Assembly: GCF_014334115.1 (NCBI RefSeq)
Contig: NZ_CP060494.1
Span: forward strand, 1,704,501 to 1,768,500
Length of the DNA: 64,000 bases
Reading direction: 5' to 3'
Origin: Sphingosinithalassobacter sp. CS137
GTDB taxonomy: Bacteria; Pseudomonadota; Alphaproteobacteria; Sphingomonadales; Sphingomonadaceae
Shown: positions 1-64,000 of the stretch, in pieces
Numbering within the stretch: position 1 is the stretch's first letter
Layout: each line of letters begins with the position of its first letter
Notes under the pieces: generated by a model
Databases searched by the model: none
Told to the model about the DNA's origin: nothing
What the model saw: the letters and a program-made list of their open reading frames with translations, nothing else
Made by a program: the position numbers and the translations under genes

Positions 1-1
1 C

Positions 2-31
2 ACGCTGTACGAGCGCCAGCAGAAATATTGA
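2..31 (+). CDS. 3' end of an unidentified gene cut by the window edge
   Basis: Reading from base 2, nine sense codons (TLYERQQKY) lead to TGA at 29-31. The residue mix is plausible for a protein C-terminus, but the stretch is too short to identify. The following 107 bases up to the next gene hold only that gene's ribosome-binding site. Confidence 0.3.
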   Translation, partial: TLYERQQKY

Positions 32-138
32 GGGACGACCTGGACGGCCAAGCGGGGGCGGCCGGAACCAAGCACGGGCTTCGCGAGTCTTTGCGGTGAT
101 CTCCGGAACGTACCGGAGGTGAAACGGAGGGACCTCGA

Positions 139-402
139 ATGGATCTCGTTGGCATTATCGTCTGGCTGATCGTCGGCGGCGTCGTCGGCTGGCTCGCATC
201 GCTCGTCATGCGCACCGATGCGCAGCAAGGCATCTTCCTCAACATCGTCGTGGGCATCGTCGGCGCCTTCATCGGCGGCTGGCTCTTCTCGAGCGCCGAC
301 ATCAACGACGGCATCACCGTGGGCACGTTCCTCGTCTCGCTGGTGGGCGCGATCATCCTGCTCGCGATCGTCAATCTGGTGCGCCGCGGTTCGCTGCGCT
401 GA
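139..402 (+). CDS. GlsB/YeaQ/YmgE-family stress-associated membrane protein
   Basis: A glycine-rich 87-residue protein made of three hydrophobic segments (about residues 4-22, 30-50 and 60-80), the usual size and layout of the transglycosylase-associated GlsB/YeaQ family of the inner membrane. The N-terminus (GIIVWLIVGGVVGWLASLVM) and the GIVGAFIGGWLF segment are typical. The biochemical role of the family is not known; members are often induced by stress. GGAGGG lies seven bases before the ATG. It stands alone and is followed by a strong hairpin at 437-465. A paralogue lies at 1283-1543 on the other strand. Confidence 0.85.
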   Translation: MDLVGIIVWLIVGGVVGWLASLVMRTDAQQGIFLNIVVGIVGAFIGGWLFSSADINDGITVGTFLVSLVGAIILLAIVNLVRRGSLR

Positions 403-436
403 ACCGGATCGTACGGCCGCTCCGGCGGAACAGAAA

Positions 437-465
437 AAAGGGGTCGCCCGCCGGGCGGCCCCTTT
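437..465. terminator. Bidirectional rho-independent terminator
   Basis: AAAGGGG-T-CGCCCG pairs with CGGGCG-G-CCCCTTT around a very short loop, flanked by an A-run on the left and T-rich sequence on the right. It sits between the convergent stops at 402 and 472, so it can serve both the GlsB-type gene and the SIMPL gene. Confidence 0.75.
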
Positions 466-471
466 CTCGTT

Positions 472-1200
472 TCACTTCAGCAGGAAGCGGAAGGTGAGCG
501 TGACGGTAACGTCCTGCTCGCCCGGCACGATCGCGGTATCGGCCGATTCGCTCTGCGCGCGGGCGGAGACCATCATCGGCGGCTGCGGCCCCGCTCCCTC
601 CATCGTTTCCGAGATCGAGACGATGCGGTCGACCGACAGGCCGGCGGCGCTGGCATAGAGCTGCGCGCGGGCGGCGGCGCGGGCAACCGCGTCGCGGCGC
701 GCCTCGTCGAGCGCGGCGGCCGGATCGTCGAGCGAGAGGCTGGGCCCGTTGATGTTGTTCGCGCCCTCGCGCACCAGCACGTCGAGGATCGATCCGCTCT
801 TCGCGACGTCGCGGAAGCGCACCGAGACCATGTTCACCGCCTGATAGCCGGTGATGACCGGCGGCTCATTCTCCTGATAGCGATATTGCGGGTTGAGCTG
901 GATGCTCGCCGTCTGGATGTCGCGCTCGGCAACTCCGGCCCGGCGGAGCGCGGCGAGTACCCGCTCCATGCGCGCACTGTTCTGGGCGAGCGCCTCGGCC
1001 GCGGTGGCGGCCTGGGTCGTCACGCCTGCGCGGATCGTGGCGAGATCCGGAGTGCGCGTCGTGCGCCCCTCGGCCACTACCGTCAGCAGCGTGCCGTCGT
1101 GCGGCATCATGTGCATCGGCGCGGGCATGTTCTGCGCCGCGGCGGGCGCCGTCAGCCCGAGCATCGCGACGCCGGCCGAAACCATCAATAGGCTACGCAT
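472..1200 (-). CDS. SIMPL domain-containing (DUF541) periplasmic protein
   Basis: A 242-residue exported protein. The signal peptide (MRSLLMVSAGVAMLGLTAPAAAQ) supports the start at 1200 rather than an in-frame codon 48 bases upstream. The mature part shows the SIMPL/DUF541 pattern: VVAEGRTTRTPDLATIRAGV, then RMERVLAALRRAGVAERDI with SIQLNPQY, and near the C-terminus ARAQLYASAAGLSVDRI and VTVTLTFRF. Family members are periplasmic or outer-membrane associated and have been linked to oxidative stress, but no activity is established. It is flanked by two GlsB-type membrane protein genes. Confidence 0.85.
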   Translation of the reverse strand: MRSLLMVSAGVAMLGLTAPAAAQNMPAPMHMMPHDGTLLTVVAEGRTTRTPDLATIRAGVTTQAATAAEALAQNSARMERVLAALRRAGVAERDIQTASIQLNPQYRYQENEPPVITGYQAVNMVSVRFRDVAKSGSILDVLVREGANNINGPSLSLDDPAAALDEARRDAVARAAARAQLYASAAGLSVDRIVSISETMEGAGPQPPMMVSARAQSESADTAIVPGEQDVTVTLTFRFLLK

Positions 1201-1282
1201 TGTCTGTCTCCCGAATAGCGAAGGTCCCGCGGGCGGGACGAACCGCACGCGGGACCATGGACGCGAGCGCCTGTCGCGCCGA

Positions 1283-1543
1283 TTAAGCGCGGCGGGCCAT
1301 CACCAGGCGATAGAGCGCGAGAAGGATGATCGCGCCCACCGTGGCGGCGGCATAGTTTTCCCAGCCGCTGTCGAGCGCCAGACCCATCGACCGCGCGATG
1401 AAGCCGGCGAGCAGCGCACCGGCGATGCCGATCAGGATCGTGACGATGATGCCGCCCGGATCCTTGCCCGGCATGATGAGCTTGCCGAGGACGCCGGCGA
1501 CGAGGCCGATCAGAAGCCAGCCGATCAGAGTGCGTTCTTCCAT
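1283..1543 (-). CDS. GlsB/YeaQ/YmgE-family membrane protein, second copy
   Basis: An 86-residue protein with three membrane segments starting TLIGWLLIGLVAGVLGKLIM and containing the typical P-G-K-D-P-G-G-I loop and ILIGIAGALLAGFI. The start at 1543 has GGAGG six bases upstream, so longer upstream extensions are rejected. It is a divergent paralogue of the protein at 139-402 and reads in the same direction as the SIMPL gene, 82 bases away. Function unknown; stress-related by family. Confidence 0.85.
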   Translation of the reverse strand: MEERTLIGWLLIGLVAGVLGKLIMPGKDPGGIIVTILIGIAGALLAGFIARSMGLALDSGWENYAAATVGAIILLALYRLVMARRA

Positions 1544-1770
1544 GGGTTCCTCCCGTTGCGGCCCGTTCCCGCGAGCCGCGGCCGAGCGTCGCGCGATGAC
1601 GCCCGGGATGCAACCGTTTCTTGGCGGAAACGATCCCAGGACTTGCGAAAAACCGCGGTCGCGGGCAAGCGCCGACCATTGCGACAAACGACCGTTGCGG
1701 TCGGTGACTTATTCTTCTAATACAGCGTTTCGATGGCGTGCCCCGCGGGGCCGAGCAGAGATATGCGCAG

Positions 1771-2979
1771 ATGAATTACGAGGCGAAGATGTTCGGTGAA
1801 GACGAGCGCGCGGCACTTCCGGGCGAGGAGCGGCGCCGTTCGCGCCGCTGGTGGATCCTCGGTGGCATCGCGGCGATCGCAATCCTCATCGTCGCCTTTC
1901 TCGCGTTTGGCAGCGGTTCGGGCGAAACGGCCGAGAAGGCCGGAGCGCCGGGCGCAGCGGCTGGCGGCAACGAGGGGCAGATGCCGACGATCACCGTCGC
2001 CGTTCCGGGGCGCCAGACGATTCAGCGGATCGTTTCGGGCACCGGTTCGCTCGCCGCGCGCCGCGAGATGCCGGTGGGCGTCGCCGGCGAAGGCGGCCGG
2101 GTGACTCGCGTGCTCGTCGAGCCGGGCGACTGGGTCCGCGAGGGCGAAGTGCTCGCGACCGTCGACCGTTCGGTACAGGAGCAGACGATCGACTCGCTCG
2201 AGGCGCAGGTGCGCGTGGCGCAGGCCGACGCAGAACTCGCCCAGTCCGAACTCGACCGGGCGCAGCAGCTCGTCGGCCGCGGATTCATTTCGCAGGCCGA
2301 TCTGGAGCGCAAGACCGCGACTCGCGACGCGGCGCGTGCGCGCGTCAACGTCGCGCAGGCGCAGCTTCAGGAAGCGCGCGCGCGCAATCGCCGGCTCGAC
2401 ATCCGCGCGCCTGCCGCGGGCCTGGTGCTGTCGCGCGACGTCGAGCCGGGCCAGATCGTGAGCCCCGGCAGCGGCACGCTGTTCCGCGTCGCGATGGGCG
2501 GCCAGATGGAGATGCGCGCCCAGCTTTCCGAAGAGGATCTGCACCGGCTGAACGTCGGCGCGCCCGCCCGCGTGTCGCCGGTGGGCATCGAGGAGGAGTT
2601 TGCCGGCGAAGTGTGGCAGGTGTCGCCCGTCATCGATCCGCAGACCCGCCAGGGCATCGCCCGCATCGCGCTTTCCTATGATCCGGCGCTGCGCCCCGGC
2701 GGCTTCGCGACCGCGCGGATCGTCGCGGGCGCCACCGTGGCGCCGCTGCTGCCGCAGTCGGCCATCCAGAGCGACGCGAGCGGCAACTATGTCTATATTC
2801 TCAACGAGAACGACCAGGCGGTGCGCCGGCCGGTGACCACGGGCGAAGTTTCGGACGAGGGCGTCGCGATCACCGGCGGCCTGAGCGGCACCGAACGCGT
2901 CGTCCTTTCCGCCGGCGCCTTCCTCAACGAGGGGCAGCGCGTGATCCCCAACCTCACGACCCTGCAGGCGCCAGAATGA
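1771..2979 (+). CDS. RND efflux periplasmic adaptor (membrane fusion protein)
   Basis: A 402-residue adaptor linking an inner-membrane RND pump to an outer-membrane channel. Order: short cytoplasmic N-terminus, one membrane anchor at about residues 26-46, lipoyl half (VGVAGEGGRVTRVLVEPGDW), an alpha-helical hairpin around residues 130-200 (AQADAELAQSELDRAQQLV), the second lipoyl half (LDIRAPAAGLVLSRDVEPGQ) and a beta-barrel domain. The ATG at 1771 is preferred; an in-frame GTG at 1738 would add 11 residues. The stop overlaps the pump gene by 4 bases (ATGA). No outer-membrane channel gene and no regulator is adjacent. Confidence 0.9.
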   Translation: MNYEAKMFGEDERAALPGEERRRSRRWWILGGIAAIAILIVAFLAFGSGSGETAEKAGAPGAAAGGNEGQMPTITVAVPGRQTIQRIVSGTGSLAARREMPVGVAGEGGRVTRVLVEPGDWVREGEVLATVDRSVQEQTIDSLEAQVRVAQADAELAQSELDRAQQLVGRGFISQADLERKTATRDAARARVNVAQAQLQEARARNRRLDIRAPAAGLVLSRDVEPGQIVSPGSGTLFRVAMGGQMEMRAQLSEEDLHRLNVGAPARVSPVGIEEEFAGEVWQVSPVIDPQTRQGIARIALSYDPALRPGGFATARIVAGATVAPLLPQSAIQSDASGNYVYILNENDQAVRRPVTTGEVSDEGVAITGGLSGTERVVLSAGAFLNEGQRVIPNLTTLQAPE

Positions 2980-5900
2980 ACTTCCGCAACATCTCGGCCT
3001 GGGCGATCCGCAACCCGGTTCCGCCGCTCGTCCTCTTCTTCGCTCTGACCCTGGCGGGCATCGTCAGCTTCGCGCGCATGGACGTGAACAACGAGCCGGA
3101 CATCGACTTCCCGGTCGTGTGGGTGTCGATCAGCCAGCCCGGCGCCGCGCCGAGCGAGCTCGAAACCCAGATCACCCAGCGCGTCGAGGCGGCGGTGCGC
3201 AGCCTGCCCGGTATCGACCAGATCGAATCGACGATCACCGAAGGCAATTCGCAGACGATCGTGCAGCTCGACATCGGCACGCCGATCGACCGGGCGGTGA
3301 ACGACGTGCGCGAAGCGGTGTCGCAGATCCGCGGCGACCTGCCCGACGGCATCCTCGAGCCGCAGGTCGGGCGCGTGAACACCACCGACAACGAGCTTGC
3401 GAGCTTCACTGCGATCGCCACCGACATGACGATCGAGGATCTGAGCTGGTACGTCGACAACACGGTCGCCAAGGAACTGCTGTCGATCGAAGGCCTGGCG
3501 AGCGTGGATCGCATCGGCGGCGTCGATCGCGAGATTCGCGTGATCCTCGATCCGGCCAAGCTCCAGTCGCTGGGCATCACCGCAAGCCAGGTGAACCAGC
3601 AGCTGCGCCAGGTAAATCTCGATGCCGCCGGCGGCCGCGCCGAGATTTCGGGCGCCGAACAATCGGTGCGCGTGCTGGGCAATGCGCAATCGGCGTTCGC
3701 CCTCGGGCAGACCCAGATCGCAGTGGGCGGCGGCCGCACCGTGCGGCTCGATTCGATCGCGCAGGTCCGCGACCTTTATGCCGAACAGCGCTCGCTGGCC
3801 GAGTGGAACGGGCAGCAGGTGCTCGCATTCGACATCTCGCGCGCCAAGGGCGCGTCGGACGTCGCCGTGTTCGAGCAGGTCGAAGCGAAGCTGCAGGAGC
3901 TGGAGGAGCGCAATCCCGACGTGCGCTACGAGATCCTGTTCAACAGCGTCGAATATACCGAAGAGCAATATGAAAGCGCGATCGCCGCACTGGTCGAAGG
4001 CGCGGTGCTGGCCGTCATCGTCGTGTTCCTGTTCCTGCGCGACTGGCGAGCGACGCTGATCTCGGCACTTGCGATCCCGCTGTCGGCGATCCCGACCTTC
4101 TGGTTCATGGACATGCTGGGCTTCACCCTCAACCAGATGACGCTGCTCGCGCTCAGCCTGGTGGCGGGCGTGCTCGTCGACGATGCGATCGTGGAGATCG
4201 AGAACATCGTGCGCCACATGCGCATGGGCAAATCGGCCTATCAGGCGTCGATCGACGCCGCCGACGAGATCGGCGTCGCCGTGGTGGCGACCACCATGTC
4301 GATCGTCGCGGTGTTCCTGCCCGTCGGCCTGATGCCCGGCGTTTCGGGGCAGTTCTTCAAGAATTTCGGCCTGACGGTGGTCGCGGCGGTGCTGATGAGC
4401 CTTGCCGTGGCGCGCATGCTCACGCCGATGATCGCGGCCTATTTCCTGAAGGCGCACGGCCACGCCGTCCACGGCGAAGGCCGGATGATGGACGTGTACA
4501 TGAAGATCCTGCGCTGGACGCTGCGCCACCGCTGGTCGGCCGTGGTGGGCGGCGCGGCGGCGCTGCTGGCGACGGTCGCCTGCATCATGGCGCTGCCGAT
4601 GACGTTTCAGCCGCAGGAGGACCGCGACAGTTCGACCGCCACGATCGAGATGGTGCCGGGCACCACGCTCGAACAGACCGATGCAGTGGTGAATCGAGTC
4701 GATGCGTTGCTGCGCGACCATCCGCTGGTCGAGAACACCTATTCGCGCACCTATGTGGGCAATGGCCGCGTGGTCGCGATGCTCAAGGACGATCGCGAGA
4801 TGTCGAGCACGCAGTTCGAGCGCAGCCTCGCGCCCGAGCTGAACAAGATCGCCGACGCCCGGGTGGGCTTTCAGTCGCAGCAGGGCTGGGGCGGCAGCGG
4901 CCGCGACATCACGATCACCCTGGGCGGCGAGGACCCGGTGCTGCTGAACGAAACCGCCGTGAAGCTGGTGCGCGAGATGGCGCAGCTCGACACGCTGGTG
5001 GCTCCGCGCATCGCCGGCGATCTGCAGCGGCCCGAGATCGTCATCAAGCCGCGGCTCGACCTGGCGGCGAACCTGGGCGTGACGACGGCTGCGCTTTCGA
5101 GTGCGATCCGCATCGCGACGCTGGGCGACATCGACCAGAACAGCGCTCGCTTCTCGCTCAGCGATCGGCAGATCCCGATCCGCGTCGCCCTGTCCGAAGA
5201 CGCGCGCGAGCAGCTTTCGACGATCCAGAACCTGCCGGTGCCGACCCAGAGCGGCGGCTCGGTTCCGCTCAGCCTGGTGGCCGATATCGAATTCGGCGCT
5301 GGCCCGACTCGAATCCAGCGGCTCAACCAGCAGCGTCGCCTCGTGGTCGGCGCCGATCTGGCGCCGGGCATCGTGAGCGGCGTGGCGATGGAGCAGATCC
5401 GCAAGCTGCCGACGATGCGCGACCTGCCGCTCGGCGTGAACGAGCTGGTGGTCGGTTCGGCCAAGTGGCAGGCGGAAATGCTCAACAACTTCACCGTCGC
5501 GGTGATTTCGGGCGTGTTCCTGGTCTTCGCGGTGCTGGTGCTGCTGTATCGCCGCTTCATGTCGCCGCTGGTGAACATGGGATCGCTGCTGCTCGCGCCG
5601 CTGGGCGGACTGGTGGCGCTGCTCATCACCGGGCATCCGCTGTCGATGCCGGTGTTCATCGGCATCCTGATGCTGCTCGGCATCGTCGCGAAGAACTCGA
5701 TCCTGCTGATCGACTTCGCGCTCGAGGAAATGGCCAAGGGAGTCGACAAGTTCAGTGCGATCCTCGACGCGGGCCACAAGCGCGCCCAGCCGATCGTGAT
5801 GACCACCGTCGCGATGGTCGCGGGCATGGTGCCCACCGCCCTGTCGCTTTCGGGGGACTCGTCGTGGCGCGCACCGATGGGCATCACCGTGATCGGCGGC

Positions 5901-6110
5901 CTGATCCTGTCGACGATCCTGACGCTGCTGATCGTCCCGGCGAGCTTCAGCCTGGCGGTGGGCATCGAGCGGCGGCTGGGCAAGGGGCTGGCGCGGCGGC
6001 TGCTGACCTATCGCCCCGGCGACGAAGAGAGCGGCACGGCGATCGAGCATCGCCCGGGCGGCCATATCGACTATCGCCCGGGAGAAGACGGGCCGCAGCC
6101 CGCCGAGTGA
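2976..6110 (+). CDS. RND-family efflux permease (inner-membrane pump)
   Basis: A 1044-residue proton-driven exporter with the full RND plan: first membrane helix at residues 12-30 (NPVPPLVLFFALTLAGI), a large periplasmic loop, six helices at about 335-480 including GVLVDDAIVEIENIVRH with the proton-relay aspartates, a second periplasmic loop, and the final helices (GIVAKNSILLIDFALEEM). Length is normal for the AcrB/MexF class. It is translationally coupled to its adaptor. The substrate cannot be read from sequence. The hydrophilic tail after residue 1010 repeats an R-P-G motif three times. Confidence 0.93.
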   Translation: MNFRNISAWAIRNPVPPLVLFFALTLAGIVSFARMDVNNEPDIDFPVVWVSISQPGAAPSELETQITQRVEAAVRSLPGIDQIESTITEGNSQTIVQLDIGTPIDRAVNDVREAVSQIRGDLPDGILEPQVGRVNTTDNELASFTAIATDMTIEDLSWYVDNTVAKELLSIEGLASVDRIGGVDREIRVILDPAKLQSLGITASQVNQQLRQVNLDAAGGRAEISGAEQSVRVLGNAQSAFALGQTQIAVGGGRTVRLDSIAQVRDLYAEQRSLAEWNGQQVLAFDISRAKGASDVAVFEQVEAKLQELEERNPDVRYEILFNSVEYTEEQYESAIAALVEGAVLAVIVVFLFLRDWRATLISALAIPLSAIPTFWFMDMLGFTLNQMTLLALSLVAGVLVDDAIVEIENIVRHMRMGKSAYQASIDAADEIGVAVVATTMSIVAVFLPVGLMPGVSGQFFKNFGLTVVAAVLMSLAVARMLTPMIAAYFLKAHGHAVHGEGRMMDVYMKILRWTLRHRWSAVVGGAAALLATVACIMALPMTFQPQEDRDSSTATIEMVPGTTLEQTDAVVNRVDALLRDHPLVENTYSRTYVGNGRVVAMLKDDREMSSTQFERSLAPELNKIADARVGFQSQQGWGGSGRDITITLGGEDPVLLNETAVKLVREMAQLDTLVAPRIAGDLQRPEIVIKPRLDLAANLGVTTAALSSAIRIATLGDIDQNSARFSLSDRQIPIRVALSEDAREQLSTIQNLPVPTQSGGSVPLSLVADIEFGAGPTRIQRLNQQRRLVVGADLAPGIVSGVAMEQIRKLPTMRDLPLGVNELVVGSAKWQAEMLNNFTVAVISGVFLVFAVLVLLYRRFMSPLVNMGSLLLAPLGGLVALLITGHPLSMPVFIGILMLLGIVAKNSILLIDFALEEMAKGVDKFSAILDAGHKRAQPIVMTTVAMVAGMVPTALSLSGDSSWRAPMGITVIGGLILSTILTLLIVPASFSLAVGIERRLGKGLARRLLTYRPGDEESGTAIEHRPGGHIDYRPGEDGPQPAE

Positions 6111-6141
6111 ACCTCTCGACCGCTTCGGGGATTGGGCGGGC

Positions 6142-7407
6142 ATGACATTGCTCGCCCGAACGCCCCGAGGCCGCGAGGCCCCGCCCCCCGGCCTGATCCG
6201 CATGCGCTGGATCGCCACCGGCCTGCTGGTCGCGATGGCGGCGACCTTTCTGATCGCCGGGCGCTACGACGAGGCCTATCCCTGGGTCGGCTTCGTCCGC
6301 GCCTTTGCCGAGGCGGCGATGGTGGGCGGGCTGGCCGACTGGTTCGCCGTCACGGCGCTGTTCCGCCACCCGCTGGGACTGCCGATCCCGCACACGGCGA
6401 TCATCCCGCGCAACAAGGACCGGATCGCGACCACCCTCGCCGCGTTCCTGCGCGACAATTTTCTCACGCCCGGCGTGGTCGCGCGGCGCATGGCGCGGAT
6501 GGACGTGGCGGGCGCGGCGGGACGCTGGCTGTCCGATCCGAGCGGCGGGCGCAGCCGCGTGCAGGCCGGCGCGGCACGGCTGTTCGCCGACATGCTCGAG
6601 GCGCTCGACCAGGACCGGCTGGGCGGGATGACCAAGCGCGCGCTGGGCGGCCAGCTGCGCACCCTGAACGTCGCGCCGCTGCTGGGCCGCGCGCTCGAGG
6701 CGGCGATGGCCGAGGACCGGCACCTGCCGCTGCTCGACGGGATCATCCGCTGGGCGGCGCGGGTGCTGGAGGCCAACGAGCATCTGATCCGCGACATGGT
6801 GCACCAGCGCGCGGGCACGATCCTGCGCTGGACCGGCCTCGACGAGCGGCTCTCCAACGCGATCATCGACGGGCTGGCGAAGCTCATCACCGAAATGGCC
6901 GAGGATCCGCGCCACCCGCTGCGCGCCAAGGCCGAGGAAGGCATGGCACGGCTCGCGTTCGATCTGCAGTTCGATCCCGAGACCCAGGAGAAGGTCGAGC
7001 GGTTCAAGGCCGAGCTGCTCGACAATCCGGCGCTCGACCGCTGGTGGATGGGCGTGTGGGAATCGGCGCGCGCGGCGATGCTGCGGATGGCCCGCAACCC
7101 CGAGGCGGCGTTCAAGGGCGAGCTGGGCGCGGCGCTGCGCCAGCTGGGCGAGACGCTCGAGCGCGACGCGGGGCTTCGCGCGACGGTCAATCGCTTCGTC
7201 CGCCGCAGCGCCGTGGGCATCACCGCCGATCATGGTGATGCGATCGTCCGGCTGGTGTCCGACACGGTGCGCAGCTGGGACGCCGAGACGATCACCGGCC
7301 GGCTGGAGAACAGCGTCGGCCGCGACCTTCAGTATATCCGGATCAACGGCACGCTGGTGGGCGGGCTCGTCGGCGTCGCCATCCACACGCTCGAGGTACT
7401 GCTCTAA
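6142..7407 (+). CDS. DUF445 family membrane protein
   Basis: A 421-residue protein with the DUF445 layout: an N-terminal membrane helix (MRWIATGLLVAMAATFLIAG), the family signature around GLADWFAVTALFRHPLGLPIPHTAIIP, a long helical soluble part, and a C-terminal hydrophobic hairpin (NGTLVGGLVGVAIHTLEVLL). The function of the family is unknown; it is related to the YheB/YjiN group. It follows the RND pump by 31 bases and may share its transcript. It overlaps the convergent HAD hydrolase gene by 4 bases. Confidence 0.85.
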   Translation: MTLLARTPRGREAPPPGLIRMRWIATGLLVAMAATFLIAGRYDEAYPWVGFVRAFAEAAMVGGLADWFAVTALFRHPLGLPIPHTAIIPRNKDRIATTLAAFLRDNFLTPGVVARRMARMDVAGAAGRWLSDPSGGRSRVQAGAARLFADMLEALDQDRLGGMTKRALGGQLRTLNVAPLLGRALEAAMAEDRHLPLLDGIIRWAARVLEANEHLIRDMVHQRAGTILRWTGLDERLSNAIIDGLAKLITEMAEDPRHPLRAKAEEGMARLAFDLQFDPETQEKVERFKAELLDNPALDRWWMGVWESARAAMLRMARNPEAAFKGELGAALRQLGETLERDAGLRATVNRFVRRSAVGITADHGDAIVRLVSDTVRSWDAETITGRLENSVGRDLQYIRINGTLVGGLVGVAIHTLEVLL

Positions 7408-8087
7408 TCCGCGCCGCCGTGCCAATCGAGCAGGGGCCATCCGCGCTGCCGTGCCAGCCGCCGCAGCGGCTCGTGTGCGTTGACCGCGAACGGCTCGTCG
7501 GCCCAGCCGAGCAGCGGCGCATCGGAGACATGGTCCGAATAGGCGCGGACATGCGCCTCGCCCCGACCGATGCCCTGCGCTTCGAGCCATTTCTCGACCA
7601 GGCGGAGCTTTGCCGGGCCGTAGCAGTTCTCCCCTTCGATCAGGGAGAGCACATGGCCGTCCACATTGCGCCGCGCATCGGTGGCGATCACATCGTCGAA
7701 CCCGAGCCGCGCGGCGATCGCGGCGGCATAATAACGATGCGAGGCAGTGGCGAGCACGAGCCGGTAACCGGCGGCGCGATCGGCGGCGATCCGCTTGCGC
7801 GCACCGGCCAGAACGCCGCGCGCCACGACGGTCTCGGCGAAGGCGTCCCCCAGCCCCTCCAGCGCCTCGGGCGACAGCGCCCGGCCGATCAGCAGCCGGT
7901 GAGTAGCCTGTTTGAGCCCCGCCCTGTCGAGCAGCCGCAGCAGATAGCCGACGCTGGCCAGACCGGCGAGCGGCAGCAGCCCGAGCCGCCACGGCGCATG
8001 CGAGCGCGCGGCGTGAATCAGGAAGCGCGTCCAGGTGGGGGCGCGCGTGATCGTCTTGTCCATATCGTAGATCGCAAGGTACCGCAT
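7404..8087 (-). CDS. HAD-IB family hydrolase (phosphoserine phosphatase-like)
   Basis: A 227-residue cytoplasmic HAD enzyme. Motif I is YDMDKTIT near the N-terminus (nucleophile Asp in DMDKT), motif II is the ATASHRYY segment, motif III is the K of GPAKL, and motif IV is AYSDHVSDAPLL. The helical cap between motifs I and II matches subfamily IB, which includes SerB-like phosphatases and lyso-lipid phosphatases. The start at 8087 puts motif I at residue 7, as is usual; the longer frame upstream overlaps the divergent promoter. The neighbouring MCE lipid genes make a lipid phosphate substrate conceivable, but that is inference. Confidence 0.85.
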   Translation of the reverse strand: MRYLAIYDMDKTITRAPTWTRFLIHAARSHAPWRLGLLPLAGLASVGYLLRLLDRAGLKQATHRLLIGRALSPEALEGLGDAFAETVVARGVLAGARKRIAADRAAGYRLVLATASHRYYAAAIAARLGFDDVIATDARRNVDGHVLSLIEGENCYGPAKLRLVEKWLEAQGIGRGEAHVRAYSDHVSDAPLLGWADEPFAVNAHEPLRRLARQRGWPLLDWHGGAD

Positions 8088-8139
8088 TGAGACAGGGTGG
8101 CGCGTCACCGCTTGCCGATCCAGCACAAATCCACCAAGG

Positions 8140-9261
8140 ATGGCTTCCATGACCGCATCGGCCGATTTCGAGCCAGTTGAGACCGGCGGCGGCACGACCC
8201 TCCGCTTCACCGGCGCCTTGTCGCTCGCGCGGCTGGGCGACGTGGCGAACCGGCTGCGCGGCTATACGGGCGCGGCCGATCGCGTCGACCTCCAGGAGGT
8301 CGAGCGCATCGACACGGTCGGCGCCTGGTTGATCCACGAATTCGCGAGCGATCGCGGCATTCCGATCGAGGGTCTGTCGGCCGATCAGCAGCGGCTGCTC
8401 GAGCGTGTCGGCGAAGCTGCGGACCAGCCGGTGGCGCTGCCCGCCCGCACCCACAATCCGTTCACGCGGATCGTGGCCGAAACCGGCGAGGCAGTAGTGA
8501 CCGCGGGGCAGACGCTGCTGGGCCTGCTCGGCTTCATGGGCGCGACGGTGATCGCCTTCTGGAACGTCGCGACTCACCCGCGCCGGTTCCGCTTCAACGC
8601 CACGGTCCACCGGTTCGAGGTCGTCGGCGTTTCCGCGCTCGGCATCATCGGGCTGATGAGCTTCCTGATCGGCATCGTCATCGCGCAGCAGGGCGCGGTG
8701 CAGCTGCGCCAGTTCGGCGCGGAAGTGTTCACGATCAACCTGGTCGGGCGGATCACGATCCGAGAGCTGGGCGTGCTGATGACCGCGATCATGGTCGCCG
8801 GCCGTTCGGGATCGGCCTTCGCCGCGCAGATCGGCACGATGAAGCTGACCGAGGAAGTCGACGCGATGCGCACCATCGGCGTGTCGCCGATGGAGGCGCT
8901 GGTGGTGCCGCGCACGCTGGCGGCGGTGCTGATGATGCCGCTGCTCGCCTTCTACGCCTCGCTGATCGCGATCATCGGGGGCGGCCTGCTCTGCTGGGTG
9001 TCGCTCGACATCCCGCCGGTCACCTTCGTCCAGCGCATCCGCGAAGTCGTGCCGATCACCGATCTGTGGGTGGGGCTGATCAAGGCGCCCGTGTTCGGTG
9101 CGATCATCGCGATCGCCGGCTGCTTCCAGGGGATGCTGGTCGAGGCCGACGCCGAGCAGGTCGGCAAGCGCACCACCGCCGCCGTCGTCCAGGCGATCTT
9201 CCTGGTGATCGTGCTCGACGCCTTCTTCGCCATCTTCTTCAGCGAGATCGGCTGGATATGA
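8140..9261 (+). CDS. mlaE: MlaE-type ABC permease with fused N-terminal STAS-like domain
   Basis: A 373-residue inner-membrane permease of an MCE phospholipid transporter. Residues 1-105 form a soluble STAS/MlaB-like domain (RIDTVGAWLIHEF). From about residue 120 the MlaE fold follows: IGIVIAQQGAVQLRQFGAE, then VGRITIRELGVLMTAIMVAG and the family segment MRTIGVSPMEALVVPRTLA. In E. coli the STAS partner MlaB is a separate protein; here it is the N-terminus of the permease. It begins an operon with 4-base to 8-base junctions. Confidence 0.9.
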   Translation: MASMTASADFEPVETGGGTTLRFTGALSLARLGDVANRLRGYTGAADRVDLQEVERIDTVGAWLIHEFASDRGIPIEGLSADQQRLLERVGEAADQPVALPARTHNPFTRIVAETGEAVVTAGQTLLGLLGFMGATVIAFWNVATHPRRFRFNATVHRFEVVGVSALGIIGLMSFLIGIVIAQQGAVQLRQFGAEVFTINLVGRITIRELGVLMTAIMVAGRSGSAFAAQIGTMKLTEEVDAMRTIGVSPMEALVVPRTLAAVLMMPLLAFYASLIAIIGGGLLCWVSLDIPPVTFVQRIREVVPITDLWVGLIKAPVFGAIIAIAGCFQGMLVEADAEQVGKRTTAAVVQAIFLVIVLDAFFAIFFSEIGWI

Positions 9262-10055
9262 GCAAGGAAGCGGTCATTTCGGTGCGCGGCCTGCGCAACA
9301 GCTTCGGCGACCAGGTGGTGCACGAGAATCTCGATCTCGACGTCTATCGCGGCGAGATCCTGGGCATCGTCGGCGGGTCCGGCACCGGCAAGTCGGTGCT
9401 GATGCGTTCGATCATCGGCCTGCAGAACCCCGACGAAGGCGAAATCCGCGTGTTCGGCGAAGACACGCGGGACAGCGATCCAACCGAGCAAGTGGAAGTG
9501 CGCAAGCGCTGGGGCGTGTTATTCCAGGGCGGCGCACTCTTCTCCACCCTCACCGTTTCGGAAAACGTCCAGGTGCCGATCCGCGAATTCTATCGCGGCA
9601 TGGACCCGGCGATGATGCAGGAGATCGCCGCCTATAAGGTGGTGATGACCGGGCTTCCCGCCGATGCCGGGCCGAAATATCCCTCCGAGCTCTCCGGCGG
9701 CATGCGCAAGCGCGCCGGGCTCGCGCGTGCGCTGGCGCTCGATCCCGAGCTGCTGTTCCTCGACGAGCCCACGGCGGGGCTGGACCCGGTGGGCGCCGCC
9801 GCGTTCGACGAACAGACGCGCTCGCTTCAGCGCACGCTGGGGCTCACCGTGTTCCTGATCACCCATGATCTCGACACGCTGCACGCGATCTGCGACCGCG
9901 TGGCGGTGCTCGCGGACAAGCGCGTGATCGCGGTCGGCACCATCGACGAACTCCTCGCGTTGGATCATCCGTGGATTCAGGAGTATTTCAACGGACCACG
10001 CGGCCGCGCGGCGGTCGCGAGCGCGCAGCGGTCGAGCGCGACGGGGAACAGGTGA
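9258..10055 (+). CDS. mlaF: MlaF-type ABC transporter ATPase
   Basis: A 265-residue ATPase that powers the MCE transporter. Walker A GGSGTGKS, signature LSGGMRKRAGLARAL, Walker B LLFLDEPTAGLDPV and the switch histidine in LITHDLDTL are intact. The ATG at 9258 overlaps the mlaE stop (ATGA), which decides the start. The GMRKRAGLARA form of the signature is typical of MlaF/Ttg2A rather than of sugar importers. Confidence 0.93.
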   Translation: MSKEAVISVRGLRNSFGDQVVHENLDLDVYRGEILGIVGGSGTGKSVLMRSIIGLQNPDEGEIRVFGEDTRDSDPTEQVEVRKRWGVLFQGGALFSTLTVSENVQVPIREFYRGMDPAMMQEIAAYKVVMTGLPADAGPKYPSELSGGMRKRAGLARALALDPELLFLDEPTAGLDPVGAAAFDEQTRSLQRTLGLTVFLITHDLDTLHAICDRVAVLADKRVIAVGTIDELLALDHPWIQEYFNGPRGRAAVASAQRSSATGNR

Positions 10056-10062
10056 GGGACTG

Positions 10063-11031
10063 ATGGAAACACGATCCAACCATGTGCTGGTCGGGGCAGT
10101 CACGCTGATCCTGCTCGCCGTGCTCGCATTGTTCATCGTCTGGCTCGCGCGGCTGGGCGGCGGCGATTCGCGCGAATATGACATCTTCTTCAAACAGGCG
10201 ATCGACGGCATCAATCCCGGCTCGCCCGTCGCCTTTTCGGGCGTGCCGGCCGGACAGGTGAAGAACATCGCCTTCTGGGCGCCCGATCCGCAGTTCGTGC
10301 GCGTGCGCATCAGCGTGAACCCCGATGTGCCGATCCTCGAAGGTACTACGGCGAGCATCGAGGGAATCGGCTTCACCGGCGTGAGCCAGATCCAGCTCGA
10401 CGGCGCGATCAAGGGCGCCCCGCCGATCGATTGCCCCGAAAGCGAGGCGGCGGCGGCATGCCCGCTGGGCGTGCCGGTGATCCCCACCAAGACCGGCGGG
10501 CTCGGCGCGATCCTCAATTCGGCGCCGCAGCTTCTCGAGCGCCTCTCGACGCTGACCGAGCGGCTGACCGAGCTGCTGGGCGACCGCAACCAGGCCTCGA
10601 TCGCCGGCATCCTCGCCAACACCAATCGCCTGACCGACGCACTGGCCGATCGCGGACCCGAGATGGCGGCGACGATCGCCGAGATGCGCAACGCCGTGCA
10701 GCAGGTGGGCGCCGCCGCCGACGAGATCGGTTCGCTGGCGAACACCACCGAGCGCGTCGTCGACACCAGCGTCGAGCCGGCGATGGAAAATCTCAACGAG
10801 GCCGTGCTCGCCGCCAAGCAGAGCATGGAGAATCTGGATGCCGCCATCGCCGACGCGCGGCCCGGCGTTCAGGCATTCTCGCAGCGTACGGTGCCCGAGG
10901 CGGGGCAGCTGATCCAGGACCTGCGCCGCACCGCGATCGCGCTGGCCGAGATTTCCGAGCGCATCGAACAGGGCGGCGCCGGATCGCTGATCGCGCCGCA
11001 GCGTCTTCCCGATTACGAACCCGAGGAATGA
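10063..11031 (+). CDS. mlaD: MlaD family (MCE domain) lipid-transport protein
   Basis: A 322-residue protein anchored by one N-terminal helix (residues 8-28) with a periplasmic MCE domain at about residues 40-120 (GSPVAFSGVPAGQVKNIAFW; IEGIGFTGVSQIQLDG). A long helical C-terminal region (about residues 150-300) resembles the coiled extensions of PqiB/YebT-like MCE proteins that form a tunnel across the periplasm. It lies 7 bases after mlaF and just before the lipoprotein gene. No mlaC gene is present, in keeping with the extended type of MCE protein. Confidence 0.9.
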   Translation: METRSNHVLVGAVTLILLAVLALFIVWLARLGGGDSREYDIFFKQAIDGINPGSPVAFSGVPAGQVKNIAFWAPDPQFVRVRISVNPDVPILEGTTASIEGIGFTGVSQIQLDGAIKGAPPIDCPESEAAAACPLGVPVIPTKTGGLGAILNSAPQLLERLSTLTERLTELLGDRNQASIAGILANTNRLTDALADRGPEMAATIAEMRNAVQQVGAAADEIGSLANTTERVVDTSVEPAMENLNEAVLAAKQSMENLDAAIADARPGVQAFSQRTVPEAGQLIQDLRRTAIALAEISERIEQGGAGSLIAPQRLPDYEPEE

Positions 11032-11039
11032 GAGCCGTG

Positions 11040-11621
11040 ATGAAGAAGCTGCTTCCCGCCGCCGCGCTGCTCCCGCTGGCCGCCTGCATCAAATTCGGTT
11101 CCGAGCCGCCGGCATCGCTGCTGACGATCCGCCCGGCGGCCGAGCTGCCCATCGGCGAGACGCGCAGTTCGGGAACCGCGCCCGCGATCACCATTGCCGT
11201 GCCCAGCGTGCCGCAGGAGCTGTCGACCACGCGCATCCCGGTGCATTCGACCGCGACGACGCTCGCCTATGTCAAGGACGCGCAATGGGTGGAGCAGCCG
11301 GGGCGGATGTTCGCGCGCGTGCTTTCCGACACGATCGCGGCGCGCACCGGCCGCGTCGTGCTGAGCGCGCGCCAGTCGCTCACCGATCCCGGCGCGGTGC
11401 TGACCGGCGAGCTTCGCAGCTTCGGCGTCGACGCGCGTACGCAACAGGCCGTGGTGGTCTATGACGCATCGCTGATGCGCGACGCGGCCACCGCGTTCGA
11501 GAAGCGCCGGTTCGAGGCGCGGGTGCCGATCGCGCAGGTCGCCGCGCGGCCGGTCGCCGACGCGCTCGACAGCGCGGCCAATCAGGTGGCGGCCGAAGTC
11601 GCCGAATGGGTCGGCAGCTGA
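11040..11621 (+). CDS. ABC-type transport auxiliary lipoprotein (PqiC-like) of the MCE system
   Basis: A 193-residue outer-membrane lipoprotein: MKKLLPAAALLPLAAC has a lipobox with lipidation at Cys16. The mature part (SLLTIRPAAELP, TTRIPVHSTATTLAYVKDAQ, WVEQPGRMFARVLSDTI) follows the ABC auxiliary lipoprotein family that docks MCE tunnels at the outer membrane. ATG at 11040 is preferred because GAGAG lies six bases upstream and the signal peptide then begins correctly; ATG at 11028 overlaps the mlaD stop and is the alternative. Confidence 0.85.
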   Translation: MKKLLPAAALLPLAACIKFGSEPPASLLTIRPAAELPIGETRSSGTAPAITIAVPSVPQELSTTRIPVHSTATTLAYVKDAQWVEQPGRMFARVLSDTIAARTGRVVLSARQSLTDPGAVLTGELRSFGVDARTQQAVVVYDASLMRDAATAFEKRRFEARVPIAQVAARPVADALDSAANQVAAEVAEWVGS

Positions 11622-11636
11622 CCCGCGCCGCCGCGA

Positions 11637-12536
11637 TCAGCGCAGACGGCGCGTTTCGGGCATCAGATTGCAGATATCGGCGCCGCCCGCCGGCACGGTG
11701 AAGAACGGCGGCGTGCGGCTTTCGCGCGAGCGCACCCAGGCCGCGAAGCGCGGATTGTCGGTCGTGCGATAGGCGAAGCGCGGACGCTCGTCGGCAGGAA
11801 GCTGGCTCGCCAGCCGCACCGACAGGATCGGCGTGCGCTCGCCCTCGGTGCGATAGACTCCCATCTCCCCCGTGCCGCGCGGCAGGCTGGAGAGATGCTC
11901 CATCCCCTCGATGACGCGGCCGACGAGCGCGATGTTGCGATCGAGGTGGCGCGGCGCATGGCCGATCACCGTGTAGAGCGCCGAACCGTCTCCCGTGTCG
12001 GGAGCGAGATTGCGCGCCACGCCGACCATTCCGTAGCAATGGGTGAGCCACGCGCGCTCGCCGTCGCCGCCCAGCGGCCAGCCGTCGGCGCTGTGTCCGG
12101 TGGCCGCGGCATAGGGATCGGGCCGCGCAAGCTCGGTCACGCGATTGCTGCCGGGCCAGTCATATTCCGCCGGCAGCCGCCGCAACACTTCGGGCGGCAA
12201 CGGCTTCTCCTCGCTCGCATCGCCCCATTGCGCGACATAATTGTCCTGGACCCGATAGACGCTGGTGCCGTCCCACCAGTTCGCCTGAGCAAGCTTGCGG
12301 ATGTTCGCGACATGCGCCGGGGCATAGCCGGGGGCGAGGCGGATGAAGACCTGGCGCCCGCCATCGAGCGTCATCACCAGCAGCTCGTCATCGGGCAGCA
12401 CCGCCCAATCCTCGGCGACCGCGGCGGTGGCGGCGTCCTGGGGCGCGACTGTCGCCGGCGGGGCGAGCAGCGCGAACAGCGCGGAAATCGGCATCAGCAT
12501 GCCCGCGAGCGTGACACGCGCGAGCGGAGCGCGCAA
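11637..12536 (-). CDS. Peptidyl-prolyl cis-trans isomerase, cyclophilin type, exported
   Basis: A 299-residue periplasmic cyclophilin with an N-terminal signal sequence (MLMPISALFALLAPPATVA). The cyclophilin fold is seen in VFIRLAPGYAPAHVANIRKL, WWDGTSVYRVQDNYVAQWGD and NIALVGRVIEGMEHLSSLP. The canonical Phe/Arg catalytic core is only partly conserved (YRVQDNYVAQ in place of the usual FHRVIPGFMIQ), as in the divergent exported forms. It converges on the MCE operon with 15 bases between stops. Internal ATGs at codons 13 and 15 are alternative starts. Confidence 0.85.
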   Translation of the reverse strand: MRAPLARVTLAGMLMPISALFALLAPPATVAPQDAATAAVAEDWAVLPDDELLVMTLDGGRQVFIRLAPGYAPAHVANIRKLAQANWWDGTSVYRVQDNYVAQWGDASEEKPLPPEVLRRLPAEYDWPGSNRVTELARPDPYAAATGHSADGWPLGGDGERAWLTHCYGMVGVARNLAPDTGDGSALYTVIGHAPRHLDRNIALVGRVIEGMEHLSSLPRGTGEMGVYRTEGERTPILSVRLASQLPADERPRFAYRTTDNPRFAAWVRSRESRTPPFFTVPAGGADICNLMPETRRLR

Positions 12537-12610
12537 TGGCGTTCAGCGCCCGACCGCCGCTTGCACCGCGCCGGGCGAGGCAGTAAGGCCACGAGCCTTC
12601 CAGTGCATGC

Positions 12611-12701
12611 GGAGCGGTGGCCGAGTGGTCGAAGGCGCTCGCCTGGAAAGTGAGTATACGGCAAAACCGTATCGAGGGTTCGAATCCCTCCCGCTCCGCC
12701 A
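12611..12701 (+). tRNA. tRNA-Ser (anticodon GGA)
   Basis: The acceptor halves GGAGCGG and CCGCTCC pair, followed by G73 and an encoded CCA. The anticodon stem CTCGC/GTGAG encloses CTGGAAA, giving GGA. The long variable arm (TATACGG...CCGTATC) is the class II mark of tRNA-Ser, and the T-loop GGTTCGAATCC is canonical. It reads UCC/UCU serine codons. No integrase or repeat of the 3' end is seen nearby. Confidence 0.97.
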
Positions 12702-12893
12702 GAACCCATTCGAGCGAACAAGTACGAACGCCTGCGGCGCGGTTCGACCGTACGGTGCTCAACCTTTGGCGAGCCACCAGCTAGGATGCCGGCGCAGCGG
12801 CGGGCCTGGGCGTCCGCGGGACGGCAGCGATCGGGCCGGTCCAACGTTCAGCCCCTATCCAGCGCCCCGGATCGGCGACGGTCTCCCACCTTG

Positions 12894-12927
12894 GAAAAGG
12901 CGGTTGGGCGATGCCCGCGGCAACCGC
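12894..12927 (-). terminator. Rho-independent terminator of the alcohol dehydrogenase gene
   Basis: On the minus strand, directly after the stop at 12931, GCGGTTG pairs with CAACCGC (12900-12906 and 12921-12927) with further pairing inside, and the hairpin is followed by a TTTT tract at 12898-12895. The rest of 12702-12890 holds no gene that I can support. Confidence 0.7.
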
Positions 12928-12930
12928 TCC

Positions 12931-13956
12931 CTAGAGCAGCGACAGCACGACTCTTCCCTCGACTTTCCCGCCGGCGAGCGCGGCAAGGACCTCGTTCACC
13001 TCCTCGAGCGGCGCAGTCGCGGTGTGCGCCTTCACCTTGCCTTCGCCGGCGAAGGCGATCGCCTCGGCGAGGTCGTGGCGCGTGCCGACGATCGATCCGC
13101 GGATCGTCACGCGCTTCAGAACCACGTCGAAGATCGGCGTCGGAAAATCTCCGGGCGGGAGCCCGACGAGGCTCACGGTGCCGCGCCGCCGCGTCATGTC
13201 GATCGCCTGGCGGAATGCGGGAACCGACGGCGCCGTGACGAGCACGCCGTGCGCGCCGCCGTCCGTTTCCTGCCGCACCTGCCGGACGGCGTCCTCGTCG
13301 CGCGCGTTCACCGCCACATCGGCGCCCAGGCTGCGCGCCAGCTCCAGTTGCGGTTCGGAAACGTCGACCGCCGCGACGTGAAACCCCATCGCCTTGGCAT
13401 ATTGCACGGCGACATGGCCGAGCCCGCCGATCCCGGAGATGACGACCCATTGCCCCGGGCGCGCCTCGGTTTCCTTGAGCCCCTTGTAGGTCGTCACGCC
13501 CGCGCAGAGGATCGGCGCCATCGCGACGAAATCGGGACGGTCGGGCAGGCGCCCCACATAGTCGGCGGGTGCGATCACATAGTCGGCATAGCCGCCGTCG
13601 ACGCTGTAGCCGGTATTGTGCTGTGCCTCGCAGAGCGTTTCCCAGCCGGTGCCGCAATGTTCGCAATGGCCGCACGCATCGTGCAGCCACGGCACACCGA
13701 CGGGATCGCCTTCCTTCACGCCGGTGACCTCGCGCCCGACGGCGGCGACATAGCCCACCGCCTCGTGCCCCGGCACGAAGGGCGGATTCGGCTTCACCGG
13801 CCAGTCGCCGTTGGCGGCATGGAGATCGGTGTGGCACACGCCGCTGGCGACGACTCGAACCAGAACGTCGCGGGGCCCCGGCTCGGGGATCGGCCGTTCC
13901 TCGATCACGAGCGGTGCGCCGAATTTCCGAACGACCGCTGCCCGCATGGTGCCCAT
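12931..13956 (-). CDS. adhP: Zinc-dependent alcohol dehydrogenase (AdhP type)
   Basis: A 341-residue NAD-dependent medium-chain alcohol dehydrogenase. Catalytic zinc site: GVCHTDLHAANGDWP and PGHEAVGYV. Structural zinc: the cysteine cluster CGHCEHCGTGWETLC. Rossmann motif: ISGIGGLGHVAVQYAKAMG. Length and motifs match propanol-preferring AdhP, which oxidises short primary alcohols. GGAGG lies seven bases before the ATG at 13956, so the longer upstream frame is not used. It appears monocistronic with its own terminator. Confidence 0.93.
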   Translation of the reverse strand: MGTMRAAVVRKFGAPLVIEERPIPEPGPRDVLVRVVASGVCHTDLHAANGDWPVKPNPPFVPGHEAVGYVAAVGREVTGVKEGDPVGVPWLHDACGHCEHCGTGWETLCEAQHNTGYSVDGGYADYVIAPADYVGRLPDRPDFVAMAPILCAGVTTYKGLKETEARPGQWVVISGIGGLGHVAVQYAKAMGFHVAAVDVSEPQLELARSLGADVAVNARDEDAVRQVRQETDGGAHGVLVTAPSVPAFRQAIDMTRRRGTVSLVGLPPGDFPTPIFDVVLKRVTIRGSIVGTRHDLAEAIAFAGEGKVKAHTATAPLEEVNEVLAALAGGKVEGRVVLSLL

Positions 13957-14041
13957 ATCGTGCCCTCCGTCAGATGATCCGTTCATGCGCAGGATATGCA
14001 GCAAACCTATGCCACGCGGTTTGCGAACAGCATTGGGAGTT

Positions 14042-15001
14042 CTACGGATCGGCCGTCGGCGCTTCGGCATCGAGCAGCGCCTCGATGCCGGCGGGAGGCG
14101 CCGAACGCAGCGAATCATTGGTGACGATCACCGTCGCTCCGGGGTGGAGGATCGCGAGCAGCCGCTGACGAAACCCCTCCGACACCTCGAACTGATCCCC
14201 GCGCAGGCCAGGCTCCGCCCTATCGTCCTGGCCCGGCAGGGCGAGGCGCAGCCACTGCATCCCGTCCGCATCCTGCGATTGCAGCGCGAAGAGCATCGGC
14301 TGTGCGACCGGCGCCGCGATTTCGACCGACGCCCGGCCGATCGGTATGCCGTTGCGCAGCACCGTCACTTCGCGATCGGCAGTGCTGACCAGCACCGAGA
14401 CCGGTCCGTCGGGCGCACGCTCCGGAGTCCAGCTGAACGGCGCGTTCCCCGCCGAGCCGATCCCGGCGAATGCCGAGTCGGGCGCGAGCAGCGGCGCCTG
14501 TTCTTGATCCACGACCGCCACCGTCATCCCGATGCGGGTCGCGCCGAACAGCAGCCGCGCGAATTCGTGCGGCAGGCGGATGCAGCCGTGCGAAGCCGGA
14601 TAGCCCGGCAGATGTCCGCCGTGTAGGGCAACGCCGCCCCAGGTGAGCCGCTGCATGAACGGCATCGGCGCGTTGTCGTAGAGGTTCGAGAAGTGGCGCT
14701 CGCGCTTCTGGAGAATGGTGAAGACGCCGAGCGGCGTCTCATGGCCTTCCCTGCCGGTCGAAACGGTGGAGACGCCGATCGGCACGCCGTTGCGATAGAC
14801 CACCGCGCGCTGGCTACGCACGTTGACGATCAGCAGCACCGGACCCTCCGGCGCGACCTCGGGCATCCAGAGGAACTCGCCCGGCTGCAACGCCTCGACG
14901 GTTTCCATCACCGTGGGCGCGTCGAGCGACTGGGCCGCGGCGATCCCCGGAGCGCAGGCCGCCAGCGCGCCTGCCGCGAGACCAAGAAGCGCCCGTTTCA
15001 T
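14042..15001 (-). CDS. L,D-transpeptidase (YkuD domain), exported
   Basis: A 319-residue periplasmic enzyme predicted to cross-link peptidoglycan or attach proteins to it. A signal peptide (MKRALLGLAAGALAAC...) is followed by a YkuD domain: LIVNVRSQRAVVYRNGVPIG, STGREGHETPLGVFTI, and the catalytic motif HGGHLPGYPASHGCIRLP with nucleophile Cys140. A C-terminal part (residues 190-319) has a second weak repeat (PVSVLVSTADREVTVLRNGI) without a catalytic Cys. The start overlaps the stop of the quinone reductase gene (ATGA), so it is the last gene of that operon. The Ala-Cys in the signal could also make it a lipoprotein. Confidence 0.9.
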   Translation of the reverse strand: MKRALLGLAAGALAACAPGIAAAQSLDAPTVMETVEALQPGEFLWMPEVAPEGPVLLIVNVRSQRAVVYRNGVPIGVSTVSTGREGHETPLGVFTILQKRERHFSNLYDNAPMPFMQRLTWGGVALHGGHLPGYPASHGCIRLPHEFARLLFGATRIGMTVAVVDQEQAPLLAPDSAFAGIGSAGNAPFSWTPERAPDGPVSVLVSTADREVTVLRNGIPIGRASVEIAAPVAQPMLFALQSQDADGMQWLRLALPGQDDRAEPGLRGDQFEVSEGFRQRLLAILHPGATVIVTNDSLRSAPPAGIEALLDAEAPTADP

Positions 15002-15594
15002 TCGGCGCGGCCGCCCAGATCGAACAGATGGTCGAGCCACTGCGCGCGCTGTTCGGCGCTGTCCTCCACGCCGCCGAGCAGCGTGTGCGACACCGGGCGG
15101 ACTCCGGCGAGCTTGAGGATGTTGCGCTCGAAGCTCTTCACCGAATGCGCGCCGAAATAGGAGCGGTAGAACAGCGCGGGCATCCCCATCGTGACGACGA
15201 GCCGCGCCGAACGGCCCTTGAGAAGCCCCACCGGGCCCCTGTGCCCCTCCTGTTCGCCGATCGCGAATCCGGGCCGCGCCACTTGTTCGAGAAATCCCTT
15301 GAGCAGCGCGGGAACGTCGCCGAGCCACAGCGGATAGAGAATGACGAGATGCTCGGCCCAGCCGATCGCCTCCTGCGCGGCGACGACGTCCGGCACGGGG
15401 GCGGCATCCTTCCAGTCCGCCGCGTTGCGCAGCAGCGGGAAGTCCATCGTCGCAATGTCGATCCGGCGCACCGCATGGCCCGCATCGGCAGCGCCGGCGG
15501 CATAGGCGTCCGCCAGCGCATGGACGAAGCGGGCGCGATCCGGGTCGGGGTGGCCGTCGATCACCACGATCCTGCGGGTTGCCGGATCCGACAT
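14998..15594 (-). CDS. NAD(P)H-dependent quinone reductase, flavodoxin-like fold
   Basis: A 198-residue cytoplasmic FMN/FAD oxidoreductase of the NQO1/KefF family. IVVIDGHPDPDRARFVHALA is the phosphate-binding start, ILYPLWLGDVPALLKGFLEQV is the conserved central strand and loop, and VVTMGMPALFYRSYFG follows as in KefF/MdaB-like proteins. It begins one base after the stop of the acyl-CoA synthetase/GNAT gene and overlaps the L,D-transpeptidase gene, so translation of the three is coupled. The likely role is two-electron quinone reduction. Confidence 0.88.
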   Translation of the reverse strand: MSDPATRRIVVIDGHPDPDRARFVHALADAYAAGAADAGHAVRRIDIATMDFPLLRNAADWKDAAPVPDVVAAQEAIGWAEHLVILYPLWLGDVPALLKGFLEQVARPGFAIGEQEGHRGPVGLLKGRSARLVVTMGMPALFYRSYFGAHSVKSFERNILKLAGVRPVSHTLLGGVEDSAEQRAQWLDHLFDLGGRAE

Positions 15595-15595
15595 C

Positions 15596-18265
15596 TCAGG
15601 CAGCTCCCGCGGGCGTGCGCAGCACCTTGCGCACGAGCGTCTCGGCCGGGTTCTCCGGGCAGGGATGCGCCGTGAAGCCCATTTCGCGCTCGAGCGCGAG
15701 CGCGGCGTGGTTCTCGCTGCTCTCGAGCGATTCGACCCTCTCGATTCGCTCCGCTTCGGCATAGCGGAGCACATGTTCCATCAGCGTCCAGCTGACTCCC
15801 TTGTGCTTCCAGCCCTCGCGTACCGAAAGGGCGAGCTCGGCATTCGACCGGTCGGATTCGGCGATCAGCATCGCGCTGGCGACCAATGTCTCCCCCGCAA
15901 AGGCAAGGAAATGCATCGCACGGCGATAATCGATCTGAGTCATCGCGGCGATCTGGTCACGCCGGACGTGGCGGACCGCAGTGAGGAAGCGGAAGCGCAG
16001 ATCCTGCGCATCGACATGCTCGAAAAAGTCGGCGAGCACCGCTTCGTCGGCGGGGACGACCGGGCGGACGTGCAGCGCGGTGCCGTCGCGCGTGGCGAGA
16101 TCGGCCGTCCACTCGCTCGGCACCGGGCGGATCGCGAGCTTCGCCTCGGTGCCCGGCGCGGTGAGACCGACCCGCGCGTCGAGCGCCAGCACGCCATCGC
16201 TGCCGACGAGCAGCGGGTTGATGTCGAGCTCGGCGATCTCGGGGAAATCGGCGACCAGCGTGGAGACCGCCTGGAGCACGCGCACCACGCCGTCGATGTC
16301 CGCTGCGGGAACATCGCGATAACCGGCGAGCAGCGCCGCGATCCGCGTGCGCGCCAGCATGTCGCGGGCAAGCGCGGCATCGAGCGGCGGCAGCCCCAGC
16401 GCGCGATCGTTCAGCACTTCGACCGCCTTGCCCCCGGCGCCGACCGCCAGGACCGGCCCGAATGCCGGATCGGCCGCAATCCCGACCAGCAGCTCATATT
16501 TGCCGACGGTGTCGACCATCGGCTCGGCTTCGAAGCCGAGCAGCTGCGCATCGGGATGGTCGCGCGCGATGCGCGCCGCCATCTCCTCGGCCGCCCTGGT
16601 CGCGGCGCGCGAATCGGGCAGGTTCAGCGCCACGCCTCCGACGTCGGACTTATGCGTGAGCTGGGGGCTCACGATCTTGAGCACATAGGGCGGACGCATC
16701 GAACCGCAGGCGTCGGCGACCGCCCCGGCGCCGGTCGCGAACACCGGCTGCACCACGGGCACGCCCAGCGCGGCGAGCAGCTGCTTGGCCTCGCCGGCCG
16801 AAAGCGTCGTGCGCCCTTCCGCGCGCGCGCCGTGGATCACCGCTTGCACCGCGTCGCGATCGGCCGCGGCGACGGCACCGGCCGCGGGCGTGCGCAACAG
16901 CGCCTCGCGGGCGTTGCGCGCCGCCACCATCGCGCCGAACCCCTGCACCGCCTCATCCAGATTATCGAACAGCGGCACATCGGCCGCATCGAAACGCGGC
17001 CGCGCATGATCGGCATTGCCCGCTCCGAGCCAGCAACCGATCACCGGCTTGTTTCGCGGAAAATCCTCGGCCGAGACGCGCGCGAGCACCGCATCGGCGA
17101 TGCCGACGCCGTTCGCCACCGCGGTCGGGCAATGCATGACGAGCAGCGCATCGACCGCCGGATCGGCCGCCGCGGCATCGACGGCCGCCGCGAACCGGTC
17201 CGCGCGCGCATCGCCGACGACGTCGATCGGATTGGCGCGCGACCAGCTGGCCGGCAGCGCGGGATCGAGCCGCGCGACCGTTTCCGGAGAAAGGCTGGCC
17301 AGCGCGCCCTCGGTCTTCGCCAGCGCATCGGCCGCGAGCACTCCCGCGCCGCCGCCGTTGGTGACGATCGCCAGCCGATTGCCCGGCACCGGGCGCTTGC
17401 GGGCAAGCACCTGCGCGGCGCCGAACAGCCCGGTAAGTGTCTCGACGGGCACGATCCCGGCGCGGCGGAACGCGGCCTGGTACACGTCCCAGGATCCCGC
17501 CAGCGCGCCGGTGTGCGACATCGCCGCGCGCCCGGCCGCGTCGGTGCGCCCGGCCTTGAGCGCGATCACCGGCTTGACGCGCGACGCCGCGCGCGCCGCC
17601 GACATGAATTTGGCGGCATCGCCGATGCTCTCGACGTAGAGCGCGATCGCTTCGGTGCGCGCGTCGGCGGCGAACAGATCGATCAGATCGGCGAAATCGA
17701 CGTCGGCTCCGTCGCCGAGCGAGACGATGCCGGAAAAGCCGACGTGGCGCTCGGCGGCCCAATCGATCATCGACGTCACCAGCGCCCCGCTTTGCGACAG
17801 CAATGCCAGCCCGCCCGCCGGCGCGCCGCGCTGCGCGAAAGAGGCGTTCACGCCCGCGTGCGGCATCAGCACGCCCAGGCAGTTCGGGCCGATGATGCGC
17901 AGGCCGTGGCTGTGCGCCGCGTCGAGCATCGCCTGCCGCAGCTCCGGATCGTGCAGCCCGGCCGAGATCACCACCGCCAGCCGCGTTCCCTTCGCGCCGA
18001 GTTCGGCGATGATGTCCGGCACGGTCGGCGCCGGAGTCGCGATCACCGCCAGCTCCGGTGCGATCGGAAGCTCCGCGATCGAGGGCACCCACCAGTCGTC
18101 GTCCAGCTCGATCGGGTTGGGATTGACCGCGAACACCGGGCCATCGAGCCGCGCGTCCAGTGCATTTTCCAGGACCCGCTGGCCGATCGTTCCCGCGCGG
18201 CTCGATGCGCCGACGATGGCGATGCTGCGGGGCCCGAGAAGCCGGTCGAGATTGTGAATGGTCAT
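15596..18265 (-). CDS. Acyl-CoA synthetase-like/GNAT fusion (Pat-type protein acetyltransferase)
   Basis: An 889-residue protein in three parts. Residues 1-130 form a CoA-binding Rossmann domain (SIAIVGASSRAGTIGQ). Residues 140-460 resemble succinyl-CoA synthetase alpha (LALLSQSGALVTSMIDWA). Residues 490-690 form an ATP-grasp domain (PYVLKIVSPQLTHKSDVGGV), and about 720-880 a GNAT acetyltransferase (LALSVREGWKHKGVSWTLME). This matches bacterial Pat/PatZ lysine acetyltransferases, which often control acyl-CoA synthetases. Active ADP-forming acetyl-CoA synthetases share the domains but usually lack the GNAT part. It leads the operon. Confidence 0.9.
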   Translation of the reverse strand: MTIHNLDRLLGPRSIAIVGASSRAGTIGQRVLENALDARLDGPVFAVNPNPIELDDDWWVPSIAELPIAPELAVIATPAPTVPDIIAELGAKGTRLAVVISAGLHDPELRQAMLDAAHSHGLRIIGPNCLGVLMPHAGVNASFAQRGAPAGGLALLSQSGALVTSMIDWAAERHVGFSGIVSLGDGADVDFADLIDLFAADARTEAIALYVESIGDAAKFMSAARAASRVKPVIALKAGRTDAAGRAAMSHTGALAGSWDVYQAAFRRAGIVPVETLTGLFGAAQVLARKRPVPGNRLAIVTNGGGAGVLAADALAKTEGALASLSPETVARLDPALPASWSRANPIDVVGDARADRFAAAVDAAAADPAVDALLVMHCPTAVANGVGIADAVLARVSAEDFPRNKPVIGCWLGAGNADHARPRFDAADVPLFDNLDEAVQGFGAMVAARNAREALLRTPAAGAVAAADRDAVQAVIHGARAEGRTTLSAGEAKQLLAALGVPVVQPVFATGAGAVADACGSMRPPYVLKIVSPQLTHKSDVGGVALNLPDSRAATRAAEEMAARIARDHPDAQLLGFEAEPMVDTVGKYELLVGIAADPAFGPVLAVGAGGKAVEVLNDRALGLPPLDAALARDMLARTRIAALLAGYRDVPAADIDGVVRVLQAVSTLVADFPEIAELDINPLLVGSDGVLALDARVGLTAPGTEAKLAIRPVPSEWTADLATRDGTALHVRPVVPADEAVLADFFEHVDAQDLRFRFLTAVRHVRRDQIAAMTQIDYRRAMHFLAFAGETLVASAMLIAESDRSNAELALSVREGWKHKGVSWTLMEHVLRYAEAERIERVESLESSENHAALALEREMGFTAHPCPENPAETLVRKVLRTPAGAA

Positions 18266-18627
18266 GCGCTGTTCTCCGCGGTGTACGAACCCGAGGGCGG
18301 ACGGCGCCGAGATGCCTGCAAGGACGCGGCGGACCTATGCGGGATGTTCCGTAGTCCTCCGGAAGAATACCGATTCAGTGCGCTGTGCCCCGCCAATAGC
18401 GTTGGCGATGTCGATTCCGACGGGGAGAAGTCCGATACCGGTCAACCGCGATGCGACGCGCAGGTTCATGGCAACGGCGACTCCACTGGCTTCGCCGCGC
18501 AAGCGACAGGCTGTGCGCGAACTTCGGCCGGACGGCTGCGCGCGCAGGCTTCTTCGGCGGCGGACCGGTTCCGCGGCCGAACGAGTCGAGAGCGGCCGCA
18601 CGATCGCAGTCGTCGCAGAGTGAAGGC
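18266..18627. other. Divergent intergenic region, 362 bases
   Basis: This separates the acyl-CoA synthetase/GNAT gene (leftward) from the P-type ATPase gene (rightward). Both promoters should be here. I see no RNA gene, clear inverted repeat or convincing promoter hexamers, and open frames inside it have no recognisable product. Confidence 0.5.
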
Positions 18628-21264
18628 ATGACGCCAGCGTCGGCTTTGCCGCAAGGCGCCTCCCCGCGCACAGTGTACGTCAGCGGCGGGCCTGCCCCAG
18701 CTTGGCACGCACTGCCGCCGGCGGAATGCCTCGCGCGGCTCGATGCGCACAGCAGCGGGCTCGACGCCGGCGAGGTGCGAAGCCGCCGCGAACGCGACGG
18801 CGCCAACACCCTTCCCCAAGCGGCCCGATCCTCGCCGCTGATCCTGCTGCTTCGCCAGTTCCGCAGCCCGCTCATCTATCTGCTGCTTGGCGCGGCGACG
18901 TTTTCGCTGGCGATCGGCCATGCGGGCGACGCGGGCTTCATCTTCGCCATATTGCTGCTCAACGCGCTGATCGGCGCGGTGCAGGAAGGCCGCGCCGGAG
19001 CCGCCGCCCAGGCGCTGGAAGCGATGGTCAAGCAGACCGCGCGCGTCCGGCGGGCGGGGCGCACCGGCGTGGTGGACGCCGCCGATCTGGTGGCGGGCGA
19101 CATCTTGCTCCTCGAATCGGGCGACCGCATTTCCGCCGACGCACGCCTGCTCGACAGCCGCGGCCTCCATGTCGACGAATCGCTGCTCACCGGCGAAGCG
19201 CTGCCGGTCGCGAAGGACGCAGGCGCGCGAACCGGAGCGGACACCCCCGCCGCCGACCGCGTAACGATGGCGCACGCCGGCACCATGGTGGTGGAGGGGC
19301 GCGCCACGGCGCTCGTCGTGGCGATTGGAGAGAACACTCAGATCGGCGCGATCGGCACCGCGCTGGCATCGGCGCGCGCGGTGCCGCCGCCGCTCGTCGT
19401 CTATCTCGAGCGCCTGTCGCGGCAGATCGCCGTGGCCACGGTCCTGCTCATCCTGCTGCTCGGCATCGCGATGGCGGCGCGCGGCGCCGGTGTCTACGAC
19501 ATCCTCCTGCTCGCCGTCGCGCTGGCGGTCTCGGCGATTCCCGAGGGGCTACCGATCGCAGTGACGGTGACGCTCGCCGCCGCCACGAGCCGCATGGCCA
19601 AACGCAATGTGATCGTGCGGACGCTTCCGGCAGTAGAAGGGCTCGGCGCCTGTACCCTGATCGCGACCGACAAGACCGGCACGTTGACGCGCAACGAACT
19701 GAGTGTCGAGGCCGTGCTGCTTCCGGACGGGGTGCGCATCGATCGCCCCGGCTGGTGCGACGTCTTCGATCGGCTCGAGCCGATCGCGCGCGCGGCGGTG
19801 CTGTGCAACGAGGCCGAGCGCACCGCCGGCGGCGAGCCGGTGGGCGACAGCGTCGACGTGGCGCTGCTGCGTTTCGGCGGAGATGTCGGCATCGACGGCG
19901 AGGGCGCGGTGCGCGAGGCGCTGTTCGCCTATGAGCCGGTCAATCGCTTCGCCAGCGCCGCGGTGCGCGTGAACGAGCGAACGATCGTCTACGCCAAGGG
20001 CGCGGTCGAGACGGTGGCGGGAATGTGCGACCACGCCGACCCGGCGCTGATCGCCGCGGCGGAACGATTGGCGGGCGACGGCTTCCGAGTCCTCGCGCTC
20101 GCGGGACGCGACGTGGCGAGGCTCGACGAGTGCGCGCTTTCCGCGCCTTCGGGGCTTGCGCTGCTCGGCTGCGTGGCGCTGCTCGATCCGCTGCGCGACG
20201 AAGCGATCGAAGCGGTGCGCCAGTGCCGCGGCGCGGGCATCGACGTGCGGATGGTGACCGGCGACCATCCCGCCACCGCGCGCACGATCGCGCGCCAGCT
20301 CGGCCTCGACATTCGCGAGGGCGCAGTCGTCACCGGTGCCGATCTGCGCGCGCTGGAGCACGACCCGGCCGCATTCGACGCGCGCGTGGCGGCGGCGAAG
20401 GTCTTCGCGCGCACCGAGCCCGCGCAGAAACTACGCATCGTGGAGACGCTGCAGCGCGCCGGGCATTTCGTCGCGGTGACCGGCGACGGCGTCAACGACG
20501 CGCCGGCGCTCCAGGCGGCGCAGATCGGCGTCGCAATGGGGCGCGGCGGCACCGATGTGGCGCGCGGCGCCTCCGACCTGATCCTGACGGACGATAATTT
20601 CGCCTCGATCGTCGCCGGAGTCGAGGAAGGCCGGATCACCTTCGCGAACCTGCGCAAGATCGTGATCTTCCTGCTCGCCTCCGCGATCGCGGAGATCGGC
20701 ATGTTCCTTGGCGCGGTGCTGGTCGGCCTGCCGATGCCGCTCACCGCGGTGCAGCTTCTCTGGAGCAATCTGGTCACCAATGGAGTGCAGGACGTGGGAC
20801 TCGCCTTTGGCCGCGGCGAGGGCGACGAGCTCACGCGCCCGCCACGCGGCGCGGGCAACCGTCTGCTCGCCAGACGCGCGCTGACGCTGATGATCGCGCC
20901 CGCGCTCGCGATGGCGGTGGCCGCGCTGCTGCTGTTCGAGTGGCAGCTCGATCGCGGGAAGACCCTCGCCGAGGCGCAGAACGCCGTGCTGCTCGCCACG
21001 GTGCTGTTCCAGAACGTCTTCGTGCTGTCGATGCGGAGCGAGCGTCGACCAATCTGGCGGACACCGATTGTCGCCAACCCCCTGCTCGCGCTCGGCGTCG
21101 CCGCGGCGCTGCTTCTGCACCTCGGCGCGATGACGCTGCCGTTCCTGCAGGAAATTCTGGGAACGGGACTTCCCGACGCGCCGATGCTCCTGCTCTGCGG
21201 GGCCATTGCGGGACTGGTTCTCCTCGTATCCGAAGCGACCAAGGCGGTGCTGAAGCGCCGCTGA
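18628..21264 (+). CDS. P-type cation-transporting ATPase (P2/SERCA-like)
   Basis: An 878-residue membrane pump. Actuator loop LTGEALPV at about residue 188 (Ala where most family members have Ser), M4 motif SAIPEGLPIAVTVTLA, phosphorylation motif DKTGTLTRNE with Asp348, nucleotide-binding YAKGAVE, MVTGDHPATA and hinge TGDGVNDAPALQAAQIGVAM. About ten membrane helices with the C-terminal cation-ATPase domain. PEGLP points to the P2 group (Ca2+, or Na+/K+ types), but the ion cannot be decided by eye. The start at 18628 follows a weak AGAG site. It is monocistronic. Confidence 0.92.
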   Translation: MTPASALPQGASPRTVYVSGGPAPAWHALPPAECLARLDAHSSGLDAGEVRSRRERDGANTLPQAARSSPLILLLRQFRSPLIYLLLGAATFSLAIGHAGDAGFIFAILLLNALIGAVQEGRAGAAAQALEAMVKQTARVRRAGRTGVVDAADLVAGDILLLESGDRISADARLLDSRGLHVDESLLTGEALPVAKDAGARTGADTPAADRVTMAHAGTMVVEGRATALVVAIGENTQIGAIGTALASARAVPPPLVVYLERLSRQIAVATVLLILLLGIAMAARGAGVYDILLLAVALAVSAIPEGLPIAVTVTLAAATSRMAKRNVIVRTLPAVEGLGACTLIATDKTGTLTRNELSVEAVLLPDGVRIDRPGWCDVFDRLEPIARAAVLCNEAERTAGGEPVGDSVDVALLRFGGDVGIDGEGAVREALFAYEPVNRFASAAVRVNERTIVYAKGAVETVAGMCDHADPALIAAAERLAGDGFRVLALAGRDVARLDECALSAPSGLALLGCVALLDPLRDEAIEAVRQCRGAGIDVRMVTGDHPATARTIARQLGLDIREGAVVTGADLRALEHDPAAFDARVAAAKVFARTEPAQKLRIVETLQRAGHFVAVTGDGVNDAPALQAAQIGVAMGRGGTDVARGASDLILTDDNFASIVAGVEEGRITFANLRKIVIFLLASAIAEIGMFLGAVLVGLPMPLTAVQLLWSNLVTNGVQDVGLAFGRGEGDELTRPPRGAGNRLLARRALTLMIAPALAMAVAALLLFEWQLDRGKTLAEAQNAVLLATVLFQNVFVLSMRSERRPIWRTPIVANPLLALGVAAALLLHLGAMTLPFLQEILGTGLPDAPMLLLCGAIAGLVLLVSEATKAVLKRR

Positions 21265-21440
21265 TCGCCTCCGGCACGCAAACACTGCAGTGGCGGCTGG
21301 TTCGGGACCGAGCCGCGCAGCAGATTCGGCCTCACGGCACCCGACTTTTCCCGGGATCGCACCGTCGCAACCGACATGTTCGAGAAGAACCTGCCTCATG
21401 CGCCTGCATCTCGCATTGACAGGCGTTCGCCGCCCGATCA

Positions 21441-21456
21441 AATACTCAGACAAATA
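21441..21456 (+). promoter_or_regulatory. Predicted operator A of the arabinose regulon
   Basis: AATACTCAGACAAATA, centred at 21448, shares the ACTCAGACA core with three other sites in this locus and the CTCAGACA core with a fourth. It ends 18 bases before the TTG start of the ABC importer operon, close enough to cover the transcription start. The operon also encodes the FadR-type regulator, so autoregulation is likely. Confidence 0.65.
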
Positions 21457-21473
21457 TAAGAGTGGAGGATGGC

Positions 21474-22571
21474 TTGTCGGGTGTCACCCTGACGAATGTC
21501 AGCAAGGCCTATGGCGCCGTGCAGGTGATCGATCGCCTGTCGCTCGACATCGAATCCGGCGAGTTCATCGTCTTTCTGGGCCCGTCGGGCTGCGGCAAGT
21601 CGACGCTGCTGCGGATGATCGCAGGACTGGAAACCGTCGATTCGGGCGAAATCCACATCGGCACGCGGCGTGTCGACCCGCTGCCGCCCGGCGCGCGCGG
21701 GATCGCCATGGTGTTCCAGCATTACGCGCTCTACCCGCACATGACGGTGCGCGAGAATATGGCGTTCGGGCTGCGCAACGCGGGCGTGGCATCGGACGAG
21801 ATCGACCGGCGCACGCAAGCCGCTGCCGAAAGCCTCGAGATCGGCGCGCTGCTGGATCGCAAGCCCGGACAGCTTTCGGGCGGCCAGCGCCAGCGCGTGG
21901 CGATCGCGCGCGCGATCGTGAAGGAGCCCGAGCTGTTCCTTCTCGACGAGCCGCTGTCGAACCTCGACGCGGCGCTGCGGGTCCGTACCCGGCTCGAACT
22001 GGCGCAGCTTCACCAGCGGCTGCGCACCACCACCATCTTCGTCACGCACGACCAGGTCGAGGCGATGACGCTCGCCGACCGGATCGTCGTGCTCAATGCC
22101 GGCGGCATCGAGCAGATCGGCACGCCGATGGACATTTATCTGCGGCCGCGCACGCGCTTCGTCGCCACCTTCGTCGGCTCACCGACGATCAACCTGCTGC
22201 CCGCTACGCTGAGCCCTGCCTCGAACGGAGTGGCCCGTGTGCGGCTACCCGACGGCAGCGAGCTGGAGACTGGGGTGCCCACCGCGGCTTTGGGCGACAC
22301 CTCCGAACTGACGCTGGGGCTGCGTGCCGAATGCGTCCGCATCGCCGATCCGCAGTCCGCGCGGCTGCGCGGCACTGCCCGCGTGGTCGAGCGGCTGGGC
22401 GAGCGCACACTGGTCCATGTCGCGCTTCCCGACGGCACGATGCTGGTGGCCGAGGACAGCGGCGTTTCGCAGGTCCGCGCCGGAGATGCCGTGGGACTCG
22501 CGGTCGAGGGCGGCGCGGCGCATCTGTTCGATCGCGACGGCATCGGCCATCATCCGGCGGCCGCGCACTAG
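21474..22571 (+). CDS. Sugar ABC transporter ATPase (CUT1/MalK type)
   Basis: A 365-residue ATPase with Walker A GPSGCGKST, Q-loop, signature LSGGQRQRVAIARAI, Walker B LFLLDEPLSNLDAALR and a TOBE region after about residue 235, the plan of MalK/UgpC/MsmK proteins that energise oligosaccharide importers. TTG at 21474 is chosen because GGAGGA lies just upstream and the product starts with the usual SGVTLTNVSKAYG; GTG at 21462 is the alternative but has no ribosome-binding site. It is the first gene of the arabinose importer operon and follows operator A. Confidence 0.9.
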   Translation: MSGVTLTNVSKAYGAVQVIDRLSLDIESGEFIVFLGPSGCGKSTLLRMIAGLETVDSGEIHIGTRRVDPLPPGARGIAMVFQHYALYPHMTVRENMAFGLRNAGVASDEIDRRTQAAAESLEIGALLDRKPGQLSGGQRQRVAIARAIVKEPELFLLDEPLSNLDAALRVRTRLELAQLHQRLRTTTIFVTHDQVEAMTLADRIVVLNAGGIEQIGTPMDIYLRPRTRFVATFVGSPTINLLPATLSPASNGVARVRLPDGSELETGVPTAALGDTSELTLGLRAECVRIADPQSARLRGTARVVERLGERTLVHVALPDGTMLVAEDSGVSQVRAGDAVGLAVEGGAAHLFDRDGIGHHPAAAH

Positions 22572-23494
22572 TGGCCAACAGCTTCTCGGAACCGACGGCC
22601 CCGCTGCCGGCCGCATCGCTTCGCCGCCTGCCCTGGCCGGCGACCTGGGATCACGCGCTGTTCGTGCTGCCCTATCTCGCGGTGTTCGTGCTGATGCTGG
22701 TGGTGCCGCTAGCAATGGGCATCGGGCTTTCGACCACCAAGGGCGATCTGTTCGGCATCGAGGAATGGGTGGGGCTCGCCAATTTCATCCGGCTGTTCGG
22801 CGATCCGATCTTCCTCGAAACGGTGTGGAACACCTTCTATTTCGTGCTGCTGACGGTGCCCGCACTGGCGATCCTGGGGCTCGCGCTGGCGCTGGTGCTC
22901 AATCGCCAGACGCGTTGGGCGGCCGTGCTGCGCACCATCTTCTTCGCGTCGACCGTGCTGTCGGTCACGGTCGTCACGCTGGTCTGGCGGCTGGTGTTCC
23001 TGCCCGACAGCGGCCTTCTGGGAGTGCTCGCCGAAAGCGTGGGCGCCACGCCGATCGCCTTCCTCAACGACGAGGATCTTGCCATGCCGGCGATCGCAGT
23101 CACCACCATCTGGTGGTGCATCGGCCTGCCGATGGTGCTGTTCCTCGCCGCGCTCCAGCAGGTGCCGCGCGACCTCTACGAAGCCGCCGCGCTCGACAAT
23201 GCCTCGCGCTGGACGACGCTGACGAAGATCACGCTTCCGGCGATCCGCCGCACCTTCGTGCTCGTCATCATCATCGAGATCATCCTGCAGTTCCAGCTGT
23301 TCGGCCAACCGCAGCTGATGACGCTGGGCGGCCCCAACAACGCCACCCGCCCGATCGTGCTCTTCATCTACGAAGCCGGCTGGCGGCAATGGGAGCTGGG
23401 CTATGCCGCCGCCGCGGCGCAGGTGCTGTTCGTGATGATCCTGCTCGCCGCGATGGCGCAATATTGGGTATCCAGCCGGAAGGACGGTCAATGA
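22571..23494 (+). CDS. Sugar ABC transporter permease (MalF/AraP type)
   Basis: A 307-residue inner-membrane permease with six helices and the EAA loop (LYEAAALDNASRWTTLTKITLP). The GTG start at 22571 overlaps the TAG stop of the ATPase gene by one base, which fixes it. It pairs with the next gene as the heterodimeric channel of a CUT1 importer; the surrounding genes point to arabinose-containing oligosaccharides. Confidence 0.92.
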   Translation: MANSFSEPTAPLPAASLRRLPWPATWDHALFVLPYLAVFVLMLVVPLAMGIGLSTTKGDLFGIEEWVGLANFIRLFGDPIFLETVWNTFYFVLLTVPALAILGLALALVLNRQTRWAAVLRTIFFASTVLSVTVVTLVWRLVFLPDSGLLGVLAESVGATPIAFLNDEDLAMPAIAVTTIWWCIGLPMVLFLAALQQVPRDLYEAAALDNASRWTTLTKITLPAIRRTFVLVIIIEIILQFQLFGQPQLMTLGGPNNATRPIVLFIYEAGWRQWELGYAAAAAQVLFVMILLAAMAQYWVSSRKDGQ

Positions 23495-24318
23495 GCCGCC
23501 CCGGCACGAACAGTCGCATCGCGATCCTTCTGGTCGTGCTCGCCGCGGTGCTGATGCTGGTCCCGCTGCTCTGGGTGCTGGCGCTGTCGCTCAAGGCCAA
23601 TGCCGAGCTGATGACCGACACCAATTCGGTGTTCCGCGGCCCCTATACGCTGGAGAATTACCGCACGCTGTTGGGCGATGGCCAGGTGTTCCGCTGGATC
23701 GGCAACAGCCTGATCGTCTCGCTGGGGATGACGGCGGGCGTGCTGATCCTCTCGTCGCTCGCCGGCTACGGCTTTTCGCGGCTGGAGTTTCCCGGCCGCA
23801 ACGTCCTGTTCGTGGTCGTGCTGCTCGGCCTCGCCGTGCCCGAACAGGCCGTGATCATCGCGCGGCACCAGATGTTCAGCTGGGCCGAGCTGCACAACAG
23901 CTATATCGCGCTGATCCTGCCCGGCCTGTCAGCGCCGTTCGGCGTGTTCCTGATGACGCAATATTTCCGCGCCATTCCCAAGGACATCGACGAGGCGGCG
24001 CTGCTCGACGGCGCATCGCGCTTCCGCATCTTCTGGAAGCTGCTGCTGCCGCTCACGATTCCGGCTCAGGCGACGCTGGGGATCTTCACCTTTCTCTCCG
24101 CGTGGAACGACTATTGGTGGCCGCTCGTGTCGGCGACCGACAAGGACATGTTCACGCTGACCGTCGGCATCGCCTCGACCCAGATGAATTTCGCCCAGAC
24201 CGAAGGGCTCGGCTTCCTGATGGCACAGGCGGTGTTCGCCGGATTGCCGATCCTGATCGTCTATCTCTTCTTCCAGAAATATATCGTTCAGGCAGTGGCG
24301 GGAGCGGCAGGACGATGA
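23491..24318 (+). CDS. Carbohydrate ABC transporter permease (MalG/AraQ type)
   Basis: A 275-residue second permease with six membrane helices and the EAA loop IDEAALLDGASRFRIFWKLL. The N-terminus (ILLVVLAAVLMLVPLLWVLA) and the C-terminal VYLFFQKYIVQAVAGA are typical MalG-class features. ATG overlaps the previous stop (ATGA). Confidence 0.93.
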   Translation: MSRPGTNSRIAILLVVLAAVLMLVPLLWVLALSLKANAELMTDTNSVFRGPYTLENYRTLLGDGQVFRWIGNSLIVSLGMTAGVLILSSLAGYGFSRLEFPGRNVLFVVVLLGLAVPEQAVIIARHQMFSWAELHNSYIALILPGLSAPFGVFLMTQYFRAIPKDIDEAALLDGASRFRIFWKLLLPLTIPAQATLGIFTFLSAWNDYWWPLVSATDKDMFTLTVGIASTQMNFAQTEGLGFLMAQAVFAGLPILIVYLFFQKYIVQAVAGAAGR

Positions 24319-25634
24319 AGATGCGCGCCACCCTCGCCGGCATCGCCGCGCTGCTGCTCGCCGCCTGCTCGGGCGATCCCGACCCGCAGCGCACCGAACT
24401 GCGACTCCAGCGCTTCTTCGGCGCGTGCGAGGCGGAATATGGCCGGATGACCGATATTTCGAAGGCCGAGGGCGAGTGCGGGATCATGACCGCACTCATC
24501 AATCGGTTCGAAGCCGAGAACCCCGACATCGAGGTGGTCGAGAACATCGTCTTCTGGCCCGGCTACGACCAGCTGACCGCGCAGCTTGCCGCCAACGACG
24601 CCCCCGATCTGGTGACGATGCACGGATCGGTGATCGCCGATTATCAGGCGCGCGGACTGCTCGAGCCGCTGGGCGACAGCCTTGCGCGGTTCGGCGTGCC
24701 GCCCGCCGCGTTCACCGAGGCGGCACGCACGGCGGTGACGATCGACGGCACGGTGTGGGGCATGCCGATCGACACCTGGGCGCCGCTCTGGCACATCAAC
24801 ATGAACCTGTTCCGCGAGGCGGGGCTGGTCCGCCCCGACGGCTCGCCGATCCTCCCCTCCTCGCCCGAGGAGCTGTACGAACAGGCCGCGCAGTTCCGCG
24901 AGCGCACGGGCAAGCCCTATTTCGTGCAGGGCACCGCCAACGAATACGCCGCCTTCGCGCGCAACTTCTATACCTTCGTCATGCAGCAGGGCGGCACGCT
25001 CTACAGCGGCCCGCGCGAGGCGGATTTCACCACGCCGGAGGCACGACGGGCGCTCGAGCTGTTCAAGACCATCCATGACCGGAATCTGACGACCAAGAAC
25101 CAGGATTACAGCGCGGCCGTATCGGGGTTTCTCAACGGCGACGGCGGCGTGTTCCTGGTCGGCACCTGGATGGTCGGCACGTTCAATGCCGAGGCGCAGA
25201 CCGAAGGACGGCCGCTTTCCGGCGGCTATGCCGTGCGCCCCTATCCCAGCCTGTTCTCCGAGGACGTGACCTTCGCCGACGGGCACAATTGGGTGATGCC
25301 CGCCGACGACGAGCGGACGCCGGCCGAGCGCGACGCGGCACTGCGCTTCCTGAAATTCTTCGCCGAACAGGATGGCGAATGGGCGCGCACCGGCCATCTG
25401 CCCGCATTTCAGGCAGTGATCGACAGCCCGCAGTGGCGCGCCCTGCCCCATCGCGCGGAGCTTGCCAGCCTGGCCGAGAACGCGCGGCCGCTGCGCAAGG
25501 ATCTGCGCCGCCAGTTTCCGATCGAAACGATCGTCGGTCAGGAAGCCGCCGCCGCCATTTCCGGCGCCAAGCCGATCGACCGGGCGCTCGCCGACATGGA
25601 GCGGCGGGTGAACGCCATTCTCCAGAACCTGTAG
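24315..25634 (+). CDS. Extracellular sugar-binding lipoprotein of the ABC importer
   Basis: A 439-residue substrate-binding protein. MKMRATLAGIAALLLAAC is a lipoprotein signal with Cys18. The mature part has the cluster B binding-protein pattern: ALINRFEAENPDIEVVENI, VWGMPIDTWAPLWHINMNLF, and a C-terminal FLKFFAEQDGEWARTGHLPA. In a Gram-negative this would sit in the periplasm, either inner- or outer-membrane bound. It overlaps the MalG-type gene by 4 bases. A signal-lipidated binding protein is less common in Gram-negatives than a free one. Confidence 0.9.
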   Translation: MKMRATLAGIAALLLAACSGDPDPQRTELRLQRFFGACEAEYGRMTDISKAEGECGIMTALINRFEAENPDIEVVENIVFWPGYDQLTAQLAANDAPDLVTMHGSVIADYQARGLLEPLGDSLARFGVPPAAFTEAARTAVTIDGTVWGMPIDTWAPLWHINMNLFREAGLVRPDGSPILPSSPEELYEQAAQFRERTGKPYFVQGTANEYAAFARNFYTFVMQQGGTLYSGPREADFTTPEARRALELFKTIHDRNLTTKNQDYSAAVSGFLNGDGGVFLVGTWMVGTFNAEAQTEGRPLSGGYAVRPYPSLFSEDVTFADGHNWVMPADDERTPAERDAALRFLKFFAEQDGEWARTGHLPAFQAVIDSPQWRALPHRAELASLAENARPLRKDLRRQFPIETIVGQEAAAAISGAKPIDRALADMERRVNAILQNL

Positions 25635-25651
25635 GATTCAAGGAACCCCTC

Positions 25652-27160
25652 ATGCTCAAGTCCCGCGTGATCGCCGACCGCGACTTCGTGATCGCCCCGC
25701 TCGACCGTCGCGTGTTCGGCAGCTTCGTCGAGCATCTCGGCCGCTGCGTCTATGGCGGCATCTACGAGCCCGGCCATCCGACCGCGGACGCGAACGGCTT
25801 TCGCGGCGACGTGCTTGCGCTCACGCGCGAGCTGGGGGTGAGCATCGTTCGCTATCCGGGCGGCAATTTCGTTTCGGGCTATGATTGGGAAGACGGCGTC
25901 GGCCCGAAGGAGGAGCGGCCGGTGCGCCTCGATCTCGCCTGGGGATCGACCGAGACCAATCAGTTCGGCACCAACGAGTTCATGGACTGGTGCAAGGCGG
26001 CGGACGTCGAGCCGATGTTCGCGGTCAATCTCGGCACCCGCGGCCCCGCCGAGGCGCAGAACTTCCTCGAATATTGCAACCATCCGGGCGGGACCTACTA
26101 CGCCGACCTGCGCAAGAGCCACGGCTATGAGAAGCCGCACGACATCAAATTCTGGTGCCTGGGCAACGAGATGGACGGACCCTGGCAGACCTGCGCGAAG
26201 ACGGCGCAGGAATATGGCCGGATCGCCACCGAGACGGCCAAGGTCATGCGCTGGACCTCCGACGGTCTCGTCCTGTCCGCCTGCGGCTCGTCGCATCGCG
26301 ACATGCCGACCTATGGCGCGTGGGAATATGACGTGCTCGACCATTGTTTCGAGCATGTCGATTTCATCTCGCTCCACCAATATTTCGAGAACCATGAGGA
26401 CGACATCACGCTGTTCCTCACGGTGATCGACAAGCTCGATCGCTTCATCACCGAAGTGACCGCGATCGCCGATTCGGTCGCGGCCAAGCGGCGCTCCGAC
26501 AAGCGGATCATGCTCTCGGTCGACGAGTGGAACGTGTGGTACCGCGCGCGGTCGGGCGAGCAGCTGCGCGGAGTGGGTTGGCCCGAGGCGCCGAAGCTGC
26601 TCGAGGAAATCTACAATTTCGAGGACGCGCTGATCGTCGGCGGCGCGCTGCTCACGATGATGAACCATTCCGACCGGGTGCAGGCGGCGTGCATCGCGCA
26701 GCTCGTCAACGTCATCGGGCCGATCATGACCGAAACCGGCGGCCCGGCCTGGCGGCAGACGATCTTCCACCCCTTCGCGCAGGCGGCGCGCTTCGGCCGC
26801 GGCAATGTGCTGCGCGCCAAGGTGGAGACCGGCAGCTTCGCGGCGGGCACGATCGAGGACGCGCCGCTGCTGGTCAGCACCGTCGTCCACGATCCCGAGA
26901 CCGGCACCGCGACCGTCTTCGCGCTCAACCGCAGCACCGATCAGGAGATGCAGCTCGACGTCGAACTGCGCGGCATGGGCACCCGGGCATTGGTGCAGGC
27001 GGAGGAGCTGCACCACGCCGATCTGAAGGCGATCAACTCCAAGGATGCCCCCGAAACGGTGGCGCCGATTGCCCATCCTGCCGCCGAGCTGCGGAACGAC
27101 GGTCTTTCGGCGACGCTGAAGCCGCTGTCGTGGAATGTCTTCGTCACGAAGGCCGCATGA
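25652..27160 (+). CDS. Cytoplasmic alpha-L-arabinofuranosidase, GH51
   Basis: A 502-residue enzyme with no signal peptide that releases terminal alpha-L-arabinofuranose from oligosaccharides. GH51 landmarks: FGSFVEHLGRCVYGGIYEPG, RYPGGNFVSGYDWEDGVGP, acid/base Glu173 in CLGNEMDGPW and nucleophile Glu292 in SVDEWNVWYRA, at the spacing known from characterised GH51 enzymes. It follows the binding-protein gene by 17 bases, so the ABC importer and this hydrolase form one uptake-and-cleavage unit. An exported paralogue lies at 37359-38906. Confidence 0.95.
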   Translation: MLKSRVIADRDFVIAPLDRRVFGSFVEHLGRCVYGGIYEPGHPTADANGFRGDVLALTRELGVSIVRYPGGNFVSGYDWEDGVGPKEERPVRLDLAWGSTETNQFGTNEFMDWCKAADVEPMFAVNLGTRGPAEAQNFLEYCNHPGGTYYADLRKSHGYEKPHDIKFWCLGNEMDGPWQTCAKTAQEYGRIATETAKVMRWTSDGLVLSACGSSHRDMPTYGAWEYDVLDHCFEHVDFISLHQYFENHEDDITLFLTVIDKLDRFITEVTAIADSVAAKRRSDKRIMLSVDEWNVWYRARSGEQLRGVGWPEAPKLLEEIYNFEDALIVGGALLTMMNHSDRVQAACIAQLVNVIGPIMTETGGPAWRQTIFHPFAQAARFGRGNVLRAKVETGSFAAGTIEDAPLLVSTVVHDPETGTATVFALNRSTDQEMQLDVELRGMGTRALVQAEELHHADLKAINSKDAPETVAPIAHPAAELRNDGLSATLKPLSWNVFVTKAA

Positions 27161-27203
27161 CAGCGCAGTTGTGCCAGGCGGGAAGGAGGCGGTAGAAGGA
27201 AGC

Positions 27204-27989
27204 ATGCCGCCTGCTCCCAAGACTTCGAAAGCCGAGGACGCGCAGACGCGACGCAAATCGCTGCGCATCCATGGCGCGATTGCCCGCGATCTGGGAGTGC
27301 TGATCGTCTCCGGCCGCTACAAGCCGGGCGAGGTGCTGAACGGCGAAGTGGCGGCGAGCGGCCGGCTACAGGTCTCGCGCACCGCCTATCGCGAGGCGCT
27401 GCGCATCCTCGCGGCGAAGGGCCTCGTCGAATCGCGGCCCAAGACGGGCACGCGGGTGAGCCCGCGAGCGAAATGGCATTTGCTCGATCCCGACGTGCTC
27501 TCTTGGATCTTCGAGTTCGAGCCCGACGAGCATCTGCTCTCCAGCCTGTTCGAGCTGCGCCGGCTGATCGAACCCGAGGCGGCCGCTTTCGCTGCGCGGC
27601 GGCGAACGACTCGCCACCTCGACGAAATGGCACGCGCGCTCGAGGGAATGGCGACGCACACTCTGGCGTCCGAAGAAGGGCGCGTAGCCGATCAGGATTT
27701 CCACGCCGCGCTGCTCGATGCGTCCGGCAATCCCTTTCTGGCGACGCTGACCAGCGGCGTCGGCGCCGCAGTCGCCTGGACGACGATCTTCAAGCAGCGC
27801 AATTCACCGCTGCGCCGTGATCCCGTTCCCGATCACCAGCGCGTGTTCGACGCAGTCGCAGCAGGCGATGCCGATGCCGCGCGCCTGGCGATGTCCGAGC
27901 TCGTCGACATGGCGTTCCTCGACACCACCCGCTCGCAAGCGCCGAAGGTTCGGATCGCCCGCAGCGCGGCGCTCGACGCGCCGGAATAG
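27204..27989 (+). CDS. FadR-subfamily GntR transcriptional regulator (predicted arabinose regulator)
   Basis: A 261-residue DNA-binding protein. Residues 18-90 form the winged helix (ARDLGVLIVSGRYKPGEVL, RTAYREALRILAAKGLVESR, PKTGTRVSP). Residues 110-240 form an FCD effector domain (ELRRLIEPEAAAFAARR, DQDFHAALLDASGNPFLATL, DHQRVFDAVAAGDADAARLA) with the Asp and His residues that usually bind metal and a small acid. AAGGA precedes the ATG at 27204. It is the last gene of the ABC operon and the only regulator in the locus, so it is the best candidate to bind the CTCAGACA sites. The effector could be a pathway acid or L-arabinose; unknown. Confidence 0.9.
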   Translation: MPPAPKTSKAEDAQTRRKSLRIHGAIARDLGVLIVSGRYKPGEVLNGEVAASGRLQVSRTAYREALRILAAKGLVESRPKTGTRVSPRAKWHLLDPDVLSWIFEFEPDEHLLSSLFELRRLIEPEAAAFAARRRTTRHLDEMARALEGMATHTLASEEGRVADQDFHAALLDASGNPFLATLTSGVGAAVAWTTIFKQRNSPLRRDPVPDHQRVFDAVAAGDADAARLAMSELVDMAFLDTTRSQAPKVRIARSAALDAPE

Positions 27990-28089
27990 CGGCGATCCGG
28001 CGCGCCATCGCCGGCGAGCATCGGGATGGCGCCCCGAGAGCCCGGACACTGGCGATGCCGCGCCCCCGACAGCTTCCGAACCCCTGGAC

Positions 28090-28109
28090 GCGGCGTTTCT
28101 CGACGCCGC
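28090..28109. terminator. Hairpin between convergent operons, possible terminator
   Basis: GCGGCGT-TTCTCG-ACGCCGC is a perfect 7-bp stem with a 6-base loop, lying between the regulator stop (27989) and the MFS stop (28126). There is no T-run on either side, so intrinsic termination is uncertain. Confidence 0.35.
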
Positions 28110-28125
28110 CCGTTCGCGCCGCGCC

Positions 28126-29451
28126 TCAGACCGCGGGCGCCGCCGTCTCGCTGTTCTTGATCTCGTGCGTCGGCTTGCTGCCCCACAGCGCATAGAAGAG
28201 CACATAGAGCTCGCACGCGGCAGTGAGCAGGAACGACATCTGCAGCCCGTAGAGATCGGCGAGCCAGCCCTGCACGACCACCAGTGCGCCGCCGGCGATC
28301 GCCATGATGAGCAGACCCGACCCTTCCTCGGTCAGCGGCCCGAGGCCGCGGATGCCGAGGGTGAAGATCGTCGGGAACATGATCGAGTGGAACAGCCCCA
28401 CCAGGATCAGCGACCACATCGCCACCGAGCCGGTCGTGAAGACGGTCAGCATCATCACCACGAAGGCGCCGATGCTGGCCCAGGCGAGCACCGCCTCGGG
28501 CCGGACGGCCTGCATGATGAAGCTGCCGGCGAATCGGCCGACCATCATCCCGCCCCACAGCAGGAAGAGATAGTTGGACGCCTGAGCGTGCGTGAGATTG
28601 CCGATTTCGGGCGCCGAGATGAAGTTGATGAAGAGGTTCGAAACGCCGATCTCGGCAATGAGATAGATGAAGATGGCCGGGACGCCGAACACGAGGTTGC
28701 GGTGCCGCCAGAGCGAATGGCCCTTGCGCTCCTCGCGCGAGGCCCGCCGCGTCGCCGAGCCCATGTCGGGCAGGCGGAACTTGGCGATGACGATGGCCAG
28801 GACGAGCAGGACGCCGGCGACGATCAGATAGGGCAGCTGCACCGACTGCGCATCGGCGAGCCGCTCGGCCTCGGTCAGCACGCGCCCAGCCTCGGCGGTT
28901 CCCGAGGTCGTGCGGCTGAGGATCAGATAGCCGCCGAACAGCGGCGCGAGCGTGGTACCGAGCGAATTGAACGCCTGCACCAGATTGAGCCGCGACGAAG
29001 CGGTTTCCGGCGGACCGATCACCGCGACATAGGGGTTCGCCGCGACCTGGAGCAGCGTGATCCCGCTGGCGATTACGAACAGGGCGAACAGCGTAACGGC
29101 ATAGGAAGGGATCGCCGAAGCCGGAATCATCATCAGCGCGCCGCCGGCCATCACCATCAGACCGGTCACCATTGCCTTCTTGTAGCCGATCCGCTCGATC
29201 AGCTTGGCCGATGGGATCGAGGCGACGAAATAGGCGATGAACCAGACGCTCTCGATCAGCGTGGTCTGGGTATAGGTGAGATCGAACACGCTGCGCAGGT
29301 GCGGCAGCAACGTGTTGTTGATGACGGTGATGAAGCCCCAGATGAAGAAGAGCGACGCGAGCACCCCGAGCGCCGCCCGATACACGGGGTAGGCGCCGCC
29401 GGTCGTGGAATCCGTCTTGCCGGCGCTCAGGTCCGGTGCGGGTGCGGGCAT
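28126..29451 (-). CDS. Sugar MFS permease, FucP family
   Basis: A 441-residue, 12-helix proton symporter. The N-terminal LASLFFIWGFITVINNTLLP and QVAANPYVAVIGPPETASSRLNLVQAFNSLG (here in two parts) are the marks of the FucP fucose/glucose/galactose group. AGGAAGAGGA before the ATG at 29451 fixes the start. It lies downstream of the GH43 gene, 22 bases away, so the likely substrate is free L-arabinose or a related monosaccharide produced in the periplasm. That specificity is inference from context. Confidence 0.9.
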   Translation of the reverse strand: MPAPAPDLSAGKTDSTTGGAYPVYRAALGVLASLFFIWGFITVINNTLLPHLRSVFDLTYTQTTLIESVWFIAYFVASIPSAKLIERIGYKKAMVTGLMVMAGGALMMIPASAIPSYAVTLFALFVIASGITLLQVAANPYVAVIGPPETASSRLNLVQAFNSLGTTLAPLFGGYLILSRTTSGTAEAGRVLTEAERLADAQSVQLPYLIVAGVLLVLAIVIAKFRLPDMGSATRRASREERKGHSLWRHRNLVFGVPAIFIYLIAEIGVSNLFINFISAPEIGNLTHAQASNYLFLLWGGMMVGRFAGSFIMQAVRPEAVLAWASIGAFVVMMLTVFTTGSVAMWSLILVGLFHSIMFPTIFTLGIRGLGPLTEEGSGLLIMAIAGGALVVVQGWLADLYGLQMSFLLTAACELYVLFYALWGSKPTHEIKNSETAAPAV

Positions 29452-29473
29452 TCTGGGGTCCTCTTCCTTGAGA

Positions 29474-30577
29474 TCAATCCGCCAACGGCCACCCGTCCGC
29501 ACTCCACGTCAGGCGTCGGATGCGGAGAGTGGGAGCGCCGTTCAACTGCGTGTCATAGGCGTGGTACACGATATAGTCCTGATCGCTATCCTGCAGGATG
29601 GCGACATGGCCGCGGCCGACATAGCGGCTGCCGCTGCCCTGCCCCGATCCCAGGATCGGCGTTCCGCCGCCCTGCAGCATCGGATCCCCGTCCCGATCGA
29701 GATAGGGGCCGGTGGGCGACGTCGAGCGACCGACCACCGTGTTGTAGGTGCTGTTGCTGCCTTGGCAGCAGGAGTCGAACGAGACGAACAGATAATAATA
29801 TTGGCCGCGACGGATCACGAACGGCGCCTCGACGGCACCGGGACTCGGCCGGCGCGCGAGCGAATGGACCGTGGAGTCGCCGGCGAGGCGCAGTCCGGTC
29901 GCCGGATCGATCGCGATCATCTTGATCCCCGACCAGAAGCTGCCGAAGACCATCCACTGCCGACCGTCGGCATCGGTGAAGATGTTGGGATCGATCGCAT
30001 TGAAATCGTCGGTCGTGTTCGATTCGAACACCAGCCCCTTGTCGGTCCAGCCGCTGGCGGGAGCCGAGGGATCGAGCTGGGTCGCCGTGCTGAGTCCGAT
30101 CGCCGACCGGTTCGAGCCGAAGGTCGAGACCGAATAATAGAGGCGAAACTCGCCGTTCGTCTTCGAAATGTCGGGCGCCCACAGGCCGCGCGTGCCGGGG
30201 ATCGTTGTCGCCGCCCAGCCGGGCAAGGCGGGAAAGACCGCGCCGCGCAGCGTCCAGTCGACCAGATTGGGCGAGGTGCGCATCGGCACGATGCCCTCGG
30301 CATCGCCCATATGACCGGTGGTGAAGAGATAATAGGTGTCGCCGTCGCGCAGGATCGCCGGATCATGCACCGGCCGGATCGCGCCCTGCACTGCGACCGA
30401 CGCCGGCGTAGGGGTCGGCGTGGGGGTCGGCGTGGGCGTAGGGGTCGGCGAGGGAGTCGGCGTCACGATCGGAGTGGGAGGCTTCGACGGCGCACTGGAG
30501 GCTGACCCGCTCGCGCCGCACGCGGAAAGCGCAGGGGCAAGTGCCAATGCGGCGGCTCCGACAAGCAACTTTCTCAT
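29474..30577 (-). CDS. Lipoprotein endo-arabinanase/arabinosidase, GH43
   Basis: A 367-residue enzyme that should cut alpha-1,5-arabinan. MRKLLVGAAALALAPALSAC is a lipoprotein signal (Cys20), followed by a Thr-Pro linker (residues 39-58) and a five-bladed GH43 domain from about residue 60. Catalytic carboxylates are visible as VHDPAILRDG (base), WAPDISKTNG (pKa modulator) and VEAPFVIRRG (acid). GSFWSGIKMIAID is typical of arabinan endo-1,5-alpha-L-arabinosidases. The linker would hold the domain away from the membrane, suggesting action at the cell surface or in the periplasm. It follows the TonB receptor terminator closely. Confidence 0.92.
   Translation of the reverse strand: MRKLLVGAAALALAPALSACGASGSASSAPSKPPTPIVTPTPSPTPTPTPTPTPTPTPASVAVQGAIRPVHDPAILRDGDTYYLFTTGHMGDAEGIVPMRTSPNLVDWTLRGAVFPALPGWAATTIPGTRGLWAPDISKTNGEFRLYYSVSTFGSNRSAIGLSTATQLDPSAPASGWTDKGLVFESNTTDDFNAIDPNIFTDADGRQWMVFGSFWSGIKMIAIDPATGLRLAGDSTVHSLARRPSPGAVEAPFVIRRGQYYYLFVSFDSCCQGSNSTYNTVVGRSTSPTGPYLDRDGDPMLQGGGTPILGSGQGSGSRYVGRGHVAILQDSDQDYIVYHAYDTQLNGAPTLRIRRLTWSADGWPLAD
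30404..30463 (-). repeat. In-frame Thr-Pro repeat (linker of the GH43 lipoprotein)
   Basis: About ten consecutive 6-base units encode alternating Thr and Pro, with one Ser-Pro. Such PT linkers are common between a lipid anchor or binding module and a glycosidase domain. The repeat could vary in length by slippage without shifting frame. Confidence 0.85.
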
Positions 30578-30599
30578 ACCGATCACTCCGTGCCTTCCG

Positions 30600-30633
30600 A
30601 AAAAAGGCCGGCGGCACCCGAGGATGCCGCCGG
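30600..30633 (-). terminator. Rho-independent terminator after the TonB receptor gene
   Basis: On the minus strand, CCGGCGGCA/TGCCGCCGG (a 9-bp stem with an 8-base loop) follows the stop at 30648 by about 15 bases and is followed by six T residues. It sits 23 bases before the GH43 start, so GH43 and MFS expression depends on read-through or on a promoter overlapping this hairpin. Confidence 0.8.
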
Positions 30634-30647
30634 AGACAGGGAAGGAC

Positions 30648-33497
30648 TCAGTCGAAGGTGAAGCGCGCACCGATCGCGAAGGTCCGCGGAAGGAGCGTCG
30701 TGCCGGTGTTGAACATCTCCGGATTGCCGACGTCGCCGAAGCGATAATATTGCTGCTGGACGTCTTCGGTGAGGTTCACTGCGTCGAAGGTGATGCCGAT
30801 CGAATCCGTCACCGCATAGGTGAGCTGGAAGTCGAGGCTCTCCTCCGGCGTGCGCCAGAAGCCGATCGGGTTGGCGAACAGGCGGTTCTCGTTGCTGCTC
30901 AGGAACTCGTCGCGCCAGACATAGGACAGGCGCAGGCCGAGGCCGCCGTTATCATAGGCGAGCGTGACGTTGTACGAGAAGTCCGACACCCCGAAGAAGG
31001 GCGATTCATCCTGCGCGATCACGTTTCCGGCATTGTCGTACTGCGGGATGTTCTGGTTCGAGTCCAGGACGGTGAGGCTTCCCTGCACGCCCAGGCCGTC
31101 GAGAATCCCCGGCAGATAGGTCGGGAAGTAGGTGAAGCCCACTTCGATACCTTCGAGCGTGCCGTTCGAGGCGTTCGCCGGCCGCGTGATGGCGAAGCGG
31201 GTCGTGTTCGCCGTGTCGTTCAGCGGCGGCGTCGCATATTCGATCACCGAGGTGATCGGAACCACAAGGCCTTCGATCTCGCGCCGGAACAGCGTGGTGT
31301 AGATCACGCTTGCCGGTGCGAAATACCATTCGAGCGCCAGATCATAGTTCTTCGACGTGGTCGGCTGAAGATCGGCGTTGCCGCCCGTGCCGCTGCCGCG
31401 GCCGATGCCGGTAAGATCCCCGGTCAGCTGGAAATAGGGATTGAGATCCGGGAAGCTCGGACGACGCAGCGTTTCGCCATAGTTGAAGCGAAGCCGCAGG
31501 CGATCGGTGATGTCGTAGCGCACCGTCGCGCTCGGCAGGAAGTCCGAGGTGACCTGCGACGTCGAGGTGACGGTGCCGCTCACCCGATCGGTGAAGGTGA
31601 GATCGGTGTCGACGTCGACGTAGCGGACACCCGCCTGCACGTAGAGCGGCCGGCCGAACACCGAGAATTCGGTGTCGGCCTGGATATAGGCCGCCATCGA
31701 CACTTCGTTGATGTCGAACACCCGGGTCAGCGACATCTGATCGCTGAGCAGCAGGTTCGGCTGGACCGCACGATAGAGCTGACGGAATTCGTCGGCGTTC
31801 TCGTAGATCGTCCTGCCGCGCGGCGTGATCCAGGTGGACGGCACATTCGCCCGGCCATCGAAGAAGTCGGTACCCTGGAAGATATATTCGTCGCCGAGGG
31901 TGCTGAACGGCTGGCCGAGGACGCCCGCATCCTGCGTGCGGACCGAATCCGCCGCCTTGCGATCGTCGTAGCGGATGCCGACTTTCACCGAGCGGAAGAC
32001 GCTGTTCTCGAACTCGCGAACGCCATCGACGTGCAGCGTGAAGGCCTCACCCTCCGAACGGTTGGCGTTGTCGTAGAACTGGGCGAGCGTCCAGGCCGAC
32101 GGATCGGTGAGCAGCGAATTGTCGTTGAAGTTGAATGACGGGATGCCGTTGCCCGGGTTCGTGTCATAGGTGACCGAATCCCAGACGCGCTCGATGCGGT
32201 TCGCGATGAACGACGTGTTGAATTCGCTGGTCTGGTAGGAGAGATCGGCGGTGATGCCGCCAAGATCGCCCACTTCCCACTTGCCGTTCAGCGCATAGAC
32301 GAACGAGTCGGTCCGGCTCTTGGTGAAGTCGCCGCTGTTGAAGCCGAACACGTCGTCGACGGTCCGCGACTTGATGATGTTGGTGCCTTCGAAGAGCTCG
32401 ACCTGCGGATTCGGGCCCACCGAGCCCCACCAGTCGACGAAGGTGAAGAGCAGGCTGTTCTGAAGCTCCTCGTCGTACCGGTTCCAGAAGAACTCGAACG
32501 TATATTGCGACGAGGCATTCGGCGCCCATTGCAGTGCCGCACTGACCGCGGCGCGCTCGCGAGTGCCGTGGACGTCCGGCGCGAAGAGCGCGTCCCGCCC
32601 GAGATAATAGGGCGTCTCCACACCGTTCAGGGTGAAGGTCGATCCCGCCTCGCTGGGAAGACCGCGGTCGAGCCCCGGCTCCCAGGCGCCCGTTTCGGGA
32701 AAAACGCGCTGCAGCGGCGTGAAGCCTGTGCCCGCCGGCGGGTTTTCGGTGACGAACGGCACCATCGCGCCGGCGATCACACTCATCTCGCGATAGTCAG
32801 TCTTCGAATAGCTGCCGCTCACCAGCACGCCGATGTCGCCGGCGCCGGTGTCCCAGCGATTGCTGACGAGGCCGCTGACGTTCGGATTCCAGCTATCCGC
32901 CTGCTCGTTGTAGATCGCGCGGCCGGCACCCGAGACGACGAAGCCGTCGAAATCGAGCGGACGGCGCGTGAACACGTCGATCTGGCCGGCGATGCCGGTT
33001 TCGATCTGCGAGGCCGCGCGCGTCTTGTAGACGTCGATCCGGCTGACGAGGTTGGCTGGAATGTCCGCCAGGGCGAACGAACGGCCCGATGCCGTGAAGA
33101 TGTTGCGGCCGTTCATCGTCGTCACGACGTCGGGCAGACCGCGGATCAGGATCGCCGAGGCTTCGCCGCGCGCACGGTTGGTCACCTGCACGCCGGTGAC
33201 GCGCTGCAGCGCCTCGATCACATTGTTATCTGGCAGCTTGCCGATATCCTCGGCGACGACCGATTCGATGATCTGGGTCGCTTCGCGCTTGTTCTCGAGG
33301 CCGCCGATGATCGCGGCGCGCACGCCGGTGACGACGATCTCGTCCGCCTGCTCGCGCGGCGGCGCCTGATCGCCCGCGCCGAGTGCGTCCTGCTCCTGGG
33401 GCGCATCTTGCGCCATCGTCTGTGCAGCAGCGGGCGCCGCGACGGTCGCCAGCGCAAACAGGGACGCGGAACACAGAATCGTAAGCTTGGAAGCCAT
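30648..33497 (-). CDS. TonB-dependent receptor for arabinan oligosaccharides (predicted)
   Basis: A 949-residue outer-membrane transporter. A 25-residue signal peptide (MASKLTILCSASLFALATVAAP...) is followed by a TonB-box-like segment (DEIVVTGVRAA), a plug domain (KLPDNNVIEALQRVTGVQVTN, ILIRGLPDVVTTMNGRNIF) and a long beta-barrel with LRLRFNYGETLRRPSFPDLN, ending in RTFAIGARFTFD, with the usual aromatic last residue region. The type is the long oligosaccharide receptor common in sphingomonads and Caulobacter. Operator B lies 64 bases upstream. Substrate assignment rests on context. Confidence 0.92.
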   Translation of the reverse strand: MASKLTILCSASLFALATVAAPAAAQTMAQDAPQEQDALGAGDQAPPREQADEIVVTGVRAAIIGGLENKREATQIIESVVAEDIGKLPDNNVIEALQRVTGVQVTNRARGEASAILIRGLPDVVTTMNGRNIFTASGRSFALADIPANLVSRIDVYKTRAASQIETGIAGQIDVFTRRPLDFDGFVVSGAGRAIYNEQADSWNPNVSGLVSNRWDTGAGDIGVLVSGSYSKTDYREMSVIAGAMVPFVTENPPAGTGFTPLQRVFPETGAWEPGLDRGLPSEAGSTFTLNGVETPYYLGRDALFAPDVHGTRERAAVSAALQWAPNASSQYTFEFFWNRYDEELQNSLLFTFVDWWGSVGPNPQVELFEGTNIIKSRTVDDVFGFNSGDFTKSRTDSFVYALNGKWEVGDLGGITADLSYQTSEFNTSFIANRIERVWDSVTYDTNPGNGIPSFNFNDNSLLTDPSAWTLAQFYDNANRSEGEAFTLHVDGVREFENSVFRSVKVGIRYDDRKAADSVRTQDAGVLGQPFSTLGDEYIFQGTDFFDGRANVPSTWITPRGRTIYENADEFRQLYRAVQPNLLLSDQMSLTRVFDINEVSMAAYIQADTEFSVFGRPLYVQAGVRYVDVDTDLTFTDRVSGTVTSTSQVTSDFLPSATVRYDITDRLRLRFNYGETLRRPSFPDLNPYFQLTGDLTGIGRGSGTGGNADLQPTTSKNYDLALEWYFAPASVIYTTLFRREIEGLVVPITSVIEYATPPLNDTANTTRFAITRPANASNGTLEGIEVGFTYFPTYLPGILDGLGVQGSLTVLDSNQNIPQYDNAGNVIAQDESPFFGVSDFSYNVTLAYDNGGLGLRLSYVWRDEFLSSNENRLFANPIGFWRTPEESLDFQLTYAVTDSIGITFDAVNLTEDVQQQYYRFGDVGNPEMFNTGTTLLPRTFAIGARFTFD

Positions 33498-33560
33498 GCT
33501 TTTTCCCCTCTCCTCCCGGGCGCCCTAGTGACGGCTTGGTGCCGCTCTGCCGAAGCCCGT

Positions 33561-33577
33561 AATTACTCAGACAAAAA
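33561..33577 (+). promoter_or_regulatory. Predicted operator B, before the TonB receptor gene
   Basis: AATTACTCAGACAAAAA, centred at 33569 and 64 bases from the receptor start. It is nearly identical to sites A, D and E over the ACTCAGACA core. It lies in the 294-base divergent promoter region 33498-33791. Confidence 0.65.
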
Positions 33578-33618
33578 CCCCTAGAATGCAGAGGAAGGCG
33601 GCGCAAGAGCTTTGTGGC

Positions 33619-33635
33619 ATTTCTCAGACATTTCG
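33619..33635 (+). promoter_or_regulatory. Predicted operator C, weaker auxiliary site
   Basis: CATTTCTCAGACATTTC keeps CTCAGACA but lacks the preceding TTA. It lies 57 bases (centre to centre) from site B and 122 from site D, in the same divergent region. It may help two operators act together. Confidence 0.45.
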
Positions 33636-33740
33636 GTTCGGTGTTGCAGGAATGGCGCAGATTCGCGTGCTCACGGCGAGTGCCCGCGGCAATTTGCCCT
33701 GCCCTTTGCCGTCGGCGATTGATCCTGCGGGCGCAGGCCT

Positions 33741-33756
33741 ATATGTCTGAGTAATT
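33741..33756 (-). promoter_or_regulatory. Predicted operator D, before the catabolic operon
   Basis: ATATGTCTGAGTAATT is the reverse complement of AATTACTCAGACATAT. Centred at 33748, it ends 36 bases before the TTG start of the semialdehyde dehydrogenase gene, the first gene of the rightward operon. Confidence 0.65.
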
Positions 33757-33791
33757 CGATTGGAAAAGAGCGGGCAACCAGGAGAGACAGG

Positions 33792-35366
33792 TTGGAACTG
33801 ACAGGCGAACTCTTCATCGGCCAGACGCGCGTATCGACCGGCGACGGCTTCAACGCGATCGATCCGAGCAGCGGCGAACGGATCGAACCCCGGTTCAGCG
33901 CGGCGGGCACGGATGAACTCGAACGGGCCTGTGCGCTCGCCGAAGCGGCTTTCCCCACCTATTCCACGACGCCGATCGAGCAGCGCGCGGCGTTCCTCGA
34001 ATCCGCCGCCGACAATATCATGGCGCTGGGCGACGCGCTGATCGAGCGCGCCCATCTCGAAACCGCGCTGCCGGTCGCACGGCTCACCGGCGAGCGGGCG
34101 CGCACCGCCAACCAGCTCAAGCTGTTTGCCGCCGAGCTGCGCGACGGCGGCTGGCTAGGCGTGCGGATCGATCCGGCGATGCCCGACCGCCAGCCGCTCC
34201 CCCGCCCCGATCTGCGCCAGCGCAAGGTGCCGCTCGGCCCCGTCGCGGTGTTCGGCGCCAGCAATTTCCCGCTCGCCTTCTCGGTGGCGGGCGGCGACAC
34301 GGCTTCGGCGCTCGCGGCGGGCTGCCCCGTGGTGGTGAAGGGGCATCCGGCACATCCCGGCACGTCGGAAATGGTCGCGGGCGCGATCGCGAAGGCCGTG
34401 AAGGACGCGGGCCTGCCCGAGGGCGTGTTCTCGCTGCTGAGCGGCCCCTCGCACGAGCTGGGCAGTGCGCTGGTCGCCGATCCGCGGATCAAGGCAGTGG
34501 GCTTCACCGGATCGCGCGGCGGCGGCGTCGCGCTGATGAAGGTTGCCGCCGATCGGCCGGTGCCGATCCCGGTCTATGCCGAGATGAGCGCGATCAATCC
34601 GGTCGTCCTGATGCAGCACGCACTGGAGCAGGATGCCGAGCGGCTGGGCAAGGAATATGCCGGCTCGCTGACGATGGGCGTCGGCCAGTTCTGCACCAAT
34701 CCCGGCATCGTGCTGGCGATCGACACGCCTGCGCTCGACCGCTTCGTGAAGGCCGCCGCCGCCGCGGTGTGCGATGCGCCCGCCGGCACGATGCTGACGA
34801 CCGGCATCGCCGATGCGTTCCGCAACGGCGTGGCGAAGCTCGCGGCGAAGGCGGGCGTCACTTCGGTGGCGCAGGGGATTGCCGGTGAGGGCCCGAGCAG
34901 CGGCCAGGCGGCGCTGTTCACCGTCGATGCGGACGCCTTCACTAGCGATCCCGAACTGGCCGAGGAAGTGTTCGGCGCCGCATCCGTGCTGGTGCGCTGC
35001 GCCGATGCCGACGCGCTGGCACGTGCGATCGCGGGTCTGGAAGGCCAGCTCACCGGCACCGTGCATTTCGTCACTGCCGACGAGCCCGAAGTCGCCAAGA
35101 TCCTTCCCGCGCTCGAATCGCGCGTCGGGCGGCTCATCGCCAACGGCTGGCCGACCGGCGTCGAGGTCAGCCACGCGATGGTGCATGGCGGCCCGTTCCC
35201 GGCGACGTCGGACGGGCGGAGCACCTCGGTGGGCACGCTGGCGATCGACCGGTTCCTGCGGCCGGTCTGCTATCAGGATTTCCCCGACACGCTGCTGCCC
35301 GACGTGCTGCGGCGCGACGCCGATGCGGGGATTCCGCGCCGCGTCGACGGAAAGCTCAAGATCTGA
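33792..35366 (+). CDS. 2,5-dioxovalerate (alpha-ketoglutarate semialdehyde) dehydrogenase
   Basis: A 524-residue NADP-type aldehyde dehydrogenase that would oxidise alpha-ketoglutarate semialdehyde to 2-oxoglutarate, the last step of the oxidative arabinose pathway. GPVAVFGASNFPLAFSVAGG, AAGCPVVVKGHPAHPGTSE and GFTGSRGGG form the cofactor site; Glu264 (YAEMSAINP) and nucleophile Cys301 (GQFCTNPG) are present. The length and these motifs fit the AldH/KGSDH type III group rather than classical ALDHs. The start is TTG with AGGAGAG upstream; the next in-frame ATG is 76 codons in. First gene of a five-gene operon. Confidence 0.92.
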   Translation: MELTGELFIGQTRVSTGDGFNAIDPSSGERIEPRFSAAGTDELERACALAEAAFPTYSTTPIEQRAAFLESAADNIMALGDALIERAHLETALPVARLTGERARTANQLKLFAAELRDGGWLGVRIDPAMPDRQPLPRPDLRQRKVPLGPVAVFGASNFPLAFSVAGGDTASALAAGCPVVVKGHPAHPGTSEMVAGAIAKAVKDAGLPEGVFSLLSGPSHELGSALVADPRIKAVGFTGSRGGGVALMKVAADRPVPIPVYAEMSAINPVVLMQHALEQDAERLGKEYAGSLTMGVGQFCTNPGIVLAIDTPALDRFVKAAAAAVCDAPAGTMLTTGIADAFRNGVAKLAAKAGVTSVAQGIAGEGPSSGQAALFTVDADAFTSDPELAEEVFGAASVLVRCADADALARAIAGLEGQLTGTVHFVTADEPEVAKILPALESRVGRLIANGWPTGVEVSHAMVHGGPFPATSDGRSTSVGTLAIDRFLRPVCYQDFPDTLLPDVLRRDADAGIPRRVDGKLKI

Positions 35367-35415
35367 ACTCGCCCCACAGGGGCGCAAGAACAGAAGCTAC
35401 GAAAGGAAGGATGGG

Positions 35416-36396
35416 TTGAGGCTGGTTCAATTTCGGGCGCCCGACGGGCGTCGCGGCGTCGCTTGCGCGGACGATGGCGGGGCGCACAGGGTGAACGAGG
35501 TGGCGAGCGTCTATGAGCTCGCGCGCCTGGCGATCGCCGAAGGAGCGTCGCTCGCACAGGCCGCTCAGGCACGCGCGGGCGAGACGGTCGATCTCGCCGC
35601 CGCCGACGCCGAAGGGCGGCTGCTCGCGCCGATCGATCATCCCGATCCGGCGCATTGCTATCTGACCGGAACCGGCCTCACGCATCTCGGCTCGGCCGAG
35701 GGGCGCGACAAGATGCATCGCGCCGCGGCGGGCGGCGACGTGACCGATTCGATGCGCATGTTCCGCATGGGGGTCGAAGGCGGCAAGCCGACCGACGGCA
35801 CGCCCGGCGTGCAGCCCGAGTGGTTCTACAAGGGCGACGGCTCGTGCCTCGTCGGCCCCGGCGCCGATCTCGGCTCGCCCGATTTCGCGCTCGACGGCAG
35901 CGAGGAGCCGGAAATCGCCGGCATCTATCTGATCGACGAGAATGGCCGCCCGCGCCGGCTGGGCTTCGCGCTGGCCAATGAATTCTCCGACCACATCACC
36001 GAGAAGGGCAATTACCTCTGGCTCGCCCACTCCAAGCTGCGGCCCGCCGCGCTGGGCGCCGAGCTGCTGACGGGCGAACTGCCGCAGGACGTACGCGGCA
36101 CCAGCCGGATCCTGCGCGACGGCGCGGTGCTCTGGGAAAAGCCGTTCCTTTCGGGCGAAGCGAACATGTCGCACAGCATCGCCAATCTCGAGCATCATCA
36201 CTTCAAATACGGCCTCTTCCGGAGGCCGGGCGACATTCACGTCCACTTTTTCGGAACCGCGACTCTCTCCTTCGCCGACAGCATTGCGACCCAGGAAGGC
36301 GATGTGTTCGAAGTGTCGGCCGCTCCCTTCACGCTGCCGCTGCGCAACCCGCTGACGCGCCTCGCGCCGGTCGATGCCCGGGTGCTGCCGCTGTGA
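35416..36396 (+). CDS. araD1: AraD1/GguC family protein, FAH fold; predicted L-2-keto-3-deoxyarabonate dehydratase
   Basis: A 326-residue protein of the fumarylacetoacetate hydrolase superfamily. RLVQFRAPDGRRGVACAD starts the N-terminal domain; YLTGTGLTHLGSAEGRDKM, GVQPEWFYKGDGSCLVGPG, EEPEIAGIYLIDENGRPRR and LANEFSDHITEKGNYLWLA carry the metal-site and substrate residues. In Caulobacter the FAH-fold XylX dehydrates 2-keto-3-deoxyxylonate, so the matching role here is L-KDA to alpha-ketoglutarate semialdehyde. The start is TTG at 35416 with GGAAGG upstream; the ATG at 35411 is out of frame. An aldol-type or hydrolase role cannot be excluded. Confidence 0.85.
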   Translation: MRLVQFRAPDGRRGVACADDGGAHRVNEVASVYELARLAIAEGASLAQAAQARAGETVDLAAADAEGRLLAPIDHPDPAHCYLTGTGLTHLGSAEGRDKMHRAAAGGDVTDSMRMFRMGVEGGKPTDGTPGVQPEWFYKGDGSCLVGPGADLGSPDFALDGSEEPEIAGIYLIDENGRPRRLGFALANEFSDHITEKGNYLWLAHSKLRPAALGAELLTGELPQDVRGTSRILRDGAVLWEKPFLSGEANMSHSIANLEHHHFKYGLFRRPGDIHVHFFGTATLSFADSIATQEGDVFEVSAAPFTLPLRNPLTRLAPVDARVLPL

Positions 36397-37313
36397 GCGC
36401 GGTGAAGATCGCACTTGTGGGCATCGGCAAGATTGCCCGCGACCAGCATGTGCCGACGATCGCAGCAACCGACCGGTTCGAGCTCGTCGCCGCCGTCACC
36501 GGCCATACGCCGCCCGAGGGCGTTCCCGGTTTCCGCACGATCACCGAAATGATGGCCGCGATGCCCGAAGTGGAGGCGGTGTCGATCTGCACGCCGCCGC
36601 GCGGGCGCCGTCCGCTGATCGCGGAAGCGCTGGCGCACGGCCTCGACGTGATGATCGAGAAACCGCCCGCCGCCACGGTCAGCGAAGCGGAGACCTTTGC
36701 CAAGATGGCCGCCGACGCCGGCCGCATCCTCTACGCCACCTGGCATTCGCGCGAAGCGGCGGGCGTCGAGCCTGCACGCAAATGGCTCGAAGGCTGCACC
36801 ATCCGGCGCGTCGAAGTGAACTGGAAGGAAGACGTGCGCGTCTGGCATCCGGGGCAGGACTGGATCTGGGAGCCCGGCATCGGCGTGTTCGATCCGGGCA
36901 TCAATGCGCTGTCGGTGCTGACCCACATCCTGCCCGAACCGCTGCTGCTGCAGTCCGCCGAGCTGCGCTTTCCGTCGAACAAGCCGGCGCCGATCGCCGC
37001 CGACCTGGCGTTCGATCATGCCGGCACGCCGGTCGAGGTGTTCTTCGACTTCGACCAGCGCGGGCCGCAGACCTGGGACATCGATGTCGAGACCGACGAC
37101 GGGCATCTGAAGCTGTCGCTGGGCGCCTCGAAGCTCGCGATCGACGGCGAACCCGTCGATGTCGGCGACGAGACCGAATATGGCCGCCTCTATCGCCATT
37201 TCGCCGAGCTGCTCGAGCGCCGCACGAGCGACGTCGATCTGCGCCCCTTCCACCATGTCGCCGATGCCTTTCTGCTGGGCCGGCGCAAGACGGTGGGGCC
37301 GTTCGAAGAATAG
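36393..37313 (+). CDS. L-arabinose/D-galactose 1-dehydrogenase (Gfo/Idh/MocA family)
   Basis: A 306-residue cytoplasmic NAD(P)-dependent enzyme that would oxidise L-arabinose to L-arabino-lactone. N-terminal Rossmann motif ALVGIGKIARDQHVP, then MIEKPPAATVSEAE (the EKP motif), WHSREAAGVEPARKWL and WHPGQDWIWEPGIGVFDPGI with the catalytic Asp/His region. These segments closely resemble the Azospirillum L-arabinose 1-dehydrogenase as I recall it. It starts with GTG overlapping the araD1 stop (GTGA). Confidence 0.9.
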   Translation: MSAVKIALVGIGKIARDQHVPTIAATDRFELVAAVTGHTPPEGVPGFRTITEMMAAMPEVEAVSICTPPRGRRPLIAEALAHGLDVMIEKPPAATVSEAETFAKMAADAGRILYATWHSREAAGVEPARKWLEGCTIRRVEVNWKEDVRVWHPGQDWIWEPGIGVFDPGINALSVLTHILPEPLLLQSAELRFPSNKPAPIAADLAFDHAGTPVEVFFDFDQRGPQTWDIDVETDDGHLKLSLGASKLAIDGEPVDVGDETEYGRLYRHFAELLERRTSDVDLRPFHHVADAFLLGRRKTVGPFEE

Positions 37314-37358
37314 TGTCGGTCCGCCCGGTCGAGGCGGCAGAGTCTAGGGAGAGGTTGA

Positions 37359-38906
37359 ATGAAATTGCTCAAGCGGTTCCTCCTGCCATTCGCGGCCACT
37401 GCCGCGCTGGCGGCACCGGCGAGCGCGCAACAAGCGCCCGCGACCGTGCGTGTGACGGTGGACTCCGAAAATCCGGGCGCCCGGATCGAACCTGCCATCT
37501 ATGGCCAGTTCGCCGAGCATCTGGGCCGCGGCATCTACGAAGGGATCTGGGTGGGCGAGGATTCGCCGATTCCCAACACCAACGGCTATCGCAACGATGT
37601 GCTCGCAGCGCTGCGCCGCCTCCAGGTGCCGGTGATCCGCTGGCCCGGCGGCTGCTTCGCCGACGAATATGACTGGCGCGACGGCATCGGCCCACGCGAC
37701 CAGCGGCCGGTGCGCGTCAACAGCCACTGGGGCGGCGTCACCGAAGACAACAGCTTCGGTACGCATGAATTCATGAATTTCACCGAGATGCTGGGCGCCG
37801 ACGCCTATGTCGCCGGCAACATGGGATCGCTGCCGCCGATCGAGATGGGCCGCTGGGTCGAATATATGACTTCGGACAGCCAATCGACGCTGGCCAACGA
37901 GCGCCGCGCGAACGGCCGCGAAGAGCCGTGGAAGGTGAAATATTTCGGCGTCGGCAACGAAAGCTGGGGCTGCGGCGGCAACATGCGGCCCGAATATTCG
38001 GCCGACCTGCACCGGCGCTACCAGACCTTCGTCAAGACGCCGTGGGGCACCGATCCGATCGTGAAGGTCGCCACCGGCGCGAACATCGACGATTATAATT
38101 TCACCGAAGTGCTGATGCGCGAAGCGCGCAACCACATGAACGCGATCAGCATCCACTATTACACCTTCCCCGGCAGCTGGGAGGACAAGGGCCCGGCAAC
38201 CGGCTTCCCGGTCGAGAAATGGGCCTCCACACTCCACAATGCGCGGCGGATGGACGAGCTGGTGACTCGCCACAGCGCGATCATGGATCGCTATGATCCG
38301 GAGAATCGAGTCGCGCTGTTCGTCGACGAATGGGGCACCTGGTACGATCAGGAGCCGGGATCGACGCCGGGCTTCCTCTATCAGCAGAACACGCTGCGCG
38401 ACGCCCATGTCGCGGCGCTGACGCTCAACATCTTTCACCGCCACACCGAGCGCGTGAAGATGGCCAACATCGCCCAGATGGTGAACGTCCTTCAGGCGAT
38501 GATCCTGACCGACGGCGAGCGGATGGTGCTGACGCCGACCTATCACATCTTCGACATGTACATGCCCTTCCGGGGGGCGACTCCCCTGCCCGCACAGGTC
38601 GAGGGGCCGAATTATACCCAAGGCGAGTATGAGATGCCGATGGTCGACGTTTCCGCTGCCCGCGGCACCGACGGCAAGCTCTACCTCTCGCTGGTTAACG
38701 TCGATCCCGAGCGCCCGGCGCGCATCGAGACGGGGCTCACCGGTCGCGCGACGGGCCGGATCCTGACCGGGCCGGAGCTCGATACCCGCAACACCTTCGA
38801 CCGGCCGAACACCATTCAGCCGGTCGCCTATCAGGGCACCACCCACAACGGCCGCCTCGCCTTCGACCTGCCGGCGAAGTCGATCGCAGTCGTCGCGGTG
38901 GAGTAA
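37359..38906 (+). CDS. Exported alpha-L-arabinofuranosidase, GH51
   Basis: A 515-residue periplasmic enzyme. The signal peptide (MKLLKRFLLPFAATAALAAP...ASAQQ) distinguishes it from the cytoplasmic GH51 at 25652-27160. PAIYGQFAEHLGRGIYEGIW, IRWPGGCFADEYDWRDGIGP, Glu201 (GVGNESWGCGG, acid/base) and Glu324 (VDEWGTWYDQ, nucleophile) are intact. It should remove arabinofuranose side chains in the periplasm. It is 45 bases after the dehydrogenase and 5 bases before the GH127 gene. Confidence 0.95.
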   Translation: MKLLKRFLLPFAATAALAAPASAQQAPATVRVTVDSENPGARIEPAIYGQFAEHLGRGIYEGIWVGEDSPIPNTNGYRNDVLAALRRLQVPVIRWPGGCFADEYDWRDGIGPRDQRPVRVNSHWGGVTEDNSFGTHEFMNFTEMLGADAYVAGNMGSLPPIEMGRWVEYMTSDSQSTLANERRANGREEPWKVKYFGVGNESWGCGGNMRPEYSADLHRRYQTFVKTPWGTDPIVKVATGANIDDYNFTEVLMREARNHMNAISIHYYTFPGSWEDKGPATGFPVEKWASTLHNARRMDELVTRHSAIMDRYDPENRVALFVDEWGTWYDQEPGSTPGFLYQQNTLRDAHVAALTLNIFHRHTERVKMANIAQMVNVLQAMILTDGERMVLTPTYHIFDMYMPFRGATPLPAQVEGPNYTQGEYEMPMVDVSAARGTDGKLYLSLVNVDPERPARIETGLTGRATGRILTGPELDTRNTFDRPNTIQPVAYQGTTHNGRLAFDLPAKSIAVVAVE

Positions 38907-38911
38907 GCGCA

Positions 38912-41263
38912 ATGCTGTCGCGCCGCGGCTTCCTGGGTTCGGCGAGCGCGCTTGCGCTCGCCGGCCCCGCGCTCGCCGCGGCGCACGCGGCTCCCGATGA
39001 ACGGGTGCGTGCCGCCCCGCTGCCGTTGCATGCGGTTCGGCTCGGTCCCTCCCCCTACCGCACCGCGGTCGAGGCAAATGGCCGGGTACTGCTCGCGCTC
39101 GAGCCCGACCGGCTGCTCCACAATTTCCACGCCAGCGCCGGCCTGCCGCCCAAGGGCGACGTCTATGGCGGCTGGGAGGCACGCGGCATCGCGGGCCATT
39201 CGCTCGGACACTATCTCACCGCCTGTGCGCTCCAATATGCGCAGACAGGCGACCCGGCCTTCCGCGAGCGCCTGGCCTATACCGTGGCCGAACTCGCCCG
39301 CTGCCAGGCGGCGCATGGCGACGGCTATGTCGGCGGCACCACCGTCGAGCGCGACGGTGCAGTCGTCGACGGCAAGATCATCTTCGAGGAGGTTCGCCGC
39401 GGCGACATCCGCACCGGCGGCTTCGACGTCAACGGCGGCTGGGTGCCGCTCTATACCTGGCACAAGGTGCACGCCGGGCTGATCGACGCGATCCGGCTCG
39501 GCGACGTCGAGCCCGCGCATCCCGTCCTGCTCGGCATGGCAGGCTATCTCGGCACCATCCTGGAAGGGCTGTCGGACGAGCAGATGCAGCAACTGCTCGT
39601 CGCCGAATATGGCGGGCTGAACGACAGCTATGCCGAGACCTATGCCCTGACCGGCGACCCGCGCTGGCTGCGCATCGCCGAGCGGATCCGCGACCGGCGC
39701 GTGCTCGACCCGCTGACCGCGCAGCGCAACATCCTGCCCGGGCTCCACGCGAACACCCAGATTCCGAAGCTGATCGGCCTTGCGCGGCTCTACGAGCTGA
39801 CCGGCGACCCCGCGCATGCGCAGGCGGCACGCTATTTCCGCGACACGGTGGTGAACCACCACAGCTATGTGATCGGCGGCAATTCGGACCGCGAGCATTT
39901 CGGGCCGCCCGACATCCTCTCGCCCTATATCACCGATCGCACCTGCGAGGCGTGCAACAGCTACAACATGCTCAAGCTCACCCGGCATTTGTGGAGCTGG
40001 GCGCCCGACGCCGCGCTGTTCGATTTCTACGAGCGCGTGCATCTCAATCACATTCTCGGGCACCAGCATCCCGAAACCGGCATGTACAATTATTTCATGC
40101 CGCTCAGCCCGGGCTCGCGGCGGACCTGGTCGACGCTCGAGGACAGTTTCTGGTGCTGCTTCGGCTCGGGGATGGAAAGCCACGCCAAGCATGGCGATTC
40201 GATCTACTGGCAGGGCGACGACACGCTGTTCGTCAATCTGTTCATTCCCTCCGAGGCGCGCTGGGCCGAACGCGGGCTCAAGGTGGCGCTCGAAACCCGC
40301 TACCCGGATGCGGAGGACGTCCATCTGGTCGTCGCCGAGGCGCCGGACGCGCCGCTGGCGATGGCGCTGCGCCTTCCCGGCTGGGCGGAAGCGCCCGCGC
40401 TGCTGCTGAACGGCAGCCCTGCGGCGTTCGATCGGCGGAGCGGCTATGCCGTGCTCACCCGACGCTGGAGCCCGGGCGACCGGCTGACGCTGCACCTGCC
40501 GATGGCGCTGCGCACCGAAGCGACGCCGGACGATCCGAGCATCGTCGCATTCGTCAATGGCCCGATAGTGCTGGCCGCCGATCTCGGCCCGGCGGACACG
40601 CCGACGTTCGAGGGACTGCCCCCCGCGATCGTTGCCGATACGCCGACGAGCGCCGCACGCGCGACCGGCGAAGCGCACCGCTTCGCGCTGCCCGGCGTTC
40701 GGCCCGAGGGGCTCTCGCTCGTTCCCTTCCATCGCCAGCATGACCGGCGCAGCGCAGTCTATTTCCCCGTCTTCACCGCCGCCCAATGGGCCGAGGAGGA
40801 GGCGGGGTTCGTCGCCGCCGAACGGGCACGCGCCGCACTCGCCGCGCGGACGGTGGACGTGCTGCATCTGGGCGAAATGCAGCCCGAGCGCGATCATGGC
40901 TTCCGCGCGAACCACGCCGATCTCCTCTCCTGGCAGGGACGCGCCGGGCGTCAGGCCTGGTGGGGCGTCGGCAACTATATGGAGTTCGATCTCGCCGTGC
41001 GGCCGGGGCCGATGGTGCTCCAGGCGCTCTATTGGGGCGAGGAAGTCGACAAGCACTTCGTCATCTCGGTCGACGGCCAGCCGATCGCGACCGAGCGCCG
41101 GGCGAGCGCGCCGGTGCGCGCGTTCGTGACGGCGACCTATCCGCTTCCCGAGGCGCTGACGCGCGGCAAGGAGCGCGTCACCGTGCGGTTCGAAACCAAG
41201 GGGACAGACGCTCCCGTTTACGAGGTTCGGATGCTCGAGGCGGCCACGGCCCCGGACGCCTGA
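38912..41263 (+). CDS. Beta-L-arabinofuranosidase, GH127, Tat-exported
   Basis: A 783-residue enzyme for beta-linked L-arabinofuranose. The N-terminus MLSRRGFLGSASALALAG is a twin-arginine signal, fitting a zinc protein folded before export. The helical barrel carries the GH127 zinc/cysteine site: Glu346 and Cys348 in TCEACNSYNML, and Cys415-Cys416 in SFWCCFGSGMESHAKH, where one Cys is the nucleophile in the characterised HypBA1. A C-terminal beta domain (YMEFDLAVRPGPMVLQALYW) follows. Last gene of the rightward operon, 11 bases from the convergent lactonase stop. Confidence 0.93.
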   Translation: MLSRRGFLGSASALALAGPALAAAHAAPDERVRAAPLPLHAVRLGPSPYRTAVEANGRVLLALEPDRLLHNFHASAGLPPKGDVYGGWEARGIAGHSLGHYLTACALQYAQTGDPAFRERLAYTVAELARCQAAHGDGYVGGTTVERDGAVVDGKIIFEEVRRGDIRTGGFDVNGGWVPLYTWHKVHAGLIDAIRLGDVEPAHPVLLGMAGYLGTILEGLSDEQMQQLLVAEYGGLNDSYAETYALTGDPRWLRIAERIRDRRVLDPLTAQRNILPGLHANTQIPKLIGLARLYELTGDPAHAQAARYFRDTVVNHHSYVIGGNSDREHFGPPDILSPYITDRTCEACNSYNMLKLTRHLWSWAPDAALFDFYERVHLNHILGHQHPETGMYNYFMPLSPGSRRTWSTLEDSFWCCFGSGMESHAKHGDSIYWQGDDTLFVNLFIPSEARWAERGLKVALETRYPDAEDVHLVVAEAPDAPLAMALRLPGWAEAPALLLNGSPAAFDRRSGYAVLTRRWSPGDRLTLHLPMALRTEATPDDPSIVAFVNGPIVLAADLGPADTPTFEGLPPAIVADTPTSAARATGEAHRFALPGVRPEGLSLVPFHRQHDRRSAVYFPVFTAAQWAEEEAGFVAAERARAALAARTVDVLHLGEMQPERDHGFRANHADLLSWQGRAGRQAWWGVGNYMEFDLAVRPGPMVLQALYWGEEVDKHFVISVDGQPIATERRASAPVRAFVTATYPLPEALTRGKERVTVRFETKGTDAPVYEVRMLEAATAPDA

Positions 41264-41274
41264 GGCGGCGCACC

Positions 41275-42147
41275 TCAGCCGGCGTAGAGATTGGGGGCGA
41301 GGCCGCGAACGCCGGCGTCGACTTCAAACAGGGCACCGGCGAGCGGCTCGAACGCGCGGCCGTCGGCGGCCGAGGTGACGAACATCCGATCGAGATCCGG
41401 GCCTGCGAAACAGACATTGGTGATCTGAGTCGCCGGCAGAGTGATCGCCCGCTCGCGCACGCCGTCGGGCGTGAAGCGGCTCACGCAGGCGCCGCCCCAA
41501 TGCGCGATCCAGAGGCCGCCCTCGGCGTCGACGGTCATCCCGTCGGGCTTGCCCCATTCGCGGTCGAAGCGGATGAACGGCTCGCGGTCCGTCGCCGTGC
41601 CCCCCTCGCCCAGCCGGAAGCGGTAGACGATGCCGAGCCCGGTGTCGGTGTGATAGAGCCAGCGGCCTTCGGGGCAGAAGGCGGGGCCATTGGCGACGAT
41701 ATAGCCTTCGTCGATCCGGCGGACGCTGCGGTCGGGTTCGAGGCAATGAAGGCCGCCGGTGGGGCGATCGGCGCTCACCGGCATCGATCCGGCCCAGATC
41801 CGCCCGTCGCGGTCGGCTTTCGCATCGTTGAGGCGATTGTCCGGCAGATCGGGTTCGGGATCGGCGATGGGGCGGATCTCCACGCGGTCGCCGTGGATCT
41901 CCAGCTCGGCAAAACCGCTCTGGAGCCCCGCGATCAGCCCCGGCGCATCGCGGCGGCCGATCACCCAACCGATCATCTCGGGAACGTCCCAGCGGCGCAC
42001 CTCGCCGCTGTCGAGCGCCAGCCGGTTGAGCGCCTGGCCGAGAATGTCGGTCCAGTAGACGGCATTCTCGCGCGCCGACCAGAACAGGCCCTCGCCCAGC
42101 CGATCGCGGACCGCGCCGCGCTCGATCACGCGATAATGCGCGCCCAT
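41275..42147 (-). CDS. L-arabinolactonase (SMP-30/gluconolactonase family)
   Basis: A 290-residue six-bladed propeller that would hydrolyse L-arabino-1,4-lactone to L-arabonate. Metal-site segments: LGEGLFWSARENAVYWTDI (Glu), LNDAKADRDGRIWAGSM (Asn) and KPDGMTVDAEGGLWIAHW (Asp). Other family members act on gluconolactone, but the neighbours (arabonate dehydratase and 1-dehydrogenase) fit arabinolactone. GAGGAG lies eight bases before the ATG at 42147. Third gene of the leftward operon from operator E. Confidence 0.92.
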   Translation of the reverse strand: MGAHYRVIERGAVRDRLGEGLFWSARENAVYWTDILGQALNRLALDSGEVRRWDVPEMIGWVIGRRDAPGLIAGLQSGFAELEIHGDRVEIRPIADPEPDLPDNRLNDAKADRDGRIWAGSMPVSADRPTGGLHCLEPDRSVRRIDEGYIVANGPAFCPEGRWLYHTDTGLGIVYRFRLGEGGTATDREPFIRFDREWGKPDGMTVDAEGGLWIAHWGGACVSRFTPDGVRERAITLPATQITNVCFAGPDLDRMFVTSAADGRAFEPLAGALFEVDAGVRGLAPNLYAG

Positions 42148-42157
42148 CCCGCTCTCC

Positions 42158-43978
42158 TCAGTGATTATGCCGCGGCACGCCGACGGTCTGCGCCAGCCGC
42201 TGATACTTGACCGAATTCTCGAGCACCGCGCCGGTTTCCAGCTGTCCGGTGACGCCGCGCTGCAGCTCCTGCCACGGGGTCTGGCTCGCCGGGAACGGGA
42301 AGCCGCCGTTTGCCGCCAGCTCCTCGCGGCGGCGGGCAAGCTCCTCGTCGGAGATCAGGATGTTCGCTTCACCCTTGTTGAGATCGACCCGCACCCGATC
42401 GCCGGTCCGGAGCAGCGCCAGTCCCCCGCCTGCCGCCGCTTCGGGCGAAGCGTTGAGGATCGACGGGCTTCCCGACGTGCCCGACTGGCGCCCGTCGCCG
42501 ATGCACGGCAGCGCCTGAACCCCCGCCTTGATCAGCTTCACCGGCGGCCGCATGTTCACCACTTCGGCCGCGCCCGGATAGCCGATCGGCCCGGCGCCGC
42601 GCATGATCAGCAGCGTGTGCTCGGTGACGTCGAGATCGGGATCGTCGATCCGCGCGTGATAATCCTCGGGCCCGTCGAACACGATTACCGGCCCTTCAAA
42701 GGCGTTCGGATCGTCCGGGTTCTGGAGGTAGCGCTTGCGGAAATCGTCGGAGATCACCGATTGTTTCATGATCGCGCTGTCGAACAGGTTGCCGCGCAGC
42801 ACCGAGAAGCCGGCCGCAGGGCGCATCGGCCGATCATAAGGCAGGATCACCCGCTCGTCCTCGATCGTCGCATCGCGGCAATTGTCGCCGATGCTGCGAC
42901 CGTTCACCGTCAGCGCGCCTTCGTGGATCAGCCCCTGCGCGATGAGCTGGGCGACCACCGCGGGAACGCCGCCGGCGCGATAATAATCCTCGCCGAGGAA
43001 TTCGCCCGCCGGCTGGAGGTTCACCAGCAACGGGATGTCGCGGCCATAGGTCTGCCAGTCGTCGATGCCGAGATCGACGCCGATGTGGCGGGCGATGGCG
43101 TTGAGATGGATCGGCGCGTTGGTCGAGCCGCCGATCGCCGAATTGACTCGGATCGCGTTGAGGAACGCCTCGCGCGTCAGGATGTCGGACGGCTTGCGAT
43201 CGGCATGCACCATCTCGACGATCTGCTTGCCGGTTTCGTACGCCACTTCCTGGCGATCGCGATAGGGCGCGGGAATCGCCGCCGAACCGGGCAGCGACAT
43301 GCCCAGCGCCTCGGTCAGCGAGTTCATCGTCGTCGCCGTGCCCATCGTGTTGCAATAGCCGGTCGACGGCGCCGAGCTGGCGACCAGCTTGATGAAGCCC
43401 TGATAGTCGATCTCGCCCGCGGCGAGCAGCTCGCGCGCTTTCCACACGATCGTGCCGGAGCCCGTGCGCTCACCCTTGTGCCAGCCGTTGAGCATCGGCC
43501 CGACCGACAGCGCGATCGCCGGGATGTTCACCGTCGCCGCGGCCATCAGGCAGGCCGGCGTCGTCTTGTCGCAGCCGGTGGTGAGCACCACGCCGTCGAG
43601 CGGGTAGCCGAACAGTATTTCGACCAGCCCCAGATAGGCCAGGTTGCGGTCGAGCCCGGCGGTCGGGCGCTTCCCCGTTTCCTGGATCGGATGGACCGGA
43701 AACTCGATCGCGATCCCGCCGGCCTCGCGCACGCCTTCGCGGACGCGCTCGGCGAGCACCAGATGGTGTCGATTGCAGGGGCTGAGATCGCTGCCCGTCT
43801 GCGCGATGCCGATGATCGGCTTGCCCGACTGCAGCTCGGCGAGCGACAGGCCGAAGTTCATGTAGCGCTCCAGGTAGAGCGCGGTCATGTCGGCATTCGT
43901 CGGGTCGTCGAACCAGGCGCGCGACCGCAGCTTGCGGGGCTCGGCGCCGGACGGTGGCGTGCTGTCGTGGGAAGTCAT
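42158..43978 (-). CDS. L-arabonate dehydratase (IlvD/Edd family)
   Basis: A 606-residue Fe-S dehydratase converting L-arabonate to L-2-keto-3-deoxyarabonate. Cluster ligands lie in [26 protein letters not shown] and [18 protein letters not shown], where the Ser of [10 protein letters not shown] is the catalytic base region of sugar-acid dehydratases. [20 protein letters not shown] is a further family signature. Length and sequence features suit the sugar-acid branch (about 570-610 residues) and not dihydroxyacid dehydratase IlvD itself. ATG shares one base with the mutarotase stop (TGATG). Confidence 0.94.
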
Positions 43979-45120
43979 CAATTACTCGCAACGGAGAAGC
44001 GCAGCACCATGGTGTTGCTGTAGGTCTCGCCGGGATTCAGACGCGCGGTCGGAAAGCTCGGCTGGTTCGGGCTGTCGGGGAAGACCTGCGGCTCGAAGCA
44101 CAGCCCGTCGCCCTGGCGATAGATGCGCCCGCCCTTGCCGGTCACGGTGCCGTCGAGGAAATTGCCCGAATAGAATTGCAGGCCGGGAGCATCGCTTTCG
44201 ATTTCCATCACTCGGCCCGATACCGGATCCTCGAGCCGGACGGCGGGACGCAGGGCACCCGAAGCGCCGTCGAGCACATAATTGTGATCATAGCCGCGCC
44301 CGATGCGGATCTGCTCGTTATGTCCGTTGCGGATCCGCTCGGCGATGACGGTCGGCGCGCGGAAATCGAAGGGAGTACCTTCGACGGGACGCAGTTCGCC
44401 GGTCGGGATCAGCGTCTCGTTCACCGGCGTGAAGCGCGAGGCATTCAGCGTCAGCCGCTGCGACACGGCGGCGGGCGCATCGATCGCGCCGCCGGCGAGA
44501 TTGAAGAAGCTGTGATTGGTGATGTTCACCACCGTCGGCGCGTCCGTGACCGCGCCATATTCAATCTTGAGCTCATTGGCTTCGTTGAGCGTGTAGGTCG
44601 CGGTGGCGACCAGCGTGCCCGGATAGCCGCCTTCGCCGTCGGGGCTGCGATAGCTGAGCACCACCTTCGCCTCGGGACCGCTGGTGACCGAGGTGATCGT
44701 CCAGACCCGCTTGTCGAACCCGGCGACACCGCCATGGAGATGGTTCGGCCCGTCGTTGGTTTCGAGCGTGAAGCGCTGGCCGTCGAGGCTGAAGCTGCCG
44801 CCGGCGATGCGATTGGCATAGCGGCCGACGGTGGCGCCGAAATATTGCGGATTCTCGAGATATTCGGCGGCGGTGTCGTAGCCGAGCACCACGTCGGCGA
44901 CATTCCCGTCGCGATCGGGCACCATCAGCGCCTGGAGCGTCGCACCCAGCGTCATCACCGTTGCCGACATACCGTTGGCGTTGGTCAGTGTGACCTTCTC
45001 GATCGGCGTGCCGTCCGCGAGCGTTCCGAACGCTTCGCGCGTCGCGTCAGCCGCCTGCGCCGGCGCGCTCATCACGAGCGCCATTGCGAGGCCGAGCGCC
45101 CCAGAAATCCTGCCAGCCAA
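43978..45120 (-). CDS. Aldose 1-epimerase (galactose mutarotase), exported
   Basis: A 380-residue mutarotase that interconverts sugar anomers. A signal peptide ([20 protein letters not shown]...QA) puts it in the periplasm, where it can act on arabinose released by the exported hydrolases. Family motifs: [15 protein letters not shown], the substrate His in [25 protein letters not shown] with the catalytic His, and [11 protein letters not shown]. The start is TTG with GGGAGAGG eight bases ahead; no in-frame ATG would keep the signal peptide. First gene of the leftward operon. Confidence 0.92.
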
Positions 45121-45144
45121 TGCACCTCTCCCGCTGTCATGCTC

Positions 45145-45160
45145 ATTTACTCAGACAATT
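45145..45160 (+). promoter_or_regulatory. Predicted operator E, before the mutarotase operon
   Basis: ATTTACTCAGACAATT, centred at 45153, ends 25 bases before the TTG start of the mutarotase-dehydratase-lactonase operon. The rest of 45161-45371 shows nothing else that I can support; it should also contain the promoter of the divergent DJ-1/PfpI gene. Confidence 0.65.
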
Positions 45161-45371
45161 GGCAAGTCTCACGCGAAAGGACAAGCGAAAAGCGAGCGAT
45201 GCGCGCCCAAGCTGCTGCGGTGCCGCTCCCGGTTCGCCGCTTCCCGGGGGCGCGCGGCTGCGCTATCGCGGTATCGCTCGCGTGACTGGCGATCGGATGG
45301 AGCACCATCGGGAAGCGCGAGCCGCACGGCGCCGCATCGCCTGGGCACCCCTTCCCCGCTGGAGGAACGCC

Positions 45372-46079
45372 ATGGCCGAATCGCCCCCCCTGCACATTGC
45401 CTTTCTGTTGTTTCCCAATGTGACGCAGCTCGATCTCACCGGACCTGCGCAGGTCCTGTCGCGGCTGGGCCATGTCCGCCTCGACCTGGTGGCCCGTACG
45501 CTCGATCCGGTGCCGACCGACTCCCAGTTCGCGCTGCTGCCGACCGCCCGGTTCGAGGATATCGCGACCACCGATATCCTCTGCGTTCCGGGTGGTGCTG
45601 GAACCGTCGCGGCGATGGAGGACGTCGAAACGCTCGCCTGGCTGCGCCGCATCGGCGGCGAGGCGCACTGGGTGACGAGCGTGTGCACAGGATCGCTGCT
45701 GCTCGCCGCGGCCGGCCTACTCACCGGCTATCGCGCCGCCTGCCACTGGGCGTCGCGCCACCAGCTCGCCTGGTTCGGCGCCGAGCCGGTAGCCGAACGC
45801 GTCGTATTCGATCGTAATCGCGTGACCGGCGGCGGCGTGACGGCGGGCATCGACTTCGCGCTTGCGCTGACCGCCGCGATCCGGGGCGAAGCGCACGCCC
45901 GGCTGGTGCAGCTCGGCCTCGAATATGATCCGGCGCCGCCGTTCGATTCGGGATCGCCGGACCGCGCGGATGCCGCTACGCTCGAGCGCTATCGCACGAT
46001 CGCGGCCCGCCAGGCGCCCGACCGGGAAGCACGCATCAGGGCAGTGGCGGAGGCGATGGCGGATCATGACGCAGGCTGA
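45372..46079 (+). CDS. DJ-1/PfpI family protein (isonitrile hydratase-like)
   Basis: A 235-residue class I amidotransferase-like protein. AFLLFPNVTQLDLTGPAQVL, ILCVPGGAGTVAAMED and TSVCTGSLLLAAAGLLTGY (probable nucleophile Cys105) with CHWASRHQLAWFGA match the isonitrile hydratase/GlxA N-terminal domain. The C-terminal AraC-type DNA-binding domain of GlxA regulators is absent, so an enzyme is more likely than a regulator. GGAGGA lies six bases before the ATG. It overlaps the P450 gene by 14 bases. Confidence 0.9.
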   Translation: MAESPPLHIAFLLFPNVTQLDLTGPAQVLSRLGHVRLDLVARTLDPVPTDSQFALLPTARFEDIATTDILCVPGGAGTVAAMEDVETLAWLRRIGGEAHWVTSVCTGSLLLAAAGLLTGYRAACHWASRHQLAWFGAEPVAERVVFDRNRVTGGGVTAGIDFALALTAAIRGEAHARLVQLGLEYDPAPPFDSGSPDRADAATLERYRTIAARQAPDREARIRAVAEAMADHDAG

Positions 46080-47418
46080 AGGCGCGTTCTTCCCGGTACG
46101 GCCGGTGCGGCCGCAGCGCCTTTCCTCGCCGCTGCGCAGCCTGTTCGGCGAACACGCGCGCAATTCGGTCGCCGGGTGGAGCGAAGCGGCGTTCCGCGAC
46201 TGGTATGTGCAGCGGCGGGTGCTCGGGATCACCGTCCATATTCCGCGGCATCCCGATGCCGTCCAGCGCGTGCTACTCGACAATGTCGCCAACTACGAAA
46301 AGCCGCGCCTGGTGAAGCGGCTGATCGCACCGCTGATCGGGCGCGGCCTGCTCACCGCCGAAGGCGAGCTGTGGCGCACCCAGCGCAAGCTGGTCGCGGC
46401 GAGCTTCGCGCCCGGCGCGGTTTCCCGGCTGACCGGCCTGATGGCCGATGCCGCCGAGGCGCGGGTGCAGAGCTGGCCTGAAAGCGGCACGATCGACATC
46501 GCCCGCGCGGCGACGCACACCACTCTCGCGATCATCGCCGACGCGCTCTTTTCGGGCGATCCGCGCCTGAACAGCGCGCGCGCGCTCCGCCACATCGAGG
46601 ATGCACTGATCGCCGTCGGGCAAGTGCGCGTCACTGCGCTGCTGGGCATGCCGGGCATCCGCATCGGGCATGTCGCGCGCGCCGGGGAACGCGGCCGCCG
46701 CTACATGCGCGCGATGCTCACCGAGATCGTGCGCGAGCGCGGGGCCGACGGCGGCCCGGATTTCCTCGGCGGGATCCTCCGCGATCTCCACGCGCGATTC
46801 CCGCCACGCGAGGCCGAAACGCTGGCGATCGACAACGCCGCGACCTTCTATGTCGCGGGGCACGAGACGACGGCCAACGCGCTCGCGTGGAGCATCTATC
46901 TGCTGGCGGGAGACCAGGCGGTTCAGGAACGTGCCCGCGCCGAGGCGCGCGCCGCGCTTCACGGTCCGGCCGAGACGCTGCCCGAGCGGCTGCCGTACCT
47001 TCGCCAGATCCTGGACGAGGCCTTGCGGCTCTATCCGCCCGTGCCGCGAATGGAGCGCGAAGCGGTGAACGCGGACGAATTGAGCGGCCATGCCATCCGC
47101 AGGGGACAGATCGTCTCGCTCTGGCCGTGGCTGATCCATCGGCACGAGCGACTCTGGGACGATCCAGACCGTTTCGATCCCGAGCGGTTCGCGCCCGGGC
47201 GCGAGCGCGCGCGCCATCGCTTCCAATATCTCCCCTTCGGCGGCGGACCGCGGGTTTGCGTCGGCGCGCGTTTCGCTACCGTCGAGGCGCTCGTCATCCT
47301 GGCGCACTGGCTGGCCGCGCGGCGCTTCGCGCTCCCCGAGGGCGCGATCGTCGAACCGCTGGGGAGCGTGACGCTGCGGCCGAAGGGCGGGCTGCCGGTA
47401 CAGGTGACGCCGATCTGA
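46066..47418 (+). CDS. Cytochrome P450
   Basis: A 450-residue soluble monooxygenase. I-helix FYVAGHETTANALAWS, K-helix EALRLYPPVPR (ExxR) and the heme loop PFGGGPRVCVGARF with thiolate Cys398 are intact. There is no membrane anchor. The RLYPPV-type K-helix and FDPERF segment resemble the CYP4/CYP102-like bacterial groups that act on lipids, but the substrate is open. No ferredoxin or reductase gene is adjacent. The start at 46066 lies inside the DJ-1/PfpI gene, so the two are translationally linked. Confidence 0.93.
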   Translation: MTQAEGAFFPVRPVRPQRLSSPLRSLFGEHARNSVAGWSEAAFRDWYVQRRVLGITVHIPRHPDAVQRVLLDNVANYEKPRLVKRLIAPLIGRGLLTAEGELWRTQRKLVAASFAPGAVSRLTGLMADAAEARVQSWPESGTIDIARAATHTTLAIIADALFSGDPRLNSARALRHIEDALIAVGQVRVTALLGMPGIRIGHVARAGERGRRYMRAMLTEIVRERGADGGPDFLGGILRDLHARFPPREAETLAIDNAATFYVAGHETTANALAWSIYLLAGDQAVQERARAEARAALHGPAETLPERLPYLRQILDEALRLYPPVPRMEREAVNADELSGHAIRRGQIVSLWPWLIHRHERLWDDPDRFDPERFAPGRERARHRFQYLPFGGGPRVCVGARFATVEALVILAHWLAARRFALPEGAIVEPLGSVTLRPKGGLPVQVTPI

Positions 47419-47431
47419 CCGGCGCCGGGCG

Positions 47432-48817
<1,386 letters not shown>

Positions 48818-48846
48818 GCCGCATCACCTTGCGCACATGCGCGCCG

Positions 48847-49329
48847 TCACTCGCGCGCGTCGCCCGGCTGTTCGTGCTCGGCGCGCTCATATTCCTTGGG
48901 CTTCCGCGTCTCGAACACTTCGGCGAGCCGCGCCTCCTGCGCGTCCGAGAGCTCCTCGGCGGCGGCGGGGAACATCTCTTCCTCTTCCTCGTCGATATGG
49001 TGTTCGTAGCGATGCTTGAGCTCCTTGAACTTCTGGAGCCATTGGCTCGAGCTCATGTCGGTCTCGACCAGTTCGCCCAGCAGATCGTCGACTTCCTTAT
49101 GCTCGGAAACCGAGTGGCGCGCATCGTCGCGCAGTTCCGGGTCGGCGAGCATCGTCGCATAGAGCGATTCTTCCTCGGCGGCGGCATGGGCCTGCAGCTC
49201 CTTGCGCAACGCCTCGAACAGCTCGCGGCGCTCCGGGCTGTCGCCGGATGTCTCGACGATGCGACCCAGCAAGTCGCGCTGGCGATCGTGGTCCTGTTTC
49301 AGATCGGCGAAAATTCGGGCTTCGGCCAT
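48847..49329 (-). CDS. Hemerythrin HHE domain protein
   Basis: A 160-residue helical protein expected to hold a di-iron site. Candidate ligands: LKQDHDRQRDLLGRI, LQAHAAAEEESLY, SEHKEVDDLLGEL and LKHRYEHHIDEEEEEMFP, the normal His/Glu pattern. Members act in redox or oxygen/NO stress sensing or repair. The acidic stretch DEEEEEMFPAAAEEL and the C-terminal YERAEHEQPGDARE are rich in Glu. The start at 49329 has AAGGAGA eight bases upstream. It is probably cotranscribed with udgX. Confidence 0.9.
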   Translation of the reverse strand: MAEARIFADLKQDHDRQRDLLGRIVETSGDSPERRELFEALRKELQAHAAAEEESLYATMLADPELRDDARHSVSEHKEVDDLLGELVETDMSSSQWLQKFKELKHRYEHHIDEEEEEMFPAAAEELSDAQEARLAEVFETRKPKEYERAEHEQPGDARE

Positions 49330-49399
49330 GGGAGAGTCTCCTTCGCTTACCATGGCCAAACAAGCGGAAGGGCTTCGGGTTGCCGCTGCGAGTCGGTCG

Positions 49400-49429
49400 C
49401 AGGTGCGGGGTACGCGGACTCCGCACCTG
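49400..49429. terminator. Hairpin after the membrane-protein gene, possible terminator
   Basis: CAGGTGCGG and CCGCACCTG form a perfect 9-bp stem with a 12-base loop, just downstream of the stop at 49440 on the minus strand and about 70 bases upstream of the hemerythrin start. No T-run follows, so it could be a terminator aided by Rho or a regulatory hairpin in the leader of the hemerythrin gene. Confidence 0.4.
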
Positions 49430-49439
49430 CGCCCCGTCG

Positions 49440-50453
49440 TCACCGCGCGACCGTCTCGCGATAGGCGGCATGTCCGTGCCGCGGCGCTCCGGCTCCCGCT
49501 GCGAGCACGGCGGCAAGCAGCGACAGCAGCGACGCGAAGAACGCGTACCAGGCGATCGTCGAGACGACGTCAAGCGCCTGTTCGCCCGCTTTTCCGGCTT
49601 CATCGCGAACGTCGCTGACGGTGGTGCTCACATTCTGCATCGCCGTATTCGCCTGCGACTCCCAGCGCCGGGCGATGGTTTCCGCCTCCTGCGGAGTCAC
49701 GCCCGCGCGCGTTGCGAGCGTCTGCACGAGCTGCTCACGCTCTTCGGGCGAGAAGGCGGCATCGGGCCCGGTGAAGAGCCGGTCGACCAGCCGGTCGATC
49801 TCGGCGCCCGCGTCGCCGGGGCTGCGCAGGATATTCTCGCCCGCGGTCTCCGCCGCGTTACGGGCGGCCATCGCGTCCTCCTGCGTGATACCCGCGCTGC
49901 GGAGGATCTGCGATGCCTCGCTGCGGATCGCCTCACGCGTCTGCTGTGCCTCGAGATCGAGATTGACGTCCTCGGGCAGCACGGCCCCGCCAACGGTGCC
50001 CACGACAGAAGCGCTCGCGCGCGCGACGGTGGTGATCGCGCCGGTCGCGGTGTTCACCACCGTGCCGAGCGCACTGGAAGCCAGCCACAGCGTTGCGATC
50101 GTCGCCAGCGCCCAGGTCGCCGCGCCATGCGCGGTCGCGGAAAAGCGGTCCGCCTGTCCGGAGGTACGGCCGGCGACGAACCCGCCGATGGCGAGCGCAA
50201 CGATGCTCGTGGCGATCCACCATACCGCCGTACCGATTCCGACGCCTTCGAAGGCGGCGGCCTCGGCAGGATCGATCGCGCGCGCGCCGATCGCCGATCC
50301 CAGCAGCCCGAGCAGGATGGTGACGCCGACCGCGATGATCGCCCCGGCGAAAATCGCGCCCCAAGATATCCGTTTCAACAAGCCCGGCGGCATCGGAGCT
50401 TCCACTTCGTGCGCCACTACCGGTTCGCGGTGAACCGCCGTCGTCTCGACCAT
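49440..50453 (-). CDS. Membrane protein of unknown function
   Basis: A 337-residue protein. Three or four helices occupy residues 27-135 (ISWGAIFAGAIIAVGVTILL, WWIATSIVALAIGGFVAG, ATWALATIATLWLASSAL), then a charged helical region at about 165-290 that may form a coiled coil, and a final helix at 305-325. I recognise no catalytic motif. Similar proteins occur widely in sphingomonads and rhizobia, sometimes labelled PhnA-like. A GGAAC-N16-GGTT promoter-like pair 87 bases upstream hints at general stress control. Confidence 0.75.
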   Translation of the reverse strand: MVETTAVHREPVVAHEVEAPMPPGLLKRISWGAIFAGAIIAVGVTILLGLLGSAIGARAIDPAEAAAFEGVGIGTAVWWIATSIVALAIGGFVAGRTSGQADRFSATAHGAATWALATIATLWLASSALGTVVNTATGAITTVARASASVVGTVGGAVLPEDVNLDLEAQQTREAIRSEASQILRSAGITQEDAMAARNAAETAGENILRSPGDAGAEIDRLVDRLFTGPDAAFSPEEREQLVQTLATRAGVTPQEAETIARRWESQANTAMQNVSTTVSDVRDEAGKAGEQALDVVSTIAWYAFFASLLSLLAAVLAAGAGAPRHGHAAYRETVAR

Positions 50454-50539
50454 GATCGTTCCCCTGTACTATGCTGCGGAGCATCAGCGACAGGGTGCCG
50501 GCATCGATGCGGCGTGTGTGCACCCGTCGCACCTCAAGC

Positions 50540-50564
50540 AACCGAGCCCTATCGAGTAGGTTCC
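50540..50564 (-). promoter_or_regulatory. Possible sigma-EcfG (general stress) promoter
   Basis: On the minus strand GGAAC is followed after 16 bases by GGTT, one base off the alphaproteobacterial EcfG consensus GGAAC-N16/17-CGTT. It lies 87 bases upstream of the membrane-protein gene that starts at 50453. A chance match is possible in a region this rich in G and C. Confidence 0.4.
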
Positions 50565-50622
50565 GTGCGGACGACCATTATTGTCGAGCGGCATCACTAT
50601 TTTTGCCGTTCGGCAGACAACT

Positions 50623-51666
50623 CTACTGTGACTGCCCGCGCTCGGGCATCATAGCGATCCAGCGCGTCAGCATCGCCAGCGCTTCGTCGTGGCTGGTCGC
50701 GCGGCCGAGCTCGGGCATGGCGACTCCAGGCTCTGTGCTCGCCATGCGAAAGAGCAGGATCGACTCCTCGGGCGCTCCCGGATCGATCACCACCATGCGG
50801 CCGCCGCTGCCCCGCCCGGCCGCCGCGGGATGCTTGCCGATTCCGCGCGCTGCGGCATCGGGCTGTCTCCAGTCGAGAAAGAGGCCCGAATTGCTCGCCG
50901 AGCCGCGGGCATTATGGCAATGGGCGCAATTGACTTCGAGATAGGCCGTTGCGCGTGAATCGAGCGACGCCTCCGGGTCGTCCCAGCGTGCAAGGCGCGG
51001 CGCATCTTTGGGCGCGCGGTCGAGAACTCCCGCGGCATGCCAGCGCTGAAGCTGCGCACCGTCGTTCAGGTTGCGCGCCTTGGGGCCGATCGGCGTGATC
51101 GCGCCGCCCAGATTATGGCAATCCTTGCACTGGTTGACGTTCGGCACCGAATAGCTGATCCGTCGCTCCTGCCCGGAAGGATCGGTGAAGGCGATCGGCA
51201 CGCGCGTTCCGGCGCGCCGCAGCTCGGCATCGGTGCCCTCGGCGTTCCAGACATAGGGAAGCGCCACCCAGCCGGAGGCACGACGCAGCAGCAGCCGCGT
51301 CTCGATAGGCCGGTATGCGGCTCCCTCGCCATAGCCGAAGGTCTTGATCAGCGCGGAGCCGACCGGGAATTCGAACGCCGCCTCGGCATCGTATCGAGCC
51401 GCCGTTCCCGCCGGAACATAGACATAGCGCTGCTTCACCGAATAGTCGGAGAAGAGCGGCGTATTGAGGTCGTACGGGTGCACGCCGGACGCCGGCGTCC
51501 GCGCGGAGAGGTCGGCGAAGAAGCCGTAGTCGGAAAGACGCGGCGGGAGCGCATCCTCGGTGATCGCCGCATCGTTGACCGGCGCAGCCTGGCGCACGGC
51601 CCCGGCGATCGCCACGGGCGCTGCCGCCAGCATCACCAACAGCGCCAGCCGGTTGGCGAGCCGCAT
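50623..51666 (-). CDS. Di-heme c-type cytochrome (SO2930/HNE_0200 family)
   Basis: A 347-residue exported protein. A signal peptide (MRLANRLALLVMLAAAPVAIA) leads to a family N-terminal domain (LSDYGFFADLSARTP, YDLNTPLFSDYSVKQRYVYV) and two heme attachment motifs, CKDCH and CAHCH, in the C-terminal half. The C-terminal MPELGRATSHDEALAMLTRW may supply an axial Met. The ATG overlaps the stop of the beta-helix gene (ATGA), so the pair is translationally coupled. The family is usually found next to that beta-helix family; function unknown. Confidence 0.88.
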   Translation of the reverse strand: MRLANRLALLVMLAAAPVAIAGAVRQAAPVNDAAITEDALPPRLSDYGFFADLSARTPASGVHPYDLNTPLFSDYSVKQRYVYVPAGTAARYDAEAAFEFPVGSALIKTFGYGEGAAYRPIETRLLLRRASGWVALPYVWNAEGTDAELRRAGTRVPIAFTDPSGQERRISYSVPNVNQCKDCHNLGGAITPIGPKARNLNDGAQLQRWHAAGVLDRAPKDAPRLARWDDPEASLDSRATAYLEVNCAHCHNARGSASNSGLFLDWRQPDAAARGIGKHPAAAGRGSGGRMVVIDPGAPEESILLFRMASTEPGVAMPELGRATSHDEALAMLTRWIAMMPERGQSQ

Positions 51667-52859
51667 CACCGCGCCGCCGCCTCCATCGCTTCGGGCAGCC
51701 GCACCGCCGGCGGTTCGGGCGCGTCCACGCCGCCGCTCAGATCGACCGGCCGGGGATCGGCCTGCGTCAGCGGCGCGCCCGGCGTGAGCCCCATGCTGAG
51801 CGCAGGCACCGCATCCTCGAGCCGCAGCGATGCGGCCGGCCCCACTCCGTCCCACAGCACCGGCGGCAGAGCGCCGCCCAGCGCCGCGGCCAGGGCCTCC
51901 CCGCCCGGAATGCCCGGCGCGAAGCCGGTCCGGCCATGGCGGTTGTCGCGGATCACGACGCGCCGCGGGAGCGGGTCGTACTCCGCGTCGACATAGTCCT
52001 CGCGATAGGAAGTGACCATCACATTGGCGGTGCCGTTCTCCGCAAGCTCATTGTCGAAGACATGGACATTGTCGTTCGCCATCACCAGAACGCCGGTACC
52101 CACCGGCACGGTCGCGACGATGTTGCCCGCGGGCGCGAAATTGGGAGTGTCGTTGGCGACGATGCGGTTGTCGAACACGCGCACGTCTCCGCCGTTTCCG
52201 CGCGGCAGGTTCGGCAGGTCGAACACCAGGATGCCGCCGGTATTGTGCGTGGCGACATTGCCGAAGACATCGGCATGGCGGCTGTTCTCGATCTCGATGC
52301 CGGCAACGTTGTACTCGACCGTCGAGTTGCGGACGATGATGTTCTCCGACTGGCCGACATAGATGCCGGCATCGGAGGCGCCGCGCACCACGACGCGATC
52401 GACGAGCACGTCGCTGCTTTCGACCGGATAGACGCCATAGGCACCGTTGGTTGCGCTCGGCCCGCCGGTCCATTCGACGCGAACGTTATGATAGACGATG
52501 CGATCGGCGGCCTTCGACTTGATCCCGTCGCCCTTTGAATCCTCCACCGCGAAATCGCGCAGCACGACATCGTCCGAAGTGACCAGCAGCCCCTCGCCCG
52601 CGCCGAGCTGATTTGCGAAGCTCAGCACGGTCTGGTCCGGCCCCGCCCCGCGGATGGTCACGCCATCGACGTCGAGCGAAAGCCCGTCGGTAAGTTCGAA
52701 CCGGCCAGCGCCGATCCGCACCGTGTCGCCCGGCTGCGCATCGAGGAGCGCGAGTTGCAGCCGCTCCTGAGCATTCGGGCCCGCCTCTACTATCAGATCG
52801 CGCGCCGAGGCCGATGACGCAAAGAGCAATAATGCAGCTGCCGCCAGTCGATAGTGCAT
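51666..52859 (-). CDS. Parallel beta-helix repeat protein, exported
   Basis: A 397-residue periplasmic protein with a signal peptide (MHYRLAAAALLLFASSASA). Repeated 22-25-residue turns run from about residue 60 to 290 (GVTIRGAGPDQTVLSF, DVLVDRVVVRGASDAGIYVG, NIIVRNSTVEYNVAGIEIEN, ADVFGNVATHNTGGILVFD), the pattern of right-handed beta-helices such as pectate lyases and NosD/copper-binding proteins. A C-terminal Pro-rich part (310-397) is unrelated. No catalytic residues are evident. It is coupled to the di-heme cytochrome gene, which suggests an extracytoplasmic electron-transfer or binding unit. Confidence 0.88.
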   Translation of the reverse strand: MHYRLAAAALLLFASSASARDLIVEAGPNAQERLQLALLDAQPGDTVRIGAGRFELTDGLSLDVDGVTIRGAGPDQTVLSFANQLGAGEGLLVTSDDVVLRDFAVEDSKGDGIKSKAADRIVYHNVRVEWTGGPSATNGAYGVYPVESSDVLVDRVVVRGASDAGIYVGQSENIIVRNSTVEYNVAGIEIENSRHADVFGNVATHNTGGILVFDLPNLPRGNGGDVRVFDNRIVANDTPNFAPAGNIVATVPVGTGVLVMANDNVHVFDNELAENGTANVMVTSYREDYVDAEYDPLPRRVVIRDNRHGRTGFAPGIPGGEALAAALGGALPPVLWDGVGPAASLRLEDAVPALSMGLTPGAPLTQADPRPVDLSGGVDAPEPPAVRLPEAMEAAAR

Positions 52860-52913
52860 CGCATCCCTCCGTTATTTTCGAACATCATGCGGGATGACTG
52901 CACGGCTGCCAAG

Positions 52914-54161
52914 TCACGCGGCAAATAATTCGAGCTGCTGTTGCGGCGGCACAAGCAACGGCTTGAGTTCGGCTCGATCGGCAAGCGCGATCGGGCGCCA
53001 ATCCTCCGCGATCAGGAACGGCCGCACCTTGGCGATCGAGGCCGTGAGCCGCGCCACGTCCGCCAGCCGCAGCCGCCGCCAGCGCCGCGCCGCGAGGATC
53101 GCATTCACGGCCTTCACCCCCAGCCCCGGCACGCGCAGCAGCGCCTCACGCGGGGCGCAATTGACGTCGACCGGAAACCGCTCGCGGTGGCGCAGCGCCC
53201 AGGCCAGTTTGGGATCCATGTCGAGCGGCAGCATGCCCGTCGCCGGTTCGGCCGCCGCAGCCACTTCGTCCGGCGCATAGTCGTAGAAGCGCATCAGCCA
53301 GTCCGACTGATAGAGCCGATGCTCGCGCATCAGCGGCGGGCGGCGAAGCGGCAGCACCGCACTTGCGTCGGGGATCGGACTGAACGCCGAATAATAGACG
53401 CGGCGCAACCGAAAGCGATCGTAGAGCGTAGCGGCGCGGCGCACGATGTCGCGATCGCTCGCTGCGTCGGCGCCGACGATCATTTGAGTCGACTGGCCTG
53501 CCGGGGCGAAGCGCGGCGCCGACTTGTACCGCTTCACGGCGTCGCGGCCGTCGTCGATCGCGGTGCGAGTCCCCGCCATCGCGCCCTCGATCCGATTCGC
53601 CGATTTCTCCGGCGCCAGCCGCCGCAGCCCGGCGACGGTCGGAAGCTCGACGTTGATCGAAAGGCGATCGGCATGGAGCCCCGCCTGATGCACCAGTCCG
53701 GGATCGGCATCAGGGATCGTCTTCAAATGGATATAGCCGCGAAAATCATGGTCCTCGCGCAAGCTGCGCGCGACCTCGACGATCTGCTCCATCGTATAGT
53801 CCGACGAGCGGATGATTCCCGACGAAAGGAACAACCCCTCGATATAATTGCGCCGGTAGAAGGAGAGAGTCATCTGCACGACTTCCTGCGGCGTGAACCG
53901 GGCGCGGCGGACGTTCGAGCTCTTTCGATTGATGCAATAATGACAGTCGAAGATGCAGCTGTTGGTCAGCAGGATCTTCAGCAGACTGATGCAGCGTCCA
54001 TCGGGCGCATAGGCATGGCAGATGCCCATCCCTTCGGTGGAACCCAGCCCCTTGCCGCCGCCGGAATTGCGCTTCGCGGTTCCCGAGGATGCGCAGGAGG
54101 CGTCATACTTCGCGGCGTCGGCAAGGATCGCCAGCTTTGCGCGTAGATCGAGCTGAGCCAT
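52914..54161 (-). CDS. Putative DNA modification/repair radical SAM protein
   Basis: A 415-residue enzyme. The radical-SAM cluster motif CIFDCHYC lies near residue 75 in LLKILLTNSCIFDCHYCINR, with FLSSGIIRSSDYTMEQI and HLKTIPDADP downstream. A helix-hairpin-helix (LLRVPGLGVKAVNAILAARR) near residue 345 is consistent with DNA binding. The N-terminal SSGTAKRNSGGGKGLG is a family hallmark. Such proteins occur next to UdgX/DUF4130 genes in many genomes; here UdgX is four genes away on the same strand. The start at 54161 places no extra domain in front. Confidence 0.92.
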   Translation of the reverse strand: MAQLDLRAKLAILADAAKYDASCASSGTAKRNSGGGKGLGSTEGMGICHAYAPDGRCISLLKILLTNSCIFDCHYCINRKSSNVRRARFTPQEVVQMTLSFYRRNYIEGLFLSSGIIRSSDYTMEQIVEVARSLREDHDFRGYIHLKTIPDADPGLVHQAGLHADRLSINVELPTVAGLRRLAPEKSANRIEGAMAGTRTAIDDGRDAVKRYKSAPRFAPAGQSTQMIVGADAASDRDIVRRAATLYDRFRLRRVYYSAFSPIPDASAVLPLRRPPLMREHRLYQSDWLMRFYDYAPDEVAAAAEPATGMLPLDMDPKLAWALRHRERFPVDVNCAPREALLRVPGLGVKAVNAILAARRWRRLRLADVARLTASIAKVRPFLIAEDWRPIALADRAELKPLLVPPQQQLELFAA

Positions 54162-54251
54162 GATGTTCCTTTTATGTTCTATGGCTTGCTCCGTCCAGAG
54201 CAATGGACGTTAAGACCCGCCAGCATTAAGCAGTGCGCAGAGGGGGCGCCG

Positions 54252-55511
54252 ATGGCCGCACGCGTGAATCGGGAGTTTCTAAGGCTGCTCGCGGTGCTGC
54301 TGCTCACCTGCGCCGCCGGCTGGTTCTTCAAGTCGCACTGTATGGCGGGGGGCTGGACCGAGCTCGAGCAATATACCACCGGCTGTTACAGCGACACGGT
54401 GCCCTTCTGGGGCGGGCGCGGCGTAGCGGCTGGCGAAGCACCGTATTTCGAGGCGCGGATGGAGTATCCGGTGCTCACCGGCGCGCTGATCTGGGCAGAG
54501 GGCGGCGCGGCGCGGCTGGTGTTCGGCGGCAGCGCTGGGGCGATCCATTTTCTCGGCTTCGTCACGCTGGCGAACACGGCGCTCGCAGCGCTGCTCCTCT
54601 ATCTCTTCTGGCGCGAAGGGCTGGACAGGAGACGGCTCTGGGCCTGGGCAGCGGCACCGCCGCTGATTCTCTACGTCGGGCACAATTGGGACATGCTGGC
54701 GGTCGGCTTTGCAGCGGGCGCCATGCTGCTCGCGCGCCGCGGCGCCCTGGCGCATGCCGCAGCGGTGGCCGGGCTGGGAGTCGCGGCCAAGCTGTTTCCC
54801 ATCCTGCTGCTGCCGCTGCTGGGGCTGCAGGCGTTGTTCGGCGGCACACGCACCGGTTGGGGGGCGCGGCTGCTGCGCGCCTCGGCGCTTGCCGCAGCGG
54901 CGGTCGGCGCCTGGGCGCTCGTGAACCTGCCGGTGGCGCTGGCGGCGCCGGAAAACTGGTCCGAATTCTATCGCTTTTCCGGGGCGCGCAGCGGAACCGC
55001 GGCATCGGCCTGGGAGATCTTCACGGCGTTCGGCTGGTGGCGCACCACGATCCCCGAACGCAATCTGCTCGCCGCGCTGATCTTCCTGACCGGCGCCTCG
55101 GGCATCGTCGCGCTGGGATGGCGCCGCCACCGCGAGCGGCTGTGGGTGCTCTTTCCGCCGGTGCTCGCCTGGTTCATGCTGACCAACAAGGTTTATTCGC
55201 CACAATTCGATCTGTGGCTCTATCCGCTGCTGCTGCTGACCGCACCGCGGCTGTGGCCGGTTGCGCTGTTCCTCGTCGGCGGGATCTGGGCCTATTTCGC
55301 CGAATTCTGGTGGTTCGCAGGCATCGAAGGCGCCGCGCTCGCGGCCAGCCACGCGGACATCGCGCTCGCGGCGCTGCTGCGCGGGGGCGCGATGCTGTGG
55401 CTCATCGCCGACGCGCTGCGCCTGCCGCCGCCGCAGTGGCTGAGTTTTCCGCGGCAGCGGCTACAGAGTGCGCAGACCGCCGAGCGAGCGGACGTCACGG
55501 CACCAGCGTGA
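54252..55511 (+). CDS. Multi-spanning membrane protein (glycosyltransferase 87/DUF2029-like)
   Basis: A 419-residue protein with about ten hydrophobic segments. EYPVLTGALIWAEG, LWAWAAAPPLILYVGHNWD, GLGVAAKLFPILLLPLLGL and NKVYSPQFDLWLYPLLLLT are the pattern of polyprenyl-phosphate mannosyltransferase-like GT87/DUF2029 proteins that use lipid-linked sugars. This assignment is by hydropathy and short motifs only. GGGGG precedes the ATG at 54252. It overlaps the small convergent gene by 17 bases. Confidence 0.75.
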   Translation: MAARVNREFLRLLAVLLLTCAAGWFFKSHCMAGGWTELEQYTTGCYSDTVPFWGGRGVAAGEAPYFEARMEYPVLTGALIWAEGGAARLVFGGSAGAIHFLGFVTLANTALAALLLYLFWREGLDRRRLWAWAAAPPLILYVGHNWDMLAVGFAAGAMLLARRGALAHAAAVAGLGVAAKLFPILLLPLLGLQALFGGTRTGWGARLLRASALAAAAVGAWALVNLPVALAAPENWSEFYRFSGARSGTAASAWEIFTAFGWWRTTIPERNLLAALIFLTGASGIVALGWRRHRERLWVLFPPVLAWFMLTNKVYSPQFDLWLYPLLLLTAPRLWPVALFLVGGIWAYFAEFWWFAGIEGAALAASHADIALAALLRGGAMLWLIADALRLPPPQWLSFPRQRLQSAQTAERADVTAPA

Positions 55512-55881
55512 CGTTGCTCTCCTGCTCTCGGCGCTGGCGCCGCTCGGCAGTCGCGCGCGTGGCTTCCTGAACGAAGCAGCCGGTTGCGCCGCCCGGCCCT
55601 ACCGCGGAGCAGCTTCCCACGCCCGTCGCGCCTTCCTGCAAGGCGGACTGCTGGCGCACCGCCCAGCTCTGATTCTCAGGCGTGATTTCGGCCTGCTCGC
55701 GCAATGCCCGCGGAATCCGGTAACGTTCCGTCTCCGGAGCGCGGACGCAGATCGCGTCGCGAGGGCACGGATCCTCTCCGAAAATCGTGACCACGCCATT
55801 GATCGGCGCATCCTGAGCCAGTGCGGGAGCGGCTATCGCCACGCCCGCTGCGGCCAGCGTCATTGCCAGAAGTGTCTTCAC
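55495..55881 (-). CDS. Small exported protein of unknown function
   Basis: A 128-residue protein. A GTG start at 55881 with AAGGAG upstream gives a signal peptide (KTLLAMTLAAAGVAIAAPAL). The mature part has four Cys residues (DPCPRDAICVRAPETERYRI, GSCSAVGPGGATGCF), probably forming disulphides in the periplasm, and a Gln/Arg-rich C-terminus. I do not recognise a family. The last 17 bases overlap the convergent membrane-protein gene. Confidence 0.75.
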   Translation of the reverse strand: MKTLLAMTLAAAGVAIAAPALAQDAPINGVVTIFGEDPCPRDAICVRAPETERYRIPRALREQAEITPENQSWAVRQQSALQEGATGVGSCSAVGPGGATGCFVQEATRATAERRQRREQESNVTLVP

Positions 55882-55916
55882 CTTGGTGACTCCTTCCACG
55901 CCCGAACCCCGGGCGC

Positions 55917-56453
55917 TCAAATATGTTTCGACAGGCCGATCGCCGCGCGACAGCCCAGTCGGATCAGCCCTGCCAGCAACGGATAGGCGGGTGCCGATTC
56001 GGCACCGGCCTCCAGCGCAGCGTCGCGGTGCTCGATCTCTTCGTCGCGAAAGCGGCTCACCGCTTCGCTCAATTCGGAATCGCTTTCCCCCAATTGCTCG
56101 AGCTGAGCGAGGTAATGCCGGTCGATTTCGGTCTCGACCGCAGCGGTGCACGCCATTGCCGCTTCAGGCCCGAGCGCCGCCGTCGAGACGCCGAGCGCAT
56201 ATCCGGCGACATTCCAGAAGGGCTGCAGCGCCGTCGGCCGCACGCCGCGCGCGGCAATCATCGTATCGAAGAAGGCGCGATGCCGCTCTTCCTGATTGGC
56301 CATCCCCGCGATCGCGCGCGAGGTCGGCGTGCGATCGCCCATCACCGCCAGCTGCCCTGCATAGATCCGAGTGGCGCCATATTCGCCCGCCTGATCGACT
56401 CGGATCATCTGGGGCACCGGCTCGCGCCGGTCTCCGGGCTTCCAGCGGCTCAT
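55917..56453 (-). CDS. coq7: Demethoxyubiquinone hydroxylase (COQ7 family)
   Basis: A 178-residue di-iron enzyme that adds the last hydroxyl in ubiquinone synthesis. Iron ligands: Glu in AGEYGATRIYAG, ExxH in EERHRAFF, Glu in VETEIDRHYLAQ, and ExxH in RDEEIEHRDAAL. Length equals typical bacterial COQ7. The ATG at 56453 overlaps the dsbB stop (ATGA). Confidence 0.95.
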   Translation of the reverse strand: MSRWKPGDRREPVPQMIRVDQAGEYGATRIYAGQLAVMGDRTPTSRAIAGMANQEERHRAFFDTMIAARGVRPTALQPFWNVAGYALGVSTAALGPEAAMACTAAVETEIDRHYLAQLEQLGESDSELSEAVSRFRDEEIEHRDAALEAGAESAPAYPLLAGLIRLGCRAAIGLSKHI

Positions 56454-56932
56454 AGCGCGCGCCTTCGCCCGACCAGCGCGAGGATTACAGCTGCACCGCC
56501 GAGCGAGAACAGCGCGTTCCACCCCGCAAGCGACAGGCCGAAGGTCCATTGCGGAGCATCGCAGCGGACCAGCGGCGCACGATTGATCGAATCGAGCAGG
56601 TCGGCACCGCTCAGCTCGGCGCCGGCCTTTGCCGTGCATCCGGTGATGCCCGGCCACCAGCCATATTCGACACCCGCATGAAACACGCCGATCGCTCCAC
56701 TAACGGCAATCAGCGCCGCCGCGATGCAGATAAGCGTGGCGCGCGTGAAGCGATGCTGAACGAAGAATGCCGCCGCCGCGATCGGGATAGCGGCATAATG
56801 CGGCCAGCGCTGCCAGTGGCACATTTCGCACGGATAGAGCCCGCCCAGATATTGCGACCCGAGCGCTCCGGCGAGCAGGCCGAGCGGCAGCAGCAGCGCG
56901 ATCCGGCGCGCGAGAAGAATGTCTCTGCTCAT
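56450..56932 (-). CDS. dsbB: Disulfide bond formation protein B
   Basis: A 160-residue, four-helix membrane enzyme that passes electrons from DsbA to quinone. The first redox pair is CEMC in LYPCEMCHWQRWPHY; the second is the Cys pair in GITGCTAKAG and PLVRCDAP on the second periplasmic loop. The quinone-site Arg follows the CEMC motif (WQRW). Overlaps coq7 and sits 12 bases downstream of ctpA, so one transcript is likely. Confidence 0.94.
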   Translation of the reverse strand: MSRDILLARRIALLLPLGLLAGALGSQYLGGLYPCEMCHWQRWPHYAAIPIAAAAFFVQHRFTRATLICIAAALIAVSGAIGVFHAGVEYGWWPGITGCTAKAGAELSGADLLDSINRAPLVRCDAPQWTFGLSLAGWNALFSLGGAAVILALVGRRRAL

Positions 56933-56943
56933 CGGCCTCCGGC

Positions 56944-58293
56944 TCAGCGCCCGCCCTGCGGCGCCGCCGGCGAGCCGGCCATGCGCGGCCGATCATCCAG
57001 CCGCGCGATCGTCTGCAGCGCATAGTGGAGCTGGAAATCCTCGATGCCCTGCTCCTCCAGCTCTTCCGCCGTCGCGGAGAAGCGGGGATCGGTTTCGGTG
57101 TCCTCCTCGAGCACTGCGTCGTCGGTTTCGATCTCGTTGATCAGGTGGCGGCGCAGATCCGCCTCGCGAAACACCGGCCGCGTCGCCCGATCGGGATCGG
57201 AAAGCTGCGGCACGGCGATATCCGGCTCGATGCCGCCTTCCTGCACCGAACGGCCCGACGGAGTATAGTAGCGCGCGGTGGTGAGCCGTAGCGCCGTCGT
57301 CGGGCCCAGCTGGATCAGCGTCTGCACCGATCCCTTGCCGAAGCTGCGGTCGCCCATCACCAGCCCGCGGTGATGATCCTGCAGCGCGCCGGCGACGATT
57401 TCCGAGGCCGAAGCCGATCCGGCATCGACCAGCACCACGATCGGCAAGCCGCGGGTAAGATCGCCAGGAACCGCCGATTCCGCATAATAGCGTTCGATGT
57501 CGGCACGGTCGCGTCCGCGCTGGGAGACGATCTCGCCGTGCGAAAGGAACACGTCGCTCACTTCGATCGCCTGGCTCAGCAATCCGCCGCCGTTGTTGCG
57601 CAGATCGACGATATAGCCGAGCGGCGGACGCCCCAGCGATTGCTCGATCGCGCGAATTGCCGCGCGCGTGTCGGCGCCGGTGCTCTGCGAGAAGGTGTTG
57701 ATGTTGATGATGCCGACGCCGTCGCGCACTTCCCACTTCACCGGCTTCTGCACGATCACTTCGCGCGTGAGCGTCACTTCGATCGGCGCATCGGCGCCCG
57801 GCCGCACGAGCGACAGCGTGATGTCCGTTCCCGGCGGTCCGCGCATCTGTTCGATCGCCTCGTCGAGCGAGCCCCCGTAGATCAGCTTGCCGTCAAGATG
57901 AGTGATATAGTCGCCCGCCTTGATGCCGGCACGATCTGCGGGCGTATCCTCGGTCGGCGCCACGACCTTGACCGCCCCGTCCTCCATCGTGACGACAAGG
58001 CCGAGGCCGCCATATTCGCCTTCGGTCTGGATCCGGAGATTGTCGAAATCGAGTTCGTCGACGAACGAGCTGTGCGGATCGAGCGCCGAAAGCATGCCCC
58101 GGATCGCGCCCTTGATCAGCGTTTCGTCCTCCACCTGATCGACATAGTTCGCTTTCACGCGATTGAAGATGTCCATGAACAGGTCGAGCTCGCGATAGCT
58201 GTTGCTCTCAACATTCGCCATCGCGCTTGTCGCGACGGGCACGAGCGCGAGCGCGCTGACGGCAGCAGTGACCTGAAGGAGCGGACGGTACAT
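56944..58293 (-). CDS. ctpA: C-terminal processing peptidase, S41 family (CtpA)
   Basis: A 449-residue periplasmic serine protease. A signal-like N-terminus (MYRPLLQVTAAVSALALVPV) is followed by a PDZ domain at about residues 90-170 (GGLGLVVTMEDGAVKVV, DRAGIKAGDYITHLDG) and the S41 core: RNNGGGLLSQAIEVSDVF, the Ser of DAGSASASEIVAGAL at about residue 294, and the Lys of GDRSFGKGSVQT at about 316. It trims C-termini of envelope proteins or cuts peptidoglycan hydrolases. The start at 58293 gives the signal sequence; longer frames do not. Confidence 0.94.
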   Translation of the reverse strand: MYRPLLQVTAAVSALALVPVATSAMANVESNSYRELDLFMDIFNRVKANYVDQVEDETLIKGAIRGMLSALDPHSSFVDELDFDNLRIQTEGEYGGLGLVVTMEDGAVKVVAPTEDTPADRAGIKAGDYITHLDGKLIYGGSLDEAIEQMRGPPGTDITLSLVRPGADAPIEVTLTREVIVQKPVKWEVRDGVGIININTFSQSTGADTRAAIRAIEQSLGRPPLGYIVDLRNNGGGLLSQAIEVSDVFLSHGEIVSQRGRDRADIERYYAESAVPGDLTRGLPIVVLVDAGSASASEIVAGALQDHHRGLVMGDRSFGKGSVQTLIQLGPTTALRLTTARYYTPSGRSVQEGGIEPDIAVPQLSDPDRATRPVFREADLRRHLINEIETDDAVLEEDTETDPRFSATAEELEEQGIEDFQLHYALQTIARLDDRPRMAGSPAAPQGGR

Positions 58294-58384
58294 CGGATAC
58301 TCTCGGAGACGGGAAGGTTCCGCTTGAAGATAGGCTATTTGCCGGCCGGAGCAAAGCGGCGGCATCTCTCTAGGCGCGGCGCCT

Positions 58385-59590
58385 TCAGTCGAGCAGCGCA
58401 GTGATGTCCATCGGCTGGCCGCGGCGGCGCAGCTCCACCGTGACGGTCGGCGATTCGGCGTCGGCTGCGCGCGCGATTCGGGCGCCTTGGGCGATTGTGT
58501 CGCCTGCATCGACACCGATCTCGGCAACTCCCGTCAACAGCGAGGTCCATCCTTGGCCATGGTCGATGATGATCACACCCCGATAGCCGCGAAACGGATC
58601 GGCATAGACGACGCGGCCAGCGGCCGGCGCGACCACTTCCGCGCCTTTCCACGACGCGATGGTGAGGCCGCGCGCACGCACGCCGGTCGCCGAGACTTCG
58701 CCCAGGCCGCGAACGACTTGACCGGCGACGGGCAGACGATAGGGCGCTGCGCGCCCCGAACCGCCAGCGAACGCCTGGCCGTCGCCTTCGCTTTCTCCGG
58801 AGCGCGGGCGCGGCAACGGGCCGGGTAGCGTTTCCAGATCGCTGCGCACTTCGCCCGCCGTTTCCATCTCTTCCATCTGGTCGACGATGTCGCGCGCGCG
58901 CTCGCCCAGGGCGATGGCGCGATCGGATTCGATCAGCGCGGTCCGATCGAGCTGGCGCGACCGCAAGCGATGCTGCGCTTCCATCCGGACAAGGCCCAGC
59001 CGCTCGGCCTCGAGCCGCTCGCGGCTCTCGCGCAGGGTGCGCACCGCGGCCTCTGCATTGGACCGCAGCGACCGGATGCGCTCCAGTTCGGCCCGCACGT
59101 CCGCGGTGCGCGCCTCGACTACCGGAAGCGTCGTGCCGAGCACTGCGCGCACATGAACGATATCCTCGGTAGATCCGGGCTGCACCAGCCCCAGCGCCGG
59201 CGGCCGCCGCGCGAGCGACTGAAGGGCGGCGACCAGCCGCAAAATCGCTCCCTGCCGCTCGGCCAGTCGGGTGCGCTGCGAATCGAGCAGCCGATCCACG
59301 ATCGCGATCCGCGCGCGCGCGGCCAGGATGTCGGCCTCGGCGGCCTGGATTCGCGCCGCCGCCGCGGCTTCGCGGGCGCGCGCCTGCGCGGCATCGTCGC
59401 GCGCGGCGGCGGCGGCGCGCTCGAGATCCTGTGACCGTTGCTGCGCGGCACGCGAGGCATCGCGGGCCGCACGCAGCCGATCCTGCTGCTGATCGATGCT
59501 CGGCGTTTGCGCGCGCACCAGCGTGCCGCCGGCCAGCATCGCCAGCAGGGCCACCGCGAGGAAGGAGCTGCGCACCGGACCCATCTTCAA
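58385..59590 (-). CDS. envC: EnvC-like murein hydrolase activator (degenerate LytM domain)
   Basis: A 401-residue periplasmic protein with a signal peptide (SSFLAVALLAMLAGGTLVRA), long coiled coils at about residues 30-250 rich in Ala/Arg/Glu, and a C-terminal LytM domain (RGLTIASWKGAEVVAPAAGR, VIIIDHGQGWTSLLTGV). The zinc-binding HxGxD and HxH residues of active LytM enzymes are missing, as in EnvC, which activates amidases at the division site instead of cutting peptidoglycan. The start overlaps the rlmH stop (ATGA). Confidence 0.92.
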   Translation of the reverse strand: MKMGPVRSSFLAVALLAMLAGGTLVRAQTPSIDQQQDRLRAARDASRAAQQRSQDLERAAAAARDDAAQARAREAAAAARIQAAEADILAARARIAIVDRLLDSQRTRLAERQGAILRLVAALQSLARRPPALGLVQPGSTEDIVHVRAVLGTTLPVVEARTADVRAELERIRSLRSNAEAAVRTLRESRERLEAERLGLVRMEAQHRLRSRQLDRTALIESDRAIALGERARDIVDQMEEMETAGEVRSDLETLPGPLPRPRSGESEGDGQAFAGGSGRAAPYRLPVAGQVVRGLGEVSATGVRARGLTIASWKGAEVVAPAAGRVVYADPFRGYRGVIIIDHGQGWTSLLTGVAEIGVDAGDTIAQGARIARAADAESPTVTVELRRRGQPMDITALLD

Positions 59591-60009
59591 CCTTCGCGAT
59601 GATAGGGATGGTTGGCGAGGATGCTAACCGAGCGCCATAATTGCTCGGCGAGCATCGCGCGGGCCAGCAGGTGCGGCCAGGTGGCCGGTCCGAAGGCCAG
59701 CAGCAGGTCCGCCTCGGCACGCGCGCTGTCGTCGAAGCCGTCGGCGGCACCGATCTGGAAGCGCGCTTCGCGAATGCCATCGTCGCGCCAGGCGCTCAAC
59801 CGCTCGGCCAGCACGCGTGAGGGCAGGCTCTCGCCGGTCTCGTCGAGCAGGACGCGCCGAGTGGCGCTCTCCAGCGCCGGCATGCGCCCGCCCGTGTCGG
59901 GCAGTTCGGTCACTTTGACCGGCCAGGTGATCCGCTTGAGATAGCGATCGACGAGCTCCGCTTCGGGCCCTCGGCCGATCCGGCCGCGTGCGACGATGTG
60001 AAGCAGCAT
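59587..60009 (-). CDS. rlmH: 23S rRNA (pseudouridine(1915)-N(3))-methyltransferase
   Basis: A 140-residue SPOUT methyltransferase that modifies helix 69 of the large ribosomal subunit. LLHIVARGRIGRGPEAELVD and YLKRITWPVKVTELPD start the protein, and the C-terminal knot LARAMLAEQLWRSVSILANH, PYHREG is diagnostic. Length is slightly below the usual 155. It follows rsfS by 13 bases. Confidence 0.94.
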   Translation of the reverse strand: MLLHIVARGRIGRGPEAELVDRYLKRITWPVKVTELPDTGGRMPALESATRRVLLDETGESLPSRVLAERLSAWRDDGIREARFQIGAADGFDDSARAEADLLLAFGPATWPHLLARAMLAEQLWRSVSILANHPYHREG

Positions 60010-60022
60010 CGCGTATGCGAAG

Positions 60023-60409
60023 TCAGGCCTGTCCGGCGGGCGGCGCGTCGCCGAACGCCCACATGCGCTCGAGATTGTAGAAGCTGCGTACTTCCGGGCG
60101 GAAGAGGTGGACGATCACGTCGCCCGCGTCGATCAGCACCCAATCCGCGGTGGGCAGCCCTTCGACTCGAGCCGAACGCCCGAATTCCGCCTTGATCTTC
60201 TCGGCGAGCTTCGCCGCCATCGAAGCGACCTGGCGTGTCGACCTGCCCGAGGCGACGACCATATAGTCGGCGATGCTGCTCTTGCCCGCGAGCGGGATCG
60301 AGACGGTCTCCACGGCCTGGTCGTCGTCGAGCGACGCCAAAACGAGCCGATGCAACGCCTCGACACCATCGGTATCGGGCGAACGAAGCACGGTAGGAGA
60401 TGTGGCCAA
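60023..60409 (-). CDS. rsfS: Ribosome silencing factor
   Basis: A 128-residue RsfS/Iojap protein that keeps ribosomal subunits apart in poor growth. Conserved segments: KSSIADYMVVASGRSTRQV, EGLPTADWVLIDAGDVIVH and FRPEVRSFYNLERMW. The order nadD-rsfS-rlmH is normal. Confidence 0.95.
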   Translation of the reverse strand: MATSPTVLRSPDTDGVEALHRLVLASLDDDQAVETVSIPLAGKSSIADYMVVASGRSTRQVASMAAKLAEKIKAEFGRSARVEGLPTADWVLIDAGDVIVHLFRPEVRSFYNLERMWAFGDAPPAGQA

Positions 60410-60417
60410 GGGAACTC

Positions 60418-61044
60418 CTAGAGTTTCTCAGAGTCGGTGCCGGGTTTTCGGGACGGCAGAAACTGCCGGTGCCAGGCGGGATCGGCAGCCCGAAGGCGTG
60501 TTGCCGATGTAGGGTCGGGGCGGAAGCGCAACAGCACGAGTGCCGGCAATCTCCAACGCGTCCAGTTCTTCGCCTGGCCTGCGGGCCGCACAAAGCGCCG
60601 CAGCCAACTCATCGCAGGACTTGCGTGAGCGTTTGCATCATACCCCGGCCGCGAGATTACCGCAATCGGAACCTGTCGCGCGATTTGGCGCCAGCCGCGC
60701 CAGCGGTGGAAACCCTCCAGATTGTCCGCTCCCATCAGCCAGATGAAGCGATGCCGGGGATAGAGGCGGGGCAGTTTTGTGAGCGTATCGACGGTGTAGC
60801 GCGTGCCGAGTCGCTTCTCCACCGCGGACACTCGGATCGGCGCGTGCTTCGCCATCTTCCGCGCCGACGCCAGTCGTGCGGCAAAGGGGGCCATGTCGTC
60901 GCGATCTTCCTTGAGCGGATTGCCGGGCGAGACGAGCCACCATATTTCGTCGAGCCCGAGCGCCCGCATCGCCTGGAGCGACACATAGCGATGGCCCGAA
61001 TGCGCGGGGTTGAACGAGCCGCCGAGCAGCCCCACGCGCTTCAT
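60418..61044 (-). CDS. nadD: Nicotinate-nucleotide adenylyltransferase
   Basis: A 208-residue enzyme of NAD synthesis. GLLGGSFNPAHSGHRYVSLQ holds the nucleotidyl-transferase GxFNPxHxGH motif, followed by WWLVSPGNPLKE, RYTVDTLTKLPRLYP and FIWLMGADNLEGFHRWRGW. The start at 61044 gives MKRVGLLGGSF, the normal N-terminus. Eight bases separate it from rsfS. Confidence 0.95.
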   Translation of the reverse strand: MKRVGLLGGSFNPAHSGHRYVSLQAMRALGLDEIWWLVSPGNPLKEDRDDMAPFAARLASARKMAKHAPIRVSAVEKRLGTRYTVDTLTKLPRLYPRHRFIWLMGADNLEGFHRWRGWRQIARQVPIAVISRPGYDANAHASPAMSWLRRFVRPAGQAKNWTRWRLPALVLLRFRPDPTSATRLRAADPAWHRQFLPSRKPGTDSEKL

Positions 61045-61069
61045 GCCGTCAGCGTCCGCGCGTCGGCAG

Positions 61070-62107
61070 TCACTCGTCGGGCTGTCCCGCCTGCGCGAGC
61101 TTCGTGCGATACTCGCTTTGCCGCGCCAGCATCCAACCGGGATATTCACGCGGCAGCGCGCTTGCTTCGGCGAGCGACGCCAGTTCGGCCTCGCTCAGCC
61201 GAACATCGACTGCGGCAAGATTGTCCTGGAGCTGATCGACGCGCTTCGCGCCCACAATAACGCTCATCACCGCATCCTGATGCAGCAGCCATGCGAGCGC
61301 GATCTGCGCCATCGAGATGCCATGCCGATCCGCGATCGGAGCCATTGCATCGAGCACCCGCTCGCCGCGTTCGGCGTCGACCGGCGGGAAATCGAAATTG
61401 GCGCGACGCCCGTCTTCTCCGCCGCTGCGATACTTGCCGGTGAGATAGCCGCCCGCCAGCGGGCTCCACACCATCAGTCCCATTCCTTCGGACTGGAGCA
61501 TCGGCACCAGCTCGCGCTCCAGGTCCCGCCCGGCGAGCGTGTAATAGGCCTGAAGCGTTTCGAACCGACCGATCCCGAGCCGTTCGGAAATCCCGAGCGC
61601 CTTCGCGATCTGCCATGCCGCCCAGTTGGACACACCGATATAACGGACATGGCCATGCTGAACGAGCGTCTCGAGCGCGCGCAGCGTCTCCTCGATCGGT
61701 GTCGCGGGATCCCAGCCATGGATCTGATAGAGGTCGATATGGTCGACGCCGAGGCGCTTCAGGCTGGCATGCGCCTGATCGAGGATATGCCCGCGCGAGG
61801 CGCCGCGATCATTGACGCCCTCCCCCATCGGCCCGAGCACCTTGGTGGCGATGACCACGTCCTCGCGGCGCGTGCCGAGGTTTCGCAGCGCCTGCCCGAC
61901 GATCTCCTCCGATCGGCCCTCTGAATAGACGTTCGCCGTGTCGATGAAGTTGACTCCGGCCTCGAGCGCAGTGCGGACGAGCGCATCGGCTTCGTCCTGC
62001 TGCACCTGCCCAACCGCCTTGAACATTCCCTTGCCGCCAAAGGTCATCGCGCCGAGACAGAGCTCGGACACGAACAGGCCGCTATTTCCGAGGCGCTTGT
62101 ACCGCAT
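61070..62107 (-). CDS. Aldo/keto reductase
   Basis: A 345-residue TIM-barrel NADP(H)-dependent oxidoreductase. FIDTANVYSEGRSEEIVGQA holds the Asp-Tyr pair of the catalytic tetrad, DVVIATKVLG the Lys, and DLYQIHGWDPATPIE the His. The group resembles YajO/PdxI-like reductases; the substrate is unknown. It lies between proA and nadD, genes that are commonly adjacent, with spacers of only 25 and 26 bases. Confidence 0.92.
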   Translation of the reverse strand: MRYKRLGNSGLFVSELCLGAMTFGGKGMFKAVGQVQQDEADALVRTALEAGVNFIDTANVYSEGRSEEIVGQALRNLGTRREDVVIATKVLGPMGEGVNDRGASRGHILDQAHASLKRLGVDHIDLYQIHGWDPATPIEETLRALETLVQHGHVRYIGVSNWAAWQIAKALGISERLGIGRFETLQAYYTLAGRDLERELVPMLQSEGMGLMVWSPLAGGYLTGKYRSGGEDGRRANFDFPPVDAERGERVLDAMAPIADRHGISMAQIALAWLLHQDAVMSVIVGAKRVDQLQDNLAAVDVRLSEAELASLAEASALPREYPGWMLARQSEYRTKLAQAGQPDE

Positions 62108-62133
62108 TGCCGTTCCTCAGCGTTGGAGTGGCG

Positions 62134-63405
62134 TCACGGACGCGTCTGGCCGGTTCCGTGGACGATCCATTTGTAGGTCGTGAGCCCTTCGAGTGCGACC
62201 GGCCCACGCGCATGCAGCCGCCCGGTCGAAATGCCGATCTCCGCGCCAAGGCCGAATTCGCCGCCATCGGCGAACTGCGACGAGGCGTTCCACATCACGA
62301 TCGCGCTGTCGACTCCGTTCAGGAACTTCTCGGCGGTCGCGGCATCCTCGGTCACGATCGCGTCGGTGTGATGCGAGCTGTGCCGCGCGATATGCTCCAT
62401 CGCGCCGTCGACGCCATCGACTCGCTTCACCGCGAGCACTGCGTCGAGATATTCCGTGTCCCAATCCTCGTCCGTCGCCGGCTCGACATGTGCGTCCAGC
62501 GCCTGGGCATCGGCATCGCCGCGCAGCGCGCAGCCCGCTTCGACGAGCGCCGAAAGGATCGGCTTGGGATCGGCGAACTTCCTGTCGATCAGCAGCGTCT
62601 CCATCGCCCCGCAGATGCCGGTGCGGCGCATCTTCGCGTTGACTGCGATCTCCTTCGCCATCGCCGGATCGGCCTTGGCGTCGACATAGGTGTGGTTCAT
62701 GCCGTCGAGATGCGCGAGCACCGGAACGCGGGCGTCCTGCTGGACCCGCGCCACCAGCGACTTGCCGCCGCGCGGCACGATCAGATCGATCACGCCGTCC
62801 GCCTTGAGCATCGCGCCCACCGCGGCGCGATCCTGCGTCGGCACGAGCTGGACGGCGTCGCCCGGCACGCCGGCGGCCTCCAGCCCTTCCGCCATTGCCT
62901 CGCGGATCGCGCGATTGCTGTGCACCGCTTCCGATCCGCCGCGCAGAACCGCCGCGTTGCCCGACATCACGCACAAGGCGCCGGCATCGGCGGTGACGTT
63001 GGGGCGGCTTTCGTAGATGATGCCGATGACGCCGATCGGCACGCGCACCCGGCGCAGCACCAGCCCGTTCGGTCGCTTGTCCTCGCTGATGACGCCACCG
63101 ACCGGATCGTCGAGCCCGGCAATCGCCTCGACTCCGGCAACCATGCCCTCGAACCGCTTCGGATCGAGCTTCAGCCGGTCGAGCAGCGCGCCGGACAAGC
63201 CGCGCGCCTCGGCCGCCTTCATGTCTTCCGCGTTGGCTTCGAGGATTTCCGCTTCCGCGGCGCGGAGCGCCCTGGCCGCACTGCGCAGCGCAGCGGCCTT
63301 GGCCGCACTGTCCATCTGCGCGAGCCGGTTCGAAGCGGCGCGGGCGCGCGCGCCCAGTTCCGCGATCAGCGTTTCGGGGTTCGTTTCGGTCAGCGTATCG
63401 GTCAT
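62134..63405 (-). CDS. proA: Glutamate-5-semialdehyde dehydrogenase
   Basis: A 423-residue enzyme reducing glutamyl phosphate to the semialdehyde in proline synthesis. [40 protein letters not shown] and [15 protein letters not shown] (catalytic Cys in GICGAMET) are diagnostic, as are [17 protein letters not shown] and [19 protein letters not shown]. Full length. proB is not in the window. Confidence 0.96.
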
Positions 63406-63489
63406 GGCCTTCTATCTGGTGTTCGAGGCGGCGGGGTCAACCGTGCGAAGCATCTCGTCTGCCGAGCCGGTTGCTGGTAGGAACGCGCC

Positions 63490-64000
63490 ATGGGGGAATT
63501 CGACGCAGCCGGAGAGATCGTAACGGGCGGGCTGATCGCGCGCGCGATCGAGCCTGGTACCGACGCGGGCGGTGCACACGGCGACGTCTGCCTCAACTGC
63601 GGCACGGCGCTGATCGGGCCGCATTGCCACCGCTGCGGGCAGGAAGCGCATGTCCATCGCACGATCGGCGCCGTCTGGCACGAGATCCTGCACGGCGTGG
63701 TCCATTTCGAGGGCAAGCTCTGGCGCACGCTGCCGCTGCTCGCGTGGCGGCCCGGCGAGTTGACTCGGCGCTATATCGAAGGCGAGCGCCGGCGCTTCGT
63801 GTCGCCCATGGCGCTGTTCCTGTTTTCTGTCTTCACCATGTTCGCCGTCTTCCAGATCACCGGCACCACCACGCCTCCGGATTTCAAGACCGATGCGCAG
63901 GTGCTTTCTGGCTTTCAGAACGCCGCGGAGAACATGCGCGAGACGCGGCGTTCGGTAGCGGAGCGCCGCGAGGAGCTGTCCGCAGACGATCCGGAGCGCG
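63490..64000 (+). CDS. DUF3667 domain protein, 3' end outside the window
   Basis: 170 residues are visible and the frame stays open to base 64000. A zinc-ribbon-like motif CLNCGTALIGPHCHRCGQ lies at residues 34-51, followed by DUF3667 features (TIGAVWHEILHGVVHFEGKL, ELTRRYIEGERRRFVSPMAL) and a membrane helix (FLFSVFTMFAVFQITG). The function of the family is unknown. It is divergent from proA with an 84-base gap. Confidence 0.85.
   Translation, partial: MGEFDAAGEIVTGGLIARAIEPGTDAGGAHGDVCLNCGTALIGPHCHRCGQEAHVHRTIGAVWHEILHGVVHFEGKLWRTLPLLAWRPGELTRRYIEGERRRFVSPMALFLFSVFTMFAVFQITGTTTPPDFKTDAQVLSGFQNAAENMRETRRSVAERREELSADDPER

Follow-up and report, generated by a model that had tools for sequence, protein, structure and literature searches.

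A putative operator shared by the arabinose transcription units of Sphingosinithalassobacter sp. CS137 and its probable GntR/FCD repressor

The same short motif recurs in front of the arabinose genes of Sphingosinithalassobacter sp. CS137, which raises the question of which protein reads it and with what effect. The window analyzed is a stretch of 64,000 nucleotides (contig NZ_CP060494.1, positions 1,704,501 to 1,768,500); positions below are counted from its first letter. The preferred reading, with a probability of roughly 0.85 as judged from sequence, is that the five sites in the window are operators of a repressor encoded at 27204-27989 that controls the arabinose and arabinan genes. The arabinose system itself is of an ordinary kind.

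Four arabinose transcription units were delimited by gene order and spacing. The ABC operon (21462..27160, plus strand) encodes a MalK/UgpC-like ATPase, whose start is perhaps the TTG at 21474 after GGAGG, two permeases (Pfam identifies one; the second is assigned from its position and size), a solute-binding protein and a GH51-type arabinofuranosidase. The gene of a GntR/FCD (FadR-type) regulator, the proposed binder of all sites, is located 43 bp downstream of the GH51 gene (27204..27989, plus strand) and, from this spacing, is probably the last gene of the operon. The TonB-receptor operon (28126..33497, minus strand) comprises a TonB-dependent receptor, a GH43 arabinanase-like protein that scores under the cut-off of the AbnA model, and a FucP/GluP-like MFS transporter. 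The catabolic operon (33792..41263, plus strand) encodes an aldehyde dehydrogenase family protein, an AraD1 family protein belonging to the L-KDA dehydratase family, a Gfo/Idh-like dehydrogenase (a weak match), GH51 and GH127. The mutarotase operon (41275..45120, minus strand) encodes an aldose 1-epimerase, an IlvD-family dehydratase and an SMP-30 lactonase.

An exact search of the window for the core CTCAGACA yielded five matches, starting at 21445 (+), 33566 (+), 33623 (+), 33744 (-) and 45150 (+), compared with 1.04 expected and a maximum of 4 in 100 shuffled sequences. The sequence-only reading had placed five sites at centres 21448, 33569, 33626, 33748 and 45153 and had seen no further copy in the 64 kb; all five were recovered exactly there, and the core occurs nowhere else in the window. 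When the window is scored with a matrix derived from 48 sites that were selected by pattern in relatives, with no window site among them, the same five come out on top with 25.3-30.4 bits. The next window score is 8.5, and none of 60 simulated Markov-1 windows contained a site at 25.3 bits (best 20.8).

As had been claimed, every arabinose transcription unit has a site upstream, with one or two ahead of each of the four. Operator A (AATACTCAGACAAAT, 21441..21455, plus strand) lies ahead of the ABC-transporter operon and overlaps its predicted -10 element. The -35 predicted there is TTGACA (21416..21421, plus strand); TTGAC is found in 8/8 aligned promoters, the hexamer being assigned by eye. 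The TonB-receptor operon has two operators: B (ATTACTCAGACAAAA, 33562..33576, plus strand) is found immediately downstream of its predicted -10, and C (ATTTCTCAGACATTT, 33619..33633, plus strand), 57 bp from B, is located upstream of its predicted -35. Operators D (ATTACTCAGACATAT, 33741..33755, minus strand) and E (TTTACTCAGACAATT, 45146..45160, plus strand) overlap the predicted -10 elements of the catabolic and the mutarotase operon, respectively. All -10 and -35 elements were assigned by eye, the TonB promoter being the weakest; across the aligned promoters, the operators lie over or next to predicted -10 elements.

This placement makes repression the most likely sign of regulation. An activating or dual role of the GntR protein, with site C as the activating site and the -10 sites secondary, is unlikely. 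It would fit the position of site C upstream of the predicted -35, which has a counterpart in three related loci (L020, L024, L029), and some FCD regulators, such as CitO, are described as activators in the part of the literature consulted; the ABC, catabolic and mutarotase promoters, however, have a single site each, and its overlap with the predicted -10 element suits repression. The same overlap or abutment could mean that the sites are conserved core-promoter or leader elements and not operators at all. This is very improbable, given that they occur in both orientations and at differing distances (site C lies upstream of the -35), only six times in the genome, and in relatives ahead of other arabinan-type genes at many places.

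The genome-wide count refers to the AT-flanked pattern WWWNNTCAGACAWWW, which gave six matches in the 3.19-Mb genome compared with none for a reversed-pattern control. Many matches at unrelated genes, the outcome named beforehand as speaking against a regulon, were not found: 6/6 matches stand ahead of arabinose genes or, in one case, a GH43 gene. This sixth site is located 39 bp ahead of the GH43 gene, at a distance of about 0.46 Mb from the locus. Of the proposed "local regulon", the five sites at the locus stand, but "local" is too narrow, since the regulon has a distant member in this GH43 gene.

In the genomes of 28 relatives, 140 WWWNNTCAGACAWWW matches were counted compared with 7 for the reversed pattern. 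Exact CTCAGACA cores are found within 10 kb at 19/29 loci with a related regulator (40 sites in all). The ten loci without an exact core might appear to contradict a conserved operator; this was dismissed, as relaxing the two asymmetric positions of the core revealed TCAGACA variants at nine of them, largely at the same promoters. Locus L040 has no TCAGACA site and the genus-mate L160 one weak site only. Loci combining the site with a relative of the regulator are found in Sphingomonadales and Steroidobacteraceae, that is, in two classes, and relatives' sites are found in many locations ahead of further arabinan-type genes. Among the distant sites of relatives, some are followed by genes of no evident sugar role, and for 13/85 no gene start was predicted within 500 bp.

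De novo motif discovery in 80 promoters picked by gene homology returned TTTTGTCTGAGTAATAA with a log-likelihood ratio (LLR) of 548, compared with 43-60 for ten mononucleotide-shuffled sets; by hand count, 26/80 of these promoters score below 15 bits. In a simple 8-mer enrichment across the 29 loci, CTCAGACA was absent from the top 25, and words such as TGTAATAG ranked higher. The latter are taken for conserved coding sequence, judged from the repeated contexts of their copies.

The recurrence of the site beside the same type of regulator in sphingomonads and in distant bacteria suggests that it is very probably the switch through which the GntR repressor governs the use of arabinose and of plant arabinans. 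The regulator carries a GntR winged helix at its N-terminus (PF00392, 43.1 bits, cut-off 27) and an FCD domain at its C-terminus (PF07729, 86.2 bits, cut-off 24.3). Its AlphaFold2 model (mean pLDDT 72.8, pTM 0.57) has a helical C-terminal half, and the top fold matches listed are largely GntR-family regulators, with the C-terminal domain of DgoR at rank 34. GntR is present in 27/29 neighbourhoods and is the sole recognised regulator among the 20 families present in at least four of them; four unlabelled families among the 20 were judged by eye only. The proposal that the GntR/FCD protein is the likely binder gained support from this sole position, from the joint occurrence of site and regulator across genomes, from the FadR-type half-site TTGTC and from sites directly upstream of its gene in relatives, either exact (L025, L027, L028, L030, L035, L037) or variant (L021, L023, L026). 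In the window, the statement that site A precedes the regulator gene needs qualification: site A does precede the ABC operon, but is separated by about 5.7 kb from the gene of the regulator, so that autoregulation is inferred here from the operon structure.

Co-localisation by itself is no proof of binding, and a different regulator encoded elsewhere in the genome might bind the sites, leaving the GntR protein another role. The operator also falls short of a full FadR-type palindrome. A survey of 199 family genomes found 212 pattern matches compared with 84 for the reversed control, 2.5 times more, in the 157 genomes without a close homologue, and because of this excess the reversed pattern is not a neutral control. 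The excess is greatest, however, in genomes with an orthologue (35 matches compared with 1 in the five genomes whose orthologue reaches at least 70%), the motif and the GntR regulator recur jointly in two classes with sites ahead of the regulator gene, and the shared families contain no other recognised regulator. A different binder is therefore quite improbable. Sister regulators taken together (47-60% identity, 37 genomes) are not accompanied by a clear excess of matches centred on A (P 0.07), in part because of an operator variant centred on C or G.

In the mechanism that we infer for binding, sign of regulation, effector and cooperativity, the GntR protein would bind the approximately 15-bp sites at the -10 elements when arabinose is absent and block RNA polymerase. 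This would silence uptake through the TonB receptor and the ABC and FucP-like transporters, the cleavage of arabinans and arabinosides by GH43, GH51 and GH127, the oxidative catabolism of L-arabinose and the operon of the regulator itself, and the distant GH43 gene would also fall within the regulon. At the TonB receptor, the second site 57 bp upstream may reinforce repression through cooperative binding. An intermediate of the pathway would release the protein, the most likely candidate being a sugar acid, either L-arabonate or L-KDA.

The proposed effector class is suggested by the closest solved structure, DgoR (PDB 7C7E, E 9.4e-30), a FadR-type repressor of D-galactonate use in E. coli. 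The metal triad of DgoR is given as Asp146/His150/His195 in the available part of PMC7674646; D163/H167/H211 of the regulator align with it and are invariant in 20/20 aligned sequences. Such an Asp/His/His triad suggests a sugar acid effector; pocket residues outside it were compared by eye only. Unlike DgoR, the regulator here would serve an L-arabinose/arabinan regulon of several units, with arabinose-type neighbours and no dgo operon, and its operator has one relaxed half.

Two further systems are comparable as far as the accessible parts of their descriptions go. AraR2 of Halomonas (PMC5507952), which genome analysis predicts to be a GntR-family regulator of L-arabinose/L-arabonate genes, is alike by description in being assigned to oxidative L-arabinose genes, but belongs to another taxon and has another gene content, including a TRAP transporter. 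AraR of B. subtilis (PMC4494728) likewise has a winged helix of the GntR type and a regulon for arabinose and arabinan. The AraR subfamily of Firmicutes, however, has a LacI/GalR-type effector domain, whereas the regulator here has an FCD domain; a Pfam search of the regulator found GntR and FCD only and no LacI/GalR-type sugar domain. The present regulon was not found described in the accessible parts of the open literature, including PMC4494728, PMC5507952, PMC7674646 and PMC1790865, and a literature search with the motif text gave no relevant title among the matches listed. For sphingomonads and Steroidobacteraceae, the L-arabinose/arabinan regulon would thereby become defined and testable, with a precise putative operator, and genes of transporters and glycosidases whose substrate is unknown, such as the distant GH43 gene, can be proposed as arabinose genes from the site alone.

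The site spans about 15 bp and is AT-flanked, WWTTGTCTGASTWWT on one strand and AWWASTCAGACAAWW on the other. Its outer and inner positions had been called symmetric and its middle ones asymmetric, which is correct: ATT..TCAGA..AAT is symmetric around a central A and the inner flanking dinucleotide is not. The FadR-subfamily consensus is TKGT-N3-ACMA, for example for LldR, DgoR and ExuR (available part of PMC4494728). Both sites are AT-rich and odd in length, and both contain a TTGT box and a spacer of 3 bp. Here, in contrast, one box is strict, the TTGT half being nearly invariant, and the other half, A-[G/C]-T-A, departs from ACMA and is mostly AGTA or ACTA. In place of FadR Arg35 (Arg at this position has a preference for G), these regulators have Val or Ile, and the base is T. 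It was considered whether the left half is fixed by serving as the -10 of the ABC promoter; the operator is reversed at the other promoters, so this role fails to explain the asymmetry in general.

A tentative reading, possible but doubtful, is that the operator is inherently asymmetric and belongs to one conserved asymmetric regulon across classes, with centre and recognition helix changing together in one clade. A dimeric repressor would then demand TTGTC and tolerate AC, AG, CA, TC and others in the second half. If this holds, the asymmetry would have been kept from Alphaproteobacteria to Gammaproteobacteria, either because the two subunits read DNA differently or because the relaxed half is held by a different constraint, for example the -10; the regulator would stand at the head of an arabinose/arabinan regulon that is widespread and has moved between classes, and in one clade the operator centre would have switched from A/T to C/G in step with the recognition helix. 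Regulator and operator variants form a natural series in which DNA recognition by FCD repressors can be studied.

The central base is mostly C or G in one sister clade, where a recognition-helix residue differs too. Among 50 rows, the centre is A/T in 36/38 with Arg at residue 67 and C/G in 9/12 with Gln, ties being broken by occurrence order (as in L133, L172, L176); the tally omits L039, L040, L042 and L160, where the site was not recognised, and the distant paralogue L038_16395. Since all 12 Gln rows belong to a single clade, the co-variation comes close to one evolutionary event. Residue 60 (Thr/Ser) was also considered as the cause of the changed centre; residue 67 tracks the centre better. 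As a separate observation, L042 also carries Gln at residue 67 and falls outside the Gln clade.

The arabinose locus comprises four transcription units, deduced from gene order, all of which are covered by the sites. The ABC operon (21462-27989) encodes an ATPase, two permeases, a solute-binding protein, a GH51 protein and, as its last gene, the GntR/FCD (FadR-type) regulator (27204-27989, forward strand). Besides the receptor, the TonB-receptor operon (33497-28126, reverse) encodes an arabinanase-like GH43 protein and a FucP-like transporter. The catabolic operon (33792-41263) carries an aldehyde dehydrogenase, AraD1, a Gfo/Idh-like dehydrogenase, GH51 and GH127, and the mutarotase operon (45120-41275, reverse) a mutarotase, an IlvD-family dehydratase and an SMP-30 lactonase. 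AraD1 scores above its NCBIfam cut-off (518.8 versus 340 bits). The gene set points to an oxidative L-arabinose pathway, the exact steps of which we infer from the set as a whole, since matches to the models for arabinonate dehydratase, AbnA and semialdehyde dehydrogenase fall short of their cut-offs.

Five 15-bp sites, operators A to E, were confirmed by coordinates where the sequence-only reading had placed them: 21441-21455, 33562-33576, 33619-33633, 33741-33755 (reverse strand) and 45146-45160, B and C preceding the TonB-receptor operon. Their layout, ATT-nn-TCAGA-ca-AAT about a central A, bears out the symmetry described for the outer and inner positions. The claim that the 64 kb hold no further copies also stands: the CTCAGACA core occurs only five times with both strands counted, about one being expected. 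A matrix built from 48 pattern-selected sites of relatives ranks the five sites highest in the window (25.3-30.4 bits; next-best place 8.5), and in 60 simulated windows no site scored as high as the fifth.

The regulon extends beyond the arabinose locus. In the 3.19-Mb genome, WWWNNTCAGACAWWW has six matches and the reversed control, the site pattern written backwards, has none. The sixth match (G000:C1:1266966) falls 39 bp before a predicted GH43 gene (L044:419-1462, G000:C1 ~1265.9-1266.9 kb; PF04616, 218 bits). The genome scan proposed as a check did not refute the regulon. The regulon had been called local; sites do precede all four units of the window, but this sixth one is ~0.46 Mb away. 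By eye, the start of the gene on its other side resembles threonyl-tRNA synthetase. A looser pattern (at most two mismatches) has 14 matches in this genome versus 4 in the control, and CTCAGACANNT has 8 versus 2, three of the 8 lying outside the window without fitting the AT-flanked pattern. Upstream of a GH43 relative in Peristeroidobacter (L134) there is likewise a site, at 297 bp by our own gene call.

Genome contigs, one genome per species, were scanned for the regulator. Regulator relatives (50-79% identity) were found in 29 loci, chiefly from Sphingomonadales and Steroidobacteraceae (Gammaproteobacteria), with some unclassified MAGs. Exact CTCAGACA is present in 19 of them (40 sites). 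Nine of the remaining ten have TCAGACA sites in which AC is replaced by AG, CA or AA, mostly at ABC, AraD1 or regulator promoters; L040 has no TCAGACA site, exact or variant. A site lies directly 5' of the regulator gene in L025, L027, L028, L030, L035 and L037, and a variant site in L021, L023 and L026. From 80 promoters picked by homology, blind to the motif, TTTTGTCTGAGTAATAA was recovered de novo (LLR 548; ten shuffled sets, 43-60). It exceeds 15 bits in 54 of the 80 by hand count, some sites being counted twice because divergent genes share one; the promoters not reaching this score are chiefly those of GH43 and regulator genes and are probably operon-internal. Sphingomonadales and Steroidobacteraceae share much the same arabinose cluster, regulator included (L015-L043), and this likeness suggests that the cluster may have passed between classes. 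In metagenome-derived L042 (10001-10726), an in-frame stop lies inside the matched range of the regulator. In three Steroidobacteraceae loci (L133, L139, L148), a second GntR/FCD regulator and a TonB receptor are encoded divergently, and sites of two kinds lie close by: one with the exact core, the other near-symmetric and of the TTTGTCSGACA type.

The 28 genomes behind the regulator loci contain 140 pattern matches versus 7 for the control. Flanks were fetched for most sites outside the main loci, a few just beyond them being omitted; of the 85 sites thus examined, four belong to a main-type locus (L159) and one to the genome studied here. According to a simple home-made gene caller, 80 are outside genes, and around 13 sites it places no gene start closer than 500 bp. 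Recurring neighbours, representatives of which were checked with Pfam, are TonB receptors (22 entries, some being the same protein for adjacent sites), GH43 proteins (9, 2 and 2), MFS transporters (5), Gfo/Idh proteins (3), a regulator paralogue (3) and, by eye, mutarotases (4) and GH51 (4 entries). For several neighbours no link to sugars is evident; by eye, these include a sensor protein in L088 and a sigma-54-activator-like protein in L094. Grouping 199 family genomes by regulator homologue gave 35 matches versus 1 with an orthologue of at least 70% identity (5 genomes), 52 versus 13 with a 47-60% homologue (37) and 212 versus 84 in the other 157. The excess is by far largest in genomes with the orthologue; the last comparison, from genomes without a close homologue, means that the reversed pattern is no neutral control, which slightly lowers confidence in the operator reading. 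The exact string ATTACTCAGACA is found in 4/5, 5/37 and 4/157 genomes, respectively. Six Sphingomonas genomes (L100, L103, L110, L112, L118, L125) share the identical site TATTCTCAGACAAAT; in five of them the closest gene predicted downstream encodes a cupin, and in four the site overlaps another predicted gene's edge.

Overall, we put the probability that the sites are operators through which the GntR/FCD regulator represses the arabinose genes at roughly 85%. The regulator's earlier nomination as the likely binder is very probably right, as it recurs with the site across relatives, in several of which a site directly precedes its gene. Systems of this kind are already known; a search of the literature, as distinct from regulon databases, found no description of this regulon. 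The protein has GntR and FCD domains, and its best match among solved structures is E. coli DgoR (7c7e). D163, H167 and H211, invariant in 20/20 aligned proteins, are the counterpart of the DgoR metal triad (PMC7674646). Fold matches to its medium-confidence AlphaFold2 model are, among those listed, largely GntR-family regulators. Operators of the FadR type have the consensus TKGT-N3-ACMA, and a preference for G goes with Arg at HTH position 28 (PMC4494728). The regulators carry Val or Ile there and the corresponding operator base is T, a pairing that fits this preference.

Promoter hexamers and spacings were assigned by eye. All eight aligned ABC promoters share TTGAC; their operator sits on the -10 and starts 15-19 bp beyond the -35 hexamer. 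The operators of the catabolic and mutarotase units also overlap likely -10 elements. Operator B comes shortly after such an element, and 57 bp upstream of B lies operator C. Such placement would suit repression: the regulator, bound at the -10, may repress until a pathway intermediate relieves it. Sugar-acid effectors are a general habit of FadR-type proteins, and because of this habit and the DgoR-like triad the effector here may likewise be a sugar acid.

Twenty further loci were collected, L160 around a genus-mate's orthologue and 19 around 53-60% homologues. An IlvD or AraD1 homologue is nearby in 19/20; the exception, L162, has GH51, GH43 and weak TonB matches only. Of the ten loci in one set, most lack an A-centred AT-flanked site; de novo discovery there yielded TATTTACTCGGACAAAT (LLR 330 versus 43-56 shuffled). 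Nine others yielded ATTTGTCTGAGTATATA (258 versus 41-50). In one group, therefore, C/G predominates at the operator centre. L172 and L176 were placed in the TATTTACTCGGACAAAT set despite TCAGACA sites, and L160 in neither. Among rows with a recognised site, Arg67 regulators have an A/T centre in 36/38 and Gln67 regulators a C/G centre in 9/12, an association that the Fisher value overstates because the Gln rows are one clade. C/G-centred operators (such as ACTCSGACA) occur together with Gln67 in L163, L167, L169-L173, L175 and L176; A- or T-centred sites are also present in L172 and L176.
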